Made by a program: the position numbers and the translations under genes. Shown piece after piece: positions 1 to 64,000 of a DNA stretch of 64,000 bases. The notes under the pieces are model-generated. The model saw nothing but the letters and a program-made list of their open reading frames with translations, was not told the DNA's origin and made no database searches. The stretch lies in IMG/VR virus record IMGVR_UViG_3300034358_000044, positions 124,001 to 188,000 of that record, one strand, 5' to 3'. Within the stretch, counting starts at the first letter, position 1, and each line of letters begins with the position of its first letter. This DNA comes from a virus.

Positions 1-1
1 C

Positions 2-1372
2 GTTCTCGACACCATCCCTGACGTCTTCGTGGAGGCGATGAGGAGGAACAAGTTCATCTCCTTCGCCTCAGAGAACATCTTCGTGATGAAGAGGCCCATC
101 ATCAGCCAGAAGGACAACGGCTGGGGCATGCCACTCATCTTCCCAGTGCTGAAGGACGCCTTCTACCTGCAGATTCTTCGCAAGGCGCAAGAGTCCATCG
201 CCCAGGAGCACATCGTTCCTCTGCGGGTGCTCTTCCCCCAGGCAGGTTCTGCGAGCTCGGATCCGTACACCACCGTCTCCCTCGACTCCTGGAAGTCGCG
301 CATGGAGGGGGAGATTGCCAAGTGGAAGTACGACAACAACTACATCCCCATCCTACCGCTCCCCATCGGGAACGAGACCATCGGTGGGGATGGTAAGGCG
401 CTCGGTCTCTACCAGGAGATGGACGTCTGGTCGAAGCAGATTGTCGTGGGTATGGGCGTGCCTCAGGAGTTCGTCTTCGGAGGGATGACCTACTCCGGCT
501 CCAACGTCTCCATGCGAATGCTGGAGAACATGTTCATCGGGTACCGCACCGACCACGAGAACATGCTGAACCAGTTCGTCATCAAGCGCATCGCCAACTT
601 CATGGAGTGGACTCCCGTGAAGGCGCACATGCGTCGCTTCAAGATGGCTGATGACCTGCAGCGCTCCACCCTCTACTTCCAGCTCAACCAGGCGCAGAAG
701 ATTTCCGACCAGACTCTCCTCAACGAGGTGGACCAGGATCCACTGGTCGAGGACGAGCGGAAGAAGTTGGAGCTCTCGAAGCAGCTTGAGTACCAGCGGA
801 AGATGCAGCTCTCCCAGGCCAACACCCAGGCCGAGGTCGCTGCCATCCAGATGAAGGCTCAGATGGCCGCCCAGCAGCAACAGGCAGCCGCCATGGGCCA
901 GCAGCCGGGTCAGCCGCAACCCGGAGCACAGCCTGGGGGCCAGCCCGGGGCGGACCCCAATGCCGCAGCCGGCGGTGCCCCCCAGACGGGCCAGCAGGGC
1001 GAAATGGTGCCCGGCCAGCAGGTGGACCCTGCCATGCCCCAGGGAAGCACCGTGTCGCAGGAGAACGCCCAGCAGGCCCCTCAGGACGGCATTCCCCAGG
1101 AGGCTCAGAGCCCCCTCACTATGGGTCTCAAGGGCGGTGGTATGAATCTCCTGTACCTGGCCAAGCGTGCCGCCAATGCGCTCAAGGACCAGGACAAGAT
1201 GACCCAGATGATGGAGCTCAACCGGATGAAGGCCACCAATCCGCAGCTCTACATGCTGGTCATCCAGATCATCAACAGCAAGCAGGGCTCACAAGAGAAC
1301 CCCATGGACGCCTCTCAGTCCCCCTTGCCCGAGCAGAAGCCTTCGCGTAGAGCAGCATCAGTTGGTGTGTGA
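2..1372 (+). CDS. Portal protein, C-terminal part (5' truncated by window)
   Basis: The reading frame is open from the window edge, so the true start lies upstream; 456 residues are visible. The first half has portal-like features: a region reading MGVPQEFVFGG and then TYSGSNVSMRMLEN, resembling the wing/crown part of large-phage portals that select a conformer and bind the neighbouring subunit. A coiled-coil segment follows (KKLELSKQLEYQRKMQLSQ), then a low-complexity tail rich in Gln, Pro, Gly and Ala (about residues 275-365). Portals form the dodecameric ring at the head vertex through which DNA is packaged and ejected. The position at the head of the virion gene block agrees. The assignment rests on motif resemblance and context, not on an alignment. 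Confidence 0.75.
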   Translation, partial: VLDTIPDVFVEAMRRNKFISFASENIFVMKRPIISQKDNGWGMPLIFPVLKDAFYLQILRKAQESIAQEHIVPLRVLFPQAGSASSDPYTTVSLDSWKSRMEGEIAKWKYDNNYIPILPLPIGNETIGGDGKALGLYQEMDVWSKQIVVGMGVPQEFVFGGMTYSGSNVSMRMLENMFIGYRTDHENMLNQFVIKRIANFMEWTPVKAHMRRFKMADDLQRSTLYFQLNQAQKISDQTLLNEVDQDPLVEDERKKLELSKQLEYQRKMQLSQANTQAEVAAIQMKAQMAAQQQQAAAMGQQPGQPQPGAQPGGQPGADPNAAAGGAPQTGQQGEMVPGQQVDPAMPQGSTVSQENAQQAPQDGIPQEAQSPLTMGLKGGGMNLLYLAKRAANALKDQDKMTQMMELNRMKATNPQLYMLVIQIINSKQGSQENPMDASQSPLPEQKPSRRAASVGV

Positions 1373-1447
1373 GCTCGCGTAACTCAAGGGTAGAGTGCTC
1401 TCGGTACTAGGCCGAAAGAAGTGCGGGTTCGAATCCCGTCGCGGGTG
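1373..1447 (+). tRNA. tRNA-like element, apparent CUA (amber) anticodon, atypical
   Basis: It starts directly after the portal stop codon. The acceptor stem GCTCGCG pairs with CGCGGGT (two G-U pairs). The D arm is ACTC-AAGGGTA-GAGT. The T arm GCGGG-TTCGAAT-CCCGT has the canonical TTCGAAT loop. The anticodon stem CTCGG/CCGAA has one C-A mismatch and a loop TACTAGG. Standard numbering gives anticodon CTA, but position 33 is A instead of the near-universal U. CCA is not encoded. It could be a suppressor tRNA, a decaying tRNA or a tRNA-like processing element; many genes here end in TAG, which argues against strong suppression. Confidence 0.55.
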
Positions 1448-1526
1448 CTTGACACGAAGTTCTGAAGGGCTAGGTTCTTCCCCATGATCGACAGCGCCCT
1501 AGTCTGAAGCTGAGCTGACGCACTAC

Positions 1527-1820
1527 GTGGTGGTGCGCAGGGACCTGCCTACGGGCACGGCTCTCGCGCAGACCGTCCACGCGGCCGGAGAGACTTCCCC
1601 AGGGAACCTCCCCGACCACACCTACGCCGTAGTCCTTGCCGCTGAACACGAGGAAGCCCTCCTCAAGCTTGAGCTGCGTCTGCAGCTCGCTGGCATCCCC
1701 CACAAGGTCATTCGAGAACCGGACTCGCCCTGGAACAACCAGGCGATGGCCATCGGCATTGTGCCGTGTGGTCGCTCAACGGTGCGGAAGGTGCTCTCGC
1801 ACCTGCCGCTCTACAGGTAG
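1527..1820 (+). CDS. Peptidyl-tRNA hydrolase, Pth2 family
   Basis: The N-terminus VVVRRDLPTGTALAQTVHAA matches the signature of the Pth2-type peptidyl-tRNA hydrolase fold. That signature has an R-x-D-L segment, followed by an alanine-rich helix with a histidine and then a Y-A-V-V-L strand. The C-terminal part keeps H-K-V-I-R-E-P-D and A-I-G-I-V-P, also typical. At 97 residues it is slightly short for the family (about 110-120). No ATG exists in this frame after the TAG at 1500-1502; the candidates are GTG 1527 (used here) or CTG 1515, which would add T-H-Y before VVV and fit the family better. It would release peptides from tRNA on stalled or drop-off ribosomes. Confidence 0.75.
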   Translation: MVVRRDLPTGTALAQTVHAAGETSPGNLPDHTYAVVLAAEHEEALLKLELRLQLAGIPHKVIREPDSPWNNQAMAIGIVPCGRSTVRKVLSHLPLYR

Positions 1821-1829
1821 GAGTGCGCC

Positions 1830-2114
1830 ATGAAGCTGGACAGAGAGAAGCTGCGTTCGGAGTTGAAGACCATCATCCCCGAGATACGGGCTTTGAAGAA
1901 ACTCCAGAGGGAGAGTCATCAGCCAAACTACGGATACCGCGAGCACTACCGGAGACTTCATCTGAAGAAGCAGACCAACTTGCTCTGTACGCTTCTGGCG
2001 CACTCGCGTGGGCACATCCATAGGAAGGGTATGACCCTAGAAGAGCAGGCTGCGCTGATGGCCGAGAAAGCCTCGACCTACGTGCGCCCCCAGGAATCAG
2101 CCGTAGCTGCTTAG
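1830..2114 (+). CDS. Small basic protein of unknown function
   Basis: A 94-residue protein begins at an ATG preceded by TAGGAG, nine bases after the Pth2 stop, so the two genes are probably co-transcribed. It is charged and largely helical by eye, with a basic central part (REHYRRLHLKKQ) and several His residues. No catalytic motif or known domain is recognised. RNA or nucleic-acid binding is possible from the charge but not shown. The frame two bases ahead stays open past its stop codon (see findings). Confidence 0.6.
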   Translation: MKLDREKLRSELKTIIPEIRALKKLQRESHQPNYGYREHYRRLHLKKQTNLLCTLLAHSRGHIHRKGMTLEEQAALMAEKASTYVRPQESAVAA

Positions 2115-2299
2115 GGCGCCCCCCTGCGACCCCACCACCACCATCCACCGCCACCACCAAGAAGAACCAGGACTACGACGATGATGAGTATCAGTTCGAG
2201 GCTCATGGTGGAGACATATGGAGCATCTTCCGCGCCACTCCGAACTGCTGGCAACTACTAGGGCGAAGAAAGCCTTCCATCAAGATGATAGCTAACAAA

Positions 2300-2339
2300 A
2301 GCTGCACGGGGACTTGTCCACCGACTTCCCCGTGCAGCT
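2300..2339. terminator. Bidirectional hairpin terminator
   Basis: A perfect 13-bp stem, AGCTGCACGGGGA with TCCCCGTGCAGCT, encloses a 14-base loop. It lies between convergent units: the rightward Pth2 unit and the leftward seven-gene operon. TTGTT follows on the plus side and TTTTGTTAGC on the minus side, so it can serve both directions. Confidence 0.75.
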
Positions 2340-2352
2340 AGTTGTTCCTCGA

Positions 2353-2547
2353 CTACTTGTCCTTCGGCGGAATCTGGAGACCGAAGAGGAACCCAGGACC
2401 ATTGCCCTCGGGATCCTGAGAGACCTCGATCTTCGACTTGTCATCCAAGGTGAAGAAGGGGAATCCGTCCTTGTTGACCCCCGTCTTCACGATGGTCCGC
2501 CCTTCCAGGCCCTTCATGTACTTCTTCATGAACGTGTTGTCGTCCAT
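2353..2547 (-). CDS. Small protein of unknown function (last gene of leftward operon)
   Basis: A 64-residue protein is read from the ATG at 2547, one base after the TGA of the acidic gene upstream (TGACATG arrangement). A longer Thr/Arg-rich extension is possible in the same frame, but it is the antisense of the neighbouring acidic gene and is rejected. The sequence contains KKYMKGLEGRTIVKTGVNKD followed by a short beta-rich part and ends PPKDK. No domain is recognised. It is the last gene before the terminator at 2300-2339. Confidence 0.6.
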   Translation of the reverse strand: MDDNTFMKKYMKGLEGRTIVKTGVNKDGFPFFTLDDKSKIEVSQDPEGNGPGFLFGLQIPPKDK

Positions 2548-2548
2548 G

Positions 2549-2668
2549 TCAGTCGTCCCGGTCAGGCATGTTCTCGGGAGGGTACTCCTCCTCGTCGGAA
2601 CCCTCCTCCGCCGCGATGGCCTCGTCCTCGTCGTCCTTGTCGTCGTCGTCTTCGTCTGGTCCACGCAT
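2549..2668 (-). CDS. Very acidic 39-residue micro-protein
   Basis: The ATG at 2668 opens a 39-residue frame that begins MRGPDEDDDDKDDEDEA and continues with EEGSDEEEYPPEN. More than half of the residues are Asp or Glu. It starts two bases after the upstream stop and its own stop is one base before the next ATG, the tight packing of a translated operon member. Acidic micro-proteins of phages often mimic DNA or bind basic host proteins; that is a possibility only. Confidence 0.5.
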   Translation of the reverse strand: MRGPDEDDDDKDDEDEAIAAEEGSDEEEYPPENMPDRDD

Positions 2669-2669
2669 G

Positions 2670-2903
2670 TTAATGCTCCGTCTCCAGGATCGAGACATGG
2701 CGCTTCTCCGCCTTCTCGATCAGGTCCTTGATGTACGTCTCGACACCCTTCGCCTTCACCTGCTTCTTCAGCATGCTGCGCAACGCCTTGGCCTGCTCCC
2801 TCGTCTTCCGAAGCTTCTTCTCCAGCTTCAGATTCTTCTCGTGCAACTCCATGATGCGGGCTGCCATCTCGATTATGAACTGCTCTCGTTCTGCTCTGTT
2901 CAT
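2670..2903 (-). CDS. Basic coiled-coil protein
   Basis: A 77-residue protein starts MNRAEREQFIIEMAARI and is helical throughout, with heptad-like Leu/Met/Ile spacing and many Lys and Arg (LHEKNLKLEKKLRKTREQAK). It starts two bases after the stop of the preceding gene. A longer upstream in-frame extension is antisense to that neighbour and is not used. No catalytic residues are seen. It is probably a homo- or hetero-oligomerising small protein; the function is unknown. Confidence 0.6.
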   Translation of the reverse strand: MNRAEREQFIIEMAARIMELHEKNLKLEKKLRKTREQAKALRSMLKKQVKAKGVETYIKDLIEKAEKRHVSILETEH

Positions 2904-2905
2904 GG

Positions 2906-3130
2906 TTATCGACCCTCGATTGGGAAGTACTGCTTCATGAGTGCCACTCTTCTGTAGATGTCCTGATACGATTGACTCAACTCGGCTACTTGCTTCAGGA
3001 GCTCCGATGGTGCTCCTTGAGCTGAGAGGCGTTGGTAGAAGATGTAGAACGTCTTCCACCCTTCCAGCGCGTACTCCTCTTCTGCTGCTACATCCTTGTG
3101 GAAGACCGGTTCAGCAACGTTGATGCTCAT
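2906..3130 (-). CDS. Small helical protein of unknown function
   Basis: A 74-residue protein begins MSINVAEPVFHKDVAAEEEY. The rest looks helical (QRLSAQGAPSELLKQVAELS, then QDIYRRVALMKQYF). Its start overlaps the end of the upstream Cys-rich gene by four bases, consistent with translational coupling. No known family is recognised. Confidence 0.6.
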   Translation of the reverse strand: MSINVAEPVFHKDVAAEEEYALEGWKTFYIFYQRLSAQGAPSELLKQVAELSQSYQDIYRRVALMKQYFPIEGR

Positions 3131-3468
3131 CCGGACCTCCCATTCAACTGCGCGTCACACGCGGCACAGAATTGTGGTTCTTCATCACCTGGGTCGTTGT
3201 TGAGGACGTAGTCGATGACACATCCGTAGTGGAGGGATGCCTCTTCGTCCCCGTTGTCATCGGGATCTTCGATGACCATTGGTCGCCCACTCTTGGCACC
3301 GAAACCGGATACTCCTGGCGTCATGTGGAGGCACAGGTCTCCCACCACGATGGGCAACTGACAGTAGGTACAGAGAAGTTCCTGGATGACGACAGGTTCC
3401 CTCCTCGGTGCTGCAGCCTCCTCAGCGTAGAATTGAGGAGGAGCAAACGGTAGATTCCACTCAGCCAT
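3127..3468 (-). CDS. Cys-rich, probably zinc-binding small protein
   Basis: The start at ATG 3468 (MAEWNLPFAPPQ) is chosen because a perfect AGGAGG precedes it and the overlap with the upstream gene is only eight bases; a longer in-frame start exists at 3552. The 113-residue product has three Cys/His clusters: CTYCQLP, then C-L-H and later H-Y-G-C, and near the end CAACDAQL. This spacing suggests one or two structural zinc sites. The acidic linker (EDPDDNGDEE) is unusual. The function is unknown; nucleic-acid or protein binding is likely for such folds. Confidence 0.65.
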   Translation of the reverse strand: MAEWNLPFAPPQFYAEEAAAPRREPVVIQELLCTYCQLPIVVGDLCLHMTPGVSGFGAKSGRPMVIEDPDDNGDEEASLHYGCVIDYVLNNDPGDEEPQFCAACDAQLNGRSG

Positions 3469-3838
3469 GCTGCCTCCTGAGAATGAGTTGAAGGAAGGAC
3501 GACTGCCACCCGCATCTGGTGCAGCCGGCAATGAATCCAGGTTCGCCCTCATCGGGCTGACTTGATTGAAAGAAACCTGGGATCCACCTTTCGATTCGAG
3601 TTTCTTTGTCGGTGATGAAGGTGCTTTTCAGGCACGCATCACACTCCCAACCAGCTTGTTGATCCTGCATCCCTACGAGCCACTGAGTCATGAGAGAGCA
3701 GGTGCCGCAGTCGAAGGCCCTTCCACACAATCCCGGAATGGGAGTGCCATCGATGATAGGCCTCATCTTCTTGTCGAACCTCCCACCGTGAGCTTGGAAG
3801 TAGAGTGGGCAGAAAGCGGTCTTGGTTGGGTCCGACAT
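3461..3838 (-). CDS. Cys-rich, probably zinc-binding protein
   Basis: A 125-residue protein with three CxxC-like pairs: CGRAFDCGTC, CDACLK and CTRCGW, plus an early Cys near residue 10. This suggests a double zinc-ribbon. It starts MSDPTKTAFC with AAGG five bases upstream. It sits second in the leftward operon and is followed by another Cys-rich gene with a short overlap. No family is recognised. Confidence 0.65.
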   Translation of the reverse strand: MSDPTKTAFCPLYFQAHGGRFDKKMRPIIDGTPIPGLCGRAFDCGTCSLMTQWLVGMQDQQAGWECDACLKSTFITDKETRIERWIPGFFQSSQPDEGEPGFIAGCTRCGWQSSFLQLILRRQHG

Positions 3839-3925
3839 TTCAACCTTCGATAGAGACCCAGAGAAGGATGAGCCTCTGATGGTAGATGATGAGGATTTGC
3901 AGAATGAGCGCCGTGACGAAGAAAC

Positions 3926-4027
3926 TCACTCGTCTTTTTCCTCAGGCTCCTCTGGAACTGGCTCATCATTCACGGCCCCGTTGAGGGCGTCGTCGTTTTC
4001 TTCTTCCCACATTTCGTTCTGCGTCAT
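3926..4027 (-). CDS. Acidic 33-residue micro-protein, first gene of leftward operon
   Basis: The ATG at 4027 opens MTQNEMWEEENDD and ends with PVPEEPEEKDE before TGA. About half of the residues are acidic. AAGAGAG lies upstream as a ribosome site and the recurrent GGCATAAGG motif lies 43 bases upstream. It is the first open frame of the leftward unit. It is the second acidic micro-protein in this operon (the other is at 2549-2668). Confidence 0.45.
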   Translation of the reverse strand: MTQNEMWEEENDDALNGAVNDEPVPEEPEEKDE

Positions 4028-4048
4028 GATGACTCTCTTGGCTAAATA

Positions 4049-4078
4049 TCGACGAGAGTGTCGACACTGCCTTATGCC
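4049..4078 (-). promoter_or_regulatory. Leftward promoter-like motif GGCATAAGG with inverted repeat
   Basis: Read leftward: GGCATAAGG (4078-4070), five bases, then the inverted repeat TCGAC-n6-GTCGA (4064-4049), 43 bases before the first leftward ATG. The same motif with a downstream inverted repeat recurs before two other leftward units, at 16.6 and 20.5 kb. Confidence 0.5.
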
Positions 4079-4097
4079 AAAAGACTCACAACTTTCG

Positions 4098-4126
4098 TTG
4101 ACCGTGTGGTGGTGCGGTTGTACTCT
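4098..4126 (+). promoter_or_regulatory. Candidate sigma70-type promoter for the RNA polymerase gene
   Basis: TTGACC (4098-4103) and TACTCT (4121-4126) are separated by exactly 17 bases. They lie 95 bases upstream of the RNA polymerase ATG in the divergent intergenic region. The -35 is close to consensus; the -10 is weak. Confidence 0.4.
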
Positions 4127-4220
4127 CGATCTGCTCGGACCAGCGCCGAATACCTTCCTTGCGCGAAGGTAGGCTCCCCGAGTTCATAGTCGTACTCCCA
4201 TTGCGCATGGTGAGAAGTAC

Positions 4221-7200
4221 ATGGCTGACACCCAGACGCCTGAGCATTCTTTTGAAGTTCTGAAGACGAATACGCTCAAGGCGATTCAGTCCTACTTTCC
4301 CTACGAAGGTCGCAAGCAGCGTCTCGTAGTCGAGAACCTTCGAGTTGATGACCACCTCTCCTCGGACGACATCGGCAGTCAGTCGGACGCCAAGGACAAA
4401 GAAGGTACTTGGGGCTGCCCCATCAAGGCGGACGTCAAGCTCATCGATGTTGCAACCGGCAAGGTCATCGACACCAAGAAGGGCACAACCCTCGCTCGCC
4501 TTCCCAAGCTCACCAACAGGTACGGCTACATCGTCGGTGGGAACGAGTACCAAGTCGATCACCTCTTCCGGCTGAAGTCCGGGGCCTACACTCGCGTTCA
4601 GGACAATGGTGACCTGGAGACCGAGTACAACATGAAGAAGGGTATCAACGGTCGCGGCTTCTCCGTGAAGCTCGACAGGTTGAAGAAGACCTTCGATCTC
4701 AAGTTGGAGAACACTCACGTCCCATTGTACCCGGTTCTCAAGTCGATGGGAGTGTCAGACGACCAGCTTCAGGAGCAGTGGGGCAAGGAGATCTTCGAGG
4801 CCAACAAGCCGAAGAACGATGCTCGCTTCCACTCTGCCCTCAAGAAGTTCTGGGACAAGACGAGCGAGGAGGGTGCTGCGGCTCCTACAGATTCGGCGGC
4901 TCTGGCGCAGCACGTCATCAACATCTTCGACCAGACTGCCATCCACCCAGACTCGACCAAGATCACTCTGGGGCAGTCCTTCCACAAGGTTGACGGGCAA
5001 GCCCTGGCCTTGGGAGCCATGAAGGTGTTGGGTGTTTCACGTGGAACACTCAAGCCCGATGACCGAGACAGCCTGGCCTTCAAGGAGGTTGCCTCCATAG
5101 AGGACTTCATCCCGGAGAAGATTGAGCGCAACGCCAAGTCCATCAAGGGACGTCTGCGCTCCATGGTGGAGAACAAGAAGACCATCAGCGAGATTCTCTC
5201 TCCTGACCTCTTCAACAAACCCATCAGGGAGTTTTTCTCCAAGGGTGGTGGAGTCTGCGAACGCTCGGACCAGACGAACCCGCTCCAGATGCTGTCCGCC
5301 AACAGGAAGACGACTCTGATGGCAAAGGACTTCGGCGGTATCAAGAGCGACCAGACCCTCACCCCTGAGATGAAGGTGGTCAACGCGAGTCACTTCGGCT
5401 TCTTGGATCCGATGCACACTCCAGAGTCGGAGAAGACCGGCATCACTCTTCACCTGGCCGCCAATGTGCGCAAGGTGGGAAAGGACTTGGAGGCTCCGGT
5501 CTTCAACACGCATACAGGCAAGGAGGAGTACCTCAAGGTTGCTGACTTCCACAGCGCCATGGCCGTCCTGCCTGACCAGGTGAAGTGGGTTGGTGGAAAG
5601 CCTGTCCCTATCTCCCACGATGTGAAGGTGAAGCTCCCCAATGGGGAAATCGCTGTGCGTCCCTACAAGGATGCTCAGTACGTCATGCCCTCCTCAAAGG
5701 GTCTCTTCAACTACGCCTCGAACATGGTCCCGTTCCTGCCATGCAACAACGGCAACCGTGTGTCGATGGCGGACAAGCAGATGGAACAGGCCATCGGTCT
5801 GAAGCACCGCGAAGAGCCTCTGGTGCAGACTAAGACCGACTCGCTCGACCCCGAACACACCTTCGAGAAGCTGGTGGGTCACTTCACAACGGCTCGGTCT
5901 CCAGTCGAAGGAAAGGTCATCTCCATCAAGGATGGGATGATTCACGTCCAAGGGAAGGACGGCAAGACGGAGGTTCACCTCTACAACCACTTCCCCACCA
6001 ACGATCCCAAGGGAATGCTGCACTCTACTCCACTCGTGCAGGTTGGGGATGCAGTGAAGAAGGGGCAGGTTCTCGCTGACTCGAACTACACGAAGAATGG
6101 GACGCTCGCCACTGGCACCAATCTTCGAGTCGGCTACGTCCCCTACAAGGGCTACAATTTCGAAGACGGCATCGTCATCTCGGAGTCTGCCGCGAAGAAG
6201 CTCACCAGTGAGCACCTCTACAAGAAGAACGTAGAGATTGACCCGGACTCGGACCACATCTCCAAGGACAAGTTCCGCGCCTACTCCCCAGTCAAGGCTT
6301 CCGCGATGACCAAGGAGCAGTGGGACAGCATCGACGACGACGGAGTCATCAAGCCAGGGACCCGGGTCCTCCCTGGGCAAATCATGGTGGCGGCCATCGG
6401 TAAGAACGTGGCTACCAAGCTGACCCACTCATGGGGAGCTCTCGGGAAGCGCGCCATCAAGCCCTACAAGGACAAGAGCTTGGTCTGGGACGAGGACCAT
6501 GTCGGCGTTGTGACGAAGGTCGTGAAGGAGTCGGGTGGGCGTGGGGTGAAGGTCTACGTGAAGACCGAGGAGTCTGCACTCATCGGTGACAAGATGTCGG
6601 GGCGCCACGGCAACAAGGGTATCATCACCCAGATTCTGCCTGACCACGAGATGCCTTTCACCACGGATGAGAAAGGGGAACGTCAACCTCTCCAGGTCCT
6701 CCTCAATCCGTCAGGTGTTCCTACCCGCATGAACGTAGGGCAGCTACTAGAGACGGCAGCAGCGAAGATTGCCGAGAAGACAGGTAAGCCCTACATCGTC
6801 AACAACTTCGCAGGCCCAGGTCACGACTACCGTCAGCAGGTGCTGGATGACTTGAAGAAGCACGGCCTCAAGGACGAAGAACACGTCTTCGATCCCAATG
6901 ACCCGAAGCGGTCCATCGGGTCGGTGTTGGTCGGGCATCAGTACATGTTGAAGATGGTGCAGCAGGTCGAGAAGAAGCTCACTGCGCGCGGTGGTGGGAC
7001 CGACGTGCAGGGGAAGGCACTGGCCTACGACTCCGACATGCAGCCCACCAAGGGCGGTGAGCGTGGTGGTCAGGGCTTCGGGCAGTTGGAGATGTACTCC
7101 CTGCTTGGCCATGATGCGCGCCACAACATCCGCGAGATGGCGACCTACAAGTCGGACATGCAGGATGCCAACTTCTGGTCGATGGTGCAGAACGGGAAAG

Positions 7201-10200
7201 AGCCACCACCCCCAGTGCCGTCGTTCGCCTACAACAAGTTCGTGGCCATGCTGCGTGGAGCTGGACTCAACGTCACCAAGGAAGGCACTGGAGTCCGCCT
7301 TGTTCCGATGACGAACAAGGAGATTCTCCACCAGGCAGGGAATGGTCACAACCAGATCAGCGATGCCTCCAAGACGCTGCTCTCGAAGAACTTGAAGCCT
7401 GTGCCAGGGGGGCTCTTCGACCCCTACCTCACTGGTGGTATCGGTGGTGACAAGTGGTCCTACATGAAGCTGTCGGAGCCAGTTCCAAATCCGATGTTCT
7501 GTGGGGAGAATGTGAAGCCGGGTCCAGTGCCTGTGCTTCTCGGACTGAAGATTCAAGAGCTCGATGAGGTGATGCACGGCAAGCGCACCATCGACGGGAA
7601 GACTGGTGGGCATGCTGTCGAGGCCGCCCTCAAGAAGGTGGACGTCGATAAGGAGATCACGAAGCTTCGGACGGACCTTCCTTCCCTCAAGGGTTCGACC
7701 CTGGATCGGAGCAACAAGAAGTTGAAGTACCTCCTTGCCCTCAAGGACCAAGGCCTCAAGCCGCACGAGGCCTACATGATGCACAACATCCCCATCCTCC
7801 CGCCGAAGTTCCGCCCTGCAACGGCGACCCCTTCTGGTGATGTTAGCTACGCCCCCATCAACGGTCTCTACAAGAACATCTCCCTCATCAACGATGAGCT
7901 GAAGAACTTCGACAGCAAGACGTATTCGGAGGAGCACAAGGAGCCGTTGCGGTTGCAGCTCTGGGACTCCGTGAAGGCTCTTCAAGCGGTGGGCAATTAC
8001 AAGCCGGTCTATGACATGGACCAGAAGGGAGCTCGTGCGCTCCCAGGTATTCTCGACATCATCGGCCATGGAGGCATTGAGGGGCAGCCAAAGGAGGGCT
8101 ACTTCCAGAGCAAGCTGGTGAAGCGCAAGCTCGATCTCTCCATGCGCTCGACCATCGTGCCCGAGCCCAACCTCCACATCGACGAGATGGGGGTTCCCAA
8201 GGGAGCGGCGATGGAGTCCTACAAGCCGTTCGTTGTGGCGCAGCTCCATCGATGGGGGCAGACCGCCTTGGCTGCTCAGGACGAAATCAAGAGGGACACT
8301 CCGCTGGCCACCAAGGCACTGGAGAAGGTCTTCGAGGACCGCCCCATCCTCATCAAGAGAGATCCGGCTCTCCACAAGTTCTCGGTCATGGGGTTCAGGC
8401 CTAAGCTGGTAAGTGGCAAGGCCATTCAGATCCACCCTTTGGTGTGCGGTGGGTTCAACGCCGACTTCGATGGTGACACCATGGCCGCTACCATTCCCCT
8501 CTCCAAGGCGGCCGTGGAGGAGGCCAAGAAGATGTTCCCGTCCAAGAACCTCTTCAACCCAGGAAGTGGAAGGGTGATGTACGTCCTGGACCAGGAACAA
8601 ATTCTTGGTCTCCACTATATGACTCAATGGGGGAAGCAGACCGACAAGAAGTTTGGAACGATCGATGAGGTGAAGAAGGCACTCTCGAAGCACGAGATCG
8701 AGCCCACCGACATCATCTCCCTCAAGGATGCCCAGAAGCCGACCACTGCCGGTCGCTTGATGTTCGCAGCGACTCTTCCTTCCGGCTTCTCGGAGAACAA
8801 GGACATCCTGCACAACCCCAAGCTGGACATCACCAAGAAGTTCCTGGCTGACAACATCGCCACCAATCTGGCGAAGAACCACGTCAACCACTACGCCACT
8901 GCCATCGATGGGTTGAAGGATCTGGGTAACGAGTGGTCCTACAAGCTTGGAGTCTCTTTCGGCTTGAAGGACTTCGCCGTTCTTCCTGAGCGGGATGCCA
9001 TCCTCAAGGACGCTACCAAGGATGCGGCACACGCGACCAAGACGTTGAAACCGGGGACGGAGCTCGACAAGAGGCTCATCGAAATCTACTCCAAGGCAAC
9101 GGACAAGATTGACGCTGCAGCCAAGTCCAGCCTTGGTCGAAGTGACAACCGACTTGGACGGATGGTCTTCACCGGAGCTCGTGGAAAGTCGGAACAGCTC
9201 CGCCAGATGATTGCTGCACCGATGTTGGTGCAGGATGGTCTCAATAGGACTCTCACGACTCCAGTGATGAGGTCCTTCTCGGAGGGACTGGACCTGGGTG
9301 AGTACTGGTTGACGCAGAGCGGGGCTCGTAAGGGCACTCTTCAGCGTTCATCGGGTACTAGAGATCCGGGTGCGGCCTCCAAGGAGATTCTCAACTCGAC
9401 GATGTCCACCCTCATCACTTCCAATGACTGCAAGACGACGCAGGGCATCTTGCTGGACGTGAGTCACCCCGACATCCATGACAGGTTCCTAGCAGCCCCC
9501 TACAAGCTGAAGGACGGGGTGACCGTGAGAGAGGGGACACTCCTCACTCCTGAAATCACCGGCAAGCTGCGTGATCAGAAAGTCCTGGTGCGTTCCCCGC
9601 TCAAGTGTCAACACGGAGACGGCATCTGTGCCAAGTGTTTCGGCCTGAACGAGCGTGGGGTTCCACACGATGTTGGAACCAGTATCGGTGTTCTCGCTGG
9701 TCAGTCATTGGGAGAACGTGCGACCCAGCTTTCCATGAACGCCTTCCACACAGGAGGAGTCGCTTCTGGTGCCGGTTCTGAATCAGTGGACATGTTCACA
9801 CGACTCAAGCAAATCCTGGGCATGCCGAAGAAGCTGAAGAACCAAGCTACCATCTCTCAATCCTCTGGGAAAATTACCCAAGTCTCCAAGGATGCCGCAG
9901 GCGGAGTGAACATCACCATCAATGGAATTGGCCACAAGGTAGATACTGCCCTTGTGAACCCGAAGATGGTAGTAGGTACTGAGGTGAGGAAGGGGGAGGC
10001 TCTCTCTGGAGGACACATCAACCCTCTCCATCTTCTCAGCGTCACCAAGGATATTCATGCGGTCCAGAACTACATGACCAACGAACTTGATACCCTCTAC
10101 AACAAGGAAGGTGTCCGCCGACGCAACGTGGAAGTCGTCGTCCGTGCGCTCACCAACCTCACCAAGGTGAAGGACCCAGGCCACAGCGACTTCATTCATG

Positions 10201-10493
10201 GAGATGTTGCTCCCCGCTCGGTGGTTGAAGAGTACAACCGGACGCTCTCCAAGGGGCACAGGCCCATCGAGCACGAGCCCATTCTGAAGGGCATCACGGA
10301 GATACCGTCTCAGTCTTCCAACTGGCTGGGCCGGCTCAACTTCCAGGAGCTCCATTCCACGGTGCAGCAGGCGGCGGCCATGGGATTGAAGTCGGACCTT
10401 CACGGGAGCCACCCCATCCCCGGTATGGCCAGAGGGAGTGAGTTCGGTCTTCCACCTCCTGAGTTGAAGGCCAAGAAGCCCTACGTCTACTAG
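4221..10493 (+). CDS. Single-chain RNA polymerase: fused beta and beta' subunits
   Basis: A 2090-residue protein joins bacterial-type beta and beta'. Beta signatures: GYNFEDGIVISES (about residue 643), DKMSGRHGNKG (about 790), RMNVGQLLETAA, and GQGFGQLEMYSLLGHDARH. Beta' follows directly: WSYMKLSEPVPNPMF (about 1085), a switch-2-like SMRSTIVPEP, the catalytic NADFDGD loop (about 1412), a second zinc site (Cys in SNDCK and in KCQHGDGICAKC) and the trigger loop SLGERATQLS/AFHTGG (about 1829-1847). The beta' N-terminal zinc finger (CxCGK...CxxCG) is missing between GGLFDPYLTGG and the W-S-Y-M-K segment. It lies among virion genes, so it may be a virion-packaged or late polymerase. No alpha, omega or sigma gene is seen here. 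Confidence 0.95.
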   Translation: MADTQTPEHSFEVLKTNTLKAIQSYFPYEGRKQRLVVENLRVDDHLSSDDIGSQSDAKDKEGTWGCPIKADVKLIDVATGKVIDTKKGTTLARLPKLTNRYGYIVGGNEYQVDHLFRLKSGAYTRVQDNGDLETEYNMKKGINGRGFSVKLDRLKKTFDLKLENTHVPLYPVLKSMGVSDDQLQEQWGKEIFEANKPKNDARFHSALKKFWDKTSEEGAAAPTDSAALAQHVINIFDQTAIHPDSTKITLGQSFHKVDGQALALGAMKVLGVSRGTLKPDDRDSLAFKEVASIEDFIPEKIERNAKSIKGRLRSMVENKKTISEILSPDLFNKPIREFFSKGGGVCERSDQTNPLQMLSANRKTTLMAKDFGGIKSDQTLTPEMKVVNASHFGFLDPMHTPESEKTGITLHLAANVRKVGKDLEAPVFNTHTGKEEYLKVADFHSAMAVLPDQVKWVGGKPVPISHDVKVKLPNGEIAVRPYKDAQYVMPSSKGLFNYASNMVPFLPCNNGNRVSMADKQMEQAIGLKHREEPLVQTKTDSLDPEHTFEKLVGHFTTARSPVEGKVISIKDGMIHVQGKDGKTEVHLYNHFPTNDPKGMLHSTPLVQVGDAVKKGQVLADSNYTKNGTLATGTNLRVGYVPYKGYNFEDGIVISESAAKKLTSEHLYKKNVEIDPDSDHISKDKFRAYSPVKASAMTKEQWDSIDDDGVIKPGTRVLPGQIMVAAIGKNVATKLTHSWGALGKRAIKPYKDKSLVWDEDHVGVVTKVVKESGGRGVKVYVKTEESALIGDKMSGRHGNKGIITQILPDHEMPFTTDEKGERQPLQVLLNPSGVPTRMNVGQLLETAAAKIAEKTGKPYIVNNFAGPGHDYRQQVLDDLKKHGLKDEEHVFDPNDPKRSIGSVLVGHQYMLKMVQQVEKKLTARGGGTDVQGKALAYDSDMQPTKGGERGGQGFGQLEMYSLLGHDARHNIREMATYKSDMQDANFWSMVQNGKEPPPPVPSFAYNKFVAMLRGAGLNVTKEGTGVRLVPMTNKEILHQAGNGHNQISDASKTLLSKNLKPVPGGLFDPYLTGGIGGDKWSYMKLSEPVPNPMFCGENVKPGPVPVLLGLKIQELDEVMHGKRTIDGKTGGHAVEAALKKVDVDKEITKLRTDLPSLKGSTLDRSNKKLKYLLALKDQGLKPHEAYMMHNIPILPPKFRPATATPSGDVSYAPINGLYKNISLINDELKNFDSKTYSEEHKEPLRLQLWDSVKALQAVGNYKPVYDMDQKGARALPGILDIIGHGGIEGQPKEGYFQSKLVKRKLDLSMRSTIVPEPNLHIDEMGVPKGAAMESYKPFVVAQLHRWGQTALAAQDEIKRDTPLATKALEKVFEDRPILIKRDPALHKFSVMGFRPKLVSGKAIQIHPLVCGGFNADFDGDTMAATIPLSKAAVEEAKKMFPSKNLFNPGSGRVMYVLDQEQILGLHYMTQWGKQTDKKFGTIDEVKKALSKHEIEPTDIISLKDAQKPTTAGRLMFAATLPSGFSENKDILHNPKLDITKKFLADNIATNLAKNHVNHYATAIDGLKDLGNEWSYKLGVSFGLKDFAVLPERDAILKDATKDAAHATKTLKPGTELDKRLIEIYSKATDKIDAAAKSSLGRSDNRLGRMVFTGARGKSEQLRQMIAAPMLVQDGLNRTLTTPVMRSFSEGLDLGEYWLTQSGARKGTLQRSSGTRDPGAASKEILNSTMSTLITSNDCKTTQGILLDVSHPDIHDRFLAAPYKLKDGVTVREGTLLTPEITGKLRDQKVLVRSPLKCQHGDGICAKCFGLNERGVPHDVGTSIGVLAGQSLGERATQLSMNAFHTGGVASGAGSESVDMFTRLKQILGMPKKLKNQATISQSSGKITQVSKDAAGGVNITINGIGHKVDTALVNPKMVVGTEVRKGEALSGGHINPLHLLSVTKDIHAVQNYMTNELDTLYNKEGVRRRNVEVVVRALTNLTKVKDPGHSDFIHGDVAPRSVVEEYNRTLSKGHRPIEHEPILKGITEIPSQSSNWLGRLNFQELHSTVQQAAAMGLKSDLHGSHPIPGMARGSEFGLPPPELKAKKPYVY

Positions 10494-10505
10494 TTGGAGT
10501 TCTTT

Positions 10506-11585
10506 GTGGCCCCTATCAGCTCCAAGACTCGCGCCGCATATGTCCACCAGGCGAAGATCATCGACGTCAACATCGCTAACTGGACCGTCTCCGTGGCGAC
10601 CCAGTTCGCTGACAAGCCGTTGACTGACATCCCCTTCGCGGTCCCGTACCTTCACCCCAACAACGGAGAGGGCATCTACTTCATGCCCGAGGTTGGGTCG
10701 GTCTGTTGGCTCTGTGAGCCCTCTGATGGGAACAAGCCCTTCGTGTTGGCGTGGGCTCCTCCCTCCGTAGATGGCACTGGGCAGTTCCGAGCTCATCGCC
10801 AGGATTTGAGCCCAGGAGACATCTGGCTGGGGACTCGTGACGAAAACTTCCTGATTCTTCGAAGAGGTGGGGTCGTCCAGATTGGTGGGACAGGTCTCTG
10901 TCAAAGGCTGTTCCTGCCCATCAACAACACCATCAAGGACTTCTGTGAGAACTACTCGCTCAACACCATCGGGGGCGACTTGGAGTGGGTCGTCAAGAGG
11001 GTGGAAACAGACACGACGGGAGACCGTCCTGCTCTTCTGACGTTGAGCGCCAAGGCTTTTGCGAATGACGAGCAGCCCATCGCCACTCTCAAAATCGGTT
11101 CCCACGATGGAGACAAGAAGACTATTCTATCCCTTGCGATTCATGCGTCAGGTGCGCAGGGAGCTGATACCGTCATCAGTCTCAAGATGACCAACGAAGG
11201 AAACGTCATCTGGGAAGTTGAGAAGGACGTGAGCTTGACCATCAAGGGGAAGGTGACCGTTGATGCCAAGGGCGAGGTGAAGTTCACTGCTGGCAACAAG
11301 TTCACTCTCGACGTGAAAGACAAGTTGGCCCTGAAGGCGAAGGGCATTGACGTGGACGCAGGTGGGAAGAACATCGACGTCAAGGCGGACAAGGTGACGG
11401 TCGCAGCCGAGGTCATCGTGAACAGCGGAGTCAAAGGGGTGTGGCTTGCTGATGACGCCTTCATCTCTTGGATCGCCACGCACACTCACACGTCAGCGCC
11501 TACTGGAAGTCCCACTTCTCCTGCGGTTCCTCCGTATTCTGCAGTTCCAGGGACAAGTTACGCCACGATGTTGAAGGCTAAGTGA
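10506..11585 (+). CDS. Tail spike / baseplate assembly protein V-like (gpV)
   Basis: The start at GTG 10506 is chosen because GGAG sits six bases upstream; a TTG at 10494 directly follows the polymerase stop in the same frame but lacks a ribosome site. The 359-residue product has an N-terminal OB-like part (VHQAKIIDVNIANWTVSVAT, GIYFMPEVGSVCWL), a middle linker, and a C-terminal stretch of alternating V/K/D strands (VTVDAKGEVKFTAGN) typical of the triple beta-helix of gpV/gp5 spikes. The end HTHTSAPTGSPTSP carries the H-x-H apex motif followed by a Pro-rich tail. It forms the membrane-puncturing tip of the contractile tail. Confidence 0.8.
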   Translation: MAPISSKTRAAYVHQAKIIDVNIANWTVSVATQFADKPLTDIPFAVPYLHPNNGEGIYFMPEVGSVCWLCEPSDGNKPFVLAWAPPSVDGTGQFRAHRQDLSPGDIWLGTRDENFLILRRGGVVQIGGTGLCQRLFLPINNTIKDFCENYSLNTIGGDLEWVVKRVETDTTGDRPALLTLSAKAFANDEQPIATLKIGSHDGDKKTILSLAIHASGAQGADTVISLKMTNEGNVIWEVEKDVSLTIKGKVTVDAKGEVKFTAGNKFTLDVKDKLALKAKGIDVDAGGKNIDVKADKVTVAAEVIVNSGVKGVWLADDAFISWIATHTHTSAPTGSPTSPAVPPYSAVPGTSYATMLKAK

Positions 11586-11595
11586 GGAGCATCAG

Positions 11596-14184
11596 ATGAA
11601 CCTGTACCTCGACGAACTTCCCGAGCTCGATGATGGATTCCGCAAGATGGCCGGGTTCGCCACCAGGCTCTCTGAGACCCCTGAGAACTGGCCCCAGGAG
11701 CTCACCAGCGAGCTCTACAAGCAGCTCCCCTACCTGTCGGACTACGACGTCAACGTGAACCTGGATCGCGTGGAGCCCAACCGTGGCTTCGCCTTCGGGT
11801 ACGCCGACGTGGCCAACAAGACGGAGCGGCCCGAGGTGGAGCACGAAGAGACCGGTCTGCCCCACATTCGCATCCCCATCGTGGTGATGGAGCGGGCGGC
11901 CAAGCCTTTCTCCATCTTCCTCGACGGTGAGAAGGTGATGCCTCTCACCGAGGAGCGCATCCGGGAGACTCTCTTCAACCCGGCCACCTTCGACCTCTCC
12001 ACCTCCCCTCCCAGGGACCCGAGTCTCGTCGAGGCGACCATGCCCCCTCAGCGTTCCGGTATGGGTATGGGTGGTGAGTACAAGATGGCTTCTGCTGACC
12101 TCGCCCGACTCAGCCCTGAGGAGCGTTTCGTTTACGAAGCGCAGATGGAGAAGAGGGCCTTGATCGGGGCTGATGATCTCGTCGGTGGGGCCATCGGCTA
12201 CCACTACGGAAAGAAACAGAGAAAGCGTGGGGAAGAACACACCTTCGGAGTCCCACAAGTGGCGAGCGCCTTTGTTCCAGGAGGCCTCGGCTACCAGTTT
12301 GGTCGCTACTTGGGGCACAACGACCGCGATACCGTAAAGGGGAGCGACAAGGAGAAGAAGAGTGAAGCCACCCCTGCGGAACTGGCGGCGCATGACAGGG
12401 CCGTCATCCGTCTTGGGAATGAAGATCCAGTTCACAGATTCACGAACCACCCAGCCACCGCTCCGGTGATTGGGGCTCTTGTTGGTGGTGCTGCCGGGTT
12501 TAATGAGTTCGGAAATCCCCGTGCGGCCCTCGGTATGGCCGGTGTTGGTGCAGCAAGCGCCTATGCTGGAAGCAAGCTCGGGAAGTACATCGGTACGGCA
12601 GGGGCGCGTACTGAGACGATGAGGAACCTCGCCAAGAAGCACAACCCCAAGTACGTCAAGTACCTGGCCGAAGAGATGGAGAAGAAAAGCTCTCTTCTTC
12701 TCGCCATCGCACCGACTCTTCGTGAGCGGGACGTCGAAGCCTTCGTGGACAAGGTGGCCAACGACCAGACCCTCATCGCCGGCTTCAAGCGCAGCGGCAT
12801 CTCTCCTGTGCTGGTGGAGGCCTTCGAGAACACCAAGAGGGCTTCGGCTGAGGACAGGCTCGATGCACTGGCGGACTCGGTGGAGCCCACCGTGGTGACC
12901 TTCCAGAAGCTCCCTGGTGGGGACTTCCTGGTGAAGAGCGCCAACGTCCACGCCTTCATCGAGAAGACTGCAGAGGGGGAGGTCGTCCCTGGGCAGGAGG
13001 TGGGGCAGGCCATCGGGCAGGGGCAGGCCCAGGCGATGCAGCCTGGTCAGACGGCCACGGCAGTCTCCGAGCCGGTCCCAGAGGAGGCAGTCGAACCTCA
13101 GGAGAAGTCCAACGTGAAGCCGGTGGAAGAGTTCGGTCAGTACAAGACCTTGGACTCCATGGGCAACAGCGTCATGGGACATGTCTTCCCAACTACCCTC
13201 TCCTGGGACGGCTCCTTCAGCGAGCAGCCCATCGCGCTCTTCACGAATGGTTCCGCCTACGCCATGCAGGACTCCATCCTGGGTGAGCTCGTCGGTAAGG
13301 GGACCAATCTTCCAGATGATGAGCCACGTGGGGACGGGGCCTTCTACAAGGTGGAAGGTGGAGATGCGGTAGCAACTGGACCTGTCACAATCGGATCCAG
13401 TGCAGCGGGGCCGGACGGGCTACCGCATCTCCAGGCGACGGACTCCTTCGGCAATGCTCTGCAAATCATCCAGATGGAGGGCCTCACGGAGCCCCAGCGC
13501 ATCAGCGACATCGAGATGGCCATCCCGAAGAGCTGGAAGTTCATGAGGCTCAACAACCAGACCCAGCTCCAGGGTGGTGGCGGTGAGGAACAGTCTGAGA
13601 CGACTGAGGCTGGAGGGATGAAGGAGGTGCAGGCCTCGGCCACCCTCTTCTTCAATGGCAGCTACAACATCGAGGGGCAGTGCGGACTGGAGAAGATCTC
13701 CGAGTCCCTGCGCTACGACCTCGATCCTGTGTCGGCGGAGTTCATGCTCGGCGTCCTGGGCGTGGACGGTGCCACCGCCAAGATGAAGGTGGCCGAGGCC
13801 CGCAGGTACGGCCATGTGAAGCTGGCCAACCTGAAGACCATCACCACCATGGGAGAGCGCTACACCACCTCGGTGAAGACCGCCTCGGCCCTCCTGCGAC
13901 AGATGCCCGACCTGAGGAGGAACCTCATCAAGGAGGCTGCCGCGCTTCAGGACGAAGGCACGGTTGACAACATCCTCGCGCTCAACTTCATCAACCCGGA
14001 GAACCTCTCCACCTTCATCAGCTACATCCCCAACCTGGAAGAGACTTCCGAGAAGTTGGCGGAGATGCTCCTCTACTCCTACCTCGGTATGAAGGAGATC
14101 GGCGAGGGAGCGGTGGAGCACGCCATGAAGGGACTGGAAGAGGTGCTGGTGGGTCTGAAGTCCCTGGCTCAGACCGAGGGCTGA
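11596..14184 (+). CDS. Large structural protein with internal Gly/Ala-rich cassette
   Basis: An 862-residue protein with three parts. The N-terminal 160 residues (LPYLSDYDVNVNLDRVEPNR) look like a folded domain. The middle holds EMEKRALIGADDLVGGAIGY and then a Gly/Ala-rich hydrophobic stretch (VIGALVGGAAGF ... GMAGVGAASAYAGSKLG, about residues 290-335), followed by a Gln/Gly-rich linker (about 470-500). The C-terminus is a further domain ending in a helical region. The hydrophobic cassette resembles those of small proteins at 22-41 kb. I recognise no enzyme motif. Its place between the spike and terminase suggests a virion protein; baseplate or internal core roles are both possible. Confidence 0.7.
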   Translation: MNLYLDELPELDDGFRKMAGFATRLSETPENWPQELTSELYKQLPYLSDYDVNVNLDRVEPNRGFAFGYADVANKTERPEVEHEETGLPHIRIPIVVMERAAKPFSIFLDGEKVMPLTEERIRETLFNPATFDLSTSPPRDPSLVEATMPPQRSGMGMGGEYKMASADLARLSPEERFVYEAQMEKRALIGADDLVGGAIGYHYGKKQRKRGEEHTFGVPQVASAFVPGGLGYQFGRYLGHNDRDTVKGSDKEKKSEATPAELAAHDRAVIRLGNEDPVHRFTNHPATAPVIGALVGGAAGFNEFGNPRAALGMAGVGAASAYAGSKLGKYIGTAGARTETMRNLAKKHNPKYVKYLAEEMEKKSSLLLAIAPTLRERDVEAFVDKVANDQTLIAGFKRSGISPVLVEAFENTKRASAEDRLDALADSVEPTVVTFQKLPGGDFLVKSANVHAFIEKTAEGEVVPGQEVGQAIGQGQAQAMQPGQTATAVSEPVPEEAVEPQEKSNVKPVEEFGQYKTLDSMGNSVMGHVFPTTLSWDGSFSEQPIALFTNGSAYAMQDSILGELVGKGTNLPDDEPRGDGAFYKVEGGDAVATGPVTIGSSAAGPDGLPHLQATDSFGNALQIIQMEGLTEPQRISDIEMAIPKSWKFMRLNNQTQLQGGGGEEQSETTEAGGMKEVQASATLFFNGSYNIEGQCGLEKISESLRYDLDPVSAEFMLGVLGVDGATAKMKVAEARRYGHVKLANLKTITTMGERYTTSVKTASALLRQMPDLRRNLIKEAAALQDEGTVDNILALNFINPENLSTFISYIPNLEETSEKLAEMLLYSYLGMKEIGEGAVEHAMKGLEEVLVGLKSLAQTEG

Positions 14185-14185
14185 C

Positions 14186-15043
14186 ATGCGGCATCCCGCT
14201 GAGTACTACATCCGGTCTCTCATCATTCGGGACCCTACCCTGACGGATGCCCAGATCCTCCGGGAGCTGGAGCAGAGGGGCTTCCTGGAGCCGCAGACGA
14301 CCTACCTGGGCTTCCTGCGCCAGGAACTCGCAGCAACCCCACCACCGCAGGTGTTCGACCCCTTCAACCGGCAGCATCGCCCCTCGATGCAGTACCTGAG
14401 GGACCAGCAGGTGTACGAGATGTTCTTCCCCACTCCTGGAGTGGAGGAGGCACAGAACTACCTGTCAGACCCCAACAAGAGGATGCAGGTCGAACAAGTC
14501 ATCCTCTCTCGGGTCAACATCAAGATGGTGCTTCCTAAGGTGAACAGGAAGCACGACTGGTTCCTCACTGAAGAAGGCATCATCAGCTACCGCCACTTCT
14601 TCTGGAACCTGAAGCTCCTCACCTTCGATCAATGGGGACGGTACCTGTACGAGCGCAGTGCGCTCTACGCCAGGTACATGGCGCTCCTGCAGTCGGACAC
14701 CAAGCTGGCGCTCTTCCATCTCAGGTTGGACCAGCAGATCGACTCCAAGAGGATGATTCAGAGGGCGCAGGAGATTGCCTACTTCTCCCTCGAAGAGGTG
14801 AATCAGATTCCTGGAGTGAGCTCGGACAAGATCAAGGCCATCGGCATCTTGGGCAAGGCCATCACCGACTGTCACAACGCCCTCTCCACTTCCGACATGG
14901 CGCTCTCTGGAGTTCTGAAGGAGTTCGAGAAGTTCCGCATGGAGCACCCGCTCGCCCCTCCTCCCAACATCCACACTCTCTCTCCAGGAAGCAACTACTC
15001 GGGTAGTGGAATCAACTCCGAGGAGAAGGACGGGGTCAACTGA
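14186..15043 (+). CDS. Conserved-looking structural or packaging protein, unknown
   Basis: A 285-residue protein starts MRHPAEYYIRSLIIRD one base after the previous stop, with GAGGG upstream. The first 60 residues could form a helix-turn-helix (LTDAQILRELEQRGFLEP). The rest is mostly helical with many Arg, Gln and Tyr, and the C-terminus is Pro/Ser-rich. A small-terminase role would fit a DNA-binding N-terminus next to packaging genes, but no diagnostic motif is present and I do not assign it. Confidence 0.6.
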   Translation: MRHPAEYYIRSLIIRDPTLTDAQILRELEQRGFLEPQTTYLGFLRQELAATPPPQVFDPFNRQHRPSMQYLRDQQVYEMFFPTPGVEEAQNYLSDPNKRMQVEQVILSRVNIKMVLPKVNRKHDWFLTEEGIISYRHFFWNLKLLTFDQWGRYLYERSALYARYMALLQSDTKLALFHLRLDQQIDSKRMIQRAQEIAYFSLEEVNQIPGVSSDKIKAIGILGKAITDCHNALSTSDMALSGVLKEFEKFRMEHPLAPPPNIHTLSPGSNYSGSGINSEEKDGVN

Positions 15044-15044
15044 C

Positions 15045-15728
15045 ATGCATCCTCGGACTCTGTCAGCCTTCCAGAACGAGATGCGGAAGATGGCTTACGT
15101 GTCGTCTTCCGCCAAGCTCCTTGAAGTTGATGGAGTCCCGTTGTTGGAGAAGTACCTGGATCGCCAGGCCATGGAGAAGCTGTCCAAGGCAGAGGACGAC
15201 GATGGTTTCAACTTCTTCGAGCGCCACCCCAAGAAGATTCTTGGTGGTGCAGCACTTGCTGCAGGGACGGGGCTGTACCTCCTGAGCAGACGTAAGACTC
15301 CCAAGGTTCAGCCGAAAACGGTCCTGGAAGAGGCCAAGCAGGCGACGCACCCCGTAGCAGAGTCCCTACCGACGCCTTCAGTCCCCAAGGCCAGGGTTGA
15401 GGCGGTACTTCCCAAGTCCTCTCCCAAGGCCCCAGCGAAGCCTGGGAAGCAGGTAGAGGTGATGCTTCAGGGGAAGCCCGTCAAGCTCACCACGGAACGA
15501 AGTGAGCACGATTGGGTGGCAAGGGGACCGAATGCCGATAAGCCCCGAGTTGAGGGCTATCGACGAGACTCCAAAGCCCCAGTTCCTCGCCACCCCAGGG
15601 GACGGCATTTGAATCTTCAGGATGCATCCAAGATGGAGCGCCCACTCGAAGATGAGCAGGTACTTCTGAAGAAGTTCGGAATGGCCCGGCTTGCTTCTTT
15701 GGGGGCCATGTTCTACGTAGGTTCTTGA
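15045..15728 (+). CDS. Putative internal virion protein with N-terminal F-x-N-E-M-x-K-M-A tag
   Basis: The 227-residue product starts MHPRTLSAFQNEMRKMAYVS, a variant of the tag shared by six other genes in this window. At about residue 70 comes the hydrophobic cassette GGAALAAGTGLYLLSRRK, a single membrane-like segment with a basic end. The C-terminal two thirds are basic and Pro/Lys-rich (PKSSPKAPAKPG), likely disordered. The architecture (tag, membrane-like segment, basic tail) repeats in the genes at 31-41 kb. I infer a head-packaged protein that may act on DNA or membranes. Confidence 0.6.
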   Translation: MHPRTLSAFQNEMRKMAYVSSSAKLLEVDGVPLLEKYLDRQAMEKLSKAEDDDGFNFFERHPKKILGGAALAAGTGLYLLSRRKTPKVQPKTVLEEAKQATHPVAESLPTPSVPKARVEAVLPKSSPKAPAKPGKQVEVMLQGKPVKLTTERSEHDWVARGPNADKPRVEGYRRDSKAPVPRHPRGRHLNLQDASKMERPLEDEQVLLKKFGMARLASLGAMFYVGS

Positions 15729-15737
15729 GGTAGCTCT

Positions 15738-16214
15738 ATGCCCTGGATCGAGAAGAACAGCGAGACCAACGAAGTCGCGTCCCCCAACGACATCAGGTCG
15801 AAGACTCTGGACCATGCACGTGAAGAGGGACTGCCGGTCATCACCAAGGAGGTCGAGGCCGGCACCAAGCCCTTCGACCCTATCCAGTTTCAGCCCGTGA
15901 AGAGCCCCGGCATCTACGACGCGGAGTTCGGCGTGAAGGGTGCCGACGTCATCTTCCACTTCTGGCCCTCCGGTTACCACGTCGCTCAGAGACGTGGAGT
16001 GGTGACGCCGAGGTTCAAGCAGGGGTTCGAGCTCGCCCTTCGACGCACCATGGGGGACGTGTTCGACACCAACCGTGTCTTCATCGACGAGGACAAGGAC
16101 ATGGGGGCGCTCTTCGTGAAGGCCAGTGGGTGGGGCGAGGCCCAGTTCCACCGGGACCTCTGCATCAAGGCCTGCGAGAAGCTTCACGCTGCCATGGGTG
16201 GCGAGCCGGGCTGA
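15738..16214 (+). CDS. Unknown protein, 158 residues
   Basis: It begins MPWIEKNSETNEVASPNDI after AGGTAG. It contains a hydrophobic/aromatic core (DVIFHFWPSGYHVAQRRG) and a helical part rich in charged residues, and ends KACEKLHAAMGGEPG. No domain is recognised. It is the last gene of the rightward unit that begins with the polymerase; a hairpin follows. Confidence 0.55.
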   Translation: MPWIEKNSETNEVASPNDIRSKTLDHAREEGLPVITKEVEAGTKPFDPIQFQPVKSPGIYDAEFGVKGADVIFHFWPSGYHVAQRRGVVTPRFKQGFELALRRTMGDVFDTNRVFIDEDKDMGALFVKASGWGEAQFHRDLCIKACEKLHAAMGGEPG

Positions 16215-16224
16215 GGGCTAAGAA

Positions 16225-16243
16225 ACTGGGGTACGTCCCCAGT
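16225..16243. terminator. Hairpin between convergent genes
   Basis: ACTGGGG-TACGT-CCCCAGT forms a 7-bp stem between the rightward gene ending at 16214 and the leftward gene ending at 16267. There is no clear U-tract, so termination strength is uncertain. Confidence 0.45.
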
Positions 16244-16266
16244 CCCCTACTGCTACAGCAGGCCGA

Positions 16267-16551
16267 CTACGGAATTGCGAGCTGGTAGAGTCGGTCCAAG
16301 ACGAGCTTCTCCTGCTCCGAGTTGAACTCCACCACAGTGCTGGTCTTGCAGAGCCCAAAGGGACCTACAGCTCCCTTGCCCTGCTCGCCCCAGTCCGAGG
16401 TCTCACGTCCCACCTTCACGCCACCGGCCAGGGACTTGAGAAGCTTGTAGATGAGCCTCCCCAGCTTCCTGTTGTCGATGTCGTTCGGAGTAGAGCTCCA
16501 CATCCGGTAGTTGATGAGGAACTCTGCAATCGGCTTCCTTACTCGTGTCAT
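16267..16551 (-). CDS. Small protein of unknown function
   Basis: The 94-residue product starts MTRVRKPIAEFLINYRM and has an N-terminal helical part with an R-K-L-G-R-L-I-Y-K-L-L-K helix, then a Gly-rich turn region and a C-terminal helix (SEQEKLVLDRLYQLA). The upstream region carries the recurring GGCATAAGG motif and an inverted repeat, so it is probably transcribed from its own leftward promoter. Confidence 0.55.
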   Translation of the reverse strand: MTRVRKPIAEFLINYRMWSSTPNDIDNRKLGRLIYKLLKSLAGGVKVGRETSDWGEQGKGAVGPFGLCKTSTVVEFNSEQEKLVLDRLYQLAIP

Positions 16552-16580
16552 TGTTTGGTCCCTTCAGAGCCGCAACAAAT

Positions 16581-16611
16581 AGAGACGGAATTGTCTCTAC
16601 AACCTTATGCC
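16581..16611 (-). promoter_or_regulatory. Leftward motif GGCATAAGG with inverted repeat
   Basis: GGCATAAGG at 16611-16603 on the minus strand, then AGAGAC-n6-GTCTCT (16598-16581), 51 bases before the leftward ATG at 16551. It has the same architecture as the site at 4049-4078. Confidence 0.5.
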
Positions 16612-16630
16612 GAAGCGTGGTGCAGAGTTG

Positions 16631-16912
16631 CTACCACGAGTTCCAGAACCGAATGATGGTGACGTCCTTCGGTAGCTTCGCGATGTCTACCTCGAAGCCT
16701 TCCTGGGAGTCGTCGTTGAACGGCCGGACGCAGCCGCGCTTCTCCAAGTCTACCTCGACTCCGGCTTCGTCAGGATCGCAGTGACCGAAGAACTCCCGTA
16801 CCTCTTCGGGCGCCTCGATTGAAGCAGCATCACACGCATCCCAAATCCTCTTCATCGCCTTGAACTTCTCGTCGGGCGGCCTGAAGCCGACGACGTGCGT
16901 ACTCATTCCCAT
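16631..16912 (-). CDS. Small conserved-looking acidic phage protein
   Basis: The 93-residue product reads MGMSTHVVGFRPPDEKFK and later KRIWDACDAASIEAPEEV and EAGVEVDL. This style is found in small phage proteins annotated only as hypothetical; that is a recollection, not a search. GGAG lies six bases before the first ATG, which is used. The stop of the upstream zinc-finger gene directly abuts it. The function is unknown. Confidence 0.65.
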   Translation of the reverse strand: MGMSTHVVGFRPPDEKFKAMKRIWDACDAASIEAPEEVREFFGHCDPDEAGVEVDLEKRGCVRPFNDDSQEGFEVDIAKLPKDVTIIRFWNSW

Positions 16913-17176
16913 TTAGCTCTCCTCCAGAAAGTCTTGTTCGAGTTGCTTCTGTGCAGTGAAGAGTCGTTCGATGTTCTTCTTCGCCAGTATCATGTCGTTC
17001 CCCAGTGTGACGACCTGGGACCTCAAGATGAACAGCACCCGTACAACAGCCTCGGGTACGGTGGTCGCGCATCGCTGGCAGAGACAGATGGGCATCTCCA
17101 TCTTTCTCCACTCTACCGTGTCGATGTAGACCTTCTTGTCGCAGCATAGGCACGGCATCTTGCTATCGAGTGGCAT
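16913..17176 (-). CDS. Zinc-finger-like small protein
   Basis: The 87-residue product has an N-terminal CLCCDKK and a second pair CLCQRC, giving a likely four-Cys zinc site in the first 40 residues, followed by a long helix (AKKNIERLFTAQKQLEQDF). Its start overlaps the RNase HII stop by 14 bases, so translation is probably coupled. Its role could be nucleic-acid binding; it is otherwise unknown. Confidence 0.6.
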   Translation of the reverse strand: MPLDSKMPCLCCDKKVYIDTVEWRKMEMPICLCQRCATTVPEAVVRVLFILRSQVVTLGNDMILAKKNIERLFTAQKQLEQDFLEES

Positions 17177-17804
17177 GCGCCCTCACGAGTTTCTTGGTGT
17201 AGGCCAGTCGGTGGAGATACCCGCTGTGGCTCGTAGTGGAGTCTTTCCCGTCAACAACGAGTCCAAACTGTTGAATGGCTTCGAGATGGTCGTGAGTCCC
17301 ATAGCCTTTGTTCTGCCTCCAGCCGTAGTCAGGCAACCCTTGGCTGGTTCTCTCCTTGGCGTAGTCGATCATCATCGTGTCCCGAAGGTGCTTCGCGATG
17401 ATGCTGGCGGCGCTGACCTGCTTGTACTTGTCGTCCGCCTTGGGTTCGACGACCTGTTCTCCTGCCCAACTCCGTACGGGGCTGCTGCCGTCCACGTAGA
17501 GGATGTCGGGCTTGGCGATGGTGAGGTCTGCCAGCGCCCTAGTGTAGGAGAGCTGGAGGCCCACTCCTGGGCCGTACTGGTCGAGCTCCCAGGGCCAGGC
17601 GTGCCCGACACCGAAGTCGAGTACTACTTGGCACAGCAGGGGGTACAGCATGCCTCTCTGAGCCTCTGTGGTCTTCTTCGAGTCACGCACCCCAGGGGGC
17701 AGCAGGGGCACGGCAGAGTCTCTCAGGAGGGCTACGACGGTGATGACAGGGCCTGCGAGGGCACCCCATCCGACTTCATCAACAGAGCCCCCCGCGAATG
17801 ACAT
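17163..17804 (-). CDS. rnhB: Ribonuclease HII
   Basis: A 213-residue product of usual family length. It has the N-terminal acidic pair in GGSVDEVGWGALAGPVI (Asp9, Glu10), DSKKTTEAQR, YVDGSSPV with the third acidic residue, KADDKYKQVSAASIIAK with the fourth, and the C-terminal DYGWRQNKGYGTHDHLEAIQ segment. RNase HII cleaves the RNA strand of RNA-DNA hybrids and at single ribonucleotides. A phage enzyme could remove replication primers. The usual Gly-Arg-Gly after the acidic pair reads Gly-Trp-Gly. A strong AAGGAGG lies upstream; ATG 17804 is used, GTG 17807 is equally possible. Confidence 0.9.
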   Translation of the reverse strand: MSFAGGSVDEVGWGALAGPVITVVALLRDSAVPLLPPGVRDSKKTTEAQRGMLYPLLCQVVLDFGVGHAWPWELDQYGPGVGLQLSYTRALADLTIAKPDILYVDGSSPVRSWAGEQVVEPKADDKYKQVSAASIIAKHLRDTMMIDYAKERTSQGLPDYGWRQNKGYGTHDHLEAIQQFGLVVDGKDSTTSHSGYLHRLAYTKKLVRAHATR

Positions 17805-17847
17805 CACGGGGGGCTACCTCCTTCTTAGTGCGGGGCATCCGTTCCTT

Positions 17848-18159
17848 TCACGGTGATTCGTTCTGCTCGTTTCCCATCTTGCGTTTCACGATGACTTGTA
17901 CGACGAGGGAGGTAGGTTTGATGGAGACCGCATTTCCCGGTACACAGTTGTTCTTGGTGAGCCACTTCTGGAAGATGTTCCATATCTCAAGAGCCACTTT
18001 CCCGTTGACTTTCTCTGGCCAGTAGAGCTTCAGCCCGTAAACGAGTGGGTTGACAGTGCCCACGACTTCATAGACCATCTCTTGGTCCAGGGCGCCTCCT
18101 GTTGACTCGCAGAATGCAGGAACCCACGCCAGAGGCGGTGGCACTCTTGAGGGCTTCAT
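17848..18159 (-). CDS. Unknown protein, start codon overlapping divergent terminase start
   Basis: The 103-residue product starts MKPSRVPPPLAWVPAF. It has a central aromatic part (VYGLKLYWPEK) and a helix (IWNIFQKWLTKN), and ends in a basic tail. Its ATG (18159-18157) and the terminase ATG (18158-18160) lie on opposite strands in the same CATG. GGAG sits upstream on the minus strand. It leads the unit with RNase HII. No family is recognised. Confidence 0.55.
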   Translation of the reverse strand: MKPSRVPPPLAWVPAFCESTGGALDQEMVYEVVGTVNPLVYGLKLYWPEKVNGKVALEIWNIFQKWLTKNNCVPGNAVSIKPTSLVVQVIVKRKMGNEQNESP

Positions 18160-19951
18160 GACAGTAGTCTCCAGTGAAGAGTACAAGAGACTCGACAACG
18201 ACGTCGTCATCTCTGAGAGCGGGCAGCCAGAGCCGAAGGAAGAATGGGACTACGAGCCAGTAGTTGAGGTGGACCCGGATGAGCTGGAACTGCAGAAAGG
18301 CAGCGAGCTCGTCTACATCTCTCCCTCCCGCTTTGTCGAGTTCGCCATCACGGTTCCCGACAAGGTGCTGCAGAAGCGAGTGCCCTTCTCCTTCGAGAAC
18401 CGCCGCTACCTCCGTCATCCCTACGACACCGCCTCCAAGCGCGTCCTCCTGAAGTGTGGTCGGCAGGTCGAGAAGAGCACGATGTTGGGGAACAAGTGCC
18501 TCTCGTACTGCGCCATCTACTCTGCCTTCAACGTCCTCTACGTTTCCCCCACCAACCTTCAGACGAAGACCTTCAGTCAGGACCGCTTGAAGGAGCCGGT
18601 GGAGACATCAGAACGATTGAAGGCTTGGACGACGTCGAAGCTGAGCGACAACGTCTTCTCCAAGAAGTTCGTCAACCGGAGCCAGATAACGCTCCGCTAC
18701 GCCTACCACAACGCCGACCGGGTTCGTGGCATCCCTGCTGACATGGTCCTCATTGATGAGGTCCAGGACATCATCACGGACAACCTTCCGGTCATCGAGG
18801 AGTGCGCCTCCCACTCCGAGTTCAAGCTCTTCCTGTACTCAGGGACGCCCAAGTCTCTGGACAACCCTCTGGAGAAGTACTGGACGGAGCAGTCGACCCA
18901 GAACGAGTGGGTGGTGCCCTGTGAGCACCACGGCCTCCCCAAGGATCCCAGCACCTGGTTCTGGAACATCCTCAGCGAAGAGAACATGGGCAAGGAAGGT
19001 CTCATCTGTTCTCGCTGTGGGAAGCCCATCTACTCGATGCACCCACACTCCCAGTGGGTGTCGATGAACCCGAACGTCTACACCCGACTGAAGCAGCCCT
19101 TTGAGGGCTACCGGGTACCGCAGCTCATGGTGCCTTGGCTTGACTGGCACGAGCTCCTCGACAAGCGTACCAAGCAGTCCCAGACGGTCTTCTTCAACGA
19201 GGTGTTGGGGCTCTCCTACGACTCCGGTACTCGCCCCCTCACTCGGCAGGACGTCGTCGATAACTGCCAGCCTGGGCTCTTGATGACGGAGTCCAACCTC
19301 ACCGACATCAAGCGACACATGGGTACGGCTTCTCCCATCTTCGCCGGCATCGACTGGGGTACTGGTGAGAATACGTACACCGTCCTCACCCTGGGCGGCT
19401 ACATCAACGAGTACTTCACCATCTTCTACATTCACCGTTTCGAGGGGCCTGAGATGGAGCCAGAGGTGCAGCTCGACCTCATCGAGACCATCATCAAGAA
19501 CTGGAACGTCAAGGTGGTGGGGACAGACTACGGCGGCGGCTTTGATCGCAACGATCGTCTCCAGCGGAAGTTCGGAAGGGACCGAATCTGGAAGTACCAG
19601 TACTCGACCCCTTCCCAGAAGGTGAAGTGGGAGGACAAGTTCCACCGTTTCATCGTCCACCGCACCGAGGTGATGTCGGACATCTTCAACGCCATCAAGC
19701 GGAGGAACGTCTTCCGCTTCCCTGACTGGCAGCAATTCGAGGACCCCTTCTCCAAGGACCTCCTCAACATCTTCTCGGAGTACAACGAGCAGGCCCGGCA
19801 GATTCAGTACAAGAAGTCGCCTGACGTGACGGACGACTCCTTCCACTCCATCCTGCTCTGCTTCCTTGTCTCGATGCTGCGCCACCCCAGGCACGATGTT
19901 CTGAACCCTCAGGCGCGCACGTCTGCTGGTGCAATGGACATTGAGGACTAA
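18158..19951 (+). CDS. terL: Terminase large subunit
   Basis: A 597-residue packaging ATPase-nuclease. The ATPase domain has a non-canonical Walker A, LKCGRQVEKST (about residue 100), a Walker B with catalytic acid, MVLIDEVQD (about 196-204), and a coupling segment FLYSGTP. A Cys pair (CSRCGKP) with an upstream CEHHG forms a probable zinc loop in the linker. The nuclease domain begins at AGIDWGTGENTYTV (about 395), and DYGGG and a late Asp pair (VTDDSFH) are candidate metal ligands. It docks on the portal and drives DNA into the prohead. No small terminase is recognised next to it. Confidence 0.9.
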   Translation: MTVVSSEEYKRLDNDVVISESGQPEPKEEWDYEPVVEVDPDELELQKGSELVYISPSRFVEFAITVPDKVLQKRVPFSFENRRYLRHPYDTASKRVLLKCGRQVEKSTMLGNKCLSYCAIYSAFNVLYVSPTNLQTKTFSQDRLKEPVETSERLKAWTTSKLSDNVFSKKFVNRSQITLRYAYHNADRVRGIPADMVLIDEVQDIITDNLPVIEECASHSEFKLFLYSGTPKSLDNPLEKYWTEQSTQNEWVVPCEHHGLPKDPSTWFWNILSEENMGKEGLICSRCGKPIYSMHPHSQWVSMNPNVYTRLKQPFEGYRVPQLMVPWLDWHELLDKRTKQSQTVFFNEVLGLSYDSGTRPLTRQDVVDNCQPGLLMTESNLTDIKRHMGTASPIFAGIDWGTGENTYTVLTLGGYINEYFTIFYIHRFEGPEMEPEVQLDLIETIIKNWNVKVVGTDYGGGFDRNDRLQRKFGRDRIWKYQYSTPSQKVKWEDKFHRFIVHRTEVMSDIFNAIKRRNVFRFPDWQQFEDPFSKDLLNIFSEYNEQARQIQYKKSPDVTDDSFHSILLCFLVSMLRHPRHDVLNPQARTSAGAMDIED

Positions 19952-19987
19952 GAAGAAACGGCTCGTGCAAGCCCGTCCCCTCTTCGA

Positions 19988-20434
19988 CTACGGCAGCTTC
20001 TTGACGAGCTGAGGAGCCATCCCCGCCACGGGGGGCAGGTTCTCCAGCGGGTCGTTGTTCCCGAACAGGCCCAACCTGGGCCAGTCGAACTTGTGCGCCA
20101 CCTTCTCGTAGGTGACGACCACGCCGACGCCGACCACCACTGCGATCGTGATGTTCTTCAGGTTGGGAGTGATGCCACCCAGCCGGGAGACCTTGTCCAT
20201 CACGCGCTGCTCCAGCGGCTTGCCCTCCATCATGGCAGCCTCCTCGAACTGCCCGTTGCGGCGGAAGTTCTTCGCCATCGCCGCCCTCAGCTCGGGGGGG
20301 AGCTGCTCGATGGTGATGTTCTGCGCCTTCTGAGGCACCTGCTGCGCTTGCGGGGGGACAGCCACCGCCTCATTGGCGGTCTGTGGCTTGCCACCGATGT
20401 CGATGACGATGCCCTTTTCGTTCTCGTTGCTCAT
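19988..20434 (-). CDS. Single-span membrane protein, unknown
   Basis: The 148-residue product starts MSNENEKGIVIDIGGKP. It has a Gln/Pro-rich middle, a helix (LPPELRAAMAKNFRRNG) and a hydrophobic segment NITIAVVVGVGVVVTYE at about residue 100, followed by a short tail. The segment looks like one transmembrane helix. The GGGATAAGG motif and a 7-bp inverted repeat precede the gene, so it likely has its own promoter. Its size allows a holin or spanin-like role, but nothing specific supports one. Confidence 0.55.
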   Translation of the reverse strand: MSNENEKGIVIDIGGKPQTANEAVAVPPQAQQVPQKAQNITIEQLPPELRAAMAKNFRRNGQFEEAAMMEGKPLEQRVMDKVSRLGGITPNLKNITIAVVVGVGVVVTYEKVAHKFDWPRLGLFGNNDPLENLPPVAGMAPQLVKKLP

Positions 20435-20457
20435 GGGGGTTGGTTCTCCAGTGAAGA

Positions 20458-20493
20458 CCAAGAGTTGATCTCTTGGGTTCACAGCCTTATCCC
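20458..20493 (-). promoter_or_regulatory. Leftward motif GGGATAAGG with inverted repeat
   Basis: GGGATAAGG at 20493-20485 (minus strand), then the perfect inverted repeat CCAAGAG-n5-CTCTTGG (20476-20458), 50 bases before the leftward ATG at 20434. Third instance of this arrangement. Confidence 0.5.
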
Positions 20494-20498
20494 AATCC

Positions 20499-21197
20499 CT
20501 AGTCTCTTTTTGCCAAGCGCCTGAAGAGGGCTTCCTTGTTGGTTTCCAGCCCTTCCAGGAACTGAGGTGAAACAGTTCCACGACCCAGCTCCAGCCAGGT
20601 CACCACTACTGCTCGAAGCTGCTTCCTGGCCGCACTGAGTCTTTCACCTAGAGACTGCCAGGCGAGGGAGGGGCTCTTCTTGTCCTCTGCCCAACAGTGG
20701 TCCACAAGCTGGGAACAGAAGTCGAAGAAGGGAGCCCAGGCCTTTGGGTTGTTCGTAGCCTTGGAGAGCGCAGAGAGAGTTTCCTCATCCATTCGCTCGA
20801 AGATCTCCACCCACTTGTTGGTAAGGTCCTGTGTCCAGTTTCCAGCTTTCTCGATTCCGAGGTATGCTTGTGCGGCCGAATACAGCCCCAGACAGGTATT
20901 GGTGTCTGGACGGAGAGGCTGCGGGTCTCTCAGTTCCATGAGGTGTTTCACCAGTCTCATCTCATCTTCGAGCTTCTGGAGACGGCTCGCCATGTTGATG
21001 AACGACCTTCTATTCATCGACGGCAGGTCTACCTCCAGGTCGACTGCAAGGAGATCCACATCTCCACGATCCAATACAGAGCGTCCCGCTTCTACTCTCT
21101 TCTTGATGAATCCCCTCTTCACGTAGTCGTGGAGAGAACGCTGCGACCGTCCAAGCCGTTGACCTGCTTCCTGGAACGTATAGAAGGGACTTCCCAC
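20499..21197 (-). CDS. Helix-turn-helix DNA-binding protein (MerR/excisionase-like N-terminus)
   Basis: The 232-residue product begins at GTG with AGGAGG four bases upstream. The N-terminus FTFQ-like (MGSPFYTFQEAGQRLGRSQR) followed by SLHDYVKRGFIKKR matches the winged-helix pattern of MerR/excisionase proteins: strand, A-x-x-L-G helix, recognition helix, wing. The rest is helical with many Trp and Leu (NWTQDLTNKWVEIFERMDEE) and has no recognised domain. It diverges from the head gene unit starting at 21263, so it could regulate that promoter region; a small-terminase role is an alternative. Confidence 0.65.
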   Translation of the reverse strand: MGSPFYTFQEAGQRLGRSQRSLHDYVKRGFIKKRVEAGRSVLDRGDVDLLAVDLEVDLPSMNRRSFINMASRLQKLEDEMRLVKHLMELRDPQPLRPDTNTCLGLYSAAQAYLGIEKAGNWTQDLTNKWVEIFERMDEETLSALSKATNNPKAWAPFFDFCSQLVDHCWAEDKKSPSLAWQSLGERLSAARKQLRAVVVTWLELGRGTVSPQFLEGLETNKEALFRRLAKRD

Positions 21198-21262
21198 GTG
21201 ACCTCCTGCAAGCCTACTCTGGTTGTGCTACATCTTTCGTCTACATCAGGGAGCTACAGCCC

Positions 21263-22306
21263 ATGAACAACGAGTCATCCATTGCCCTGCTAAGCAAGGG
21301 CAAGAGCGCAAACATCTCCCCCGAGAAGCTGGAGATGATGGGCAAGGAGGCTGCCAACATCTTCATCGAGAAGCACATCTCCCTCAACGAGAGCATCTCG
21401 AAGCTGGCTGCGGCACACGATGACATCAGCCAGGAACAAATCAAGAGGGTCTGCGAATTCGCCAACACCGCCGTGTACCTGGCGAAGCACGACATGGCCA
21501 AGACCGCCGGCTCCTCTTCGAGCTATCCCGAGTTCGACCTGGCCGATCCGAACCGTGTCATCCAGGACCTCTCGGATGGAACCAAGTCCACTGTCACCAC
21601 CAAGGTGGATGCTGACTACAGCCGCCTGCCTCAGAAGGTGAAGACCTCTTCCGCAGAGAAGAAGGTCGTTCGAATTGACCGGATGAAGGGGGCCAATGGG
21701 AAGCCGAACTACTGCGTCCATCACTACAGTGATGGAACCAGTTCCGGCCCGACCACTACAAAGACGGCCTCTCCAGCCGAGATGGCCCTTGAGGAACTCT
21801 TCACTTCGAAGACTGCAGAAGACCTCGACTACTCCAAGGACACTGCCGTCAATGAGGTGATGGCCGCCAAGGAGCAGCTCATCGGCCTCAGGGACCATCT
21901 TCGTTCCGCCGGAGAGCAGTTCGACCTGCTGCGCAAGGAGTCTGCTTCCGAGCTCTACGAGCTCTCCAAGCGCTTCATGATGGACGGGGGCAGCTTTGCC
22001 GACATCGGCAAGGTGGCCTACGCTGTCAGCCAGAGTCAGGACGAGATGGCGAATCTCCTCGACCCCATCATCAAGGGGCTGCTGAAGGAGAAGGTCTCCA
22101 GTGCCTCTGAGCTCAAGCTGGGCATCCGTGGGATGGAGAAGGTGGCTCACCGTACCGTCAATCCCGAGCACCCCATGATGAAGGTGGCAGCCGCCGTCCT
22201 CGTGGCCGACAGAGAGATGGAGAAGGTGGCCCAGGGGCTCAAGGAGGTCACTGCCGGACTCAACGAGGTGAACTCCTTCATCAAGGAGCAGCTCCGTGCT
22301 GGGTAG
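21263..22306 (+). CDS. Structural or scaffold-associated protein with K-x-A repeats
   Basis: The 347-residue product starts MNNESSIALLSKGKSA. It is helical and charged. Recurrent short peptides ending Lys-(hydrophobic/Thr)-Ala occur: DMAKTAGS, TKTASPAE, TSKTAED, GKVAYA, MEKVAHR, MMKVAAA and MEKVAQG. The last 200 residues are probably coiled-coil. It opens the head gene cluster and precedes the prohead protease, so a scaffold or internal core role is plausible. The repeated K-x-A peptides could be protease processing sites; this is inference. Confidence 0.6.
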   Translation: MNNESSIALLSKGKSANISPEKLEMMGKEAANIFIEKHISLNESISKLAAAHDDISQEQIKRVCEFANTAVYLAKHDMAKTAGSSSSYPEFDLADPNRVIQDLSDGTKSTVTTKVDADYSRLPQKVKTSSAEKKVVRIDRMKGANGKPNYCVHHYSDGTSSGPTTTKTASPAEMALEELFTSKTAEDLDYSKDTAVNEVMAAKEQLIGLRDHLRSAGEQFDLLRKESASELYELSKRFMMDGGSFADIGKVAYAVSQSQDEMANLLDPIIKGLLKEKVSSASELKLGIRGMEKVAHRTVNPEHPMMKVAAAVLVADREMEKVAQGLKEVTAGLNEVNSFIKEQLRAG

Positions 22307-22529
22307 ACTCACCAAGCTGGCCCAAAGGTCGGCACAGCTTCGTCGGGCTGCTCTTCGTAAGGAGGCAGGCATCCTCGGTGCTGTCAGCAAACAGGTAGGT
22401 GGTGCCGCCATCGGCGGAGCGTTGGCTGCCCCTACCGCCATTGCAAAGACGAAAGAGTACAAGCAGGGATTCGATCCGGCCTACCAACAGTCCATGCATG
22501 GTCCGGCACCAAAGCCTCCAGGAGTTTGA
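22296..22529 (+). CDS. Small basic protein with Gly/Ala-rich cassette
   Basis: The 77-residue product begins at a GTG that overlaps the previous stop by 11 bases. A basic helix (LTKLAQRSAQLRRAALRKEA) is followed by VGGAAIGGALAAPTAIA, a short glycine-zipper-like stretch, and a polar tail. No domain is known. It resembles in style the small internal-protein candidates at 31-41 kb. Confidence 0.5.
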   Translation: MLGRLTKLAQRSAQLRRAALRKEAGILGAVSKQVGGAAIGGALAAPTAIAKTKEYKQGFDPAYQQSMHGPAPKPPGV

Positions 22530-22530
22530 C

Positions 22531-23151
22531 ATGACCGCCGAAGAGATTCTCGCAGCTGCCAACGAGGCGAACCCTGAGTACGTCGAGAAGACGGCGAACG
22601 CTCTGTTCGTTCTGCAGCATGGAGAGCCAGAGTTCGTTGACGAGATGATGAAGGACATCAACATCATCACCGCAGTCACGATGGAGAAATCTGCAGGAGT
22701 GAAAGACGTTTTGAGGCGTGGTTGGGGCAGTACTGGGGGGAAGCTCCCTGACGCAGCTCAGGGTGTGCTGATTGCCGGTGCAGCTTCAGTCGCTCTCGGA
22801 CTGGGGGCAGCAGTGGCAGGAGACCTCTACGATGCTGCCAAGAGAGGCCTCACCAGGAAGAGGAACTACGATGCCATCGTCAAGGCGAACCCGGACCTTC
22901 AGCGCCACGACAAGAAGGAGCTCATCAACTCCTTCTCCACTCTTCACCGCTTCGCTCCTGAGTTCACTGCAGATCCTCGCCTGGGTGGTGAGCTCCTGGG
23001 GGCCATGGCCTCTTTGGGAGGCGGTGCTGAAGGGGGGCAGCGTGCCCTGGTTGAGGAGCTCCTCAACTCCAGGAAGACGTTGGTTGACGCCCGGAAGAAC
23101 CAGTTCTCTCTCGGCAGGCCCGATGCCAGCATGATGGGATTCAAGAAGTGA
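22531..23151 (+). CDS. Putative membrane-active virion protein
   Basis: The 206-residue product starts MTAEEILAAANEANPEYVEK with CCAGGAG upstream. It has K-T-A and K-S-A peptides in the first 60 residues, then a clear hydrophobic span GVLIAGAASVALGLGAAVAG (about residues 78-97) flanked by D-L-Y-D-A-A-K-R. The C-terminal part contains NSFSTLHRFAPEFTADP, a pattern I recall from uncharacterised proteins of large phages. Its stop overlaps the protease start (GTGA). A head-internal or membrane role is possible. Confidence 0.55.
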   Translation: MTAEEILAAANEANPEYVEKTANALFVLQHGEPEFVDEMMKDINIITAVTMEKSAGVKDVLRRGWGSTGGKLPDAAQGVLIAGAASVALGLGAAVAGDLYDAAKRGLTRKRNYDAIVKANPDLQRHDKKELINSFSTLHRFAPEFTADPRLGGELLGAMASLGGGAEGGQRALVEELLNSRKTLVDARKNQFSLGRPDASMMGFKK

Positions 23152-24758
23152 TCAAGCAGCTTTCCTATCTCGGTCGAACCGAGCAAGGCATCTTCGCTCA
23201 AGCGCTCTTCGGGAGTGCTGGGGCCTTCGAGAAGACTGCCGGCGCTCCTCCGTTTGCCAACTTGGAGACCGGTGACGAGCTGAGGAAGGCTGTCTCCAGC
23301 ATCACCAAGAAGGACAGAGAAGCGTTCTGCTACGTCCTGGTGAACGCCTTGGGAGCTGGAGAGTTCTTTGGCTCCAACATCAACGCGGACTGGTTCCCGT
23401 GGAATGCTCTCTCCCACCAAGGGGATGACTACGGGTACAAGACGTTCTTGAGGGCGCACGCCTTCTCTCACCACAAGAACAAGGATCCTCAGCGCGCCTT
23501 CGGTGTACCCATCTCCTCCCTACTGAACCCGCGCATGAAGCGGGTCGAGCTCATCATCAAGCTCGACAGGGAGAAGGCGAAGCTGGAGCAGGCGGACGGC
23601 ATCATCAGCCGCATCGACGCCGGAGAGTTCCCTGACGTCTCGATGGGCTGCAAGGTTCCATTCGACGTCTGCTCCATCTGCGGTAACCACAGCAAGACGA
23701 AGGACGACTACTGCAAGCACATGAGGCCCGACCCGGAAGACCGGGACAAGTGGGGGCCGAACAAGATTCTCCCAGATGGACGGCGCATCTGCGTCATCAA
23801 CACGCTTCCTAGGTTCTTCGACATCTCCTTCGTCTTCATTGGAGCGGATAAGACCGCCAAGGTGATGATGAAGTTGGCCTCAAGAAACATCGTCACTGGC
23901 CCAATCATTCTGTCGGCCGATGCAGGTGCTCAGTTCTACGAGGGTATTGGTAAGCAGAAGACCGCCTCCGTTCGACAGGAGCTCCCCAAGATGGCCTCCC
24001 AGAAGAAGGTCTCAGAGATTCTGAAGGACATTCCTGCTGGCACCTTCTCCATGAAGAGGCTGTCCTCTCTGGAGAGGGCCGAGCCCACCATCGGTAAAAA
24101 GGCGCTCAAGAAGCTTTCCCAGCATCCCCTGTCTGCTGCCCTCGGGGCCACTGCTGCGATGGGCATCGTCCTCAAACCGGAGGAGTTCCAGTATCTGGTG
24201 TTGGAGAAGATGGGTGAAGCAGAGCTGGCAGACATCCTCTCCAATGAGACTCTGGTCTTCCACAAGACCGCATCCTTCCACCATACGGACATCGAGTTTA
24301 TCAAGGAGGCGGTCGATTCCTCCATTTCTCTTCTTCGAGACGTGGTGAAAGAGCGGACAGTCTTTGGGGAGCCGTTCGTGCTTCGAACGGCTGCTCCTTC
24401 AGAAGCCCCCAAAAACCCTCTTCCCACACCTTCTCCGGTCGAGCATTCTCTTCTGGACAAGATCAGCGCGGCATACAATGGTTACCGTTGGTCGCTGATG
24501 ATGAAGCTGTCGGAAGCGTCGGAGATGGTGGAGAGCGACTCAAGGTTGCGAGAGGCTGTACTGGGAGACGGACTGGTGAACATGTTTTCAAAGACGGCCA
24601 GTCGTTCCCCACTCATCACTCGCGACTCGGTAGCATACATGATGGGCGCTCATTTCTCTGACCGTAGTGTGTTGTCGAATGCTGCAGTCGTCGATGCGAT
24701 TGCAGAGAGCAACAAGGACTTCCTCAATGGTGAGGGGTTCTCGGCCCAGGGGTTCTGA
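23148..24758 (+). CDS. Prohead maturation protease with long C-terminal extension
   Basis: A 536-residue product. The catalytic half resembles phage prohead serine proteases: a His-rich segment FLRAHAFSHHKNKDPQRAFG (His104, 108 or 109 as base) followed by a strand-rich core and VSMGCKV with the presumed nucleophile Ser165. A zinc-like knuckle is inserted right after: CSICGN ... YCKHM (Cys175, Cys178, Cys189, His191). The C-terminal 280 residues are helical and hold several K-x-A peptides (KTASVRQ, FHKTASFHH, FSKTASRS), suggesting a fused scaffold or self-processed part. It lies upstream of scaffold-like genes and the major capsid protein, the standard order. Confidence 0.75.
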   Translation: MIKQLSYLGRTEQGIFAQALFGSAGAFEKTAGAPPFANLETGDELRKAVSSITKKDREAFCYVLVNALGAGEFFGSNINADWFPWNALSHQGDDYGYKTFLRAHAFSHHKNKDPQRAFGVPISSLLNPRMKRVELIIKLDREKAKLEQADGIISRIDAGEFPDVSMGCKVPFDVCSICGNHSKTKDDYCKHMRPDPEDRDKWGPNKILPDGRRICVINTLPRFFDISFVFIGADKTAKVMMKLASRNIVTGPIILSADAGAQFYEGIGKQKTASVRQELPKMASQKKVSEILKDIPAGTFSMKRLSSLERAEPTIGKKALKKLSQHPLSAALGATAAMGIVLKPEEFQYLVLEKMGEAELADILSNETLVFHKTASFHHTDIEFIKEAVDSSISLLRDVVKERTVFGEPFVLRTAAPSEAPKNPLPTPSPVEHSLLDKISAAYNGYRWSLMMKLSEASEMVESDSRLREAVLGDGLVNMFSKTASRSPLITRDSVAYMMGAHFSDRSVLSNAAVVDAIAESNKDFLNGEGFSAQGF

Positions 24759-24814
24759 CCTCGAAGACGGCCACCGACCAGAAGACTCGCAGTTCAAACC
24801 CCAGGAGCAAATAC

Positions 24815-25594
24815 ATGGATCCCCAGCTTGCAGCAATCTACGGAACGGCGAATGTCGATGAGGCAGACCTGGAGAAGCTCGCCGCAGCCGAGCTCGCAGA
24901 AGGCCTCGCCAACGAAGAAGAGGGCACGGAAGACCTGACCGAGGAGGACCTGGAGGCGATCGCTCAGGACGTCCTCAACGGTTCCGACGAGGGCGACGAG
25001 GGTCAGGAGAAGACCTCTGAGGCGCAGGAGAAGCTGGCCGAGGCCGACTACCTCGGCCGCGTGATGGCGCACTCGTACGTCAACGAGCTCCGCAGCATCG
25101 AGAAGACGGCCGAAGATGCAGCGCCCGCCAAGGCCAAGGAGCCGGGACGTGTGCGCCAGGCAGCAGGCAAGGCCTGGGGTGCGGTCAAGGGTGGTGGCAA
25201 GCGCTACGGCGAGCTGATGCGTGGTGGCAAGGCGGGCGAGGCAGGTGAGATGGCAGGACGTCGTGCCGGCAACTCGCTCAAGGGTTTCAAGCAGATGCGT
25301 GGTGAGGCGCTGAAGTCTCTCGGCGCTCGTGGTGGTACTGCCATCGGTGCCGCTGGTGCCGCCTACGGCGCCAAGAAGCTGTATGACAAGGTCAAGAAGT
25401 CGTCGGCCGTCGACACGCTCGTCGAGCAGCGCGCGCTGGAGATCCTCGAAGCCAACGGCATCGATCCGAACCAGCTCTCCCCGGTCGAGGGGCAGACCAA
25501 GATGTCGGATCCCCGTGAGGCGCTGGCCAACGAGGTCGAGCAGAGGGCCTGGAACCTGCTCGGCCAGTACGGAGTGGTTCCCGACGAGGAGTGA
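24815..25594 (+). CDS. Acidic scaffold-like / internal head protein
   Basis: The 259-residue product has CCAGGAG upstream. Residues 15-80 are very acidic (LANEEEGTEDLTEEDLEAIA), typical of scaffold proteins. Then ADYLGRVMAHSYVNELRSIE followed by K-T-A, related to the W-A-D-x2-G-R-x2-A tags at 35.6 and 36.9 kb. A basic region follows, then a Gly/Ala cassette GGTAIGAAGAAYGAKKLYDK almost matching the one at 31.2 kb. Location between protease and capsid genes supports a core or scaffold role. Confidence 0.65.
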   Translation: MDPQLAAIYGTANVDEADLEKLAAAELAEGLANEEEGTEDLTEEDLEAIAQDVLNGSDEGDEGQEKTSEAQEKLAEADYLGRVMAHSYVNELRSIEKTAEDAAPAKAKEPGRVRQAAGKAWGAVKGGGKRYGELMRGGKAGEAGEMAGRRAGNSLKGFKQMRGEALKSLGARGGTAIGAAGAAYGAKKLYDKVKKSSAVDTLVEQRALEILEANGIDPNQLSPVEGQTKMSDPREALANEVEQRAWNLLGQYGVVPDEE

Positions 25595-25609
25595 CCTGAA
25601 GGGGTAGCG

Positions 25610-26062
25610 ATGCCGGAATGGATTCACCAGAGAGCAGACCACATACGGGCCAAGAACCCAGGCATGTCTGAATCTCAATCCTTCGCCATCGCTACCCAGC
25701 AGGCTCATGCATCAGGCAAGGCCCCTCGGGGGTTCGGTACTCCCGAGGGGAAGAGGGAAGCGAAGAAGAAGTACGATGAGCCGAAGTCCGCCTACAAGAA
25801 GACAGCGGACCCCGGCCACATCGCCAAGACTTCCTCGGTCATGGTGATGTGGGCTGGGTTCTCTGATGAACTCCAGAAGATCGCATTCGCAGGTGCTTCA
25901 ACGGTTTCCAATGTCACCAAGCCAATACCTACTCCAGGTATGAAACTGCCGAAGTTGACAGCAAAGCCGGTGGTAACGGAGCCGGAATCACCGGCCTCAA
26001 AGTTGGACCTCTTGGGAAGTTCTCGAACGCCACAACCGCCGCCTGTGACTTCAGGTGGGTAA
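25610..26062 (+). CDS. MPEWI-type small protein carrying an internal F-x-D-E-L-x-K-I-A tag
   Basis: The 150-residue product starts MPEWIHQRADHIRAKNPGMS and continues SFAIATQQAHASGKAPRGFG, a pattern I recall as widespread and uncharacterised in large phages and metagenomes. After a basic linker and K-T-A it has MWAGFSDELQKIAFAGAS (about residues 81-98), an exact internal copy of the tag that is N-terminal elsewhere. The tail is Pro-rich. The tag position suggests fusion of two modules or cleavage between them. Confidence 0.6.
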   Translation: MPEWIHQRADHIRAKNPGMSESQSFAIATQQAHASGKAPRGFGTPEGKREAKKKYDEPKSAYKKTADPGHIAKTSSVMVMWAGFSDELQKIAFAGASTVSNVTKPIPTPGMKLPKLTAKPVVTEPESPASKLDLLGSSRTPQPPPVTSGG

Positions 26063-26075
26063 CAAGGAGCAACAG

Positions 26076-27440
26076 ATGCACTCCAAGCTTGCTGGCCACC
26101 TGCCTCTTCAGGACATGATTGCAGCAACTCTGGAGTCTGCCCGCTCCAAGATCGCTGCGGCGGAAGAGAAGGACAAGGAGAAGTCGGACAAGGTGAAGAA
26201 GCTCGTCGACTACGAGAAGAAGGAGCACGGAGGGAAGATCCCATCCGTCAAGGAAGAGGAGGACGAGCACAAGGAGAAGAAGTCCTCCGCCGTCCTCGAC
26301 TTCGACGACCCGGACTCGATGGAGAAGCTCGCTGAGGCTCTGGACGAGCTGGGCGAGGAGCTCCTCAAGCAGGCCGACTCCGTCGAGAACGGCAAGGAGT
26401 CCAAGCAGGGTGGAGAGCAGCTCGCCACCCAGTCGCCCACTGGCGGCAAGCAGGTCTACACGGGCGCCAAGGCGACCGCCAAGCACCAGGTCACCGCTGG
26501 TGGGGTGAAGGCCACCAAGGACAACCCTGGTGCAGCCACTGCCAACGAGACGGATGAGAACCGTGCCCCTGGCGGCAATGGGGCCAAGTACCCCGACAAG
26601 GGCGTCCTGAAGACCGGGGCCGCTGCTCTTCAGGCTGTCGTGGCGGAGATCGCCCAAGAGAAGAGGGCTGGTGCCGGAGAGACGGTGATGAAGGGTCTCG
26701 GCAAGGCTGTCGGGACTACCGCTCGTGTGGCGGGCAATCACCCCCATCTCGCAGCCACTGCAGGGGGTGCTGCTGTGGGTGGAGTTACCGGTGCGATTGC
26801 CGGTGGACCCGGCAACCGGCTCTCTGGAGCCGGCAAGGGGGCTCTCACTGGGGCTGTCATTGGAGGTGGTGGGTCTCAGTTGAGGGAGCGTGCTGCAGAG
26901 GCTCTCGCCAAGAACCCACACTTCCTGAGTGCCGCCGGGGAGGCTCTGTCCAAGAAGGGTTCGGCTGAGAACTCTGCGGTCGGCTTCATCCTCAACAAGC
27001 TGGCCGAGTTCCAGGGCGGTGGAGAGGTTCTGAACACCGGCTCCGTGGCGATCCCCAGCAACGAGGGCCGGCAGCTCATCGCCAACAACTCTGCCCCCGT
27101 CTCGGCGACCAAGCGTGAGGCGAAGAGCCCTGGGCGGAAGCAGCTCTCCGAAGTTCTCACCGAGCCGGCTCAGACGGCCAGCACGGACAACACGGTTCAA
27201 CAGAATCTGCGGAATGCCTCAAAGGGAGGCGTGAAGATCGCAGCGGTGAAGTCCTACCTCAGGAAGGTGTCTGAGGCAGGATGCGTGTGCAATGGCCAGG
27301 GTGAGTGCGACTACTGCCGCATGAAGTCTTCTGTCGAGAAGAAGCGTGCGGAGAAGAAGGTCAAGCAGAGCCTCGGCATGCCTCCGATGGGTCCAGCCCC
27401 TGCGGCTGGAGGTCCCATGGGTGGCCCCAAGATGATGTGA
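26076..27440 (+). CDS. Acidic/Gly-rich putative internal head protein
   Basis: The start ATG 26076 has AAGGAG upstream; an in-frame start at 26055 lacks one. The 454-residue product has a charged N-terminal helix (ATLESARSKIAAAEE), an acidic region, K-L-A and K-Q-A peptides, and a Gly-rich hydrophobic block (TAGGAAVGGVTGAIAGG and GALTGAVIGGGG, about residues 225-265). A Cys cluster near the C-terminus (CVCNGQGECDYC) may bind a metal. The end is Pro/Met/Gly-rich. It sits between scaffold-like genes and the capsid genes. Confidence 0.6.
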   Translation: MHSKLAGHLPLQDMIAATLESARSKIAAAEEKDKEKSDKVKKLVDYEKKEHGGKIPSVKEEEDEHKEKKSSAVLDFDDPDSMEKLAEALDELGEELLKQADSVENGKESKQGGEQLATQSPTGGKQVYTGAKATAKHQVTAGGVKATKDNPGAATANETDENRAPGGNGAKYPDKGVLKTGAAALQAVVAEIAQEKRAGAGETVMKGLGKAVGTTARVAGNHPHLAATAGGAAVGGVTGAIAGGPGNRLSGAGKGALTGAVIGGGGSQLRERAAEALAKNPHFLSAAGEALSKKGSAENSAVGFILNKLAEFQGGGEVLNTGSVAIPSNEGRQLIANNSAPVSATKREAKSPGRKQLSEVLTEPAQTASTDNTVQQNLRNASKGGVKIAAVKSYLRKVSEAGCVCNGQGECDYCRMKSSVEKKRAEKKVKQSLGMPPMGPAPAAGGPMGGPKMM

Positions 27441-27475
27441 GAGACCCGATTCAGAAGACCAACCAGGAGTTACAC

Positions 27476-27847
27476 ATGAGCAAGATCAACAGCACCCAGG
27501 CTGGCCTGATGATGAAGGTGGCAGCCGAGAACGTTCGGGCTCTCTCACAGGAGAACCAGGAACTCAAGACGAAGGTGTCGCACTACGAGAAGCGTGCGCG
27601 TGCGGAGCAGATCGCATCCAAGATGGAGGAGAAGGGCCTTGAGCCCGAGCTCTCCATCCAGGAGAAGATCGCAGGACTCCTCAAGCGGGACGACCTCTCT
27701 GTGGTGGAAGAGGCAGTGAGCATGTCCGCCCCCCAGATGAAGCTCGCTTCTGTCGCAGAAGACGGAGAGCGAGTTGCTGTGGAGGGGGACGACACCGGCT
27801 CCTCGGCTTCTGACGCCTTCGCTGCCAACCTGGCCTCCCTGGACTGA
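27476..27847 (+). CDS. Small coiled-coil head protein
   Basis: The ATG at 27476 is preceded by CCAGGAG. The 123-residue product starts MSKINSTQAGLMMKVAAEN and contains a coiled coil (VRALSQENQELKTKVSHYEK), then helices and an acidic Ser-rich tail ending DAFAANLASLD. The size, acidity and location two genes before the major capsid protein resemble scaffold or decoration-associated proteins. No further evidence. Confidence 0.6.
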   Translation: MSKINSTQAGLMMKVAAENVRALSQENQELKTKVSHYEKRARAEQIASKMEEKGLEPELSIQEKIAGLLKRDDLSVVEEAVSMSAPQMKLASVAEDGERVAVEGDDTGSSASDAFAANLASLD

Positions 27848-27923
27848 AAGAAGAGATTCTTCTTCCCAAAGTCTCAACAGAAGTGATGCGATCTTCACAA
27901 CCCTTTGACGGAGAACCACACCG

Positions 27924-28406
27924 ATGCCAGTTCCCAACTTCGAGCTCATCACTGAGCTTCAGACCCTGACCCGCCGCGACTTCCCAGTCGAAGACGTGAC
28001 GATCCTCAAGCCCATCTCTTCTCTTCCTCTGGTTGAGGGGGAGTGGTTGGAGCTGAACGCCAACTATCACCTCCAGCGCGGAACCGGTGCTTCGCCGGCT
28101 TCGTTCATCGTCCACACCGAGCGCGGTCGGTACGACACGCAGGCCATCGGCAAGACGAACGTCCTCTTCGCCGGTCAGTACGAGGGCGAGACGACCATGT
28201 TCGAGGGGGTCATCGGCTCCTTCGTTCCGGGACACATGGTGGTCCTGGCCCCCATCACTGCAGGTCCCAACACCGGCCGCGTCGGCATCAAGGACGCTGG
28301 TGCAGGTGGGGCGGCTGCAGGTTCCGTGGTGGTCGGTGTCGTCACCAAGGTGAACGGTTCGTCCGGCAAGGTCCGCTTCCTCCACATGAGCACCGGCAAG
28401 GTCTAA
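27924..28406 (+). CDS. Probable head decoration or capsid-associated protein
   Basis: A 160-residue beta-rich protein directly upstream of the major capsid protein, with GGAG ten bases before the ATG. It contains VEGEWLELNANYHLQRG, a Gly/Ala-rich turn (AGAGGAAAGSVVVGVV) and a C-terminal strand (KVRFLHMSTGKV). Lambda gpD-type decoration proteins have a similar size, composition and gene position, but no motif is diagnostic. Confidence 0.6.
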   Translation: MPVPNFELITELQTLTRRDFPVEDVTILKPISSLPLVEGEWLELNANYHLQRGTGASPASFIVHTERGRYDTQAIGKTNVLFAGQYEGETTMFEGVIGSFVPGHMVVLAPITAGPNTGRVGIKDAGAGGAAAGSVVVGVVTKVNGSSGKVRFLHMSTGKV

Positions 28407-28443
28407 GCGGCGCTCTCCCACACTCAACCAAGGACAAAAGACA

Positions 28444-29565
28444 ATGAGCACCGTTCCCGCAAAGGTTCTGAACGATCTCTTCTTCGAAAAGATCGGATCT
28501 GCAGAGGGCAAGGACAAGATCGCCGAGTTCGGCGGTACGTACATCCGTGACCGTCTGCGTGAAGTCTCGTTCGCCAGGAAGATCATCCCGCCCACCCCGG
28601 TGCAGCGCAGCGAGCTGCAGCGTTCGGTGAACCACGACACCCTGGTGAAGATCGTCGACATCGAGCCCGACTCGAAGGCGATGAGCCTCACCTTCCGTGG
28701 CCAGCCCACGGCCCGGTTCATTCGTGCGCCGCGCTTCGAGATCCCCTTCTTCACCATCTCCTCGGAGAAGTTCGAGAAGACGGAGCAGGAGCTCCTGGCG
28801 TACGAGATGCCCATCACCAAGATCATCGAGGAGAACTCGGTCAAGGACATCCAGGCGATCGAGGACCGGCAGTTCCTCATCTACGTCGAGGCCTGCATCC
28901 AGGCGTACCAGCTCGACAGCAACAACGGAGTCGCGACCTCCTTCAACAGGACCCGCGTCCTGGCCGGTACGGTCGTCAGCTCCTCCGTGGTCAAGAGCGA
29001 GGGTGCTCTGGCTGCGTCGGCCGACAACTTCATCGTCCACCCCCTGCTGAAGCCCGACTTCATCAAGCTCAAGCAGGTCATGCACCGTCGCTTCCTGCGT
29101 GCTGAGCGCATCCTCATCACCGAGCCCGACTACGACAACCTCTCGGCCTGGACCATCCAGGACGTGTGGAGCATCGCTGCCGAGACGGCGACCGAGGGCT
29201 GGAAGGCCAACACGGTGGTCGGCCTCAAGATCATCCGCACCATCAAGACGAACATCCTCCGCGAGGGCAACATCTACTGCTTCGCGGCTCCCGAGTTCTT
29301 CGGCCGGTTCTACATCCTGAACCAGACGAAGTTCTACATCGACAAGATCGCCAACCTCATCACCTGGCAGTCGTGGGAGGACATCGGGATGGGCTTCGGC
29401 AACATCGCCGCCGTGGTCAAGCTGGAGCTCTACTCCGGCTCGGTCACCCCGGGTGCCACCGACACCGGCTTCTGGGCCGAGCTGCCCAAGGACGAGGACG
29501 ACCTGTCGCCCATCAACAACAGGGCCGACAAGGGCCTGACCACTCCGGAAGTCGACCAGTTCTGA
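28444..29565 (+). CDS. Major capsid protein, HK97-like
   Basis: The 373-residue product starts MSTVPAKVLNDLFFEKIGSA. It has an N-arm/E-loop-like region (RFEIPFFTISSEKFEKTEQE), a spine helix region, then LLKPDFIKLKQVMHRRF and ILITEPDYDNL, matching the P-domain/A-domain style of HK97-fold capsids. It ends in an acidic tail. A perfect rho-independent terminator follows, consistent with very high expression. Gene order (protease, scaffold-like, decoration, capsid, neck) fits. No long N-terminal pro-domain is obvious, so the scaffold function is likely in trans. Confidence 0.85.
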   Translation: MSTVPAKVLNDLFFEKIGSAEGKDKIAEFGGTYIRDRLREVSFARKIIPPTPVQRSELQRSVNHDTLVKIVDIEPDSKAMSLTFRGQPTARFIRAPRFEIPFFTISSEKFEKTEQELLAYEMPITKIIEENSVKDIQAIEDRQFLIYVEACIQAYQLDSNNGVATSFNRTRVLAGTVVSSSVVKSEGALAASADNFIVHPLLKPDFIKLKQVMHRRFLRAERILITEPDYDNLSAWTIQDVWSIAAETATEGWKANTVVGLKIIRTIKTNILREGNIYCFAAPEFFGRFYILNQTKFYIDKIANLITWQSWEDIGMGFGNIAAVVKLELYSGSVTPGATDTGFWAELPKDEDDLSPINNRADKGLTTPEVDQF

Positions 29566-29590
29566 GCTGACTCCAGTTCGGATGGGCAAG

Positions 29591-29622
29591 GGGGAGGGAG
29601 GAAACTCCCTCCCCTTTGTTCT
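29591..29622 (+). terminator. Strong rho-independent terminator after the major capsid gene
   Basis: A perfect 10-bp stem GGGGAGGGAG / CTCCCTCCCC with a GAAA tetraloop, followed by TTTGTTCTTT. It lies 26 bases after the capsid stop codon. Confidence 0.9.
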
Positions 29623-29643
29623 TTGAGTAGTAGAAAGGGAACC

Positions 29644-30315
29644 ATGCACTACGAGATCACCGCGTCCCAACAGGCCATTCGTAAGAACCTCTCCACCACC
29701 CAGAGGATGTCGTCCCTCTACTCCGATTCCCCTCGCATCGGGACGGTGACCCTGCGCCGAGGTCAGGTGCTGCGGCTCTCCGTAGCCGAACACAAGTACC
29801 ACCAGGCCCACCTCGACCGCCTCATCGCGGCAGGAGCCATCACCGTCGTGGCCGTGAACGACGACACGGACACCCAGGTCGTCCGCGAAGCCCCTCCAGT
29901 GGCCCGCCCTTCGGCCCCTGTCATCGTCCTGCCCCCACCCCCACCTACGACCGTCGAACTCCCCACAGGGCTCACCCAGGTGGCTCCTGCGCCCTCTCCA
30001 GACCCAGTCCCAATCATCGAGCCTCCTCCTGTGGTGAGTGTCGCCCACGAGGAAGAAGACAAGGGATCGATCGCCGCCAGGAACGCGGCCAACGACAGGA
30101 TGGTGCCCGAGCCTACGAGTGCGGCTGTGAGAGCCGTCCAAGAGGCCGAAGACAAGAAGGCGATGGACGCCATGAATGTGCCCATCGTCGAGCCGGTGCC
30201 TGCTCCTGTGCCGGCCCCCGTGCCTGAGCCAGTTCCTGAGGTCATCCAGCCGGAGCCTCCTCCAGAGCACCCCCACACGGTCGAGACCGCAAGTCGCAAG
30301 AAGGGCAAGAGGTAG
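29644..30315 (+). CDS. Proline-rich protein downstream of capsid
   Basis: The start at ATG 29644 has GAAAGGGA upstream. The 223-residue product has a 75-residue folded N-terminus (MHYEITASQQ ... GTVTLRRGQVLRLSVAEHKY) and a long Pro/Val-rich linker (VLPPPPPTTVELP and PVPAPVPAPVPEPVPE) ending in a basic tail. It may be a capsid-surface or head-tail joining protein with a flexible arm. Unknown otherwise. Confidence 0.55.
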   Translation: MHYEITASQQAIRKNLSTTQRMSSLYSDSPRIGTVTLRRGQVLRLSVAEHKYHQAHLDRLIAAGAITVVAVNDDTDTQVVREAPPVARPSAPVIVLPPPPPTTVELPTGLTQVAPAPSPDPVPIIEPPPVVSVAHEEEDKGSIAARNAANDRMVPEPTSAAVRAVQEAEDKKAMDAMNVPIVEPVPAPVPAPVPEPVPEVIQPEPPPEHPHTVETASRKKGKR

Positions 30316-30318
30316 CTC

Positions 30319-30666
30319 GTGCTGGTCTACAACCTGACGCCCACGGAGGTGACCTACAAGGGTCGCCGCATTCCTCCCAACGGTGGCTCACTGGAGTACC
30401 AGGACCTCACCTTCATCCCCACCAGGGACCTGGAGCTGGAGAAGTCCAAGGTGCTCGCCTTCGGCTCCGTCCCTCACTGGTGGATTGTTCAGAAGGCCGT
30501 CTTTCAGGCACCGAGCAACCCCATCATGGCCACTGTGCAGGTGGCAGGTGCCGTGGACAAGACGGGAAGCATCCCAGGGCAGACCATGGCGGTCATCGCG
30601 GAGTCTCCTGTCTCTGTCACGGATGTCGCTGCAGTCTCGATGAGCTCTTCCACGAAGAAGAAGTGA
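30319..30666 (+). CDS. Unknown small structural protein
   Basis: The 115-residue product begins at a GTG three bases after the previous stop. The N-terminal part is beta-like (LVYNLTPTEVTYKGRRIPPN) with a conserved-looking G-G-S; the C-terminus is Ser/Thr/Val-rich. It lies in the neck gene region. Not recognised. Confidence 0.5.
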   Translation: MLVYNLTPTEVTYKGRRIPPNGGSLEYQDLTFIPTRDLELEKSKVLAFGSVPHWWIVQKAVFQAPSNPIMATVQVAGAVDKTGSIPGQTMAVIAESPVSVTDVAAVSMSSSTKKK

Positions 30667-30674
30667 GGTGACTC

Positions 30675-31208
30675 GTGTCGGACCAGGAAGCAATGTACGA
30701 TCCGCCACGGCCACCACCTGCACCGTTGGACTCTCCTTCTGTCCCCAGAGCCCACATCGAGCTCAACAACTTCGTGAATCAGGTTCGGTCCTTCATGAGG
30801 GACTACCCTGAGCTCAACCGCCTGGTCGCTGGGGTGGAGAGCTCCAACCGGCAAATCGTTTGGGCCATCTTCGACACTCTGGACGACTTCAACTCCAGCC
30901 CGCCCTTCACGATGCACAACGTGGAGTCCTTCCCCTCCAAGAGCCTTCTCATCCGGGGCACGGTCTGCTCTCTCTTGGAGTCCATCGGTCTCCTTCAGAC
31001 GCGCAACCACCTCCAGTTCTCGGACGGCGGCATCACCGTAGGGGTGAGCGACAAGACCCCCTTCATCCAGTCCTGGCTGCAGCTCTTCCGCAACTCCTAC
31101 GAGGCGAAGAAGGAGAAGCTGAAGGTGGCCTACAACATCGAGACGGCCTGGGGTGGTGGAGTCTTCTCGGAGTACCGATTCGTGAACAACTTCTACGGGG
31201 AGTGGTGA
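30675..31208 (+). CDS. Probable neck / head-completion protein
   Basis: The 177-residue product begins at GTG. After a Pro-rich start it has a helical/beta domain: ELNNFVNQVRSFMRDYPELN, then IVWAIFDTLDDFNSSPPF, SLLIRGTVCSLLESIGLL and FSDGGITVG. The location between capsid and tail genes and the size are typical for head-tail connectors; this is context-based. The stop overlaps the next start (TGATG). Confidence 0.6.
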   Translation: MSDQEAMYDPPRPPPAPLDSPSVPRAHIELNNFVNQVRSFMRDYPELNRLVAGVESSNRQIVWAIFDTLDDFNSSPPFTMHNVESFPSKSLLIRGTVCSLLESIGLLQTRNHLQFSDGGITVGVSDKTPFIQSWLQLFRNSYEAKKEKLKVAYNIETAWGGGVFSEYRFVNNFYGEW

Positions 31209-31699
31209 TGCATCCCTACATGTTCAAGGGTTTCGAAGATGAGCTTCAGAAGATCGCCATCTCAGAAGAGTGGGCGAGAGAGCACTCTCGAAGAGGGATG
31301 GCAAACCGCTTGAGGCTGGAGGAAGCGACTCTCACTGGAACTGGGGCTCGTAGAAGTCGTGCTGTAAAGGGAGGCCATGAACTGACGAGTAAGGGAAACG
31401 ACAGGGCCCTCGATCTCCAAGGACGGCTCGCGAGCCGAAAAGATTCCATTTCCTCCAGAACCCAGAAGAACCTGGATGCTTCGTGGGCAGGAGTGACGGA
31501 TGCTTTCAAGGACACGAAAGACTTGAAGAAGTCTATTTCAAAGTCTCGCGCCGAGAAGGTCAAGAGCATTCGAAACCTCAACACCGTCAAGAAGGTGGGC
31601 AAGGGTGTTGCCGGTGTCGGAGTTCTTGCTGCTGGTGCCTACGGAGCCAAGAAGATGTACGACCGGCAGAGGACCAAGATCCCTGCTAAAAGCGAGTGA
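31208..31699 (+). CDS. Tagged putative internal virion protein with C-terminal membrane-like cassette
   Basis: The ATG overlaps the preceding TGA. The 163-residue product starts MHPYMFKGFEDELQKIAISE, an exact F-x-D-E-L-x-K-I-A tag. A basic helical middle (KKSISKSRAEKVKSIRNLN) precedes GVAGVGVLAAGAYGAKKMYD, nearly the same hydrophobic cassette as in the scaffold-like gene at 24.8 kb, and a basic end. The design suggests a packaged, membrane-interacting protein. No enzymatic motif. Confidence 0.6.
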   Translation: MHPYMFKGFEDELQKIAISEEWAREHSRRGMANRLRLEEATLTGTGARRSRAVKGGHELTSKGNDRALDLQGRLASRKDSISSRTQKNLDASWAGVTDAFKDTKDLKKSISKSRAEKVKSIRNLNTVKKVGKGVAGVGVLAAGAYGAKKMYDRQRTKIPAKSE

Positions 31700-31703
31700 G
31701 CCA

Positions 31704-33950
31704 ATGCACGTCGCCACGCTCACTGCCTTCGAGGACGAGCTTGAGAAAGAGGCAGATGTCATCACGCCCCTCAAGGCGCATCAGCAGAGGGTCGTCGATC
31801 GCATTCAGCAGGAGGACCAGCCCGGTCTTGTGGTGGCCCACGGACTGGGTTCTGGCAAGACGCTGACGTCCATTGCCGCCCAAGACGCATTGGGGATGCA
31901 TGCGGACGTCGTTGTTCCTGCCGCCCTACAGGCGAACTACAAGAAGGAAATCAAGCAGCACACCAAGGGCAAGGTTCCCAAGGCGGCCATTCAGTCGATG
32001 CAGAACGTGGCCACCAAGAAGACGCAGTTGAAGCGCCCGATGATGGTAGTGGACGAGGCCCACCGCATGAGGGATCCGTCCTCCAACACCTTCCAGACGC
32101 TGAAGGGGACGGAAGCCAAGAAGCGACTACTCCTCACTGGGAGCCCATTCTACAATCACCCTTCGGACATCGCCCCACTCATCGACCTGGCCGCCAATGC
32201 CAAGGTGCTACCATTCGACAAGGATGAGTTCACTCGGGCCTATATTGCCGAGAAGACCATCAACCCCAGTTTCGGGCAGAGTCTGGCCAACATCTTTCGT
32301 TCTGATGAGAATAAGGTGAGGCCCGGTTTCGTGCCCATTCTCTACGAGAAGAAGGCTCCTGAACTACGAGCCGCCTTCAAGAAGTGGGTCGACTACCATC
32401 CAGGCAGCAAGGATGCAGAGGGCTTCCCGGATGTCGAGAAGAGGGACGTCCCCATCGAGATGACGAAGGAACAGCTTCGCGTCTACGATACCCTCATGGA
32501 CAGGGCGCCCGCTTGGGTCGCCGCCAAGGTGAAGCGCGGATTGCCTCCCAGCAAGCAAGAGGCCTCGCAGCTCAACGCCTTCCTCACGGCTTCTCGGCAG
32601 GCCACCAACACCACCGCCCCCTTCCAGCAGGACCAGAAGAACATCCAGGACCCGAAGATTCAAGCCGCCTTCTCCAGCCTCAAGAAGACCCTGGAGGGCA
32701 ACCCGCGAGCTCGGGCAGTGGTGTATTCCAACTTCCTGGATGCAGGCATCAATCCCTACAAAGCCAAGCTGGACGAAGCCAAGATTCCCTACGGGGAGTT
32801 CACTGGGGCCATGTCCAAGAAGAAGAGGGAGGAGATAGTCCAGCAGTACAACGCAGGTAAGCTGCGAACGCTTCTCCTCTCCAGTGCAGGTGGGGAAGGT
32901 TTGGACTTGAAGGGCACCAGACTGATGCAGATTCTGGAACCTCACTGGAACGAAGAGAAGCTGAAGCAGGTCCATGGGCGTGGGGCTCGCTACATGAGCC
33001 ACTCCGATCTACCTCCTGAAGAGCGAAAGCTCCTCATCGAGAACTACATCGCCAAGCGCCCCCAGGGACTGCCGACGTCGGTCTACAACAAGATCACGGG
33101 TCGAGCCCCGGACAAGTCAGTGGATGAGTACTTGACCCAGATGTCCGGCGACAAGGAGAAGCTCATCGAACAGTTCCGTGCGCTCCTCCCGAATGGGAAA
33201 GAGAAGAAGTCTGCTGCCGAGAAGAAGAAGGAACTCTTCGTCACCGACGAGAACACTCAGCGAGGCAAGACCACTGAGGTATCCAGAGAGCTTGCCAAGT
33301 CCCTGAAGCCGAGGGCGGCAGCCTTTGCTACCTTCACTGCCCCATTGGCTCTCACCGGGTTTCGTCTCGCTCGGGGGCTAGGGCCGAACATGAGTACGAA
33401 GTCACAGGCCCTTGCTGGAGGTGTTGGGGCGGCTCTCGGTGGTGCTCTGGGACACTTCATTGCCCATAATCAGACCGCCAACATCATCAACGACAGCAAG
33501 GCCATTGCCCGTCAAGCTCTTCGAACCGCCTCCAAAGAGAACAGCCTTCGAGAGGAAGCTGGGAAGATGAACTGGGGTGATGTTGCGCGTTCCTCCAGGA
33601 ATCGCGTCATCAGTGATGTGGCCACCTCCGCTCCAGTACTCACTCGACTAGCGACCCAGCACATCCAGGGAAAGGGGCTTAAATTCCCCACGACGGACCT
33701 GGGGCTCATGGCGGCTGGAAACATCCTAGGCTCCATCGGATCCGGCTACCTAGAGAAGTACAAGAAGATGATTGCCGTGAATGAGCTCGACAACGTCAAA
33801 GCTCGTATGGCGGAGCAGGACGCTACGCGCCTCAAGAGACTTCGTAACCAGGTAGCCCAGCTGGAGACTCGGGTCGAGGGGGACGGATGGAACGCCCCCA
33901 AGAAGGACGACGCTCCAGTTGAGAAGAAGAAGGGCAAGCTGGACTGGTAG
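31704..33950 (+). CDS. SNF2-like superfamily 2 helicase with N-terminal virion tag
   Basis: A 748-residue product. Residues 1-17 are MHVATLTAFEDELEKEA, a tag variant with Glu for Ile. Helicase motifs follow: I, HGLGSGKT (46-53); II, VVDEAH (115-120); III, LLLTGSP (142-148); then the second RecA domain with VVYSNF, LLLSSAGGEGLDL (motif V) and QVHGRGARY (motif VI, about 420). Residues 520-650 add a Gly/Ala-rich cassette (ALAGGVGAALGGALGHFIAH) absent from normal helicases, and a C-terminal coiled coil. It would translocate on duplex DNA or remodel DNA-bound proteins. Its tag and location suggest packaging in the virion. Confidence 0.85.
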   Translation: MHVATLTAFEDELEKEADVITPLKAHQQRVVDRIQQEDQPGLVVAHGLGSGKTLTSIAAQDALGMHADVVVPAALQANYKKEIKQHTKGKVPKAAIQSMQNVATKKTQLKRPMMVVDEAHRMRDPSSNTFQTLKGTEAKKRLLLTGSPFYNHPSDIAPLIDLAANAKVLPFDKDEFTRAYIAEKTINPSFGQSLANIFRSDENKVRPGFVPILYEKKAPELRAAFKKWVDYHPGSKDAEGFPDVEKRDVPIEMTKEQLRVYDTLMDRAPAWVAAKVKRGLPPSKQEASQLNAFLTASRQATNTTAPFQQDQKNIQDPKIQAAFSSLKKTLEGNPRARAVVYSNFLDAGINPYKAKLDEAKIPYGEFTGAMSKKKREEIVQQYNAGKLRTLLLSSAGGEGLDLKGTRLMQILEPHWNEEKLKQVHGRGARYMSHSDLPPEERKLLIENYIAKRPQGLPTSVYNKITGRAPDKSVDEYLTQMSGDKEKLIEQFRALLPNGKEKKSAAEKKKELFVTDENTQRGKTTEVSRELAKSLKPRAAAFATFTAPLALTGFRLARGLGPNMSTKSQALAGGVGAALGGALGHFIAHNQTANIINDSKAIARQALRTASKENSLREEAGKMNWGDVARSSRNRVISDVATSAPVLTRLATQHIQGKGLKFPTTDLGLMAAGNILGSIGSGYLEKYKKMIAVNELDNVKARMAEQDATRLKRLRNQVAQLETRVEGDGWNAPKKDDAPVEKKKGKLDW

Positions 33951-33988
33951 CTGTTCTCACTCCTCCTGAATGAATGTAGGTTAGGAAC

Positions 33989-34828
33989 ATGCATCTCCGC
34001 ACCCTTACGGCTTTCGATGACGAGCTCGTGAAGATCGCCGTCTCGGAGAGGGAGAACTCTCAGACCCTTCGTGACCAGAAACGCTTGGATCTTTTTCATA
34101 AGACACTGGCGGTAGGTGGCTCAGCATATGGGGCTCATGCTCTTGGTGTCGGGGCCAACCGTGCTCTGGTTGGCTCGTTGATTAGAGGGGAGCAAGGTCT
34201 CTCTACGTCCCCACAGCATATTCTCGACCTTCACCATCAGATTCACCCAGAGGGTATGGTTGTTCCTGTGGAAGGGGGTCTTGATTTCGCCAAACACATC
34301 TACCACGGGACTCCGACTGCTGGGATACCTCGGGGAGCTGTAGAAGAGATAAACGGGCCCGGCGGAGTGCATCTTCCGAAGACGACGAGAGGGGTGAGTA
34401 TAGCTCCTACTCAGGTAGGGCCTCACATAACTGCACATGAACTCGGACACGGAAGGTTTTCACAGGGAAAGCTGGGAAGGGCTGCCATAGGGGCTAAGAG
34501 ATTTCTTGGCACGCATCAAACAGCTGTAGGGCGTGCAAGCGCAATAGGTTCGTATGGAATGGCTCTTCAAGACCCTGACAGCGCGGCTTCAAAGTTGGCT
34601 CCGGTAGTCGGCGGCCTTCGACACCTCCCAACTCTTGTTGACGAGGCTGGCGCCACATTCCATGGACTACGAGGAATGAAGGCTCTCGGGATGAAGGGTG
34701 GGAAGGCTTCCCTAGCCAAGGCATTCGGTACGTACGCGGCGGCGGCTGCCCCTTCCGTACTGGGTCCCGCTGGTGTTCGTCAGTTCATGAAGTACAAGAA
34801 GAACAAGGCCAAGGAGAGCGCTCCGTGA
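33989..34828 (+). CDS. Putative zinc metalloprotease with N-terminal virion tag
   Basis: The 279-residue product starts MHLRTLTAFDDELVKIAVSE, the exact tag. A Gly/Ala segment follows (AVGGSAYGAHALGVGANRAL). The centre has ITAHELGHGRF, an HExxH zinc site (His150, Glu151, His154); Asp218 or Glu219 in LVDEAGATFHG is a candidate third ligand (gluzincin-like). The C-terminus has another hydrophobic Ala-rich stretch and a Lys-rich end. It could process virion or host proteins on infection. Family membership beyond HExxH is not clear. Confidence 0.65.
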   Translation: MHLRTLTAFDDELVKIAVSERENSQTLRDQKRLDLFHKTLAVGGSAYGAHALGVGANRALVGSLIRGEQGLSTSPQHILDLHHQIHPEGMVVPVEGGLDFAKHIYHGTPTAGIPRGAVEEINGPGGVHLPKTTRGVSIAPTQVGPHITAHELGHGRFSQGKLGRAAIGAKRFLGTHQTAVGRASAIGSYGMALQDPDSAASKLAPVVGGLRHLPTLVDEAGATFHGLRGMKALGMKGGKASLAKAFGTYAAAAAPSVLGPAGVRQFMKYKKNKAKESAP

Positions 34829-35412
34829 GTCCTGTCAGTCTCGCAGCTTTTCAAGATGAGCTGATGAAGATCGCCTCTGTCAGTGAGACTCTCAAGGGTC
34901 TCGCCAAGAACCCCGCTGTGGGTGGGGCTGTATTGGGTGGTGGTCTCGGGGCCGGAACCAACATCCGAAAAGAGATGGCGACCCGGCACGGGGAGGACTA
35001 CCACCCTGACCAGGAGCTGGTGGCGAAGAACCGAAAGAAGCGCATCGGTCGCATGGCTGCCAGCACTGCGGCCTCTGCCGGCACCGGAGCCCTTCTAGGG
35101 CACTTCGGAGGGAAAGGTGTTCGGGCTCTCAAGAACACCGCCAAGAATGCCATCAAGAATGTTGGCGATGAGGTCAAGGGAGTGGTCTCTCACACTGGGG
35201 GAGAGATCAAGGGTACTACCTCCCATATCGCTGATGACGTGAAGACCACGTCTTCACACCTGACTGACAGGGCCAAGGACGTAGGGGACGTCATCAAGGA
35301 CGTCAACACCGGAGTGGGTCGCAGACTCCTGGCGCGTCCCAAGGAGAAGGGTCCCTCCGTCTTTGAGCGAATCAAGAGTGTCTGGAACGGAAAGAAGAAG
35401 GAAACCACATGA
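34825..35412 (+). CDS. Tagged putative internal virion protein, Gly-rich
   Basis: The 195-residue product begins at the GTG in GTGA overlapping the protease stop. The N-terminus MSPVSLAAFQDELMKIASVS holds the exact tag. Two Gly-rich stretches follow (VGGAVLGGGLGAG; ASTAASAGTGALLGHFGGKG), then an amphipathic repetitive region with 11-residue-like periods (VKGVVSHTGGEIKGTTSHI) and a basic tail. Such repeats form membrane- or DNA-binding helices in other proteins. Function unknown. Confidence 0.6.
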   Translation: MSPVSLAAFQDELMKIASVSETLKGLAKNPAVGGAVLGGGLGAGTNIRKEMATRHGEDYHPDQELVAKNRKKRIGRMAASTAASAGTGALLGHFGGKGVRALKNTAKNAIKNVGDEVKGVVSHTGGEIKGTTSHIADDVKTTSSHLTDRAKDVGDVIKDVNTGVGRRLLARPKEKGPSVFERIKSVWNGKKKETT

Positions 35413-35540
35413 TCGTCAAGACCTTCAAGTCTCCCTCAGAGCTGCAGACCTACCTGGTGGCAGCCAACATCACACCGGCTCAGGTCGTCGCGCTCTATTT
35501 CGATGGCGCCAGCGGTCAGCACGTTCTTGTACACGGATAG
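35409..35540 (+). CDS. 43-residue micro-protein
   Basis: The ATG at 35409 overlaps the previous stop (ATGA). The product starts MIVKTFKSPSELQTYLVAAN and ends FDGASGQHVLVHG. Translation is supported by the start-stop overlap and by the balanced composition. It looks like a small alpha/beta fold. Unknown. Confidence 0.5.
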   Translation: MIVKTFKSPSELQTYLVAANITPAQVVALYFDGASGQHVLVHG

Positions 35541-35577
35541 TTCCCACACCTCTTTGAGTGCCCTACCTTGAGGATCT

Positions 35578-36162
35578 ATGGACATCGACCGCGAAATTCG
35601 AATGATGAAGCTGGCCTGGGCCGATGACCTCGGGCGCCAGATGGCCCATGCCGACATGGAGAAGCTGGCTCTTGCAGGCATCGTTCCTGGAGGGGTGATG
35701 TCCAATGTTCGCCACATCGGAGGTAGTCTGCTCAACACCTCCCAGCTGGGGAAGGGAGTACGGTCTGCAGTTGGGGCAGGCTACGGTGGCATCGCTGGAG
35801 CCGGTCTCGGCGCCGCCAAGGGCCTCATCGCCCCCGGTCAGGATGCCCAGGGGAACCAGAGAGGGAGACTCGGAGCCATGGCCGGTGGAGCCCTCAAGGG
35901 TGGTGTTGGTGGTGCGGCTCTCGGCGCTGGAGCAGGCCTTGCCTCCAAGGGGGTCGTTCGTAGTATGGCGGCCGGCAATACGGGTAGAGGCTCTGGAATG
36001 CGCAACCTGATGCAAGGGGCCATCGACAACTCCAAGAAGATGACAGGGGTTACCAACCACCCCATTCTGAATCAGATGCAGAAGAACGTGACAACTCTCA
36101 ATCGCACTGCCAACGTTGCTAACATGCGTAGTGGCAACGCCAACATGGCAGCCTACATCTAG
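35578..36162 (+). CDS. Gly-rich virion protein, W-A-D tag family, copy 1
   Basis: The 194-residue product has WADDLGRQMAHADMEKLALA at residues 14-33, matched by the gene at 36810 and more loosely by the one at 24815. Two long Gly/Ala-rich blocks follow (VGAGYGGIAGAGLGAAKG; GAMAGGALKGGVGGAALGAG), separated by a polar loop with Q-R-G-R-L-G. The C-terminus is Asn/Met-rich. The block-loop-block layout is a paralogous match to 36810. A membrane-active or head-internal role is inferred. Confidence 0.6.
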   Translation: MDIDREIRMMKLAWADDLGRQMAHADMEKLALAGIVPGGVMSNVRHIGGSLLNTSQLGKGVRSAVGAGYGGIAGAGLGAAKGLIAPGQDAQGNQRGRLGAMAGGALKGGVGGAALGAGAGLASKGVVRSMAAGNTGRGSGMRNLMQGAIDNSKKMTGVTNHPILNQMQKNVTTLNRTANVANMRSGNANMAAYI

Positions 36163-36170
36163 GACTTCTC

Positions 36171-36806
36171 ATGAACGAGCTCGACTTCATTGAGGCGTTG
36201 AGGAGTCCTGAGGTGGACTCTCCACGAGCTCTATTTCAGAAGCTGGCTGAGATGAAGTGCAAGAACTGCGTGAACCCGGCCACCAAGGTGCTGATGTGGG
36301 CCGAGCACCGGGCCTACATCCCTTCCTGCGACGGATGCGTCGAGAAGCTCATCAAGAAGAATCCCCAGTGTTGGACTCCTGAGGATGGGAACCGCCCGGA
36401 GTCCATCAAGCCTGCCTCCTACATCACCGACAAGAAGAAGAAAAAGAAGACTGCTGGAGTTCAAGAGATGCTGAAGTCCAGGCTTCCAGAAATCGGTGCA
36501 GGACTTCTGGGAGCGGCGGCAGTTGGGACGGGGCAGTACCTGATGAACCGCCGTCGCAAGGGTGGTACCCAGCCTTCACTGGAACAGGTCCAGACTCGTG
36601 CATTCAACGAGCAAGCCCAGGTTCTCCGTCGTCAAGCAGCCGCAGAGAACCGTCCTCTCACCTACAAGGAGAGGATGCTCCTTGAGGTTGACTCTCGCGC
36701 CAACCGGGTCGCAGACATCATGGCGGACCACCCAGTGAAGGGAGCTCTTGTTGCGGCTCCCATGGGTGCGTATCTCGGCGTCAAACTTCTCAACATGGTG
36801 AGGTAG
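36171..36806 (+). CDS. Zinc-site protein with two hydrophobic segments
   Basis: The 211-residue product starts MNELDFIEALRSPEVDS and has ALFQKLAEM, a short tag-like peptide. A four-Cys site follows (KCKNC and CDGC, with His between), as in a small zinc knuckle. A Lys run (KKKKKK-like) precedes the hydrophobic GAGLLGAAAVGTGQYLMNRR, and the C-terminus ends with KGALVAAPMGAYLGVKLLN. It lies between the two W-A-D-tag genes. Not recognised. Confidence 0.6.
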   Translation: MNELDFIEALRSPEVDSPRALFQKLAEMKCKNCVNPATKVLMWAEHRAYIPSCDGCVEKLIKKNPQCWTPEDGNRPESIKPASYITDKKKKKKTAGVQEMLKSRLPEIGAGLLGAAAVGTGQYLMNRRRKGGTQPSLEQVQTRAFNEQAQVLRRQAAAENRPLTYKERMLLEVDSRANRVADIMADHPVKGALVAAPMGAYLGVKLLNMVR

Positions 36807-36809
36807 CTG

Positions 36810-37529
36810 ATGTCCCCAGAAATGAAGCTGGCCCGAGCACTGTCCAACGTCCCCAAGAAGGAAAAGACTTCTTCACGGGACGAAGCAATGGAGAAGCTCT
36901 CGTGGGCTGATGAATTCGGCCGTGAGCTCGCTCGGGAGCACATGGAGAAGCTGGCCATCAATCCTGTCTCGTCCTTGACCCAGCAGGTTGTGGGGAAGGG
37001 AATGCACGCCGCACTGGGAACTGGTGCGTTGAAGCGCACTGCGGTGGGTGCAGCAGGAGGTGCCGCTCTCGGAGGAGCGGGCGGTCTCATGAAGACCCCG
37101 ACTGTGGATCCTGCAACGGGGCAGCGTCAGAGCCGGCTCGGGAACGCCATGGCGGGGGCTGTAGGTGGTGGCGTGGTGGGAGGAGGTCTCGGACTTGGAG
37201 CCAGGACAGCGGCTCATGCTCTTGGTAGCTCCAACAGCGGCATCGGTCGGTACGCCGGAGGAGCTCTCAAGTCTGAGGCGAAACGGACAGGGCATCTTGG
37301 GGTAGGAGCTACTTCCTACGAGATGCAGGCGAACCGTCTCCGTGGTGCCACAGAGGTCAGAGGAGCTCGGCAGGCAGGCCAGTCGCACACTCTGGATCCT
37401 CGTGCCCCAGGTGGGAACGGCATGGCCCCATCGCCTACAGGAACAGGGGCTCTAGCACCCCAAAGGCCCGGTCTCATGGAGCGACTCGGGCAGAAGACTC
37501 GGAAGGTGTTTAACGCTTTCGGTGGGTAA
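36810..37529 (+). CDS. Gly-rich virion protein, W-A-D tag family, copy 2
   Basis: The 239-residue product has WADEFGRELAREHMEKLAIN at residues 31-50, aligned with the tag at 35578. The same block-loop-block follows: VGAAGGAALGGAGGLMK, a loop with G-Q-R-Q-S-R-L-G, then MAGAVGGGVVGGGLGLGA. A Pro/Arg-rich tail follows. It is clearly a paralogue of the gene at 35578 at protein level with diverged DNA. Confidence 0.65.
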   Translation: MSPEMKLARALSNVPKKEKTSSRDEAMEKLSWADEFGRELAREHMEKLAINPVSSLTQQVVGKGMHAALGTGALKRTAVGAAGGAALGGAGGLMKTPTVDPATGQRQSRLGNAMAGAVGGGVVGGGLGLGARTAAHALGSSNSGIGRYAGGALKSEAKRTGHLGVGATSYEMQANRLRGATEVRGARQAGQSHTLDPRAPGGNGMAPSPTGTGALAPQRPGLMERLGQKTRKVFNAFGG

Positions 37530-37574
37530 TACCACTCGCAGAGGAGGCCCCTCTAAGGCACTACTGGAGCGTTG

Positions 37575-38786
37575 ATGTTTTCGAGAACGAGACCCCTGAG
37601 CTCCATCATTCGAGTTGGAGTGGGCCAGTATCTCGTTGGCGAACCCTCCAAGCTGGACATGGTCACGATGAACGACAACCTCCGTGGCGGACTTACCGCC
37701 TCGAAGGATGGCGTCACCTTCTACCACCTGGACGGGGCACCTCAGGGCTACGAAGATGGACTGGGGGCCGTCACCCTCCTCACCCTTGCCCAGGACAAGC
37801 TCTGGCCGACCGCCTTTGCAGGCCCCCTGAGCCCCACTGGGCGAAGTCTGGTGAGGTACTCCATGGGGACAGGGCTGACTGGCTCCTTGCTCTCCCTGCT
37901 GCCCGGGACGAGCTCCTACGCGGTCTCTCTGGCCACCACTCCGAACTTCGCCTACGTGGCGGAGTACTCCGACGTCTCATCGAGTGCCGGTCAGTTCTTG
38001 ATGGTGGACCTGGACTCTGGAGAGACCACGACCTTGCTCTCCGGACTCACAGGAGTCCGTGCAGTAGCGACCCTGGTGGGGGACATCAACTACATCTTCG
38101 TGGCCACCACGGAGACGTACATCGACCGGCTCCGCATCTACAGGGAGCGGGACGAAAGGGGAGAGCTTCCAACGCTCCTCTCCGACGTGAAGCTCTTCTC
38201 CAGGTGCAACAGCATCACCATCATCCCCGGGACTGGCTCAGTCACTGCCAGAGTATTCGTCTCGATGGCAGAGCGGCTCAGCATCTACAACTTCTTCAGG
38301 TCGGATCCAACACGCCTTATCGAGTCCTATGTCTCTGGCTTCCCCTTCTACAAGGTGGCGATTGCCGAGAACGGGACCATCTTCGCCACGGCAGGGAACT
38401 CTGGAATCATCGTGCTCGATCAGTTCGGCCACTTTCTCTACGAGTTCCGGTGCTCGGGGAAGGAGGTCCGACCCTGGGAGCCGATGACTCCTTATGACGC
38501 GGACGCAGTGACAACGCCACGAGAGTCCCATCCATTCTTCTTCAGCAAGTACTACTTCAGGTCTCTGAGTACGGGCTACTCTGGTGATGTAGAACCGGAC
38601 TGGAATCCACTCGCCAAGATTGCAGATGGAGGAGTGACGTGGATTCCTCAGGGCTTCTTGGACGGTGTCGTCGTGGATGCTGTCATCGAGCCCAGCAACA
38701 AGCGGCTCTATGCAGTGGGCGTCGCAGGCGGCATTCTGGGGACTGAGGGCCGGGTCTGGTCCTTCGACGCGAAAGCGTTCCTTTAG
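37575..38786 (+). CDS. Beta-propeller-like virion protein
   Basis: The ATG at 37575 has GGAG six bases upstream. The 403-residue product has repeated strand-turn units with YVAEYS, YIFVATTETYID, RVFVSMAERLSIYN, GTIFATAGNSGIIVL and RLYAVGVAGG at about 45-60 residue spacing, the style of a WD/YVTN-type propeller. It lacks a clear catalytic motif. Its location upstream of neck and tail genes suggests a virion protein, perhaps a collar or surface component. Confidence 0.55.
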   Translation: MFSRTRPLSSIIRVGVGQYLVGEPSKLDMVTMNDNLRGGLTASKDGVTFYHLDGAPQGYEDGLGAVTLLTLAQDKLWPTAFAGPLSPTGRSLVRYSMGTGLTGSLLSLLPGTSSYAVSLATTPNFAYVAEYSDVSSSAGQFLMVDLDSGETTTLLSGLTGVRAVATLVGDINYIFVATTETYIDRLRIYRERDERGELPTLLSDVKLFSRCNSITIIPGTGSVTARVFVSMAERLSIYNFFRSDPTRLIESYVSGFPFYKVAIAENGTIFATAGNSGIIVLDQFGHFLYEFRCSGKEVRPWEPMTPYDADAVTTPRESHPFFFSKYYFRSLSTGYSGDVEPDWNPLAKIADGGVTWIPQGFLDGVVVDAVIEPSNKRLYAVGVAGGILGTEGRVWSFDAKAFL

Positions 38787-38803
38787 CTTCCTGGAGATGG
38801 CTC

Positions 38804-39721
38804 ATGCCACTACCCGTTACGACGAAGAGCCGCCACTTTGTCTGGTTCTCTCGGCCGGATCTTCCTACTGGGATGTATCCGGCCTTCAACTACTTCAAGA
38901 GGGTAGATACTCTGGCTACTATCTACCCAGCACCCATACTCACCACGATTGACTACGGGGGCTTCTACTTCGATTTTGACTACACAGAGAACTTCGCCTT
39001 CGCGGCACTGGGAGAAGCCGCTCCGGACATCGTCTATGAGATCGACGGAGGTCCCAACATCGTCGACCCGATGAAGAGGTACAAGGTAGGTCGAATCAGC
39101 AACAGGGACAGCTACGTCGATAGGCCCTTCAGTGCCCTCAAGAGTGAGCTCGTCGTCTACCTCGACTACATTCGGACTGATACGGCCACCACTTCAGACG
39201 TCCTAGGTACTCACCGTCCAGACCAGAATTCAACTGTTTCTGACTACATTTCCTATTTGTTCGACTTGGCTGGCATGAACTACGGGGTGACCGATAACAT
39301 CCAGACGAAGACGGACCGCCTTCCTATGGACCCTGCCAGTCAGGCTGCTGTTCTCGCCAGTATCGTCTCGAACGTCTCCGCCTCCACCTCTGCGATTCGA
39401 GGGGCAGATGCACGGAGCCTGACGGACCTCGCCGGCACTGGGTTCTCCCCAGCCACCATGTCCTTGAAGATGCAGCATGTCGCACTCCTGAGAACTCTCG
39501 GGCTGGTCCACGAGAACTCGGTGATGGACAACACCAGCTTCGACACGGACAACAACCTCCTCAGTGGGCGTCTGCGCCTCTACGACTCGAAGACGAATGC
39601 TGATGCTGCCTTGGCAGCGAGCCCCGGCATCTTCAACACTGGTAAGCTGGCAGAGTACGCCATCACGGCATCCTACGTCGGCAAGAACCTCAAGACGTAC
39701 AAGGTCAGTCTGGAGGGCTAG
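38804..39721 (+). CDS. Unknown structural protein
   Basis: The 305-residue product has GGAG upstream of its ATG. It contains a Tyr/Phe/Asp-rich beta segment (TIDYGGFYFDFDYTENFAFA), then a helical middle (AAVLASIVSNVSASTSAIRG), and a C-terminal strand region. Its stop overlaps the next start by one base. A neck or collar role fits the position; no family recognised. Confidence 0.55.
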   Translation: MPLPVTTKSRHFVWFSRPDLPTGMYPAFNYFKRVDTLATIYPAPILTTIDYGGFYFDFDYTENFAFAALGEAAPDIVYEIDGGPNIVDPMKRYKVGRISNRDSYVDRPFSALKSELVVYLDYIRTDTATTSDVLGTHRPDQNSTVSDYISYLFDLAGMNYGVTDNIQTKTDRLPMDPASQAAVLASIVSNVSASTSAIRGADARSLTDLAGTGFSPATMSLKMQHVALLRTLGLVHENSVMDNTSFDTDNNLLSGRLRLYDSKTNADAALAASPGIFNTGKLAEYAITASYVGKNLKTYKVSLEG

Positions 39722-40647
39722 TGTCCGTCAAAATCACCAGTCTCAAGGTCAAGAGCTTTGACCTGGACCATCTCGATCTCTTCTGGGAAATCTCCCCAGT
39801 CGTTGGTCCACGTCGAGATGAGGACCGACATGAGATCTTCGACTATGAGTTCTACATCTGGCGAGCTGGTGACAGCCCGATGGGGCCGTACGAGGAGATA
39901 GCTGGCCCTCTTCGCGACCAGTACATGATTCGTGACATGCAGGTCTCCCTCCTGCACAAGTGGCGACAGTACTACTACAAGATTCGTGTCGTTCACGTAC
40001 CGACTGAGACTGAAGAGATCTTCGGCCCGGCCTCTTCAGAAGGTGGAGACAAGGATCTCATCGCCGCCGAAATCATCAGGCAAGAGGACATTCTCTTCCG
40101 TGAGTACACCGGCAGGAAGTGCTGGCTCTTCATCGCCCGTACCTTTGGCCCGCTGTGTACCTGCTGGGACAGAGTGCTGCAGCGCCGCACCAGGTCTGGT
40201 CATGCTCTCTGCTTCGACACAGGCTTCCTGGGAGGCTTCATGTCCCCCATTGAAGTCCACGTGCAGATCGACCCTGAGGGAAAGAACTCTCAGGCCACGG
40301 CTTTGGGGGAGATACAGCCGGGGGACACTGCGGCAAGGATGATCTCCTTCCCACCTGTGAGTCCCAGAGACATACTGGTCGAGTCAGAGAACACAAGATG
40401 GAAGGTCATCTCTGTCTCCAACACGGAGCGACTGCGCTTCCCAGTCCACCAAGAGCTGCGCATTCACGCGATTCCAAGGGGCGACATCGAGTACAACCTA
40501 CCTCTTCGCTTCCAACCCAATGAGCTCAAGAAGCTCACCACCTCAGCGGACAGGAACTTCACCAATCCGCAGAACCTAGAGCAAGACGGTGACTACTCGG
40601 ACATCTACAGTGCCTTCGGCTATTCACCACGCGGCGCTCTTCGATGA
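39721..40647 (+). CDS. Neck-type structural protein with Cys knuckle
   Basis: The 308-residue GTG-started product has an N-terminal fibronectin III-like half (FDLDHLDLFWEIS ... YYYKIRVVHV). A Cys-containing knuckle follows: FGPLCTCWDRVLQRRTRSGH, then ALCFDTGFLGGFMSPIEVHV. The pattern C-x-C-W-D, then C-x-D-T-G-F-x-G-G-F is one I recall from virion/neck proteins of large phages. The C-terminus is beta-rich. A role in head-tail joining is likely from position and resemblance. Confidence 0.65.
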   Translation: MSVKITSLKVKSFDLDHLDLFWEISPVVGPRRDEDRHEIFDYEFYIWRAGDSPMGPYEEIAGPLRDQYMIRDMQVSLLHKWRQYYYKIRVVHVPTETEEIFGPASSEGGDKDLIAAEIIRQEDILFREYTGRKCWLFIARTFGPLCTCWDRVLQRRTRSGHALCFDTGFLGGFMSPIEVHVQIDPEGKNSQATALGEIQPGDTAARMISFPPVSPRDILVESENTRWKVISVSNTERLRFPVHQELRIHAIPRGDIEYNLPLRFQPNELKKLTTSADRNFTNPQNLEQDGDYSDIYSAFGYSPRGALR

Positions 40648-40930
40648 GCTCATGAAGATTGCGGAAGCGACGCAACCTCCAGAGAAGAAGTCGAAGTTCA
40701 AGCGGTGGCTGAAGAACTCTCTTATCGTGGCTGGAGCTGCTGGAACTGGCACTGCAGCAACCATGGTGGCGGACAAGGCCCTCGGACCTCACATGGGCAA
40801 GATGTGGAACAAGATGTCGCCCACCATGAAGAGAGCCGTGGTGGGGCCTCTCATTGGACTCACCGGTATTGGAGCTGTGCTGGCCTCGCAGAAGCTGATG
40901 CAGCAGCGCTACAAGGACGAGAATGGCTAG
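40589..40930 (+). CDS. Tagged small hydrophobic protein overlapping the neck gene
   Basis: The 113-residue frame starts at GTG 40589, 59 bases inside the previous gene. It carries AALFDELMKIAEA (residues 15-27), another tag copy, then a basic stretch, a hydrophobic cassette (LIVAGAAGTGTAATMVADKALG) and a second membrane-like segment (VVGPLIGLTGIGAVLASQKL). No start closer to the overlap end keeps the tag intact (Met22 at 40652 lies inside it). The next ATG overlaps its stop. Confidence 0.55.
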   Translation: MTTRTSTVPSAIHHAALFDELMKIAEATQPPEKKSKFKRWLKNSLIVAGAAGTGTAATMVADKALGPHMGKMWNKMSPTMKRAVVGPLIGLTGIGAVLASQKLMQQRYKDENG

Positions 40931-41726
40931 CCGTGTACCAGTGGGAGTTCCACAGCCGCAGGGAGTGGGTGAGGATCCTCTCACCCACTACACTCGCGTC
41001 TTCGTGAGATTTCTGCAGGTCCTCTTTGAGACGTTCGAGAAAGGTGCGTATCACTGGGATGTAGACGAGAAGAACTCCGAGATCGTCATCTCGGACCAGG
41101 CCACCATCAGGAAGGAAGACGTCGAGAAACGTCCGGCGATTCTCGTCTCTCGTGGCCCTCTTGCGCTCACCAACGTCTCCATGGATCAGTTCGCCGGTCC
41201 AGTGCTCCAGAGGGATGCTGATGGGCAGCCGATGTTCAAGCCCAACAACGACCCAAAGACTGGGAGTCGGCGTCACACGGACCTCTCGTCCTGCACCATG
41301 ACCTACAACTGTCTCTCACGTGAGGGGCTGGAAGCGCAGCGACTGGCGTGGATCTGTGGCTACTTCACCAGGTCGCTCAAGAGGACACTGTTGAGGGCGG
41401 GGATGCATCGCGTAGGAGAGGAAGTGCAGTTCGGTTCTGAGTCTTCGCCTGGAAGTATTGTGTCTCCCGATCCGAACGAGATCGTCATGGTCTCTGTGTC
41501 TGTCCCTTTCTACTTCCAGGACACTTGGTCGGTAGAGGCTGCAGACAAATTGCTTCTCAAACACGTAGCCCTGGCCCTAAGGTCTGAAGGAGAGGAAGCA
41601 CCAGCAGAGGTGCCTATTCAAGGGCCTAGCATCTACGGACAACCACTCAGCGTCACGAAAGTTCTATCACTCAACAAGAAGGTCTCGGTCGGTCCTCTTC
41701 AGTCCCCGAAACCTCGCAAGCTGTAG
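40923..41726 (+). CDS. Probable tail terminator / tail-completion protein
   Basis: The 267-residue product starts MASRVPVGVPQPQGVGEDPL. It has a helical region (YTRVFVRFLQVLFETFEKGA), strands with PAILVSRG, SCTMTYNCLSREG, a helix (RLAWICGYFTRSLKRTLLR) and VSVSVPFYFQDTW. A mixed alpha/beta protein just before the sheath gene is typical of tail terminators that cap the tube below the neck. The assignment is by position and fold style. Confidence 0.6.
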   Translation: MASRVPVGVPQPQGVGEDPLTHYTRVFVRFLQVLFETFEKGAYHWDVDEKNSEIVISDQATIRKEDVEKRPAILVSRGPLALTNVSMDQFAGPVLQRDADGQPMFKPNNDPKTGSRRHTDLSSCTMTYNCLSREGLEAQRLAWICGYFTRSLKRTLLRAGMHRVGEEVQFGSESSPGSIVSPDPNEIVMVSVSVPFYFQDTWSVEAADKLLLKHVALALRSEGEEAPAEVPIQGPSIYGQPLSVTKVLSLNKKVSVGPLQSPKPRKL

Positions 41727-41743
41727 ACTGAAAGGAGCCCAAG

Positions 41744-44700
41744 ATGGCTGGTGAGCTTCCCCGTCCTGGCGTAGAGGTCCTCCAGACCTTCAAGACCGCC
41801 TCCCCGTCCTTCACTCGTCCCACTCTCGTGCCGTGCGCCGTTGGTCCTGCATTCGAGGTCATCAACGTTCTCTCATCTGATGGCACTCTGAACAGCAAGG
41901 CCAAGTACGGTTCGTACGCCCAGTTCGGTTCCGCCATCACCGAGAGCTCGTTCCCGGATCCCAGGAACAACATCGACGAGCTCAACGTTCTGGAAGAGTC
42001 CGTTCGTCCGTTCATGCTGTCAGGTGGAACTCTCACCGAGCTGCTGACGGACCCCGGCAGTGCCTTCCTGGCGACCAGCCATGGAGCGGGCAAGGCTGCG
42101 CTCACCTCCGAGGTCCCGTCTGGATTCGGAACCGGCCTGGCCCTTCAGGGCAAGGTACTCGTTCTCGCCATCGACCAGCCTGCTCGTCTCTCCACGGTCA
42201 AGGACGTCACTGTCACCTTCTCTGGTTCTTCGGCTCTCACTGCTGAGCAGTGCGCGTCGCAGATCAACCTCGCTGTCGGCCAGACGGTGGCCTTCGTGGT
42301 TGGAACCGGGCTCACCAAGCAAGTCCGCATCGTCTCCCCGACCTTCGGTGCGATGAGCTCGGTCACTGTTCGTGCTGGTGGTTCGGCCAACACTCTTCTC
42401 CAGCTCGGCTACAACAACGGTTCTGCCGCACATGAAGAGCGCGTCGAGGGTTCTGGTTTCTGCGGAGAGGACCAGAACGACAACACCACCAAGACGCCAT
42501 GGATCAAGTTCCGCCAAGGTTCGTACATGGTCGATGGTTCCACCATCGCCACTGCGCAGACCAAGGCTGGTCTCGTCAACATCGAGACCAACACCTTCGT
42601 CGCAGATTCCTGGGGTTCCGTGACGTTCGGCTCCAGCGGCACCTACGACCTGCGTGTGGGGGACTTCTTCTACGCTGATGGACTTCGTCCTGGAGGAGCT
42701 GAAGTCTCCAAGGTCGAGGCCTCCCGCTTCAAGCTGGGAACCATCAACGCGGCCCAGTCCATCGCTGACTCCAGCGGGAAGTACATCTCCAAGGTGTACG
42801 ACACCCTCCAGGTCGGGACGCTGTACGATGCCAATCCCCTGGCCCCATCATTCGCCTACTTCAAGGCGAACGACATCAACTGGAAGAGGGTGGCTCCCAC
42901 TGCGGCCGTGCTGACGGGTGCGGTACCTGCCTCAGCAGCCATCGCCGGTTCGCTCTCGGGCAGCGTCGGCAACTCCGGCCCCTACCTGGTCGCTGGGCTC
43001 ACTCTTCACTACGTCAGCACCATCGAAGGCGTGGACTACGAAGGCGTCTTCACCTTCACTGGTGGCCCGTACTCGGACGATGCAGGTCTCCCCGGGGCTG
43101 GCCTTCTCACCGCCATCGACAAGGTCGCTGCTCTCCTCAATGGGCACATCCCGGGTGTCTCGGTCGCCAGTTCGACTCCAGGAGTCGGCAACGGTGTCCT
43201 GAAGTTCGTCTGCTCCATCGCCGGCCGTCTGGACTCCATCACCATCAAGAAGGATGGAACGGCGAACGCGGCTCTCGGGTTCAGCACGAGCTCCGACACG
43301 ACGAGCTCCAACCAGGCCGATGCCTCGTTCACTGGGCTCACGGGCAAGTCGATGAGCTTCAAGCTGGACTCGAACCCCCACATCTACTCGGTGGGGTTCT
43401 CCAGCAACAGCATCGACCTGGCCGTCACGGAGATCAACCACGCTCTCGGAGCAGTAGTCGCCTCGAAGAGTTCTTCCGCGACTCCTTCCCTGGTGCTCAC
43501 CTCAACCCTGAAGGGCTCTGCCTCGAAGCTGGAGGTTCTGCAGACCAACCCCACCGGCGCCGAAGTGACCTTCGGGTTCGTGGCGGGAAGCAACACCGTC
43601 AGCTCGACTGGAAGCGGACGTCCGCTCCCTGATGCCTACCTGGACGATGCCAGCGTTCTGCACATCCAGAGCCAGGTTGTTCGTGACCTGGTGACCGGCT
43701 ACCCGCTCGATCCCAAGTTCAACACCGCTACGCTCTACATCCAGTTCAAGGCGCTGCGTCTGGATGTGACGGCAGTGGCCAAGGTGGCAGGTGTCCTTCG
43801 CATCTCGGACATCCCCACCCTGAGCGCCGTGCTGGACCCGCTCACTGAGGACAACCCTCTGGGCCTGGCCGCCTTCCTCATGATGATCAACGCCCCCACC
43901 TTCGAGGTGAAGCTGCTGGGCGTCGATGAAGTGACCGCTGCAGCGCCAATGGGCACTGGACCTGCCTACGCCCGAGCTGCCTCCCTGCTGGAGGCGGAAG
44001 AGGTCTACGCGCTCGCACCACTGACCCAGGACGAGGTCATCCACAGCCTCTGGGTGACGCACGCCACGGTGATGTCAGAGCCGGAGCAGGGCGGAGAGCG
44101 CATCGTCTTCTTCAACAAGAAGATGCCGACTCGGAAGAACCCCACGGTGGCTCTCTCTGGCACCCAGGGGAACAGCACCACCACCGTCAACCAAATGCTC
44201 CTGGACGGCAACCCAGCCCCGGGCCTGGTCGCTGCTGGGGTCAACTCCTCGCTCCCCATCCCTGAGAGCGCAGAGGTCTACCTGGAGTTCGAGGTGGGCG
44301 GTGAGCTCCGCAGGTACAGCGTGTCGTCCATCACGGGCGCCATGGTGAACCTGAGGACCAGCTTCTCCAGCACCGTCAACTCCGAGGGCTTCTACTCGAC
44401 CACGGGTCTCACCGAAGTCGTGGTGAATGCCTCGTACTCCCTGAAGGTGCGTGGGGCGAGCCTCACTGTCCCAGGCTCCAACCCTCCTCGACCGGACTAC
44501 TCGCTGCTCTCGACCACTGTGTCCGACGCCAATGCTGGGTACGGCAACCGCCGGGCCTACTCGGTCTTCCCGGACACGGTGAAGACCATCATCTCCGGCA
44601 TCGAGAAGTCCATCCCTGGCTACTACGCCTGCGCATGCATCGCCGGCATGGTGGCCGCCAAGCCTCCGCAGCAGGGCTTCACCAACTACCCCATGACCGG

Positions 44701-45133
44701 TCTCACGGGCGTGGCTGGTACGGAGAAGTTCTCCAAGAAGCAGCTCAACGTCATTGCTGGTGGTGGTACCTACATCCTGGCCCAGGATGCGAGCGATGGT
44801 CCGGTCTTCAGCCGCCACCAGCTCTCCACGGACACCTCCAGCATCGAGACCCGGGAGCTCTCCATCACCAAGGTGGTGGACTTCACGGCGAAGTTCCTCC
44901 GCCTCTCCATCAGGAAGTTCATCGGGTCGAACAACATCAACGATGGCCTGATGGACGCCCTCGGCACCACCATCAGTGCGGTGCTGAAGTTCCTGGAGAG
45001 CTCGGGAGTGCTGAGTGGGGCCAACCTGAACAACATCGTCCAGGACTCGGTGAACAAGGACACGGTCCTCATCGATGTGACTCTCGACGTCCCGTACCCC
45101 TGCAACTACATCCGGCTGACCCTGGCGGTGTAG
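41744..45133 (+). CDS. Tail sheath protein (very large)
   Basis: A 1129-residue product; most sheaths are 380-700. The N-terminus PGVEVLQTF and the C-terminal part (VDFTAKFLRLSIRKFIGSNN, ANLNNIVQDSVN, VTLDVPYPCNYIRLTLAV) are the conserved sheath ends. The middle holds inserted beta-rich domains with repeated motifs, e.g. VTVTFSGSSALTAEQCASQI near residue 170 and a similar search-like strand/helix unit near residue 460-600 (YEGVFTFTGGPYSDD; SMSFKLDSNPHIYSVG). These probably decorate the outside of the sheath. It contracts to drive the tube through the envelope. Confidence 0.9.
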   Translation: MAGELPRPGVEVLQTFKTASPSFTRPTLVPCAVGPAFEVINVLSSDGTLNSKAKYGSYAQFGSAITESSFPDPRNNIDELNVLEESVRPFMLSGGTLTELLTDPGSAFLATSHGAGKAALTSEVPSGFGTGLALQGKVLVLAIDQPARLSTVKDVTVTFSGSSALTAEQCASQINLAVGQTVAFVVGTGLTKQVRIVSPTFGAMSSVTVRAGGSANTLLQLGYNNGSAAHEERVEGSGFCGEDQNDNTTKTPWIKFRQGSYMVDGSTIATAQTKAGLVNIETNTFVADSWGSVTFGSSGTYDLRVGDFFYADGLRPGGAEVSKVEASRFKLGTINAAQSIADSSGKYISKVYDTLQVGTLYDANPLAPSFAYFKANDINWKRVAPTAAVLTGAVPASAAIAGSLSGSVGNSGPYLVAGLTLHYVSTIEGVDYEGVFTFTGGPYSDDAGLPGAGLLTAIDKVAALLNGHIPGVSVASSTPGVGNGVLKFVCSIAGRLDSITIKKDGTANAALGFSTSSDTTSSNQADASFTGLTGKSMSFKLDSNPHIYSVGFSSNSIDLAVTEINHALGAVVASKSSSATPSLVLTSTLKGSASKLEVLQTNPTGAEVTFGFVAGSNTVSSTGSGRPLPDAYLDDASVLHIQSQVVRDLVTGYPLDPKFNTATLYIQFKALRLDVTAVAKVAGVLRISDIPTLSAVLDPLTEDNPLGLAAFLMMINAPTFEVKLLGVDEVTAAAPMGTGPAYARAASLLEAEEVYALAPLTQDEVIHSLWVTHATVMSEPEQGGERIVFFNKKMPTRKNPTVALSGTQGNSTTTVNQMLLDGNPAPGLVAAGVNSSLPIPESAEVYLEFEVGGELRRYSVSSITGAMVNLRTSFSSTVNSEGFYSTTGLTEVVVNASYSLKVRGASLTVPGSNPPRPDYSLLSTTVSDANAGYGNRRAYSVFPDTVKTIISGIEKSIPGYYACACIAGMVAAKPPQQGFTNYPMTGLTGVAGTEKFSKKQLNVIAGGGTYILAQDASDGPVFSRHQLSTDTSSIETRELSITKVVDFTAKFLRLSIRKFIGSNNINDGLMDALGTTISAVLKFLESSGVLSGANLNNIVQDSVNKDTVLIDVTLDVPYPCNYIRLTLAV

Positions 45134-45167
45134 TGAGTTCTTCACCTGGACTTGAAGGAGAAAGCTG

Positions 45168-45863
45168 ATGACGACCATCACCAACTGGAGCCCTTACACC
45201 GACAAGGTGGACAACTCATCTGGACTCGGTGAGGGCCGATTCATCTCTGGAGCCTTCACCATGGTCGCAGCCGGCCCGCCTCGGCTGGCGACTGTGGGCC
45301 TGGGGGTCAAGTCCTCCAACTGGGCACTCCCCATCGGAGTCGTCCAGAACTTCAACCTGAGCCACAACCGGCAGTTCGCCAGGTTCTTCGAGCTCGGCTC
45401 TGAGCGCAGCTACTTCATCTCGGGTCGCACCATGGCTCAGGCAGGCTTCGGGCGCGTGATGTACCACGGCCCCTCGCTCCTGCGGATGATGTACTCGTTC
45501 TACAACGATGCGCTGCCGCCCACTCTGGTTCCCACCTTCGGTGTGGATCCATCTGTCGCTGCGCTCGTGGCCAACCAGCACAACGTCCAGATCCCTCCAG
45601 GGTACGAGAACATCTACCTCAACCTGGCGTCGGATCTCTTCAGCCAGCCCTGTGGAGTCCTGGTCTACATGAAGGACTCCAACGAGAAGACGGTGGCCGC
45701 CGTCTACCTGGAAGAGACGTACATCCCCTCTCACAGCATCGCGGTGGATGCTCAGGGAGTGGTGGTCCAGGAGCAGGTGTCCCTGCAGCCCGAGCGTGTG
45801 GTGCCCATTGCCGTACCGTCAGTGGCGCTCCTCACCGCGACGATGCCAGGCGCAGTCAGCTAG
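45168..45863 (+). CDS. Tail tube protein
   Basis: The 231-residue product follows the sheath with a strong AAGGAG site. It contains NFNLSHNRQFARFFELGSER and SYFISGRT, a pattern typical of myovirus tube proteins of this type, plus an all-beta composition. The C-terminal extension of about 20 residues is Val/Pro-rich. A terminator hairpin follows at 45886-45915. Confidence 0.85.
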   Translation: MTTITNWSPYTDKVDNSSGLGEGRFISGAFTMVAAGPPRLATVGLGVKSSNWALPIGVVQNFNLSHNRQFARFFELGSERSYFISGRTMAQAGFGRVMYHGPSLLRMMYSFYNDALPPTLVPTFGVDPSVAALVANQHNVQIPPGYENIYLNLASDLFSQPCGVLVYMKDSNEKTVAAVYLEETYIPSHSIAVDAQGVVVQEQVSLQPERVVPIAVPSVALLTATMPGAVS

Positions 45864-45885
45864 GCTCTGAGGGCTAAAAGAAGGA

Positions 45886-45915
45886 GGGTCGGCCTCTTGG
45901 TGGAGGGGCCGGCCC
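45886..45915. terminator. Bidirectional hairpin terminator after the tail tube gene
   Basis: GGGTCGGCCTC pairs with GAGGGGCCGGCCC-type sequence (11 pairs, two G-U), followed on the plus strand by TTCGTCTTTCT. It separates the rightward tail genes from the leftward cold-shock gene. Confidence 0.75.
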
Positions 45916-45924
45916 TTCGTCTTT

Positions 45925-46131
45925 CTACTCGGCCTTCTGGACCTGCTCTGCCTGAGGCCCCTTGGCGCCCGTGGTGAGTTCGTAGGTGACGCGATCCCCC
46001 TCTGCCAGGGTGCGGAAGCCCTTCATCATGATGGAGGTGTGGTGGACGAAGACGTCCTTGCCACCCGAGTCCGGCACGATGAAGCCGAAGCCCTTTGCGT
46101 CATTGAACCACTTCACAGTGCCTGTTGCCAT
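45925..46131 (-). CDS. Cold-shock domain protein (CspA family)
   Basis: The 68-residue product starts [20 protein letters not shown] at the ATG at 46131, preceded by AAGGAG. It has both RNA-binding motifs: KGFGFI (RNP1) and VFVHHTSI (RNP2). Length and sequence match bacterial CspA proteins, which bind single-stranded nucleic acid and melt RNA secondary structure. A likely host-derived gene, now between phage terminators, with composition like its neighbours. Confidence 0.95.
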
Positions 46132-46191
46132 TTCCACTTCTCCTTGGACAATCATTCTCCATGTCAGAAGGGGATGTGGGTAGCAAAAGAA

Positions 46192-46221
46192 GAAGCCCTC
46201 CCACTTGCGCAGGAGGGCTTC
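46192..46221. terminator. Hairpin terminator of the leftward MPRGVYDR gene
   Basis: A perfect 10-bp stem GAAGCCCTCC / GGAGGGCTTC; on the minus strand it is followed by TTCTTTTGC. It lies between the gene ending at 46268 and the cold-shock gene. Confidence 0.8.
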
Positions 46222-46267
46222 CGAATGGCACGCCCATGGGAGGGGAAGCTGGGAGCGCCTCTCTTCG

Positions 46268-46696
46268 TTACGCCTGACCGTTCGGCGCGACGGGGTTGAA
46301 CGGTGCGGCCTGCTGCACGGGAGCCGGGAGCTGGACAGGAGCCGGAGCCTGGACCTGGCGAGCCGGATCGATGACCTTCTTCTGCATCTCCAGGGTGGAG
46401 GCGATGAGCTTGTCCAGCCCATCGGTGATGAGGGAGTCGATCTTGCTGACGATGAGGGTGTTGGCGGTGGGCCCAGTGAAGTTGCTACGCAGGGCTGCCA
46501 GGTCGATGAGCTTCATGACCGAGACACCTCCGCCAGACGGCACGAGGCTGATCTCCGCCTTCTCCGTGGATGCAGACGCCAGCTTGGCGGCCTTCTTGGA
46601 ACCGTACGGAGCACGCGCCTTCTTCACCTTCGGCTCGGTCTCGGTCTTCTCACTGCGCTTTGCTGCCTTCGAACGATCGTAGACTCCACGTGGCAT
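46268..46696 (-). CDS. MPRGVYDR-type putative DNA-binding protein
   Basis: The 142-residue product starts [20 protein letters not shown], a basic N-terminus recurring in small phage and bacterial DNA-binding proteins, followed by Lys-rich and Ala-rich regions. A central helix region ([36 protein letters not shown]) may oligomerise; the end is Pro/Gln/Ala-rich. It has its own terminator. Nucleoid-like or regulatory function is possible. Confidence 0.6.
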
Positions 46697-46729
46697 GGTA
46701 GTTCCTTTTGCTGTTGCGGTTGGTGGACT

Positions 46730-46930
46730 TCACTTCGTGTTTATGTCTCTAGTCGGTGAAAAGCAAGAACGAGACGGACTCTCCAGGAATTCCCTGACCA
46801 TCTCTCTGACCAGGTGACCCTTGGACAGCTTCTTGCCTGTTTGCTGATACAGCTCCTGCCTCATCTTCTCCAGGCTCTCACTGAGCTCCGGAGTGAGCCT
46901 CAAGTCGATGCGGTAGTAGTTCTCTGGCAT
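46730..46930 (-). CDS. Ribbon-helix-helix-like small protein
   Basis: The 66-residue product starts MPENYYRIDLRLTPELSESL with one strand (YRIDLRLT) followed by two helices (SESLEKMRQELYQQTG; SKGHLVREMVREFL), as in Arc/MetJ-type repressors. The ATG overlaps the stop of the vWA gene (TGATG). It could autoregulate the leftward operon. Confidence 0.6.
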   Translation of the reverse strand: MPENYYRIDLRLTPELSESLEKMRQELYQQTGKKLSKGHLVREMVREFLESPSRSCFSPTRDINTK

Positions 46931-48771
46931 CAAGTGGTCCTGAGGTAACTCACGAAAGACTTCTTAGCAAGAGCAATCAGAGAATTGAAGAGGTCTTCCT
47001 GATTCTCAGAGACCCGCTCCCAGAATCGAGGATGCCCGAACATCAGGGTGGCCGCTGCATCATTCACCTCATACCCAGAGAGGAGCCCAACCGTGTTTAC
47101 TCCTTTCTTTCTGCCAGCTTGGATGTGCCTAGCGACCTCGACGAAGAGGCTCTCGCTGTCCTTGGAGTGGGAAGAGCGTAGGCTGGTGGGGTATCCATCG
47201 GTCAAGACGAGAAGGTGTTGAACGGACCCAGGCATTCCGTGAAGTCGTCGTATGGAGACATCGACTGCCTGTGGGAGAGGAGTCAGCCCCCAGACGTCTC
47301 CCACTCCTGGCCCGGAGTAGCCCTTCTCTGGGTTCTCGAACCGCAGCATCGAGGCTACCCCATGCTCGGTAGAAGTGAAGCCCCATACCTCCAACCGCGT
47401 GGTGGGGAACTTCATTGCCTTCGAGATGACTTTGCACGCCCGCGAAACCGTACGCCACTTCTCCCTCATTGAGCCGCTCATGTCCAAGAGGATGATGGCG
47501 GAGAAGCCCTTCGAGCTCTCCTCGTCCACGAAGATGTCCGTGTTGGAGGAACCGTTGAGGAAGTCGATATACGCCTGTGGATCCAGAGTGGAGCCTGAGT
47601 CGGAGGTCACCTGCCTCTTCCTGTCCATCAGCCTCGTGAAGGAGTGGCGCAGGGTCTGGACGATCTGTTCATCTGATGGGTACAGAACAAGGTCATCTAC
47701 CTCACTGGCCTTCACCAGGCGTACCTCGACACTTCCCTCCAGCCCCTTCAGGAGTCGCTGACTGGGGGTGAGCACCTTGGAGCGGTTCTTGAGCTCAGAC
47801 AGGATGCGCTCGACATCGAGCTGACTTCGCTCAAGAACCTTCTCGACCTGGGTCGGGTTGGAGACGCCCATGGCCATGCTCACCATGGACGCGGTGCTCT
47901 CCCACTCCGGGTCCAGCCCGACTGGCTGGACGGTCATGTCCCCCATGCTCCAAGAGGCATTCAACTGCTTGGTGTGGTGGGAGGGCTTGGTGGAGCCGTG
48001 GTGAAGCTTGATGAGGGAGGTGACCTGGAGGGCCCCTTCCTCTGGAGTTACGCGAGCAGCGCCCTCAGGGGCCTTCTGGAAGGGCGTTGGAGTCCCTGAT
48101 GAGGGAATGTACTGAATCGGTTTCGGCGGCAGGAGGTTGTAGGACTTGGGCGTGGTGTGAAGCATCGAGACATCCCGCAGCGTGGACTCGATGACCCACC
48201 GAGCGGCCAACAGGCAAGTGGGGAAGCCTCGAAGGATGACCTTGCTGACTGCATCCTTCAGGGTTCCCTTGTAGCGCATCCACTCGCTGCGATTCATTTT
48301 GTCCTCAAGGCCCAGAGCCAGTCCCATAAGGAACATGATGATGTCGTGCTGGTACCTCCCCGAGTCGAGGATGATGCGTCTCCACCTGTCCTGAATGGCC
48401 CCCGCCGAGTGGGGATAGATGAGCTTCCACAGTGAGCAGACCCGGAGGTCGTCTAGCCCATTCACCAGGAGGTGGATGAACTCGCCCATCATCAGCTCGT
48501 TCAGGTCCGGGAGCCGCGCCTTCAGAGCTGCAGCGTAGCTATCCGAGAATTGGGTACGAGCTCGGATGTTCGACTTGAAGACGATGTGCTGCCACTCGTG
48601 GGCCAGGATGAGCTCGGCCTCTGGATCCTCGATGGGAATGGAGATGAAGGTCTCGGTATCCGTCCTCCCAGGAGGGTTGTCGTAGAGAAGCGTGAGGTCT
48701 TTTCCTCTCAGACCACAGAAGATTTGATGCGTGCGGCTGATGATGTCGATTGTTTGCTGTCGATCGGGCAT
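46930..48771 (-). CDS. vWA-domain protein with HExxH site (DUF2201/CobT-like), MoxR partner
   Basis: The start at ATG 48771 overlaps the upstream ATPase stop (TAATG); 613 residues. The N-terminal domain has AHEWQH (His58, Glu59, His62), a HExxH-like metallopeptidase site. The C-terminal von Willebrand A domain has a MIDAS, LLDMSGSM (about residue 428), with the later Thr/Asp ligands probable in LTPLP and VLTDGYP. This pairing occurs in uncharacterised vWA proteins beside MoxR ATPases, thought to act as chaperones for complex assembly or metal insertion. Confidence 0.8.
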   Translation of the reverse strand: MPDRQQTIDIISRTHQIFCGLRGKDLTLLYDNPPGRTDTETFISIPIEDPEAELILAHEWQHIVFKSNIRARTQFSDSYAAALKARLPDLNELMMGEFIHLLVNGLDDLRVCSLWKLIYPHSAGAIQDRWRRIILDSGRYQHDIIMFLMGLALGLEDKMNRSEWMRYKGTLKDAVSKVILRGFPTCLLAARWVIESTLRDVSMLHTTPKSYNLLPPKPIQYIPSSGTPTPFQKAPEGAARVTPEEGALQVTSLIKLHHGSTKPSHHTKQLNASWSMGDMTVQPVGLDPEWESTASMVSMAMGVSNPTQVEKVLERSQLDVERILSELKNRSKVLTPSQRLLKGLEGSVEVRLVKASEVDDLVLYPSDEQIVQTLRHSFTRLMDRKRQVTSDSGSTLDPQAYIDFLNGSSNTDIFVDEESSKGFSAIILLDMSGSMREKWRTVSRACKVISKAMKFPTTRLEVWGFTSTEHGVASMLRFENPEKGYSGPGVGDVWGLTPLPQAVDVSIRRLHGMPGSVQHLLVLTDGYPTSLRSSHSKDSESLFVEVARHIQAGRKKGVNTVGLLSGYEVNDAAATLMFGHPRFWERVSENQEDLFNSLIALAKKSFVSYLRTT

Positions 48772-49703
48772 TAGACGGGTCTTCGTCGAAGATGGAGATT
48801 GGTGGAGACACTCATCCGAGTGATGTCCTCGATGCGCTTGAGCACCAGTGCCCTGTCCTCGGAGGAGAACTTCTGCCCCACGAGGAACAAGGTGTCTTCC
48901 CATCCCAGGCGAGAGTAGACGTGGAGTAGCTGCACCAGGTCCCTGGGAGATAGAGAGTAGGCCGTTGCTTCTTGTCGAGTCTCTCGTGCGATGGCGATGA
49001 GGTTCTGGAGAATCTCATCAGGGATGACAACTCCCTCGGGGCTCATCTCCTGGAGAATGCGCTTCTCTGCACCAGGAGGTGGGTACGGCATGTCGATTTC
49101 AATGAAGCGGCTCTTCAGGTCCTCATTGAGCTCGTACGTTCCACCGTAGGGACCAGAGGGATTCATCGTACCGGTGACGAAGAGCTTGCAGCCTGGGTTG
49201 AGCTCCAGTCGCCAGCTCAGTTCAGGAATCTCTATCTTCTTTCTGAAGTCGGTGAGGGCGTTGAGTTCTTTCTGGCGCTGAGGACTCAGGGCGTTAAGCT
49301 CCTCGAATACCAGCATGGCCGCCCCCACCTCATTGGCGACCTGGATGGCGTTGGACACAGTCCCCAGGACGAAAGGGGTCGATCCGTTCTTTGCAACGAA
49401 GCCTCCCTTCAGATGCCGTTCCTTGGTCTCCTCGGAGCAATCCAAGGAGAGGTAAGGAAGTTGGTTCTGCTCCGCCAAGTAGGCGAACAGCAGGCTTTTC
49501 CCGTTGCCCTTGGCCCCAGTCAGGAGGATGTTGGGCGGGTCGAAGGTGCGGGTGACGGGGTTGAAGCAGAGCCGCTGCAGCATGGGTAGCAGCTCGAAGG
49601 TGTCGACGTACTTCAACCCCCGGGTCATTTTCAGATCGCTGGGTGTCAAGTACCTCACCTCCACCCCACTGACTTGTAGTATTCCGCTTCCCAGCTGATT
49701 CAT
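48771..49703 (-). CDS. MoxR/CobS-type AAA+ ATPase
   Basis: The 310-residue product starts MNQLGSGILQVSGVEVRYLT. It has Walker A, LTGAKGNGKS (61-70), Walker B, MLVFEELN (130-137), sensor-like FVTGTMNPSG, an arginine-finger-like DLKSRF and a C-terminal lid (TAYSLSPRDLVQLLHVYSRL). It is a MoxR/CobS-type remodelling ATPase. The overlapping vWA gene downstream is its expected partner. Its start has a recurrent GGTATAAGG motif 37 bases upstream. Confidence 0.85.
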   Translation of the reverse strand: MNQLGSGILQVSGVEVRYLTPSDLKMTRGLKYVDTFELLPMLQRLCFNPVTRTFDPPNILLTGAKGNGKSLLFAYLAEQNQLPYLSLDCSEETKERHLKGGFVAKNGSTPFVLGTVSNAIQVANEVGAAMLVFEELNALSPQRQKELNALTDFRKKIEIPELSWRLELNPGCKLFVTGTMNPSGPYGGTYELNEDLKSRFIEIDMPYPPPGAEKRILQEMSPEGVVIPDEILQNLIAIARETRQEATAYSLSPRDLVQLLHVYSRLGWEDTLFLVGQKFSSEDRALVLKRIEDITRMSVSTNLHLRRRPV

Positions 49704-49740
49704 TCGGTCCCCTCGTGTGTTATGGTGAACTAGTCGGTGG

Positions 49741-49749
49741 CCTTATACC
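49741..49749 (-). promoter_or_regulatory. Leftward motif GGTATAAGG
   Basis: GGTATAAGG on the minus strand 37 bases before the ATPase ATG. Fourth copy of GG[C/T/G]ATAAGG; no clear inverted repeat follows, but a CACCGACTAG element does, also seen near 46750 before the gene at 46268-46696. Confidence 0.4.
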
Positions 49750-49782
49750 GAGAAGTGGCACTTCTTTGGCAGGAGTAGCTCT

Positions 49783-50091
49783 ATGGCTGAAGAGGTTCTT
49801 CTATCCGACCGACTCTGCTCAGGAGACCGTCCATCGGTCCTGGCTGCAGGGATGGTTCTCGCTCAAGCACTTCGCAAGATGAAGGTTGTCGTCTTCATGG
49901 TGGACGCTCTCGGGCAAGTTGTTCTCATGCCCTCGGAGAGCGTCCAAGTTCTTGCATATCCCCACGTCCCCGATTCCGACCTCGACGCTCTCCCGGAGGA
50001 TGAGGCCATTGCCTTGATGGTCTCAGAGAGCAGAGTTGAAGAGCACATCCTCCGCTACCTCGCCGGCCGACATTCGAGAGGAGTTTCCTGA
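49783..50091 (+). CDS. Unknown 102-residue protein
   Basis: It starts MAEEVLLSDRLCSGDRPSVL with AGGAG upstream. The sequence is an alpha/beta mix (KVVVFMVDALGQVVLMPSES) with an acidic end region. Its stop overlaps the next ATG. It could be a small regulator; not recognised. Confidence 0.55.
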   Translation: MAEEVLLSDRLCSGDRPSVLAAGMVLAQALRKMKVVVFMVDALGQVVLMPSESVQVLAYPHVPDSDLDALPEDEAIALMVSESRVEEHILRYLAGRHSRGVS

Positions 50092-50354
50092 TGCCCGGAG
50101 CTTACTGCGACTGGGAGCCATGCGAATGGCTTCAGCGTTTCGTCACAGACTTGATGCCCAAGGAAGTGAGCCCAGAGACAGTTCAGATGCTCACGCTCAC
50201 TCCACCTAACAAGTGCAAGAAGAAGATGGCACCTGTTCAGCGAGTGACATTCTACTACTGCCCCTTCTGTGGAACCCGCCTCTCGGGCAACAAGGAAATC
50301 CTCGAATGGGTCCACAAGAAACAGGGTCAACAGGCTCGTGCCTCGGTGAGTTGA
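50091..50354 (+). CDS. Zinc-ribbon small protein
   Basis: The 87-residue product starts MPGAYCDWEPCEWLQRFVTD. It has FYYCPFCGTRLSGNK, a CxxC half-site with the other Cys pair probably CDWEPC or CKKK, giving a zinc ribbon. Translation is coupled to the previous gene. The function is unknown; nucleic-acid binding is common for this fold. Confidence 0.65.
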   Translation: MPGAYCDWEPCEWLQRFVTDLMPKEVSPETVQMLTLTPPNKCKKKMAPVQRVTFYYCPFCGTRLSGNKEILEWVHKKQGQQARASVS

Positions 50355-50577
50355 TGTGGGTGAAGTAGATTCTTCCCACTGTCGGCGCGCCTGAATACAC
50401 TCCAGCTAGTTCGTGAGGACTTTCGGTCTGCCCGACCGTATGGATCTACAGGTGGGATTGGCACTACCCATTCTGTGGCTTTCGAAAAGAAAGGTGCCGA
50501 GACGTTCCTGTAGCATCCAACGTCCAGTGTTCGGGGACATAACCGCTCTACCGCTCTAAACCTCAAGGAGTTCACAC
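50355..50577. other. Intergenic region before the fibre block
   Basis: 223 bases with no open frame that I would call. A small hairpin CGGTC-TGCCC-GACCG lies near 50424-50438. The fibre gene has AAGGAG ahead of its ATG. No confident promoter is seen. Confidence 0.4.
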
Positions 50578-52269
50578 ATGGCGATTCATGTTTACCGGTT
50601 CAGGGCACAAGGCCCGAACACCACGGACATCACCCAGGAAGTCCCCGGGACGGTGACGTTCAGCGCTGCAGGCTTCCTGTACGTCGACTACAGCGCCGAC
50701 AGCACCAACCTCCAAGACCTCACGGATGCCTTGGCGATTCGCGGGTGGGTCTACGACTCGACCGACCCGACGATGACCCCGGCGCAGCAGGCTGCTGCGA
50801 ACGGCAGTGACGCGATCAACTTCCTCTTCAATGGAACGCTGGTCGCCAAGCAGCCCAGCCTGAACATCGTCAGCGGTGCGACGGTGGTCAACAACGCTGG
50901 TGCCAACCGCATCGACATCACGATCCCCTCTGGTGTCGGTCTCGGCTCGGCCACTCCCAGCGCCATCAGCGCTGTAGCAGGTGCTGCTGGTTCTGCACCG
51001 GCATCGGCGCACGAGGACCACACCCACCAGGTGACGGTCGGCTCTCCCGTCGCCGCTGGCACTGCCAACGCAGATGGCTCTTCCAACTCGCTGGCCCGTG
51101 CTGACCACGTCCACGCTGTTCCGTTCACTGCCGTCAACGCAGCTCTCGGTGCGGCCAACGCATCGGTCAGCGTCAACGGTCAGAAGATCGTCAACCTGGC
51201 GGAGCCGGTCGGCCCGCAGGATGCGGCCACCAAGGCGTACGTCGATGCGACCCAGCAGGGCCTCGATCCGAAGGAGTCGGCTCGCGTCTCTACCATCGCA
51301 GCGCTGCCTGCCAACACCCCGGCTGGCACGGGCGTCACCAAGACGCTGACCGCCAACGCCAACGGCACGCTGACCATCGATGGTGTGCTGCTCGCCCTGA
51401 ATGACCGTGTTCTCGTGAAGGACGAGGCCTCGGCCGTCAACAACGGCGTGTACTACGTCACTGCCGCCGGCAGCGGCGCGGCACCCTGGGTTCTGACCCG
51501 GGCCACGGACGCCAACGCCACCTCGAAGGTCACCCCTGGACTCTACGTCTTCGTGGAGGAGGGAACCCAGGGCGGCAACGGCTACGTCCTGACCACGGTC
51601 GCCCCCATCACCCTGGACACCACTGGGCTCGTCTTCAGCCAGTTCTCGGGCGCTGGCCAGATCACCGCCGGCACCGGTATGACGAAGAGCGGCAACACGC
51701 TCAACGTCGTGGCTCACGTCGATGGGTCCATCCTCGTCCATGCGGACGACATCCAGGTCGGCGTCATCAGCGATGCGCAGCACGGCACTCGCGGTGGTGG
51801 CACGACCCACTCTGCGGCCACCGGCTCTGTCGCCGGCTTCATGTCCGCAGCCGACAAGACGAAGCTCGATGGCATCTCCGCCACGCCGGCAGATGACAGC
51901 TTCACCTTCGGCAACTTCAGCCTCGGCACCTCGACGACTGCCCGGTTCCTCTCGCCTGGCTACGACTCGGCGGCAGCTCCGGTCATCACCCGTCAGTTCC
52001 GCGTTCCCCGTGCCGGCACCATCAAGAGCCTGCGCGTTCACTCGAACACGGCAGGAGTGGGGGCCAGCAACCTGACCTTCACCGTGCGCAAGAACAACAC
52101 GAATCAGACGCTGTCCTGCACCTTCGCGAACACCATCGTGGACGGACAGGATCTCGCCAACTCGTTCGCGGTGGCAGCAGGAGACCTCCTGGACGTCACG
52201 GTCACCAAGTCGGCGTCTCTCACCACGAGCCCGATCGACGTGATTGCCTCGGTCGACTTCGCACCGTAA
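50578..52269 (+). CDS. Long tail fibre protein, paralogue 1
   Basis: A 563-residue product with N-terminus MAIHVYRFRAQGPNT and DLTDALAIRGWVYDSTDP shared with two other fibre genes. It has an AxHxH-like repeat (EDHTHQVTVG, ADHVHAVPF), one D-G-V...D-R-V-L-V-K repeat, and a C-terminal beta domain (RQFRVPRAGTIKSLRVHSNT). The fold is typical of trimeric fibres. It would bind host surface or attach other fibres. Confidence 0.8.
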   Translation: MAIHVYRFRAQGPNTTDITQEVPGTVTFSAAGFLYVDYSADSTNLQDLTDALAIRGWVYDSTDPTMTPAQQAAANGSDAINFLFNGTLVAKQPSLNIVSGATVVNNAGANRIDITIPSGVGLGSATPSAISAVAGAAGSAPASAHEDHTHQVTVGSPVAAGTANADGSSNSLARADHVHAVPFTAVNAALGAANASVSVNGQKIVNLAEPVGPQDAATKAYVDATQQGLDPKESARVSTIAALPANTPAGTGVTKTLTANANGTLTIDGVLLALNDRVLVKDEASAVNNGVYYVTAAGSGAAPWVLTRATDANATSKVTPGLYVFVEEGTQGGNGYVLTTVAPITLDTTGLVFSQFSGAGQITAGTGMTKSGNTLNVVAHVDGSILVHADDIQVGVISDAQHGTRGGGTTHSAATGSVAGFMSAADKTKLDGISATPADDSFTFGNFSLGTSTTARFLSPGYDSAAAPVITRQFRVPRAGTIKSLRVHSNTAGVGASNLTFTVRKNNTNQTLSCTFANTIVDGQDLANSFAVAAGDLLDVTVTKSASLTTSPIDVIASVDFAP

Positions 52270-52300
52270 GGTAGGTGCCTCAAGCTAGGAGCGGTGCCAC

Positions 52301-55300
52301 ATGGCGTCTCACGTCTACCGGTATGTGCTGACGGGGTTCTCTTCTTCCCAACTCTCCAGCCAAGTACCGGGATCCCCGACGCTCGGTAGCACCGCTCCTG
52401 CGCAGTACCTGGATGTCACTGTTGACTCCGCCTACCTGACGGATCTCAGCGACTTCATGGGATTGCAGGGGTACTCGTACTTCAGTACGGACCCCTCTCT
52501 CACTGTTGCTCAACAAGCTTCGAATGCGACCCCTCTCACTGGGGCCTCTCGTACTGTCCGTGTAGCCACCACGGTCAACATCACCTCTCTCGTTGGGGCC
52601 ATCGCGATTGATGGGGTGATTACGGCAAATGGTGACCGAGTCCTGGTGAAGAATCAGAACTCTCCCTCTCTGAACGGCATCTACGTAGCCGGCGGAGGAG
52701 TATGGGCTCTGGCGTCCGACTGGGTGACTGGTGCCGTAGTACCAGAGCTCCAGGTGTACGTCTCCGAAGGCTCCACCATGGCCCATTCGGTCTGGGGCCT
52801 TCAGACTTCTGGAACCATCACCGTTGGAACTACAGGCCTCACGTTCGTCAACGTGACCGCTCCCACGGACGTCACCGCAGCCCATCTCGCTGGAACTGAG
52901 ACCTTCACCGGCTCCAAGACGTTCAACACCGCCATCAAGAGCGGTGTCACTGGGGCCGTAGCTGGAACAACATTCCCATCTACTGCCTCGAACGCCATCG
53001 AGCTCCTCACGAACCAGCGTCTCGCTCTTGGGACCAACTGGTACATCCAGGAGTCTGGAGATCTCTTCGACATCTACCGAGGTGGAACTCTTCATTTCCG
53101 CTTCAACCCCGGAGTCGATACCTACCTTGCTGGACCGGTTTTCAAGGCGGCTGGGACCATTCGCTGGTCCAACACCACCACGGGCGGTCTCTCGGATGTC
53201 ACTGGGCAGTCGCTCTTGGCGGCGCCTACCTCCAAGGCGATGTCCGTCGTCGGCCCTCTTGGTGCTGGTGCTACGGATGTTGTCACCAAGTCCGGTTCCA
53301 GTGTTGCTGACGGCTCCGTCAATGGCGGAGCCAAGCTTCACAGCTTTCGAACCGGTATTGGTGGAACTGAGGTCGAGAAGGCCTATGTCACTGCGGCAGG
53401 TGACTTTACCACCACAGGGACTCTCACTGGAGCCAAGCTTGCTCCTTCGATGTCGCCCTTCATCGGTGTGACTCGTGAAGTCCGTCTTGTTTGCGTCAAC
53501 AACATCAGCATTGCAAGTGTTGGTGGGACCGTTGATGAAACGGATCTTGCTGTTGGCGATAGAGTTCTTCTCGTCAATCAGACTACGACTTCCGAAAACG
53601 GAATCTACGTCACCAGCTCCATCTCCCCCAGCATCACGCTCGTCAGAGCAGGGGATTGGGCCACTGGTGCCGTCGTTCCTGAGATGAGGATCTACGCCTC
53701 AGAGGGATTCTCGCTCTCTCACTCCACTTGGAGCCTCAACACCCAGGGCGCTATCACGGTGGGGACGACCGGACTCTCCTTCGTCAACGTCACCCCTGGA
53801 GGCAGTGGTGCTCTTGGTGGCGATCTTCAGGGGACTCTTCCGAATCCGACTCTTGCTCCCTCTGTCTACTCCCCCATTCCGTACCACCAAGTACGAGTCG
53901 CTTCTACAGCGAACATCATCATCGCCACTTGGGGCGGAGCGCAAGTCGACAGCATATCGATTGTTTCTGGCGATCGAATCCTGCTGAAGAACCAGACGAC
54001 TGCGACTGAGAATGGAATCTACTCCGCATCAGGAGGGGTTCTCGTTCGCGTTGCAGACTTCGTCACCGGAGCGATAGCACAAGAGTCCGTCATTCTTGTG
54101 GCAGAGGGAGTCACTCAGGCGGACTCGGCATGGAGACTGACCAACTCCGGTTCCATCGTCATTGGAACGACGGCTCTCACGTTCGAGAACGTGACTCCGT
54201 CCGTCACTCGAATCGTCAAGTACGTAGGCACCTCCAACATCCCTACGCTCAGTGGTTCCGTCTCAGTAGATGGAGTTACCACAGCGGCAGGAGATCGAGT
54301 TCTTCTCACTGGTCAAGCGACAAGTCCGCAAAACGGAATATGGGTTGCTCAGGCTGGGGCATGGACTCGTCCGAATGACTGGATAGCTGGGAGAGTGCTC
54401 AACGGAACTGCAATCTGGGTCACTTCTGGAAACACCCAGTACAACACGAACTGGCGCGTCAATACCGCTGACCCCATTACGGTAGGGACGACCAGTGTTT
54501 CAATCTTCAACGCTCTTCCGTACATGTTCGGCTCTTCGTCAGACCTGAACGCCAGTACGCTGCTTGCGCCAATCATTGCTTCCACAGTTCGTCCTCGCCT
54601 GGGCAACCTGCACGTTGTTCGGGTCATGAGTTCCAGCAACCTCGCGACCCCGACTACACGAAACCTGTCGGTGGCTGTCGACGGGGTCACGCTGGCAGAA
54701 GGTGACCGGATACTTCTTCAAGCGCAAACCACGCCATCGGAGAATGGCATCTGGGTGGCCAGGGCCAGCGGAGGATGGACTCGTCCATATGACTTCCCTG
54801 CGGCTTCTACTGGGGCGGTGCTGGCAGAATGTGAAGTGGCTGTCTCCGAGGGTACCGTTTGGGCCCACACCTACTGGAACCTCACGACTCCAGGTTCCAT
54901 CGTGGTGGACACCACCTCGATCACCTTCACTCAGAAGACATCGAGCATCTCTCCTACGACGATGCCCCTCTTGGGCACGTCGCGCATCGTCTCTGTCGCT
55001 TCCACCGTCAACGTCGCTTCGTTGTCCGGCACTCTGACGATTGACGGTGTGCAGCCCCTGGATGGGGCCAGGGTTCTCATCAAGAATCAGACGACCCAGA
55101 GTCAAAACGGCATCTACATCGCGAACAACGCTGGGGCATGGACACGGGCCACGGACTGGGTGACGGGGTCTGTTCTCGTCGAGATGAAGGTCTACGTCTC
55201 TGCTGGCTCCACTCAGGCTCATACGGAATGGTACGTCAGCAGCTTCGCTGGAGGGATTGTTGGAACCAACGCCTGCACCTTCACGCAGATTCTTTACGTC

Positions 55301-57106
55301 TACCCAGGTACGAGCTTCGTTGGAGACGTTACAGGAAATGCGAATGGAACACTTGTTCCGATTCTGACCCGGTCCCAGTCGGGCAACTACATTCCAGTTC
55401 GAGCGGTAGCGACTACCAACATCACAGTTGCTGGCCCACAAACGATTGACGGTGTTGCTCTTGGTGATGGAGACCGTGTTCTTCTGACGAATCAGTCCGA
55501 CAGTACGACCAACGGCATCTACACGTTCACCGCCTCGGCTAAAACACGAATGTTTACCGGGTATACCTTGTACTCGGGAACCAGAGTTTTCGTACAGGAG
55601 GGTACGGCCAAGGCACAGACTGAGTGGATGGTCACCGACACGCCAGGCCTGAATGGGTTCATCAATGCTTCAGGCATTACGCAGACGTGGACCCAAATCA
55701 CCAAGACGGTCAATCTTCCAGGAACTCTCGGTGCTGCAGCAGGCTCCGCCGGTACGGCAATTCAGCTCTCTCCGAGAGACCACGTCCATCCCATCACCTA
55801 TGGCACCACGGCCAACACCGTGGCCCAGGGAAACGACTCCAGGTTCTTCAGTGCTGCAGGTGGAGACCTGGCGGGTACCTACCCCAACCCGACTCTCGCT
55901 ACCTCCGTCCGTACCAACGCCGGACAGTTCAAGTTCTGCCGAATCACCTCGACCGTCAACATCGCGACGCTGAGCGGACTGACCGCCATCGATGGTGTGA
56001 CGCCGGTCGCTGGTGATCGAATCCTCCTCAAGAACCAGACGACCGCCAGTCAGAACGGCATCTACGTTGCTGCGGCCGGTGCCTGGGCCTACGCCTCTGA
56101 CTGGGGCACTGGCGCCGTCTTCGGGGAATGCTTGGTGGCGGTGTCGGAAGGCACGAGCTTCAAGCACACCATCTGGCAGCTGACGACGCAGGGCACCATC
56201 ACTGTCGGCACAACTGCGCTCACGTTCGCGCCGCTGGCCTCCATTGCCAACATCAATGGAGCTGGAGCTTCAGACGTCTGTGCCAAGGCCGGCACGACAC
56301 TGACCGATGGTACCGTCAGTGGGACTGCCCACGTATTCTCCATTCGAACTGGCATCAACAACACCGAGGTGGAGAAGGCCTGGTTCGACGGAACCGGAAT
56401 GCTACGGTTCGGTTCTGGCTCCACTCTCTCGCTTGGGACTGGAGCCAATGCGTCTGCAGCGAATGGCTCGGCTATTGGTACCAGCGCTTCTGCGAGTACA
56501 AACGCCACAGCTGTAGGAAATACCGCCAATGGTGGGAACTACGGCACGGCAGTAGGGTATAACGCAGCAGCCACAAGCTATGGGGTTGCTGTTGGTGCGA
56601 ATGCCAACGCTGGAAGCTTTCAGGGCGCTGTTGCTCTTGGGTACTTCTCAGCGGCTCAGCGCGTTCGAGAGTTCGTCAAGGGCGTCGATATGGCGACCAC
56701 GACGCTACGAAGCTGGTCCGTCTTGGACTGGTACGGATCGACCTCCAACGCGACGCCTACTGAAATCTACCTTGATGGCAGCTCTGGCAGAGCCATCCTG
56801 CTGAATAACTCGGCCTTCCAGTTCAAGCTGATGGTCGTCGCCAAGCTCAGCGGCGTCAACAACGTCAAGGGCTGGGAAATCAGTGGCCTCATCACCCGTG
56901 GAGCTGCTGCTGCTAATACCTACATCTCTTCAACTTCCACCGAGGTCTTCCAGATCGAAATGGACGGAGCCAACCCCATTGGCTCTTGGGACTGCGTCGC
57001 AAGTGCGGACACCACCAACGGGACGTTGAAGATAACCGTCACTGGGTATGGAGCTCAGACCGTCAGCTGGAACGTGCGTGGAGACATCAGCGAGGTGAGG
57101 TTCTAA
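52301..57106 (+). CDS. Very long tail fibre protein, paralogue 2 with YadA-like end
   Basis: A 1601-residue product with the same leader (MASHVYRYVLTG, LSSQVPGSPTLG). It contains eight copies of a roughly 75-110-residue repeat: D-G-V, G-D-R-V-L-L-K-N-Q-T-T, Q-N-G-I-Y, W-T-R, V-S-E-G and G-T-I-T-V-G-T-T. Near residues 1365-1450 there are YadA-head-like repeats (GSAIGTSASASTNATAVGNT; TAVGYNAAATSYGVAVGANA), which form trimeric left-handed beta-rolls. The C-terminus is a beta domain, likely receptor-binding. Confidence 0.85.
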   Translation: MASHVYRYVLTGFSSSQLSSQVPGSPTLGSTAPAQYLDVTVDSAYLTDLSDFMGLQGYSYFSTDPSLTVAQQASNATPLTGASRTVRVATTVNITSLVGAIAIDGVITANGDRVLVKNQNSPSLNGIYVAGGGVWALASDWVTGAVVPELQVYVSEGSTMAHSVWGLQTSGTITVGTTGLTFVNVTAPTDVTAAHLAGTETFTGSKTFNTAIKSGVTGAVAGTTFPSTASNAIELLTNQRLALGTNWYIQESGDLFDIYRGGTLHFRFNPGVDTYLAGPVFKAAGTIRWSNTTTGGLSDVTGQSLLAAPTSKAMSVVGPLGAGATDVVTKSGSSVADGSVNGGAKLHSFRTGIGGTEVEKAYVTAAGDFTTTGTLTGAKLAPSMSPFIGVTREVRLVCVNNISIASVGGTVDETDLAVGDRVLLVNQTTTSENGIYVTSSISPSITLVRAGDWATGAVVPEMRIYASEGFSLSHSTWSLNTQGAITVGTTGLSFVNVTPGGSGALGGDLQGTLPNPTLAPSVYSPIPYHQVRVASTANIIIATWGGAQVDSISIVSGDRILLKNQTTATENGIYSASGGVLVRVADFVTGAIAQESVILVAEGVTQADSAWRLTNSGSIVIGTTALTFENVTPSVTRIVKYVGTSNIPTLSGSVSVDGVTTAAGDRVLLTGQATSPQNGIWVAQAGAWTRPNDWIAGRVLNGTAIWVTSGNTQYNTNWRVNTADPITVGTTSVSIFNALPYMFGSSSDLNASTLLAPIIASTVRPRLGNLHVVRVMSSSNLATPTTRNLSVAVDGVTLAEGDRILLQAQTTPSENGIWVARASGGWTRPYDFPAASTGAVLAECEVAVSEGTVWAHTYWNLTTPGSIVVDTTSITFTQKTSSISPTTMPLLGTSRIVSVASTVNVASLSGTLTIDGVQPLDGARVLIKNQTTQSQNGIYIANNAGAWTRATDWVTGSVLVEMKVYVSAGSTQAHTEWYVSSFAGGIVGTNACTFTQILYVYPGTSFVGDVTGNANGTLVPILTRSQSGNYIPVRAVATTNITVAGPQTIDGVALGDGDRVLLTNQSDSTTNGIYTFTASAKTRMFTGYTLYSGTRVFVQEGTAKAQTEWMVTDTPGLNGFINASGITQTWTQITKTVNLPGTLGAAAGSAGTAIQLSPRDHVHPITYGTTANTVAQGNDSRFFSAAGGDLAGTYPNPTLATSVRTNAGQFKFCRITSTVNIATLSGLTAIDGVTPVAGDRILLKNQTTASQNGIYVAAAGAWAYASDWGTGAVFGECLVAVSEGTSFKHTIWQLTTQGTITVGTTALTFAPLASIANINGAGASDVCAKAGTTLTDGTVSGTAHVFSIRTGINNTEVEKAWFDGTGMLRFGSGSTLSLGTGANASAANGSAIGTSASASTNATAVGNTANGGNYGTAVGYNAAATSYGVAVGANANAGSFQGAVALGYFSAAQRVREFVKGVDMATTTLRSWSVLDWYGSTSNATPTEIYLDGSSGRAILLNNSAFQFKLMVVAKLSGVNNVKGWEISGLITRGAAAANTYISSTSTEVFQIEMDGANPIGSWDCVASADTTNGTLKITVTGYGAQTVSWNVRGDISEVRF
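52590..56230 (+). repeat. Eight protein-level repeats in the fibre shaft
   Basis: Each unit codes for I/V-D-G-V, G-D-R-[VI]-L-L, N-G-I-[YW], a Trp-containing turn and a G-T-T-x-[LV]-T-F end. Copies differ at DNA level, so they diverged or recombined long ago. The same unit occurs once in 50578-52269 and twice in 59309-62779. Confidence 0.75.
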
Positions 57107-57556
57107 ATGGCCGACAAGTACAGAGTCGACAAGGACGGCATCATCGCCGTTCCCGCCTGGAGGACCTTCACGGCGAACGGCTACTACGTCACGTACCTCG
57201 AAACTGACTACAACAGCCCATATGACGGGTCTACGATTCCCTACTGCACCGATTACCCTGGCGGGGCTTTCCTAAGTCCTGCCGTTTACAAGGACCCGGA
57301 AGGAAGAGTCCATCTTCGAGGATTGATAGGGCCCTACGACCCCGTCTACATACAGCACACCATTGGCACGTACCTCTTTCTTCTGCCAAGTGACTGTAGA
57401 CCGAACAGGCAAATCATTGTCCCAGTTCGGGGAAATACCGGTTCTTGCCGAATGGACATCACGGCTACTGGGTACGGGTTCATTCAAGAAGCCCCTGCCT
57501 ATGGCTGGCAAAGCTTCGTTTGTCTCGATGGCATCAGCTTCGACACCAGGGCGTAG
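57107..57556 (+). CDS. Fibre-tip-like protein, tandem copy 1
   Basis: The 149-residue product starts MADKYRVDKDGIIAVPAWRT immediately after the fibre gene stop. It has a beta-rich body and ends W-Q-S-F-V-C-L-D-G-I-S-F-D-T-R-A. It aligns with the next gene: MADK-[YF]-R-[VI]-D-K-D-G, HLRGL/YLRGL, FVCLDG[IV]SFD. Such small proteins may cap a fibre and bind receptor. Confidence 0.65.
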   Translation: MADKYRVDKDGIIAVPAWRTFTANGYYVTYLETDYNSPYDGSTIPYCTDYPGGAFLSPAVYKDPEGRVHLRGLIGPYDPVYIQHTIGTYLFLLPSDCRPNRQIIVPVRGNTGSCRMDITATGYGFIQEAPAYGWQSFVCLDGISFDTRA

Positions 57557-57559
57557 ACG

Positions 57560-57952
57560 ATGGCTGACAAGTTCCGCATCGACAAAGATGGACAAGTGGT
57601 CCCCAATCCGTGGACCAACTTCACTGGCAACAGCATCTATGCTGCTGGTTGGTCGGACTATTCAGTGGTGGCCTTTCTCCCCCCAGCAGTATGTCAAAGC
57701 AAGTTCGGAAAAGTGTACCTCCGTGGTTTGATGAATGGCACCACCACTGCATTGAGCGCTACCATCTTCACACTGCCGGTAGGTCTTCGCCCAGCTCTTG
57801 GAACAAGATTTGACGTGAGAACCGCTGGAGGTTCCTCTCGGTTGGATATTGGGGCAGATGGCCAAGGCAAGATAGTAGAAGTCACTGGCGGATACGCTCT
57901 CTGGTACGGCTTTGTCTGCCTCGATGGTGTTTCGTTCGACATTCGAGCTTGA
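57560..57952 (+). CDS. Fibre-tip-like protein, tandem copy 2
   Basis: The 130-residue product starts MADKFRIDKDGQVVPNPWTN three bases after copy 1 and ends W-Y-G-F-V-C-L-D-G-V-S-F-D-I-R-A. Middle residues (KVYLRGLMNGTTTALSATIF) correspond to copy 1 but are highly diverged, as expected for exposed receptor-binding surfaces. Copy 1 carries an extra Tyr/Pro-rich loop of about 20 residues. Confidence 0.65.
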   Translation: MADKFRIDKDGQVVPNPWTNFTGNSIYAAGWSDYSVVAFLPPAVCQSKFGKVYLRGLMNGTTTALSATIFTLPVGLRPALGTRFDVRTAGGSSRLDIGADGQGKIVEVTGGYALWYGFVCLDGVSFDIRA

Positions 57953-57961
57953 GGGAGCCAC

Positions 57962-58588
57962 ATGCCGACCCAATTTGTTGAAACAACAGTTGCTGCAGCC
58001 ACCTCAGGCCATGAGGCCCTGACCCATCTGGTTGAGGTACTCGTCGCACTCCTCCCACCGGGATGCTTCATAGTCGGCGAGTGCCTGGCCGATGCCCTCT
58101 TGGGAAAGGAAGTCACCGACATCTCCATCTGGAGCTCTGATGCTGAAGCGTACGCTGCACTGAAGCTGGCTCTTGAGTCCTCCAGCAGCAGCGGAGCTCT
58201 CATGAGCTACAGCTTTGTTGAGAAGACTTCTCAAGCCGGCGCGATCTCTTTCACCGTGGATGCAACGGCTCTTGGGCCTACGCCTGTTCCTCCGCTTTTC
58301 ATTCGACTGCGTGCAGTCGGGAAGACGGAAGAAGAAGTCCTCAACATGATGGACTTCACGGTGTGCCAGGTGTTGCTCTCCGGCGGTGGGCGCCTAGTGG
58401 TTGGTCCCACAACACTGGATGACCTCCGAGCGGGGCGTCTGGTGCTGGTGCAGTCCAAGGGAATGCTCTTGAATCGAACGAGAGTCTTCATCAATGACGG
58501 GTTTCTTCCAACCGAGCAGTGCTGGTTGGATCTCATCGCCGCTGACGCAGCGCACACGGCGCAGTATCAAGAGATGCAGGCTCAGTAA
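57962..58588 (+). CDS. Nucleotidyltransferase-fold-like protein, probably degenerate
   Basis: The 208-residue product has PPGCFIVGECLADALLGKEV followed by TDISIWSSDAEAY, in the pattern of the G-G/S...D-x-D motif of poly(A)-polymerase-type nucleotidyltransferases, then MDFTVCQVLL, a D-D-L-x-x-G-R-L helix start and LLNRTRVFINDGF, which match the R-D-F-T-x-N and R-x-x-R-F region order. The second metal ligand (D-x-D) reads D-I-S, and the glycine pair is G-E, so catalysis may be lost. It lies in the fibre block, a strange place for this fold. Confidence 0.5.
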   Translation: MPTQFVETTVAAATSGHEALTHLVEVLVALLPPGCFIVGECLADALLGKEVTDISIWSSDAEAYAALKLALESSSSSGALMSYSFVEKTSQAGAISFTVDATALGPTPVPPLFIRLRAVGKTEEEVLNMMDFTVCQVLLSGGGRLVVGPTTLDDLRAGRLVLVQSKGMLLNRTRVFINDGFLPTEQCWLDLIAADAAHTAQYQEMQAQ

Positions 58589-58605
58589 GAGATGCAGGCT
58601 CAGTA
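58570..58605 (+). repeat. Perfect 18-bp tandem duplication at the gene end
   Basis: AGAGATGCAGGCTCAGTA occurs twice head to tail; the first copy holds the gene stop (TAA at 58586-58588 spans the copy junction). It looks like a recent slippage duplication of the C-terminal codons, leaving a copy in the 5' leader of the next gene. Confidence 0.9.
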
Positions 58606-58617
58606 GAGGAGAACACC

Positions 58618-58848
58618 ATGGGAATTGGAACTGACGGAGCGAAGAGCCTCATCCTCAGCCTCAAGGCGGGCACCACCACGAAGCAGGAGCTTCGAGCTGA
58701 AATCGGAGATGCTCTCAACGTGCTTCACACCAAGGCTGCTGCCATGGACACGCAGATGGCAGGAGCTGCTGCAGACTTTGCGGCAGCCCTCCCCACGGAG
58801 TTCCAGCAGCACGTCGATCAGCTCCCCGACGTGGGCGATACACCGTAG
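58618..58848 (+). CDS. Small helical protein of the fibre block
   Basis: The 76-residue product starts MGIGTDGAKSLILSLKAGTT with AGAGGAG upstream. It is mostly helical and Ala-rich (KAAAMDTQMAGAAADFAAAL). It could be a fibre assembly chaperone or a hinge piece; no evidence beyond position. Confidence 0.5.
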   Translation: MGIGTDGAKSLILSLKAGTTTKQELRAEIGDALNVLHTKAAAMDTQMAGAAADFAAALPTEFQQHVDQLPDVGDTP

Positions 58849-58963
58849 CCAAGGGCTGATTTCTCTTCTACCCTGAAGCCTTTGTACAAGGTACTGTACC
58901 CCAGCGAAGAATCTGCGACCGAGGGTGTAACTCTACCCTCTCACGACCTGGCAATGGGGTACC

Positions 58964-59284
58964 ATGGTGAGCTCTCAGCCGGATGAAGTCCCTGCTCTAC
59001 GCGCATTGGTAGAGGAGATGCGGCAGAAGTTCCAGAAGGAGCTTCTCGAACTTCGAGAACAGCTCTCCGTTCTTCAAGCCAAGCTCTCTGAGGTGGAAGC
59101 CCAGGTGGCCCACTTCGAGCCGATGGTTGAAGCAAGAGCTGCCCGCACGGACAGAATTGTTCTTGAGCTCCAAGTGGAGTTCAGGCGATGGCAGAAAGAG
59201 ATGAGTGCTCACGAGAGTGTTGAGGTGAGCCACCACTCTTCTGTCCAGACGAAGCTCGACAAGATCCTTGAGGCACTTTCGTAA
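58964..59284 (+). CDS. Coiled-coil protein of the fibre block
   Basis: The 106-residue product is nearly all coiled coil (ALRALVEEMRQKFQKELLEL, EQLSVLQAKLSEVEAQVAHF). Glu/Leu/Arg rich and without Gly or Pro breaks. It could assist fibre trimerisation as a chaperone, or join fibres. In the 115 bases before it, GAGGGT/ACCCTC (58921-58940) forms a small hairpin. Confidence 0.55.
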   Translation: MVSSQPDEVPALRALVEEMRQKFQKELLELREQLSVLQAKLSEVEAQVAHFEPMVEARAARTDRIVLELQVEFRRWQKEMSAHESVEVSHHSSVQTKLDKILEALS

Positions 59285-59308
59285 TCCAGCGTACAACTGT
59301 GGGCGGCG

Positions 59309-62300
59309 ATGGCACTGCATGTCTACCGGTACAAGTTGGCTGGTCCCTCACTGGCCCAGCTCTCCTCCCAGGTACCTGGTAGCCCCTCTGTCAGCAGTCT
59401 TGCCCCTGCCCAGTATATCGACGTCACCGTCGACAACCTCTACTGGGAGGATCTCACCCACTACATGGCGTTGCAGGGGTTCTCTTACGACTCCATGGAC
59501 CCTGCAGTCACCACTGCGACGCAGGCCAATGGGTCCGCTGGTGCCGCCAGCCCATGGACAGGGGTAAGCCGGACGGTAAGGGCGGCTTCTACTGCCGACA
59601 TCACCCTCTCAGGCCTCCAGGTGGTCGATGGCGTGGTGCTCTTCGCCGGGGACCGGGTTCTGGCCAAGAACCAGGGGACCGCCCTCCAGAATGGCATCTG
59701 GGTCGTCTCAGCGGGTGCCTGGTACCAGCCCAACGACTGGGCCACGGGCATCGTGGTCCCCGAGATGGGCATCAGGGTCTCCGAGGGCACCGTCAACGCC
59801 CACTCCTGGTGGACCCTCACGACGCAGGGCGCCATCGTGGTGGGCACCACGGCTACCACCTGGGCCAAGGTCTCTGCGACTGCAACTACACCGAGCACAG
59901 TTGCAGTCGCCACAGCTGCAGTCGGGACTGCCACTGACTTCGCCAGGGCCGACCATGTTCATGCCGTCACTTACGGCTCTGCGGCCAACACCGTCACCCA
60001 GGGCAACGATGCGCGACTCACCAACTCGCGAGCTCCCACTGGTACTGCTAGTGGAGACCTGGCTGGGACCTACCCAAGTCCTACTCTTGCGACCGCCGTC
60101 CGACTCTCTGCTGGTGGATTCCGCTTCGCCCGTCTTGCCTCTACGGTTGATGTCCCCTCCATCTCGGGTCTTCTCACCATCGATGGAGTCGTCACTGTCG
60201 CTGGCAACAGGGTGTTGCTGAAGAACCAAACGACTGGAAGTCAGAACGGCATCTGGACTGTTGCTGCTGGAGCGTGGACTCGCCCCGCTGACTGGGCCAC
60301 TGGGCTCGTCAATGGCGAGATGGAGATTGGGGTCTCTGAGGGAGTCTCTCAGGCGCACACGGACTGGTCGGTGCAGACGCAGGGCACCATCACCGTTGGT
60401 ACGACCTCTGTGGCCATCACGCAGGTCGCTGCCACCGCCACAGGCACTGCAGGGGGAGTTCTCAGTGGCACCTACCCTAATCCTGGCTTTGCTACCGCAT
60501 ATTCGGCTGCCACCTTTCTTCCAGCTCAGCTTGGATCTGCAGCAGGAGTCATTGGAAGCAGCACTCGTTACTCACCTGCTGACCACGCCCACCCAGTCCT
60601 TTTCGGCAACGTGGCGGACTCCGTTGCCCAAGGTAACGACGCTCGCTTCTCTGACTCGCGTTCTCCATCAGGCTCGGCTGGAGGAGTTCTTGGAGGAAAC
60701 TACCCGAATCCGACGTTCGACTCGGCCTATGGCCCATCAGCTCTCACTCCCGTTGCACTGGGAGTAGCCACTGGTGTCGTTGGTACGAGCACCGCCTACT
60801 CACGGGAGGATCACGTACATGCCCTCACGTATGGGACCGGAGCAGGAACCGTCACTGAAGGAAACGACTCTCGTCTCTCCGACTCACGAGCGCCTACTGG
60901 CGCTGCTGGCGGCATTCTCTCTGGCACCTACCCGAACCCCGCCTTCGCCACGGGCTTTGGTGTCGCCACTGCGACTCCGTCTGCTGTGGCAAGTGCCACA
61001 GGCTCTGCAGGTACGAGCACTCGGTACGCCGCTGGAGATCACGTCCACGGTGTCTCGTATGGAACTGCAGCAGGCACAGTCGCCCAAGGGAACGACTCAC
61101 GTCTCAGTGACTCTCGTACCCCTACAGGTAGTGCGGGCGGAGTGCTGAGCGGCACATACCCCAGTCCCTCATTCGCTACAGGTTACGGCCCCTCATCACT
61201 GACTCCAGTTGCTCTTGGCATTGCGACTGGTGCGGTTGGTGTAGGCACGAATTACGCTCGCGAAGATCACGTTCACGCTCTTACGTTTGGGAGTGCAGCC
61301 AACACCGTCACTCAAGGGAACGACTCTCGACTCTCTGATTCTCGTACTCCAACTGGTGCTGCAGGTGGAGTCCTCGGTGGCACGTACCCAAGCCCTTCGT
61401 TCAACGCTGCATACGCCGCATCTTCCGTACTACCAGCAGTCCTCGGGAGTGCGGGCGGCAACATAGGAACAAGCACCAACTACGCAAGAGCCGACCACCT
61501 TCACGCCCTCACCTATGGAACAGCGGCCAACACAGCAGCACAGGGAAACGACAGCCGACTCTCTGACGCTCGTGTGCCTACTGGTGCTGCTGGTGGCGTG
61601 TTGGGTGGCACATATCCAAGCCCCTCATTCGGTGCTGCCTATGGGCCTGCTGCTACCACTCCGGTCGCCATTGCTAGTCCGACAGGTGCTGTTGGAACTG
61701 CTACGACTTATGCTCGGGGAGACCACGCCCACGCAGTGACCTACGGCTCTGCCGCCAACACGGTGACTGAGGGAGACGACCCTCGGCTCTCTGACGCGCG
61801 CATTCCCACTGGGCCTGCAGGTGGTGCCCTCTCAGGGACGTACCCCAACCCGGTCATCACCATTCCAGGTGCTCCGAACCAGGTGCTCTACTCGACTGGT
61901 GGTGGAGTCAGTCCTGCGGTCAACCTCAACATCGATGTAGAAGGCTACCCCATCATTGGGGAAGAGACGTCTGCGACCCCAGCTGTTCCTGCCAGTGGCC
62001 TCACGCTCTTCGCCAGGAGTCGTGCAGGCAGTCGAATCCTGAGCACCATCAGCCCCAATGGGCTGGTGGACGAGCTGCAGACCGCACTCTGGACAAAGAA
62101 TGTCCGTCTCTGGAACGCTCTTGGTGGAAGCGCTACGACGGTCTTCACTCTCAACTTCGGCAACACCATCAGTGGTACCGTGACTGCTGAGGCCATCACC
62201 TTTGGTGGTGGACTCGCAAACACCCTCAATAGGGTCTCCTTCGTGAGCTCCAACACCGCAGGCAACTCCTGCGGCACGCGCCACGGCACTCTGCAGTTCT

Positions 62301-62779
62301 TCCTGGGCAACGTAGCCAGGCAGGGCGGCTTCTTCTACTCGACCCGTTTCTACATCGACACGGTGAAGGCCAGCATGCGCTGGTTCGTGGGGATGTACGG
62401 ATCTGCGGCTGCCATCGGCAACGTCAACCCCAGCACGCTCACCAACATCATCGGCTTCGCTGTAGATGCGGGCCAGAGCACTGTCCGCTTCATGTGCAAT
62501 GACGGCTCTGGCACTGCCACTGCCATCGACCTGGGAGCCAACTTCCCCGCCATCACCGCCAACGTGGTGTACGAGGCCCGCTTCTTCGTCGCCCCCAACT
62601 CCTCCACGGTGTACTACTCGTTGGAGCGTCTCGACTCCGCCGCCTTCACGGAGGGGAGCGTCAACACCAACGTGCCTGTCGCGACGCTGCTCTCTCCTCA
62701 AATCTGGATGAACAACAGTACGCCCAATGGAGTGGTGAACATCGGGGTCATCTCTCAATACCTTGAGACGGAGTACTAG
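59309..62779 (+). CDS. Long tail fibre protein, paralogue 3 with D-H-x-H repeats
   Basis: A 1156-residue product with the shared leader MALHVYRYKLAGPSL and QVPGSPSVSSLAPAQYIDVT. Two D-G-V/G-D-R-V-L-type repeats are followed by seven collagen-like-unit repeats of about 60-65 residues, each with D-H-[VAL]-H, G-N-D-[SA]-R-[LF], S-R-x-P-x-G-x-A-G-G and G-x-Y-P-x-P. The C-terminal 250 residues form a different beta-rich domain (ALGGSATTVFTLNFGNTISG). This resembles trimeric fibres; H-x-H motifs bind iron in the T4 gp37 tip. Confidence 0.85.
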   Translation: MALHVYRYKLAGPSLAQLSSQVPGSPSVSSLAPAQYIDVTVDNLYWEDLTHYMALQGFSYDSMDPAVTTATQANGSAGAASPWTGVSRTVRAASTADITLSGLQVVDGVVLFAGDRVLAKNQGTALQNGIWVVSAGAWYQPNDWATGIVVPEMGIRVSEGTVNAHSWWTLTTQGAIVVGTTATTWAKVSATATTPSTVAVATAAVGTATDFARADHVHAVTYGSAANTVTQGNDARLTNSRAPTGTASGDLAGTYPSPTLATAVRLSAGGFRFARLASTVDVPSISGLLTIDGVVTVAGNRVLLKNQTTGSQNGIWTVAAGAWTRPADWATGLVNGEMEIGVSEGVSQAHTDWSVQTQGTITVGTTSVAITQVAATATGTAGGVLSGTYPNPGFATAYSAATFLPAQLGSAAGVIGSSTRYSPADHAHPVLFGNVADSVAQGNDARFSDSRSPSGSAGGVLGGNYPNPTFDSAYGPSALTPVALGVATGVVGTSTAYSREDHVHALTYGTGAGTVTEGNDSRLSDSRAPTGAAGGILSGTYPNPAFATGFGVATATPSAVASATGSAGTSTRYAAGDHVHGVSYGTAAGTVAQGNDSRLSDSRTPTGSAGGVLSGTYPSPSFATGYGPSSLTPVALGIATGAVGVGTNYAREDHVHALTFGSAANTVTQGNDSRLSDSRTPTGAAGGVLGGTYPSPSFNAAYAASSVLPAVLGSAGGNIGTSTNYARADHLHALTYGTAANTAAQGNDSRLSDARVPTGAAGGVLGGTYPSPSFGAAYGPAATTPVAIASPTGAVGTATTYARGDHAHAVTYGSAANTVTEGDDPRLSDARIPTGPAGGALSGTYPNPVITIPGAPNQVLYSTGGGVSPAVNLNIDVEGYPIIGEETSATPAVPASGLTLFARSRAGSRILSTISPNGLVDELQTALWTKNVRLWNALGGSATTVFTLNFGNTISGTVTAEAITFGGGLANTLNRVSFVSSNTAGNSCGTRHGTLQFFLGNVARQGGFFYSTRFYIDTVKASMRWFVGMYGSAAAIGNVNPSTLTNIIGFAVDAGQSTVRFMCNDGSGTATAIDLGANFPAITANVVYEARFFVAPNSSTVYYSLERLDSAAFTEGSVNTNVPVATLLSPQIWMNNSTPNGVVNIGVISQYLETEY
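59940..61850 (+). repeat. Seven D-H-x-H repeats in fibre paralogue 3
   Basis: About 180-195 bp units encoding D-H-x-H, a Gly-rich turn, G-N-D-x-R and a Pro-Gly-rich end. They are similar but not identical at DNA level, so intragenic recombination could change copy number. Confidence 0.75.
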
Positions 62780-62781
62780 CC

Positions 62782-63762
62782 GTGGCCTCTACCTTCCAGT
62801 ACACCGTTGACGCCGATGGCACCTTCCCCAACAAGAAGGTGAATATCGAGCACCTCGACTTGGAGATTCGAGAGAGCCAAATCAACGTGGCTCTCAACTC
62901 CGTGATGATGGTGGGGCCGAACTGCGTCATCTCCTTCCGCTCTGACTTGGCTGAATCAGAGGTTGGACTCCTCGAAGCCATCGTCTTCAACCACACCGGA
63001 GCTCCTCTTCCGGTGCAGCCGATGCCGGTCATCATCTACTCGGATGGAACGCCAACACCTACTGCAGCAGACGGCAAGCCCTTCACGCTGCCCAACATCT
63101 TCCCAGGTGAGGTGCTGCTCAACTTCGCAGGTGTGGACGACTCTCCCACCTCTCGCTTCAACGGAAATGTCTTCGGGCTGCAGCAGGTGGGTGTAGGTGA
63201 TGCCGTCTTCACCATGAACTTCACCGATGGCTTCTTCATGGCCGGCGGTCACGTCTCATGGGATGGTGGTGGTTTCGGCAGCTACATCGAGATGGAAATC
63301 ATCGCTCCAGCATCCACGACGTCCAACCCTGCAGTGGCCAACACTGGCAACTGCACCTTGGTGCAGACTGGGGTACCAGGCCTGAACATCATCGTGCCCG
63401 CTGCAGGCAACGGCGCGAAGAGCATTCTGGCTCCAGTCCCAGTGCCCTCCTACCACGACGAGTCGATGGTCCTCAATGGGTATTGGACCTACACCGAGCC
63501 CTGGATTGGCAACGGACAGGTCACTCCTGGAGTCCCTGGGAGCTCGAAGTACAACCTCTTTGACCAGCCCATCGCGCTCGCCCACCTTTGCCTCATTCAC
63601 GCGATGAAGGATGACGGAGAACGAGAGCTTATCGCACCTGCCATCAAGCCCAAATGGATTCTCCCAGAGTGGAAGCTCCGCGTTACGCTTCACAATGCGG
63701 ATGCCTCCAAGACTCTCCGCGCGTCCTGGGACCTGATGTTGGCACGTCGAAAGAGTGTGTGA
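62782..63762 (+). CDS. Unknown fibre-associated or baseplate protein
   Basis: The 326-residue product begins at GTG, three bases after the fibre stop. It is beta-rich with an N-terminal K-V-N-I-E-H-L-D-L-E segment, Pro-rich strands (PVIIYSDGTPTPTAADGKPF) and a C-terminal helical/basic end (LRASWDLMLARRKSV). It may be a fibre attachment protein. Not recognised. Confidence 0.55.
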   Translation: MASTFQYTVDADGTFPNKKVNIEHLDLEIRESQINVALNSVMMVGPNCVISFRSDLAESEVGLLEAIVFNHTGAPLPVQPMPVIIYSDGTPTPTAADGKPFTLPNIFPGEVLLNFAGVDDSPTSRFNGNVFGLQQVGVGDAVFTMNFTDGFFMAGGHVSWDGGGFGSYIEMEIIAPASTTSNPAVANTGNCTLVQTGVPGLNIIVPAAGNGAKSILAPVPVPSYHDESMVLNGYWTYTEPWIGNGQVTPGVPGSSKYNLFDQPIALAHLCLIHAMKDDGERELIAPAIKPKWILPEWKLRVTLHNADASKTLRASWDLMLARRKSV

Positions 63763-63768
63763 TGACTG

Positions 63769-64000
63769 ATGCACCCTACCCTCATTGGGTTCTCAACTCC
63801 GAACTACTTCAATCCGGTCAGTAGGCTCATTCGCTTCATCACGAAGAGCAAGGCGAGTCACGCCTTCGTCATCTACTTCGCCCACGACTGGAACATGGAC
63901 TGTGTGCTCGAAGCGCATGAGCTCGGCTTCCGCATCACTCCTCTTGAGCGCTTCATCGTCAAGAACAACATCGTGAAGGTGGTGGTGCCTCGGCATCCCA
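63769..64000 (+). CDS. Permuted NlpC/P60-like (YiiX-type) protein, 3' truncated by window
   Basis: Seventy-seven residues are visible, beginning MHPTLIGFSTPNYFNPVSRL. They contain SKASHAFVIYF and CVLEAHELGFRITPLERF, resembling the His and E-x-x-x-x-G strands of permuted papain-like amidases (YiiX/YebB type). The catalytic Cys of this fold is at the N-terminus or C-terminus depending on permutation and is not seen. It could be a tail-associated wall-acting enzyme or a lipid/peptide hydrolase; the window cuts it off. Confidence 0.5.
   Translation, partial: MHPTLIGFSTPNYFNPVSRLIRFITKSKASHAFVIYFAHDWNMDCVLEAHELGFRITPLERFIVKNNIVKVVVPRHP

What the first reader, a model, noticed from the sequence alone, without database searches (positions are those of the whole stretch)
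4221..10493. Complete beta and beta' RNA polymerase fused in one phage polypeptide, lacking the beta' N-terminal zinc finger
Both catalytic subunits with near-bacterial signatures lie in one 2090-residue chain: the beta GRHGNKG loop, beta' NADFDGD and trigger loop, and the second zinc site. Jumbo phages such as phiKZ split these subunits into several genes, whereas natural fusions are known in Helicobacter and Wolbachia. The junction passes from G-L-F-D-P-Y straight to the W-S-Y-M-K-L-S-E-P-V-P segment, deleting the usual Cys-rich zinc-binding domain. The gene sits beside the portal and spike, hinting at a virion or late polymerase.
Basis: partly seen in the sequence, partly recalled or inferred. 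Interest (0 to 1): 0.85.

Follow-up and report, generated by a model that had tools for sequence, protein, structure and literature searches.

The report
Phage's one-piece bacterial-type RNA polymerase
This virus of bacteria carries a complete copy of the cell's RNA-making machine, with its two big subunits welded into one 2,090-residue protein that has lost one of its two zinc knobs; relatives show that it belongs to a large, little-described phage group that probably carries the machine inside the particle together with its own start-site-recognition (sigma) protein.

Summary
Window 4221-10493 encodes one 2090-residue chain with complete bacterial-type beta and beta' subunits. The active-site residues and the second zinc site are intact. 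The beta' N-terminal zinc-binding domain (ZBD) is cleanly excised at a linker-less junction. Predicted structures match whole bacterial beta and beta' (Z about 35).

It is not a one-off. About 25 other contigs hold the full fusion, and relatives, including cultured Salmonella phage Arash and Vibrio phage D69, have beta plus the beta' N-terminus fused and the rest of beta' separate. Both halves give the same tree: one phage clade outside all sampled bacteria and unrelated to bacterial rpoBC fusions, which keep the ZBD. All 32 phage enzymes tested lack it. The split forms are a derived subclade, so fusion came first and re-splitting later.

Function: the portal gene lies just upstream in 72 of 78 loci. 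A divergent sigma factor, outside the window, is conserved in 15 of 17 relatives. No alpha subunit was found, and there is only one polymerase. In published Arash virion proteomics the polymerase is the most-detected protein, with sigma present at a similar per-residue level. Best reading: a virion-packaged holoenzyme. Packaging in this phage, activity and alpha-independence are inferred.

The parts
4221..10493 (+). single-chain beta-beta' RNA polymerase, 2090 aa
4221..7280 (+). beta part (about residues 1-1020)
   Evidence: AlphaFold2 model of residues 1-1110: mean pLDDT 86.7; best PDB match is bacterial beta, Z 35.6, 860 residues, rmsd 3.6
7281..10490 (+). beta' part (about residues 1021-2090)
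   Evidence: AlphaFold2 model of residues 1000-2090: mean pLDDT 83.3; bacterial beta' aligned from model residue 21-23 (= P0001 1020-1022) to the end, Z about 35, about 1010 residues
7266..7490 (+). linker-less junction with excised beta' zinc-binding domain (residues 1016-1090)
   Evidence: alignments
6600..6620 (+). beta catalytic loop GRHGNKG (residues 794-800; K799 here and K791 just before it are the catalytic lysines)
8457..8477 (+). beta' NADFDGD, Mg-binding aspartates (residues 1413-1419)
9297..9368 (+). bridge helix region (residues 1693-1716, GARKG)
   Evidence: alignment; coordinates by alignment to E. coli
9429..9638 (+). second beta' zinc site C1737, C1796, C1803, C1806
   Evidence: 32 of 32 phage and 12 of 12 bacterial sequences keep all four Cys
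9696..9776 (+). trigger loop region (AFHTGG, H1843)
29..1372 (+). portal protein, C-terminal part (gene starts left of the window, about record 123330)
   Evidence: PHROG portal 4e-4; Arash portal 3e-40
1373..1448 (+). tRNA-Tyr(GTA), abutting the portal stop codon
10494..11585 (+). baseplate/spike-like protein, directly downstream
   Evidence: PHROG baseplate assembly 4e-4 (weak); downstream in nearly all full-fusion loci
18158..19951 (+). terminase large subunit
   Evidence: PHROG 1e-64, Pfam GpA_ATPase 1e-12
28444..29565 (+). major head protein
   Evidence: PHROG 4e-10; Arash MCP 1e-37
31605..33950 (+). SNF2-type helicase, orthologue of Arash virion protein Gp217; optional partner
   Evidence: found in 6 of 16 relatives

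Best explanation
It is an active, single-polypeptide version of the bacterial RNA polymerase core (beta fused head-to-tail to beta', ZBD removed). It is expressed late with the head genes, packaged in the virion together with a phage-encoded sigma factor, and ejected with the DNA to start transcription of phage genes from phage promoters without waiting for host polymerase. As the only polymerase in the genome it would also serve later in infection. The covalent link keeps the two catalytic halves 1:1 and pre-associated, replacing at least part of the scaffold role of the missing alpha dimer. Shown here: gene, motifs, predicted folds, clade, sigma co-conservation, portal synteny, absence of a detectable alpha, a single polymerase. 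Inferred: packaging in this particular phage (from Arash), early use, alpha-independence, the role of the ZBD loss, catalytic activity.
For: Catalytic residues invariant across the clade. Full bacterial folds predicted for both halves. Conserved full-length homologues at about 36-77% identity, under strong constraint. Portal just upstream on the same strand in 72 of 78 loci with enough flank. Arash virion MS (PMC10585845): Gp206 (beta+beta'N) has the most spectra of all proteins (3516), Gp216 (beta'C) 1210, sigma Gp10 467; spectra per residue 2.31, 2.00 and 2.00, against portal 1.51 and MCP 4.34. A Gp10-type sigma is encoded in this record at 57197-58102, outside the window (E 5e-13), and in 15 of 17 relatives; the family profile matches RpoS at 2e-15. 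No alpha in 14 of 14 records. One polymerase per record.
Against: No experiment on this phage or on any full-fusion member. The Arash authors note that abundant intracellular proteins may be carried over, and 116 proteins including ribonucleotide reductase were found in those particles. Per-residue spectra are crude. Host alpha or omega could join the enzyme. No promoter motif above chance was found in intergenic DNA.
Confidence: 0.7

Rival explanations
1. A non-virion polymerase made during infection for middle/late genes; its presence in Arash particles is carry-over.
For: Arash particles contain many likely contaminants, and the authors raise this possibility. phiKZ-type phages use such an nvRNAP (PMC7598289).
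Against: Gp206 tops all 116 proteins, and beta, beta'C and sigma occur at similar per-residue levels above portal. The gene is locked next to the portal gene. There is no second polymerase to act as the virion form.
Confidence: 0.2
2. The fused chain is not self-sufficient: it recruits the host alpha dimer and omega to form a hybrid core. (Compatible with either the virion or the non-virion reading.)
For: No alpha gene in 14 records although the fold is otherwise near-bacterial. Bacterial beta and beta' need alpha to assemble (established knowledge; PMC8287921).
Against: phiKZ and AR9 enzymes work without alpha or omega (PMC8287921, PMC9209446). Fusion would lessen the need. Not tested here.
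Confidence: 0.2
3. A recently captured bacterial rpoBC fusion gene.
For: Bacterial fusions exist in several sampled lineages, and gene order beta then beta' is as in bacteria.
Against: Phage clade separate from all 36 sampled bacterial rows in the beta and beta' trees; 100/100 support in the combined careful tree. Bacterial fusions nest inside bacteria and keep the ZBD.
Confidence: 0.02
4. A structural or degenerate virion protein without polymerase activity.
For: High abundance in Arash particles.
Against: All catalytic residues, trigger-loop His and Zn2 cysteines invariant in 32 of 32; a cognate sigma is retained; inteins in relatives sit next to or near the catalytic motifs, as is usual for essential enzymes.
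Confidence: 0.03

Closest known systems
Salmonella phage Arash Gp206+Gp216 and Vibrio phages D69/D148/D181 (phage proteins annotated as beta/beta' or hypothetical)
   Same: Same clade; beta fused to the beta' N-terminus; ZBD missing; portal directly upstream; Gp10-type sigma in Arash; found in Arash virions
   Different: beta' is split after the NADFDGD barrel into a second gene; only about 33% identity; the fusion is not remarked on in the Arash paper
phiKZ/AR9-type virion and non-virion RNAPs (Chimalliviridae and relatives)
   Same: Phage-encoded multisubunit-type polymerase, no alpha or omega, a virion form exists; beta' split after DPBB-A in phiKZ/AR9, as in the Arash-type forms
   Different: Four or five genes per enzyme, two enzymes per phage, sigma-like subunit recognised only by structure; here one gene, one enzyme and a sigma recognisable by sequence profile
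mReC multi-subunit RNAP-encoding Caudovirales (Weinheimer and Aylward 2020, PMC7481178)
   Same: Phage clade of recognisable beta and beta' branching apart from bacteria
   Different: The paper describes beta and beta' subunits and mentions fusion only for crAssphage.
crAss-like gp66 and YonO/P23-45 single-chain two-barrel RNAPs
   Same: Single chain with both double-psi barrels; virion enzymes among them
   Different: Those are highly divergent from cellular subunits (PMC7481178, PMC10770324); the present chain matches whole bacterial beta and beta'
Natural bacterial rpoBC fusions (Helicobacter, Wolbachia; here L042, L047, L048, L050, L061, L106, L110)
   Same: beta fused to beta' in the same order
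   Different: Keep the beta' ZBD; nest within bacteria; about 2,230-2,800 aa

Membership tests
Cellular-type two-barrel (multisubunit) RNA polymerase | beta' DxDxD Mg site and beta catalytic lysines in two double-psi barrels | tested here: met
   D1415/D1417/D1419, K791/K799 invariant in 32 of 32 phage sequences; Pfam Rpb2_6, Rpb1_2
Cellular-type two-barrel (multisubunit) RNA polymerase | full beta and beta' fold | tested here: met
   Z about 35 to bacterial beta and beta', about 850-1020 residues aligned in the top rows
Bacterial beta' subunit | N-terminal zinc-binding domain (C70-C88 in E. coli) | tested here: not met
   Deleted in the window protein and in 32 of 32 clade members; present in all bacteria sampled
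Bacterial rpoBC fusion gene | branches within bacteria | tested here: not met
phiKZ/AR9-type phage RNAP | beta and beta' split over four or more genes, two enzymes per phage | tested here: not met
   One gene, one polymerase in the record
mReC lineage (PMC7481178) | RNAP falls in the published mReC clade | not testable with these tools
   mReC sequences are in supplements that were not readable; Carin-5 and GN1 used as unfused phage stand-ins only
mReC lineage (PMC7481178) | TerL of Pfam PF03237 and MCP of PF07068 | tested here: inconclusive
   TerL: GpA_ATPase PF05876 1e-12, PF03237 only 0.0097 (below its cut-off); MCP: no Pfam hit
crAss-like/YonO single-chain RNAPs | compact divergent two-barrel chain | tested here: inconclusive
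   Not among the top 50 fold matches, which are all cellular or plastid; no direct comparison made
Virion RNA polymerase | present in the mature particle and used at the start of infection | not testable with these tools
   Relative Arash: most-detected virion protein; no data for this phage
Sigma-70 family (partner protein, record 57197-58102) | sigma regions 2-4 recognisable | tested here: met
   Family profile to RpoS 2.4e-15 across regions 2-4; the window phage's protein alone has no significant Pfam hit; Arash Gp10 Sigma70_r3 9e-9

The most novel reading that the evidence does not exclude
These phages preserve an independent, ancient lineage of cellular-type RNA polymerase that fused once, lost alpha dependence and the beta' ZBD, and works as a virion-packaged beta-beta'-sigma holoenzyme. 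Descendants re-split the chain, once at the very site after the beta' barrel used by phiKZ, AR9 and cyanobacteria, so split phage polymerases elsewhere could also descend from fused ancestors rather than from cyanobacteria or pre-cellular fragments.
Probability: 0.25. Interest if true: 0.85.

Novelty: new variant of a known kind. Interest (0 to 1): 0.7.

Why it matters
A one-gene, bacterial-type RNA polymerase core with its own sigma would be a minimal, genetically simple system for asking what alpha, omega and the beta' ZBD are for, and why most bacteria keep beta and beta' apart. The clade records fusion first and fission later, at a split site shared with phiKZ and cyanobacteria. That bears directly on the open question whether split phage polymerases are relics, cyanobacterial loans or products of intron/intein-driven gene breakage. 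It also supplies cultured relatives (Arash, Vibrio D69) in which the virion-holoenzyme model can be tested now.

Tried and rejected
Recent bacterial capture: rejected by three tree sets. ZBD loss as a consequence of fusion: rejected, because seven bacterial fusions keep it and the split phage forms lack it. Two polymerases (virion and non-virion) as in phiKZ: only one polymerase per record in the fused-form records searched. Sigma in own genome by single Pfam models: no hit, but found through the Arash virion sigma. SNF2 helicase as obligate partner: only 6 of 16 relatives. Genome-wide promoter motif in 69 upstream regions: nothing above shuffles; GGCATAAGG occurs twice in the window, with 3 of 100 shuffles reaching that. 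Sigma-70 consensus promoters upstream of the gene: 0. IMG/VR scan with the Cobetia/Yersinia phage beta' profile: no relatives. DNA-level match in cultured phages: none. Archaeal or eukaryotic outgroups were not obtained, so depth relative to the bacterial root is not addressed. Literature: no paper found that describes a fully fused bacterial-type phage beta-beta' chain, but the library is open-access only.
Full report
WHAT IS THERE. The open reading frame 4221-10493 (+) encodes 2090 residues. A stop-free run this long has probability about 1e-31 by chance, and the GC content by codon position (0.58/0.39/0.76) is that of coding DNA. Pfam finds, in order, the Rpb2 (beta) and Rpb1 (beta') domains. 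Aligned to E. coli, both beta catalytic lysines (K791, K799), all three beta' magnesium aspartates (D1415, D1417, D1419), the trigger-loop histidine (H1843) and the four cysteines of the second zinc site (C1737, C1796, C1803, C1806) are present and invariant in 32 of 32 phage relatives.

THE JUNCTION. The E. coli beta C-terminus ([21 protein letters not shown]) aligns with PSFAYNKFVAMLRGAGLNVTKE. A few residues later the beta' N-terminal motif begins (PMTNKEILHQ..., matching ASPDMIRSWSFGEV of E. coli), so there is essentially no linker. The ZBD, between E. coli GLFCARIFGP and GHIELASPTAH, is gone: GLFDPYLTGG is followed directly by IGGDKWSYMKLSEPVPN. The same excision is seen in every clade member checked, whether fully fused or split (32 of 32). 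All 35 bacterial sequences checked, including seven natural bacterial rpoBC fusions, and four other phage beta' proteins keep the C-x-C...C-x-x-C ribbon. Loss of the ZBD is therefore a clade trait, not a consequence of fusing.

STRUCTURE. AlphaFold2 with clade alignments gave confident models of residues 1-1110 (mean pLDDT 86.7) and 1000-2090 (83.3). Against the PDB, the first matches bacterial beta (Z 35.6, 860 residues, rmsd 3.6) and the second bacterial beta' (Z about 35, about 1010 residues). In the second model the match to beta' begins at model residues 21-23, that is residues 1020-1022 of the protein, which locates the junction. The top 50 matches of both models are cellular or plastid enzymes.

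RELATIVES AND ARCHITECTURES. The record is a 195,735-base IMG/VR virus. ORF analysis shows three designs. (i) beta-beta' in one chain, about 2000-2150 aa without inteins. (ii) beta+beta'N in one gene with beta'C separate, as in Salmonella phage Arash and Vibrio phage D69. (iii) beta plus the first stretch of beta' in one gene, then beta'N and beta'C as two more genes. In every design the original beta/beta' boundary stays fused; the breaks lie inside beta' (in a few cases also inside beta).

TREES. The beta tree and the beta' tree were built separately. In both, the phage clade is one group apart from all bacteria; bacterial fusions fall into two places inside bacteria (a six-member group and one proteobacterium). 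In the beta tree the most divergent member, L040, joins the phage clade with only SH-aLRT 75, while the other 31 have 100; in the beta' tree all 32 have 99. A combined careful tree gives 100/100 for the phage clade and 100/99 for the split forms as one subclade, with the fully fused L040 outside all the rest (quick version with 42 rows). Full fusion is thus the parsimonious ancestral state of the clade. One fission after the beta' barrel gave design ii, and a second gave design iii. The first fission site is the one shared by phiKZ/AR9 and cyanobacteria, which was used to suggest a cyanobacterial origin of phage polymerases (PMC7598289); here it arose independently. Breakage agents are visible: inteins in L014 (two), L182 and L193, with matching inserts in L015, and a homing-endonuclease gene interrupting beta in Vibrio phage D181.

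PARTNERS. Pfam finds no sigma in the record. But Arash Gp10, a sigma found in Arash virions, has a homologue at record 57197-58102, outside the window (E 5e-13), and 15 of 17 relatives' records carry it. The family alignment matches RpoS/SigA in the PDB at 2e-15 over regions 2 to 4. No alpha subunit was detected in 14 of 14 records, while the control search rang in 13 of 14 cellular genomes. Only one polymerase is present. An SNF2 helicase (window 31605-33950, orthologue of Arash Gp217) is present but patchy among relatives, 6 of 16.

VIRION OR NOT. The portal gene lies 0.3-3.3 kb upstream on the same strand in 72 of 78 loci with enough flank; terminase, head and baseplate genes surround it. 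In the published Arash virion proteome (PMC10585845) Gp206 (beta+beta'N) has the most spectra of all proteins (3516), Gp216 (beta'C) 1210, sigma Gp10 467, SNF2 Gp217 1148. Divided by length these are 2.31, 2.00, 2.00 and 2.43, against portal 1.51 and major capsid 4.34. This fits an equimolar packaged holoenzyme but is semi-quantitative, and those authors caution that abundant proteins may be carried over.

HOW IT MOST LIKELY WORKS. Made late beside the portal, packaged with sigma, ejected with the DNA, starting phage transcription; the same enzyme continues later. Fusion fixes 1:1 stoichiometry and helps assembly without alpha. The beta' clamp helices, the sigma dock in bacteria, appear retained as helices in the model. 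Residues of the rifampicin pocket are changed, predicting natural insensitivity. Steps shown: gene, motifs, predicted fold, clade, sigma and portal linkage. Steps inferred: activity, packaging here, timing, alpha-independence.

NOVELTY. Phage-encoded multisubunit-type polymerases, virion polymerases and bacterial fusions are each known. A complete bacterial-type beta-beta' single chain in phages, its clade-wide ZBD deletion, its conserved sigma and the fusion-then-fission history were not found described. The caveat is that the mReC set (PMC7481178) could include relatives; it mentions fusion only for crAssphage. Hence 'new variant of a known kind'.

Noticed in passing
L014:9980-18868, L015:7616-16654, L182:7998-13985, L193:7938-15737: Inteins with LAGLIDADG endonucleases in the fused polymerase of relatives; in L014 one follows NPTGVP in beta and one lies directly after NADFDGD in beta'. 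L015 carries inserts at the same two places by alignment.
   Followed up: partly
window 31605-31780, 33989-34100, 34825-34900, 36810-36920; also record 30716-32095: Several proteins share a near-N-terminal motif like [AS]F.DEL.K.A or SWADEFGRELA (SNF2 helicase, its two neighbours, others); the own-clade sigma has an N-terminal extension with a loosely similar W.L.K[IL][AS]A motif that Arash Gp10 lacks. Possible head-targeting signal.
   Followed up: partly
L042, L047, L048, L050, L061, L110 and, separately, L106: Natural bacterial rpoBC fusions in MAGs labelled Elusimicrobia, Omnitrophota and Vermiphilus plus unnamed bacteria (one group) and in proteobacterium UBA1278: two separate placements in the trees, all keeping the ZBD.
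   Followed up: partly
window 1373-1448: tRNA-Tyr(GTA) gene starts on the base after the portal stop codon.
   Followed up: no
L202:13008-16331: beta'C homologue of 1107 aa, about 500 aa longer than usual: an extra domain or intein.
   Followed up: no
L040:4983-11936 (MAG labelled uncultured Bacillus): Most divergent fully fused member, 2317 aa, with a portal-like gene 0.6 kb upstream: probably a phage contig binned into a bacterial MAG.
   Followed up: partly
window 6747-9032, minus strand: 761-codon open frame antisense to the polymerase; most likely a by-product of high third-position GC.
   Followed up: no
Salmonella phage Arash gp196 (L003:2486-3523) and Vibrio D69 VPHD69_0246: A second, different sigma-70 region 2 protein in the split-form phages, absent from the Arash virion list: possible sigma switching.
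   Followed up: no

Follow-up and report, generated by a model that had tools for sequence, protein, structure and literature searches.

We find that a short N-terminal peptide recurring on otherwise unrelated proteins in the head module of a large uncultured phage is quite probably a removable capsid-targeting signal. From the sequence comparisons given below, it would work like the capsid targeting sequence (CTS) of T4 without being homologous to it, and would be cut after K-x-A by a protease of the T4 gp21 type. A targeting signal removed by the prohead protease was the original prediction, and it survived all comparative tests as the best-supported reading, but the K-x-A end proved not to be specific to the tag, its F-x-D-E-L part is typical of a lineage, and proteins can enter the particle by routes other than the tag. 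The tags and related leaders found in the window, the whole stretch of 64,000 nucleotides that was analysed, are as follows.

15045..15095, plus strand: N-terminal tag MHPRTLSAFQNEMRKMA on a 227-aa protein; FQNEMRKMA at 15069
25859..25885, plus strand: FSDELQKIA, internal, at about residue 84 of gene 25610-26062
31208..31258, plus strand: N-terminal tag MHPYMFKGFEDELQKIA on a 163-aa protein; FEDELQKIA at 31232
31704..31754, plus strand: N-terminal tag MHVATLTAFEDELEKEA on an SNF2-type helicase (31704-33950); FEDELEKEA at 31728
33989..34039, plus strand: N-terminal tag MHLRTLTAFDDELVKIA on a 279-aa protein with a HELGH zinc-peptidase-like motif; FDDELVKIA at 34013
34825..34875, plus strand: N-terminal tag VSPVSLAAFQDELMKIA on a 195-aa Gly-rich protein; FQDELMKIA at 34849
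35578..35670, plus strand: leader MDIDREIRMMKLA-WADDLGRQMAHADMEKLA, two K-x-A sites flanking one copy of the scaffold block
36171..36248, plus strand: leader MNELDFIEALRSPEVDSPRALFQKLA
36810..36956, plus strand: leader with a scaffold-like block, ..MEKLSWADEFGRELAREHMEKLA, matching the L022 scaffold (E 1.2e-4)
40610..40663, plus strand: N-terminal tag MPSAIHHAALFDELMKIA (start 40610) on a 106-aa protein; LFDELMKIA at 40637

All seven peptides of the original prediction were located at their genes. Six are N-terminal, whilst the copy in gene 25610 is internal, as had been said, and is likewise internal in the orthologues. The start M-H-x-x-T-L-[ST]-A-F is indeed common to three tagged genes. 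Matches to the strict pattern number 6 in the head-module gene set, compared with 0.00 in shuffles and 0 in the other window genes. The peptides are therefore real, but the inventory was incomplete: further N-terminal copies lie in other parts of this genome of 195,735 bases (12612-12986 on the minus strand, 30716-32095, 55171-55491, 55500-56186 and 122415-123320), and many copies of a shorter core, [LMIVF]-x-K-x-A (hereafter h-x-K-x-A), had been missed. Searches of Pfam, PHROGs and NCBIfam gave no match for most tagged bodies, the HELGH protein included; gene 31704-33950 matches Pfam SNF2-rel_dom (8.5e-16) and Helicase_C (4.3e-15). Calling the HELGH protein a protease is plausible, given that the motif is retained in a distant homologue in G006 that bears the tag MNYSSMRDEFYKIA, but no family model matches it.

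The tag also occurs in other genomes. The core lies within the first 26 aa in 30 of 1228 genes against 1.2 in shuffled sequences. Tagged proteins (n = 46) fall into 36 unrelated clusters, and a short leader common to otherwise unrelated proteins is a trait of the T4-type CTS. The tag is an N-terminal segment of 12-19 residues with the consensus [LM]-x-[AGS]-[FLM]-x-D-E-[LM]-x-K-I-A, predicted from its hydrophobic spacing to form an amphipathic helix; it ends exactly at K-x-A, conservation stopping at the Ala. Orthologous cargo proteins keep the same bodies and the K-x-A end while the tag sequence upstream changes. Homologues of the 31208 and 40610 proteins in the relative G002 are likewise tagged, orthologues of the SNF2 helicase carry other leaders that end in K-x-A, and homologues of the 34825 protein in L022 and L016 have different leaders with the same end. 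Those of the 36171 protein in L022, L017 and L016 keep h-x-K-x-A with differing leaders, and the L021 homologue of the 15045 protein has no tag. F-x-D-E-L is a typical feature of tags in the window's own lineage and in several relatives; outside these, the cargo is unchanged but its leader differs, still ending in h-x-K-x-A. Taken together, several independent comparisons support the reading of the tag as a modular N-terminal leader ending at K-x-A. Tagged cargo in relatives includes an amidase-like protein and a DnaJ protein. Two tagged G002 proteins had kinase and PARP matches, but these fell below the Pfam cut-offs and are not claimed.

The K-x-A end is widespread in the head module, where h-x-K-x-A occurs 45 times against 13.4 expected; the other window genes show no excess (12 against 13.8). 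The head-module proteins concerned are listed here.

11596..14184, plus strand: 862-aa protein with leader MNLYLDELPELDDGFRKMA and internal sites; orthologues have 4.9 sites against 0.8 expected
21263..22306, plus strand: core/scaffold-like protein with 7 h-x-K-x-A sites; mean of 5.4 in 74 orthologues against 0.6 expected
22531..23151, plus strand: head-module protein with EKTA and MEKSA sites
23148..24758, plus strand: head-maturation protease, T4 gp21-type (PHROG 18299, head maturation protease, 1.3e-7)
24815..25594, plus strand: scaffold-like all-helical protein
26076..27440, plus strand: core/scaffold-like protein with multiple sites; orthologues have 4.7 against 1.0 expected
27476..27847, plus strand: small core-like protein with leader MSKINSTQAGLMMKVA; orthologues have 1.7 against 0.3 expected
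28444..29565, plus strand: major capsid protein, HK97 fold (PHROG 3.6e-10)

Counts per orthologue are high in the core proteins and the protease, and at or below chance in terminase, decoration and tail (sheath) orthologues. A logo built from 3866 K-x-A sites in relatives reads [ED][ED][MLF]E-K-[TVLI]-A-[SA]-A, and no such logo was found in the rest of the phage's own genome. After the Ala, internal sites prefer S/A and then A, resembling P1'/P2' positions. The K-x-A end is thus not tag-specific and is probably a general recognition motif of the head-maturation protease. The most conserved block of the 24815-25594 protein, EKxAEAD[YF]LGRVMAHAxxxELxxI, is itself tag-like. In the major capsid protein, whose NCBIfam capsid_Caudo_2 match is below cut-off, K-[ILV]-A is near-universal at residues ~27-29 in a weak site context; cutting there is equivocal because the position two before the Lys lacks the hydrophobic residue seen at most sites and the whole N-terminal arm is conserved.

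The protease gene lies between those of the portal and the major capsid protein. We modelled its product with AF2, from an alignment that excluded two rows from the annotated phage collection. In a Foldseek search the best solved match was T4 gp21 (5jbl, prob 1.00, with a modest E-value of 0.009), and the top three matches were all gp21 chains (prob 0.99-1.00, E 0.009-0.016, TM 0.48-0.49 on target); the model thus places the predicted fold in the gp21/assemblin-type family. A PDB sequence search with the protease profile returned only a match of E 0.1, taken as noise. H108, H109 and S165 are invariant in the 48-sequence alignment and may include the catalytic His and Ser. K-x-A occurs at residues 29-31, 242-244, 271-273, 281-283 and 482-484, in low-confidence, flexible linkers that bound the catalytic domain on either side or lie close to the C terminus. 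Of the 7 h-x-K-x-A sites, 4 fall in stretches of low pLDDT, which make up 19% of the residues (p=0.03). Among the 48 proteases, the K and A are conserved at 98/96% (29/31), 79/81% (242/244) and 100/90% (482/484), their surroundings less so. These conserved linker sites point to a putative self-cleavage. The herpesvirus assemblin (S21) cuts between Ala and Ser, once where its protease domain ends and once close to its C terminus. This layout is similar to that of the protease described here, a likeness that draws on the gp21 fold match, with no sequence match. Several independent comparisons support K-x-A as the likely recognition motif of this protease.

The K-x-A excess follows the protease family, being present in Arash, Vibrio D69, Desulfovibrio, Akkermansia and Bacillus phage G, whilst no enrichment was found in T4, phiKZ, SPN3US or SPO1. 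The phage G proteins gp19 and gp27 match the profiles of the protease (6e-31) and the capsid (5e-15), respectively, and the portal gp14 of that phage has a site MAKQA. In Arash, the core proteins are syntenic and show this motif excess too. The Arash proteins with a clear site excess are gp218, 220-223, 225, 226 and 242, gp222 being the protease, and all are in the virion proteome of that phage, a broad list of 116 proteins that may include contaminants (PMC10585845). No F-x-D-E-L-x-K-I-A leader was found in the parts of the Arash and phage G head modules examined. The homologous Arash helicase is untagged and yet appears in that virion list (PMC10585845); the tag is therefore not the sole route into the particle and, considering also the untagged L021 homologue, not obligatory. 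The available part of the Arash mass spectrometry report gives no cleavage sites (PMC10585845), and we used its coverage values neither for nor against cleavage because several proteins are near-complete with two unique peptides.

The presence of this untagged helicase in Arash virions could also suggest that K-x-A is a processing site only, with head entry by other contacts and the N-terminal peptide a short propeptide that has no targeting role; many leaders indeed keep just h-x-K-x-A (MALKKQA in L016, FAEKLA in G003). We consider this unlikely, since 34 unrelated tags agree at positions outside the search pattern, with [AGS] at -7 in 32/34, D at -4 in 25/34 and a mostly hydrophobic -9, which a mere cut site would not need. 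Moreover, the F at -6 of the tags is missing from internal K-x-A sites. Considerably less probable is a tag that binds a core component or chaperone and is never cleaved, the internal copies being docking sites. The tag does resemble the helix that is invariant in the scaffold-like protein, and proteins of the scaffold-like type are rich in K-x-A, but the protease sites sit in flexible linkers bounding the catalytic domain and are conserved beyond their flanks, internal sites continue with an S/A-A preference that looks like P1'/P2', and tag conservation ends at the Ala.

Helical E/K/A-rich sequences are common among phage proteins, and the repeats might in principle stem from chance, low complexity or a recent DNA duplication of a 5' cassette. 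We rejected this as scarcely credible, since shuffles yielded 0.00 strict copies and the four control phages (T4, phiKZ, SPN3US and SPO1) carried no tags. Codon identity at shared residues was 0.55 against 0.62 expected from codon usage, no closer than that usage predicts, and the sharing is at protein level, as had been proposed.

The removable targeting peptide that we favour compares most closely with the T4 CTS, a short N-terminal leader on the unrelated internal proteins IPI-III and Alt that gp21 removes (PMC9026906, PMC5694885). Common to both are a leader on unrelated proteins, an end at the head protease motif, as far as that motif can be deduced here, a lineage-variable cargo and a gp21-type protease. 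However, the leader sequence differs, and the consensus here ends in the Ala of K-x-A whereas known sites of the T4 group end in Glu (PMC5694885). Unlike the T4 CTS, the present leader resembles the phage's own scaffold-like helix, and its targeting role is a predicted one. The tag would hence work like a CTS whilst standing outside the T4 CTS family. The phiKZ and SPN3US phages are likewise large myoviruses with a virion RNA polymerase and many head proteins that have propeptides and several cut sites, but their head proteolysis follows S/A/G-x-E or A-x-E with cutting after Glu (PMC10052503, PMC5694885, PMC13282480), they show no K-x-A excess, and their propeptides are mostly long compared with the 12-19-residue tags. 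In the literature covered, we found no mention of a prohead motif K-x-A or of this tag.

We propose that the leader brings its cargo protein into the prohead core, probably through mimicry of, or binding to, the helix conserved in the scaffold-like protein (24815-25594), and that the gp21-type protease (23148-24758) would cut after K-x-A before or at head maturation, as it would at its own sites and at the many sites of the core proteins. The SNF2 helicase, the HELGH protein and small Gly-rich proteins, and in relatives amidase-like, DnaJ and possibly kinase- and ADP-ribosyltransferase-like proteins, would thereby be freed inside the head and probably enter the host with the DNA. Targeting, the binding partner, a cut exactly after the Ala and injection are the steps that we infer. 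More tentatively, and at somewhat less than even chances, the K-x-A protease and an exchangeable tag copying the scaffold helix GRxMAHAFxDELxxI may form an undescribed head-cargo system, widespread across a broad clade of large phages, by which any protein gaining the peptide would be loaded, freed and injected.

Nearly all virion genes are unnamed in this group of large, mostly uncultured phages, whose cultured relatives include Arash (a Salmonella phage), Vibrio D69 and phage G. If the targeting reading is true, head cargo and cut points would be predictable from sequence alone, giving a rule by which head-packaged and probably injected proteins could be named across the group. The predicted protease specificity, after K-x-A, would be unlike the Glu-directed sites of T4, phiKZ and SPN3US, and the 17-residue tag might be of use for loading proteins of choice into phage heads. 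Were the cargo system as widespread as we suggest, each phage's injected set, with its helicase, amidase-like, DnaJ-like and perhaps kinase- and ADP-ribosyltransferase-like proteins, could be read from its sequence.

All seven peptides of the original prediction are present in the window, six at N-termini and one internal, in gene 25610 (genes are named by their window start coordinates). In orthologues of this last gene (25610-26062) the tag-like copy is likewise internal, lying behind an N-terminal part, MPEWIHQRADHIRAKNPGMSESQSFAIATQQAH, which relatives conserve well and which Pfam does not match. The head-module gene set contains six copies of the strict pattern, where 200 shuffles give 0.00; the remaining window genes contain none. 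The claim that codons differ between copies also holds, with identical codons at 0.55 of shared residues against 0.62 predicted from codon usage.

The virus record is 195,735 bases long, the window being its positions 124001-188000, and the gene content is that of a myovirus (portal, large terminase, gp21-type protease, HK97-fold capsid protein and tail sheath), with a fused beta-beta' RNA polymerase also encoded. Other features of the window are as follows.

4221-10493, one 2090-aa gene in the head module, RNA polymerase beta + beta' fusion (Pfam Rpb2/Rpb1 domains; NCBIfam), no tag seen
17163-17807, minus strand, ribonuclease HII (2.5e-26), among structural genes
45925-46131, minus strand, cold-shock domain protein (1.6e-28), among structural genes
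46930-49703, minus strand, opposed to the virion genes, MoxR-like AAA ATPase (AAA_5, 2e-13), adjoining a protein that has an HEWQH motif and matches VWA_CoxE weakly, below threshold

Unlike the fused gene, the beta and beta' subunits of Salmonella phage Arash are two separate genes; both products rank among its most abundant virion proteins.

The pattern [ED][LMF]xK[IVLTEM]A was found within the first 26 residues of 30 of 1228 genes in five genomes, whereas shuffling those residues in the same genes gave a mean of 1.2 matches (maximum 5). After tag removal, 46 tagged proteins from these genomes and other loci fell into 36 unrelated clusters. Outside the search pattern, 34 aligned tags share A/G/S at -7 (32/34), D at -4 (25/34) and a mostly hydrophobic -9, and conservation stops at the Ala. 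The tag therefore looks like more than a site for cutting. The leader is modular, with a sharp end; hydrophobics at -9, -6, -2 and +1 have the spacing expected if they form a single helix face.

Across 23 head-module proteins there are 45 copies of the last five tag residues, h-x-K-x-A (h being L, M, I, V or F), where shuffles give 13.4 ± 3.6. The 43 remaining window genes hold 12, against 13.8. Elsewhere in the genome, 63 copies stand against 45.7, an excess to which further tagged genes contribute. Viral contigs scanned with an alignment of the protease (23148-24758) yielded 343 relatives, and 80 of these were retained.

h-x-K-x-A sites per protein among orthologues (observed; expected)
11596 family: 4.9; 0.8
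21263: 5.4; 0.6
Protease: 4.5; 1.0
24815 (scaffold-like): 3.5; 0.7
26076: 4.7; 1.0
27476: 1.7; 0.3
Terminase: 0.25; 0.49
Decoration protein: 0.03; 0.13
Sheath: 0.09; 0.41

The logo of 3866 K-x-A sites reads [ED][ED][MLF]E-K-[TVLI]-A-[SA]-A, with Ser/Ala strong directly after the Ala; elsewhere in the window's own genome, K-x-A lacks this context. By these counts the motif is restricted to head-module proteins; the comparison of phages below links it to the family of this protease.

Phages and prophages that carry relatives of the protease show an h-x-K-x-A excess: Bacillus phage G (gp19 against the protease profile, 6e-31), Vibrio D69, Desulfovibrio and Akkermansia contigs, and Arash, in gp218, gp220-gp223, gp225, gp226 and gp242. 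The Arash virion proteome includes these many-site proteins; it is broad, does not report cut sites and includes the untagged helicase (PMC10585845). In Desulfovibrio genome contigs L147, L148 and L150 (one of 383 kb), protease relatives go with the K-x-A excess, which suggests prophages of the same clade. No clear excess was seen in T4, phiKZ, SPN3US and SPO1 (50 kb examined); in T4, phiKZ and SPN3US the protease cleaves after Glu (PMC9026906, PMC5694885, PMC13282480).

Across 48 proteases, three K-x-A sites are more conserved than their flanks: residues 29/31 (K/A 98/96%), 242/244 (79/81%) and 482/484 (100/90%). These fall exactly where the AlphaFold2 model has low confidence (28-37, 232-295 and 476-485), and 4 of 7 h-x-K-x-A sites lie within the 19% of residues to which the model gives low confidence (p=0.03, on a small number of sites). 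The solved structure most like the model is T4 gp21, a serine head protease. With one site where the catalytic domain ends and another near the C terminus, the layout would be the one required for self-processing in this protease clan. Cleavage probably follows the Ala of K-x-A; the major capsid protein is equivocal as a substrate.

Orthologous cargo carries differing leaders, and cargo bodies start directly after K-x-A.

Leaders of the SNF2 helicase
Window: FEDELEKEA
G006 (relative): MAFGFVDELQKLA
G001 (relative): MTYDPQALLRAARLLKEA
G004 (relative): MSLGDYLTKSA
Arash: untagged

Homologues of 34825 have MNICSFLASEDEMHKIA in one case and MALKKQA alone in another, and a homologue of the HELGH protein has MNYSSMRDEFYKIA. 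Recognisable among the tagged cargo are, in relatives, a C92-type amidase (2e-7) together with a DnaJ protein (2e-6) and, in the same genome as the window, a MazG/P-loop protein. Kinase- and PARP-like identities were set aside, their matches being below curated cut-offs. One such tagged protein, weakly PARP-like below threshold (L126:16377-17153, relative G002), adjoins another whose kinase-like match is weak; the pair, if real, would parallel T4 Alt.

The scaffold-like protein 24815 has a single nearly invariant block, D[YF]LGRVMAHA[FYM]xxELxxI, within a long, confidently predicted helix. Its second half is tag-like (AFYDELTSI in some relatives), and tags match the block better at unconstrained positions than position-permuted tags do (-3.62 against -6.27 ± 0.46). 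Cargo genes 35578 and 36810 contain a recognisable copy of the block. Together, this likeness and these copies suggest that the tag may enter the core as a mimic of the contact through which the scaffold itself assembles. We infer that tagged cargo is loaded into the head, then released and injected. The system would work like the T4 capsid targeting sequence, but is not placed in that family because its sequence and cut motif differ.
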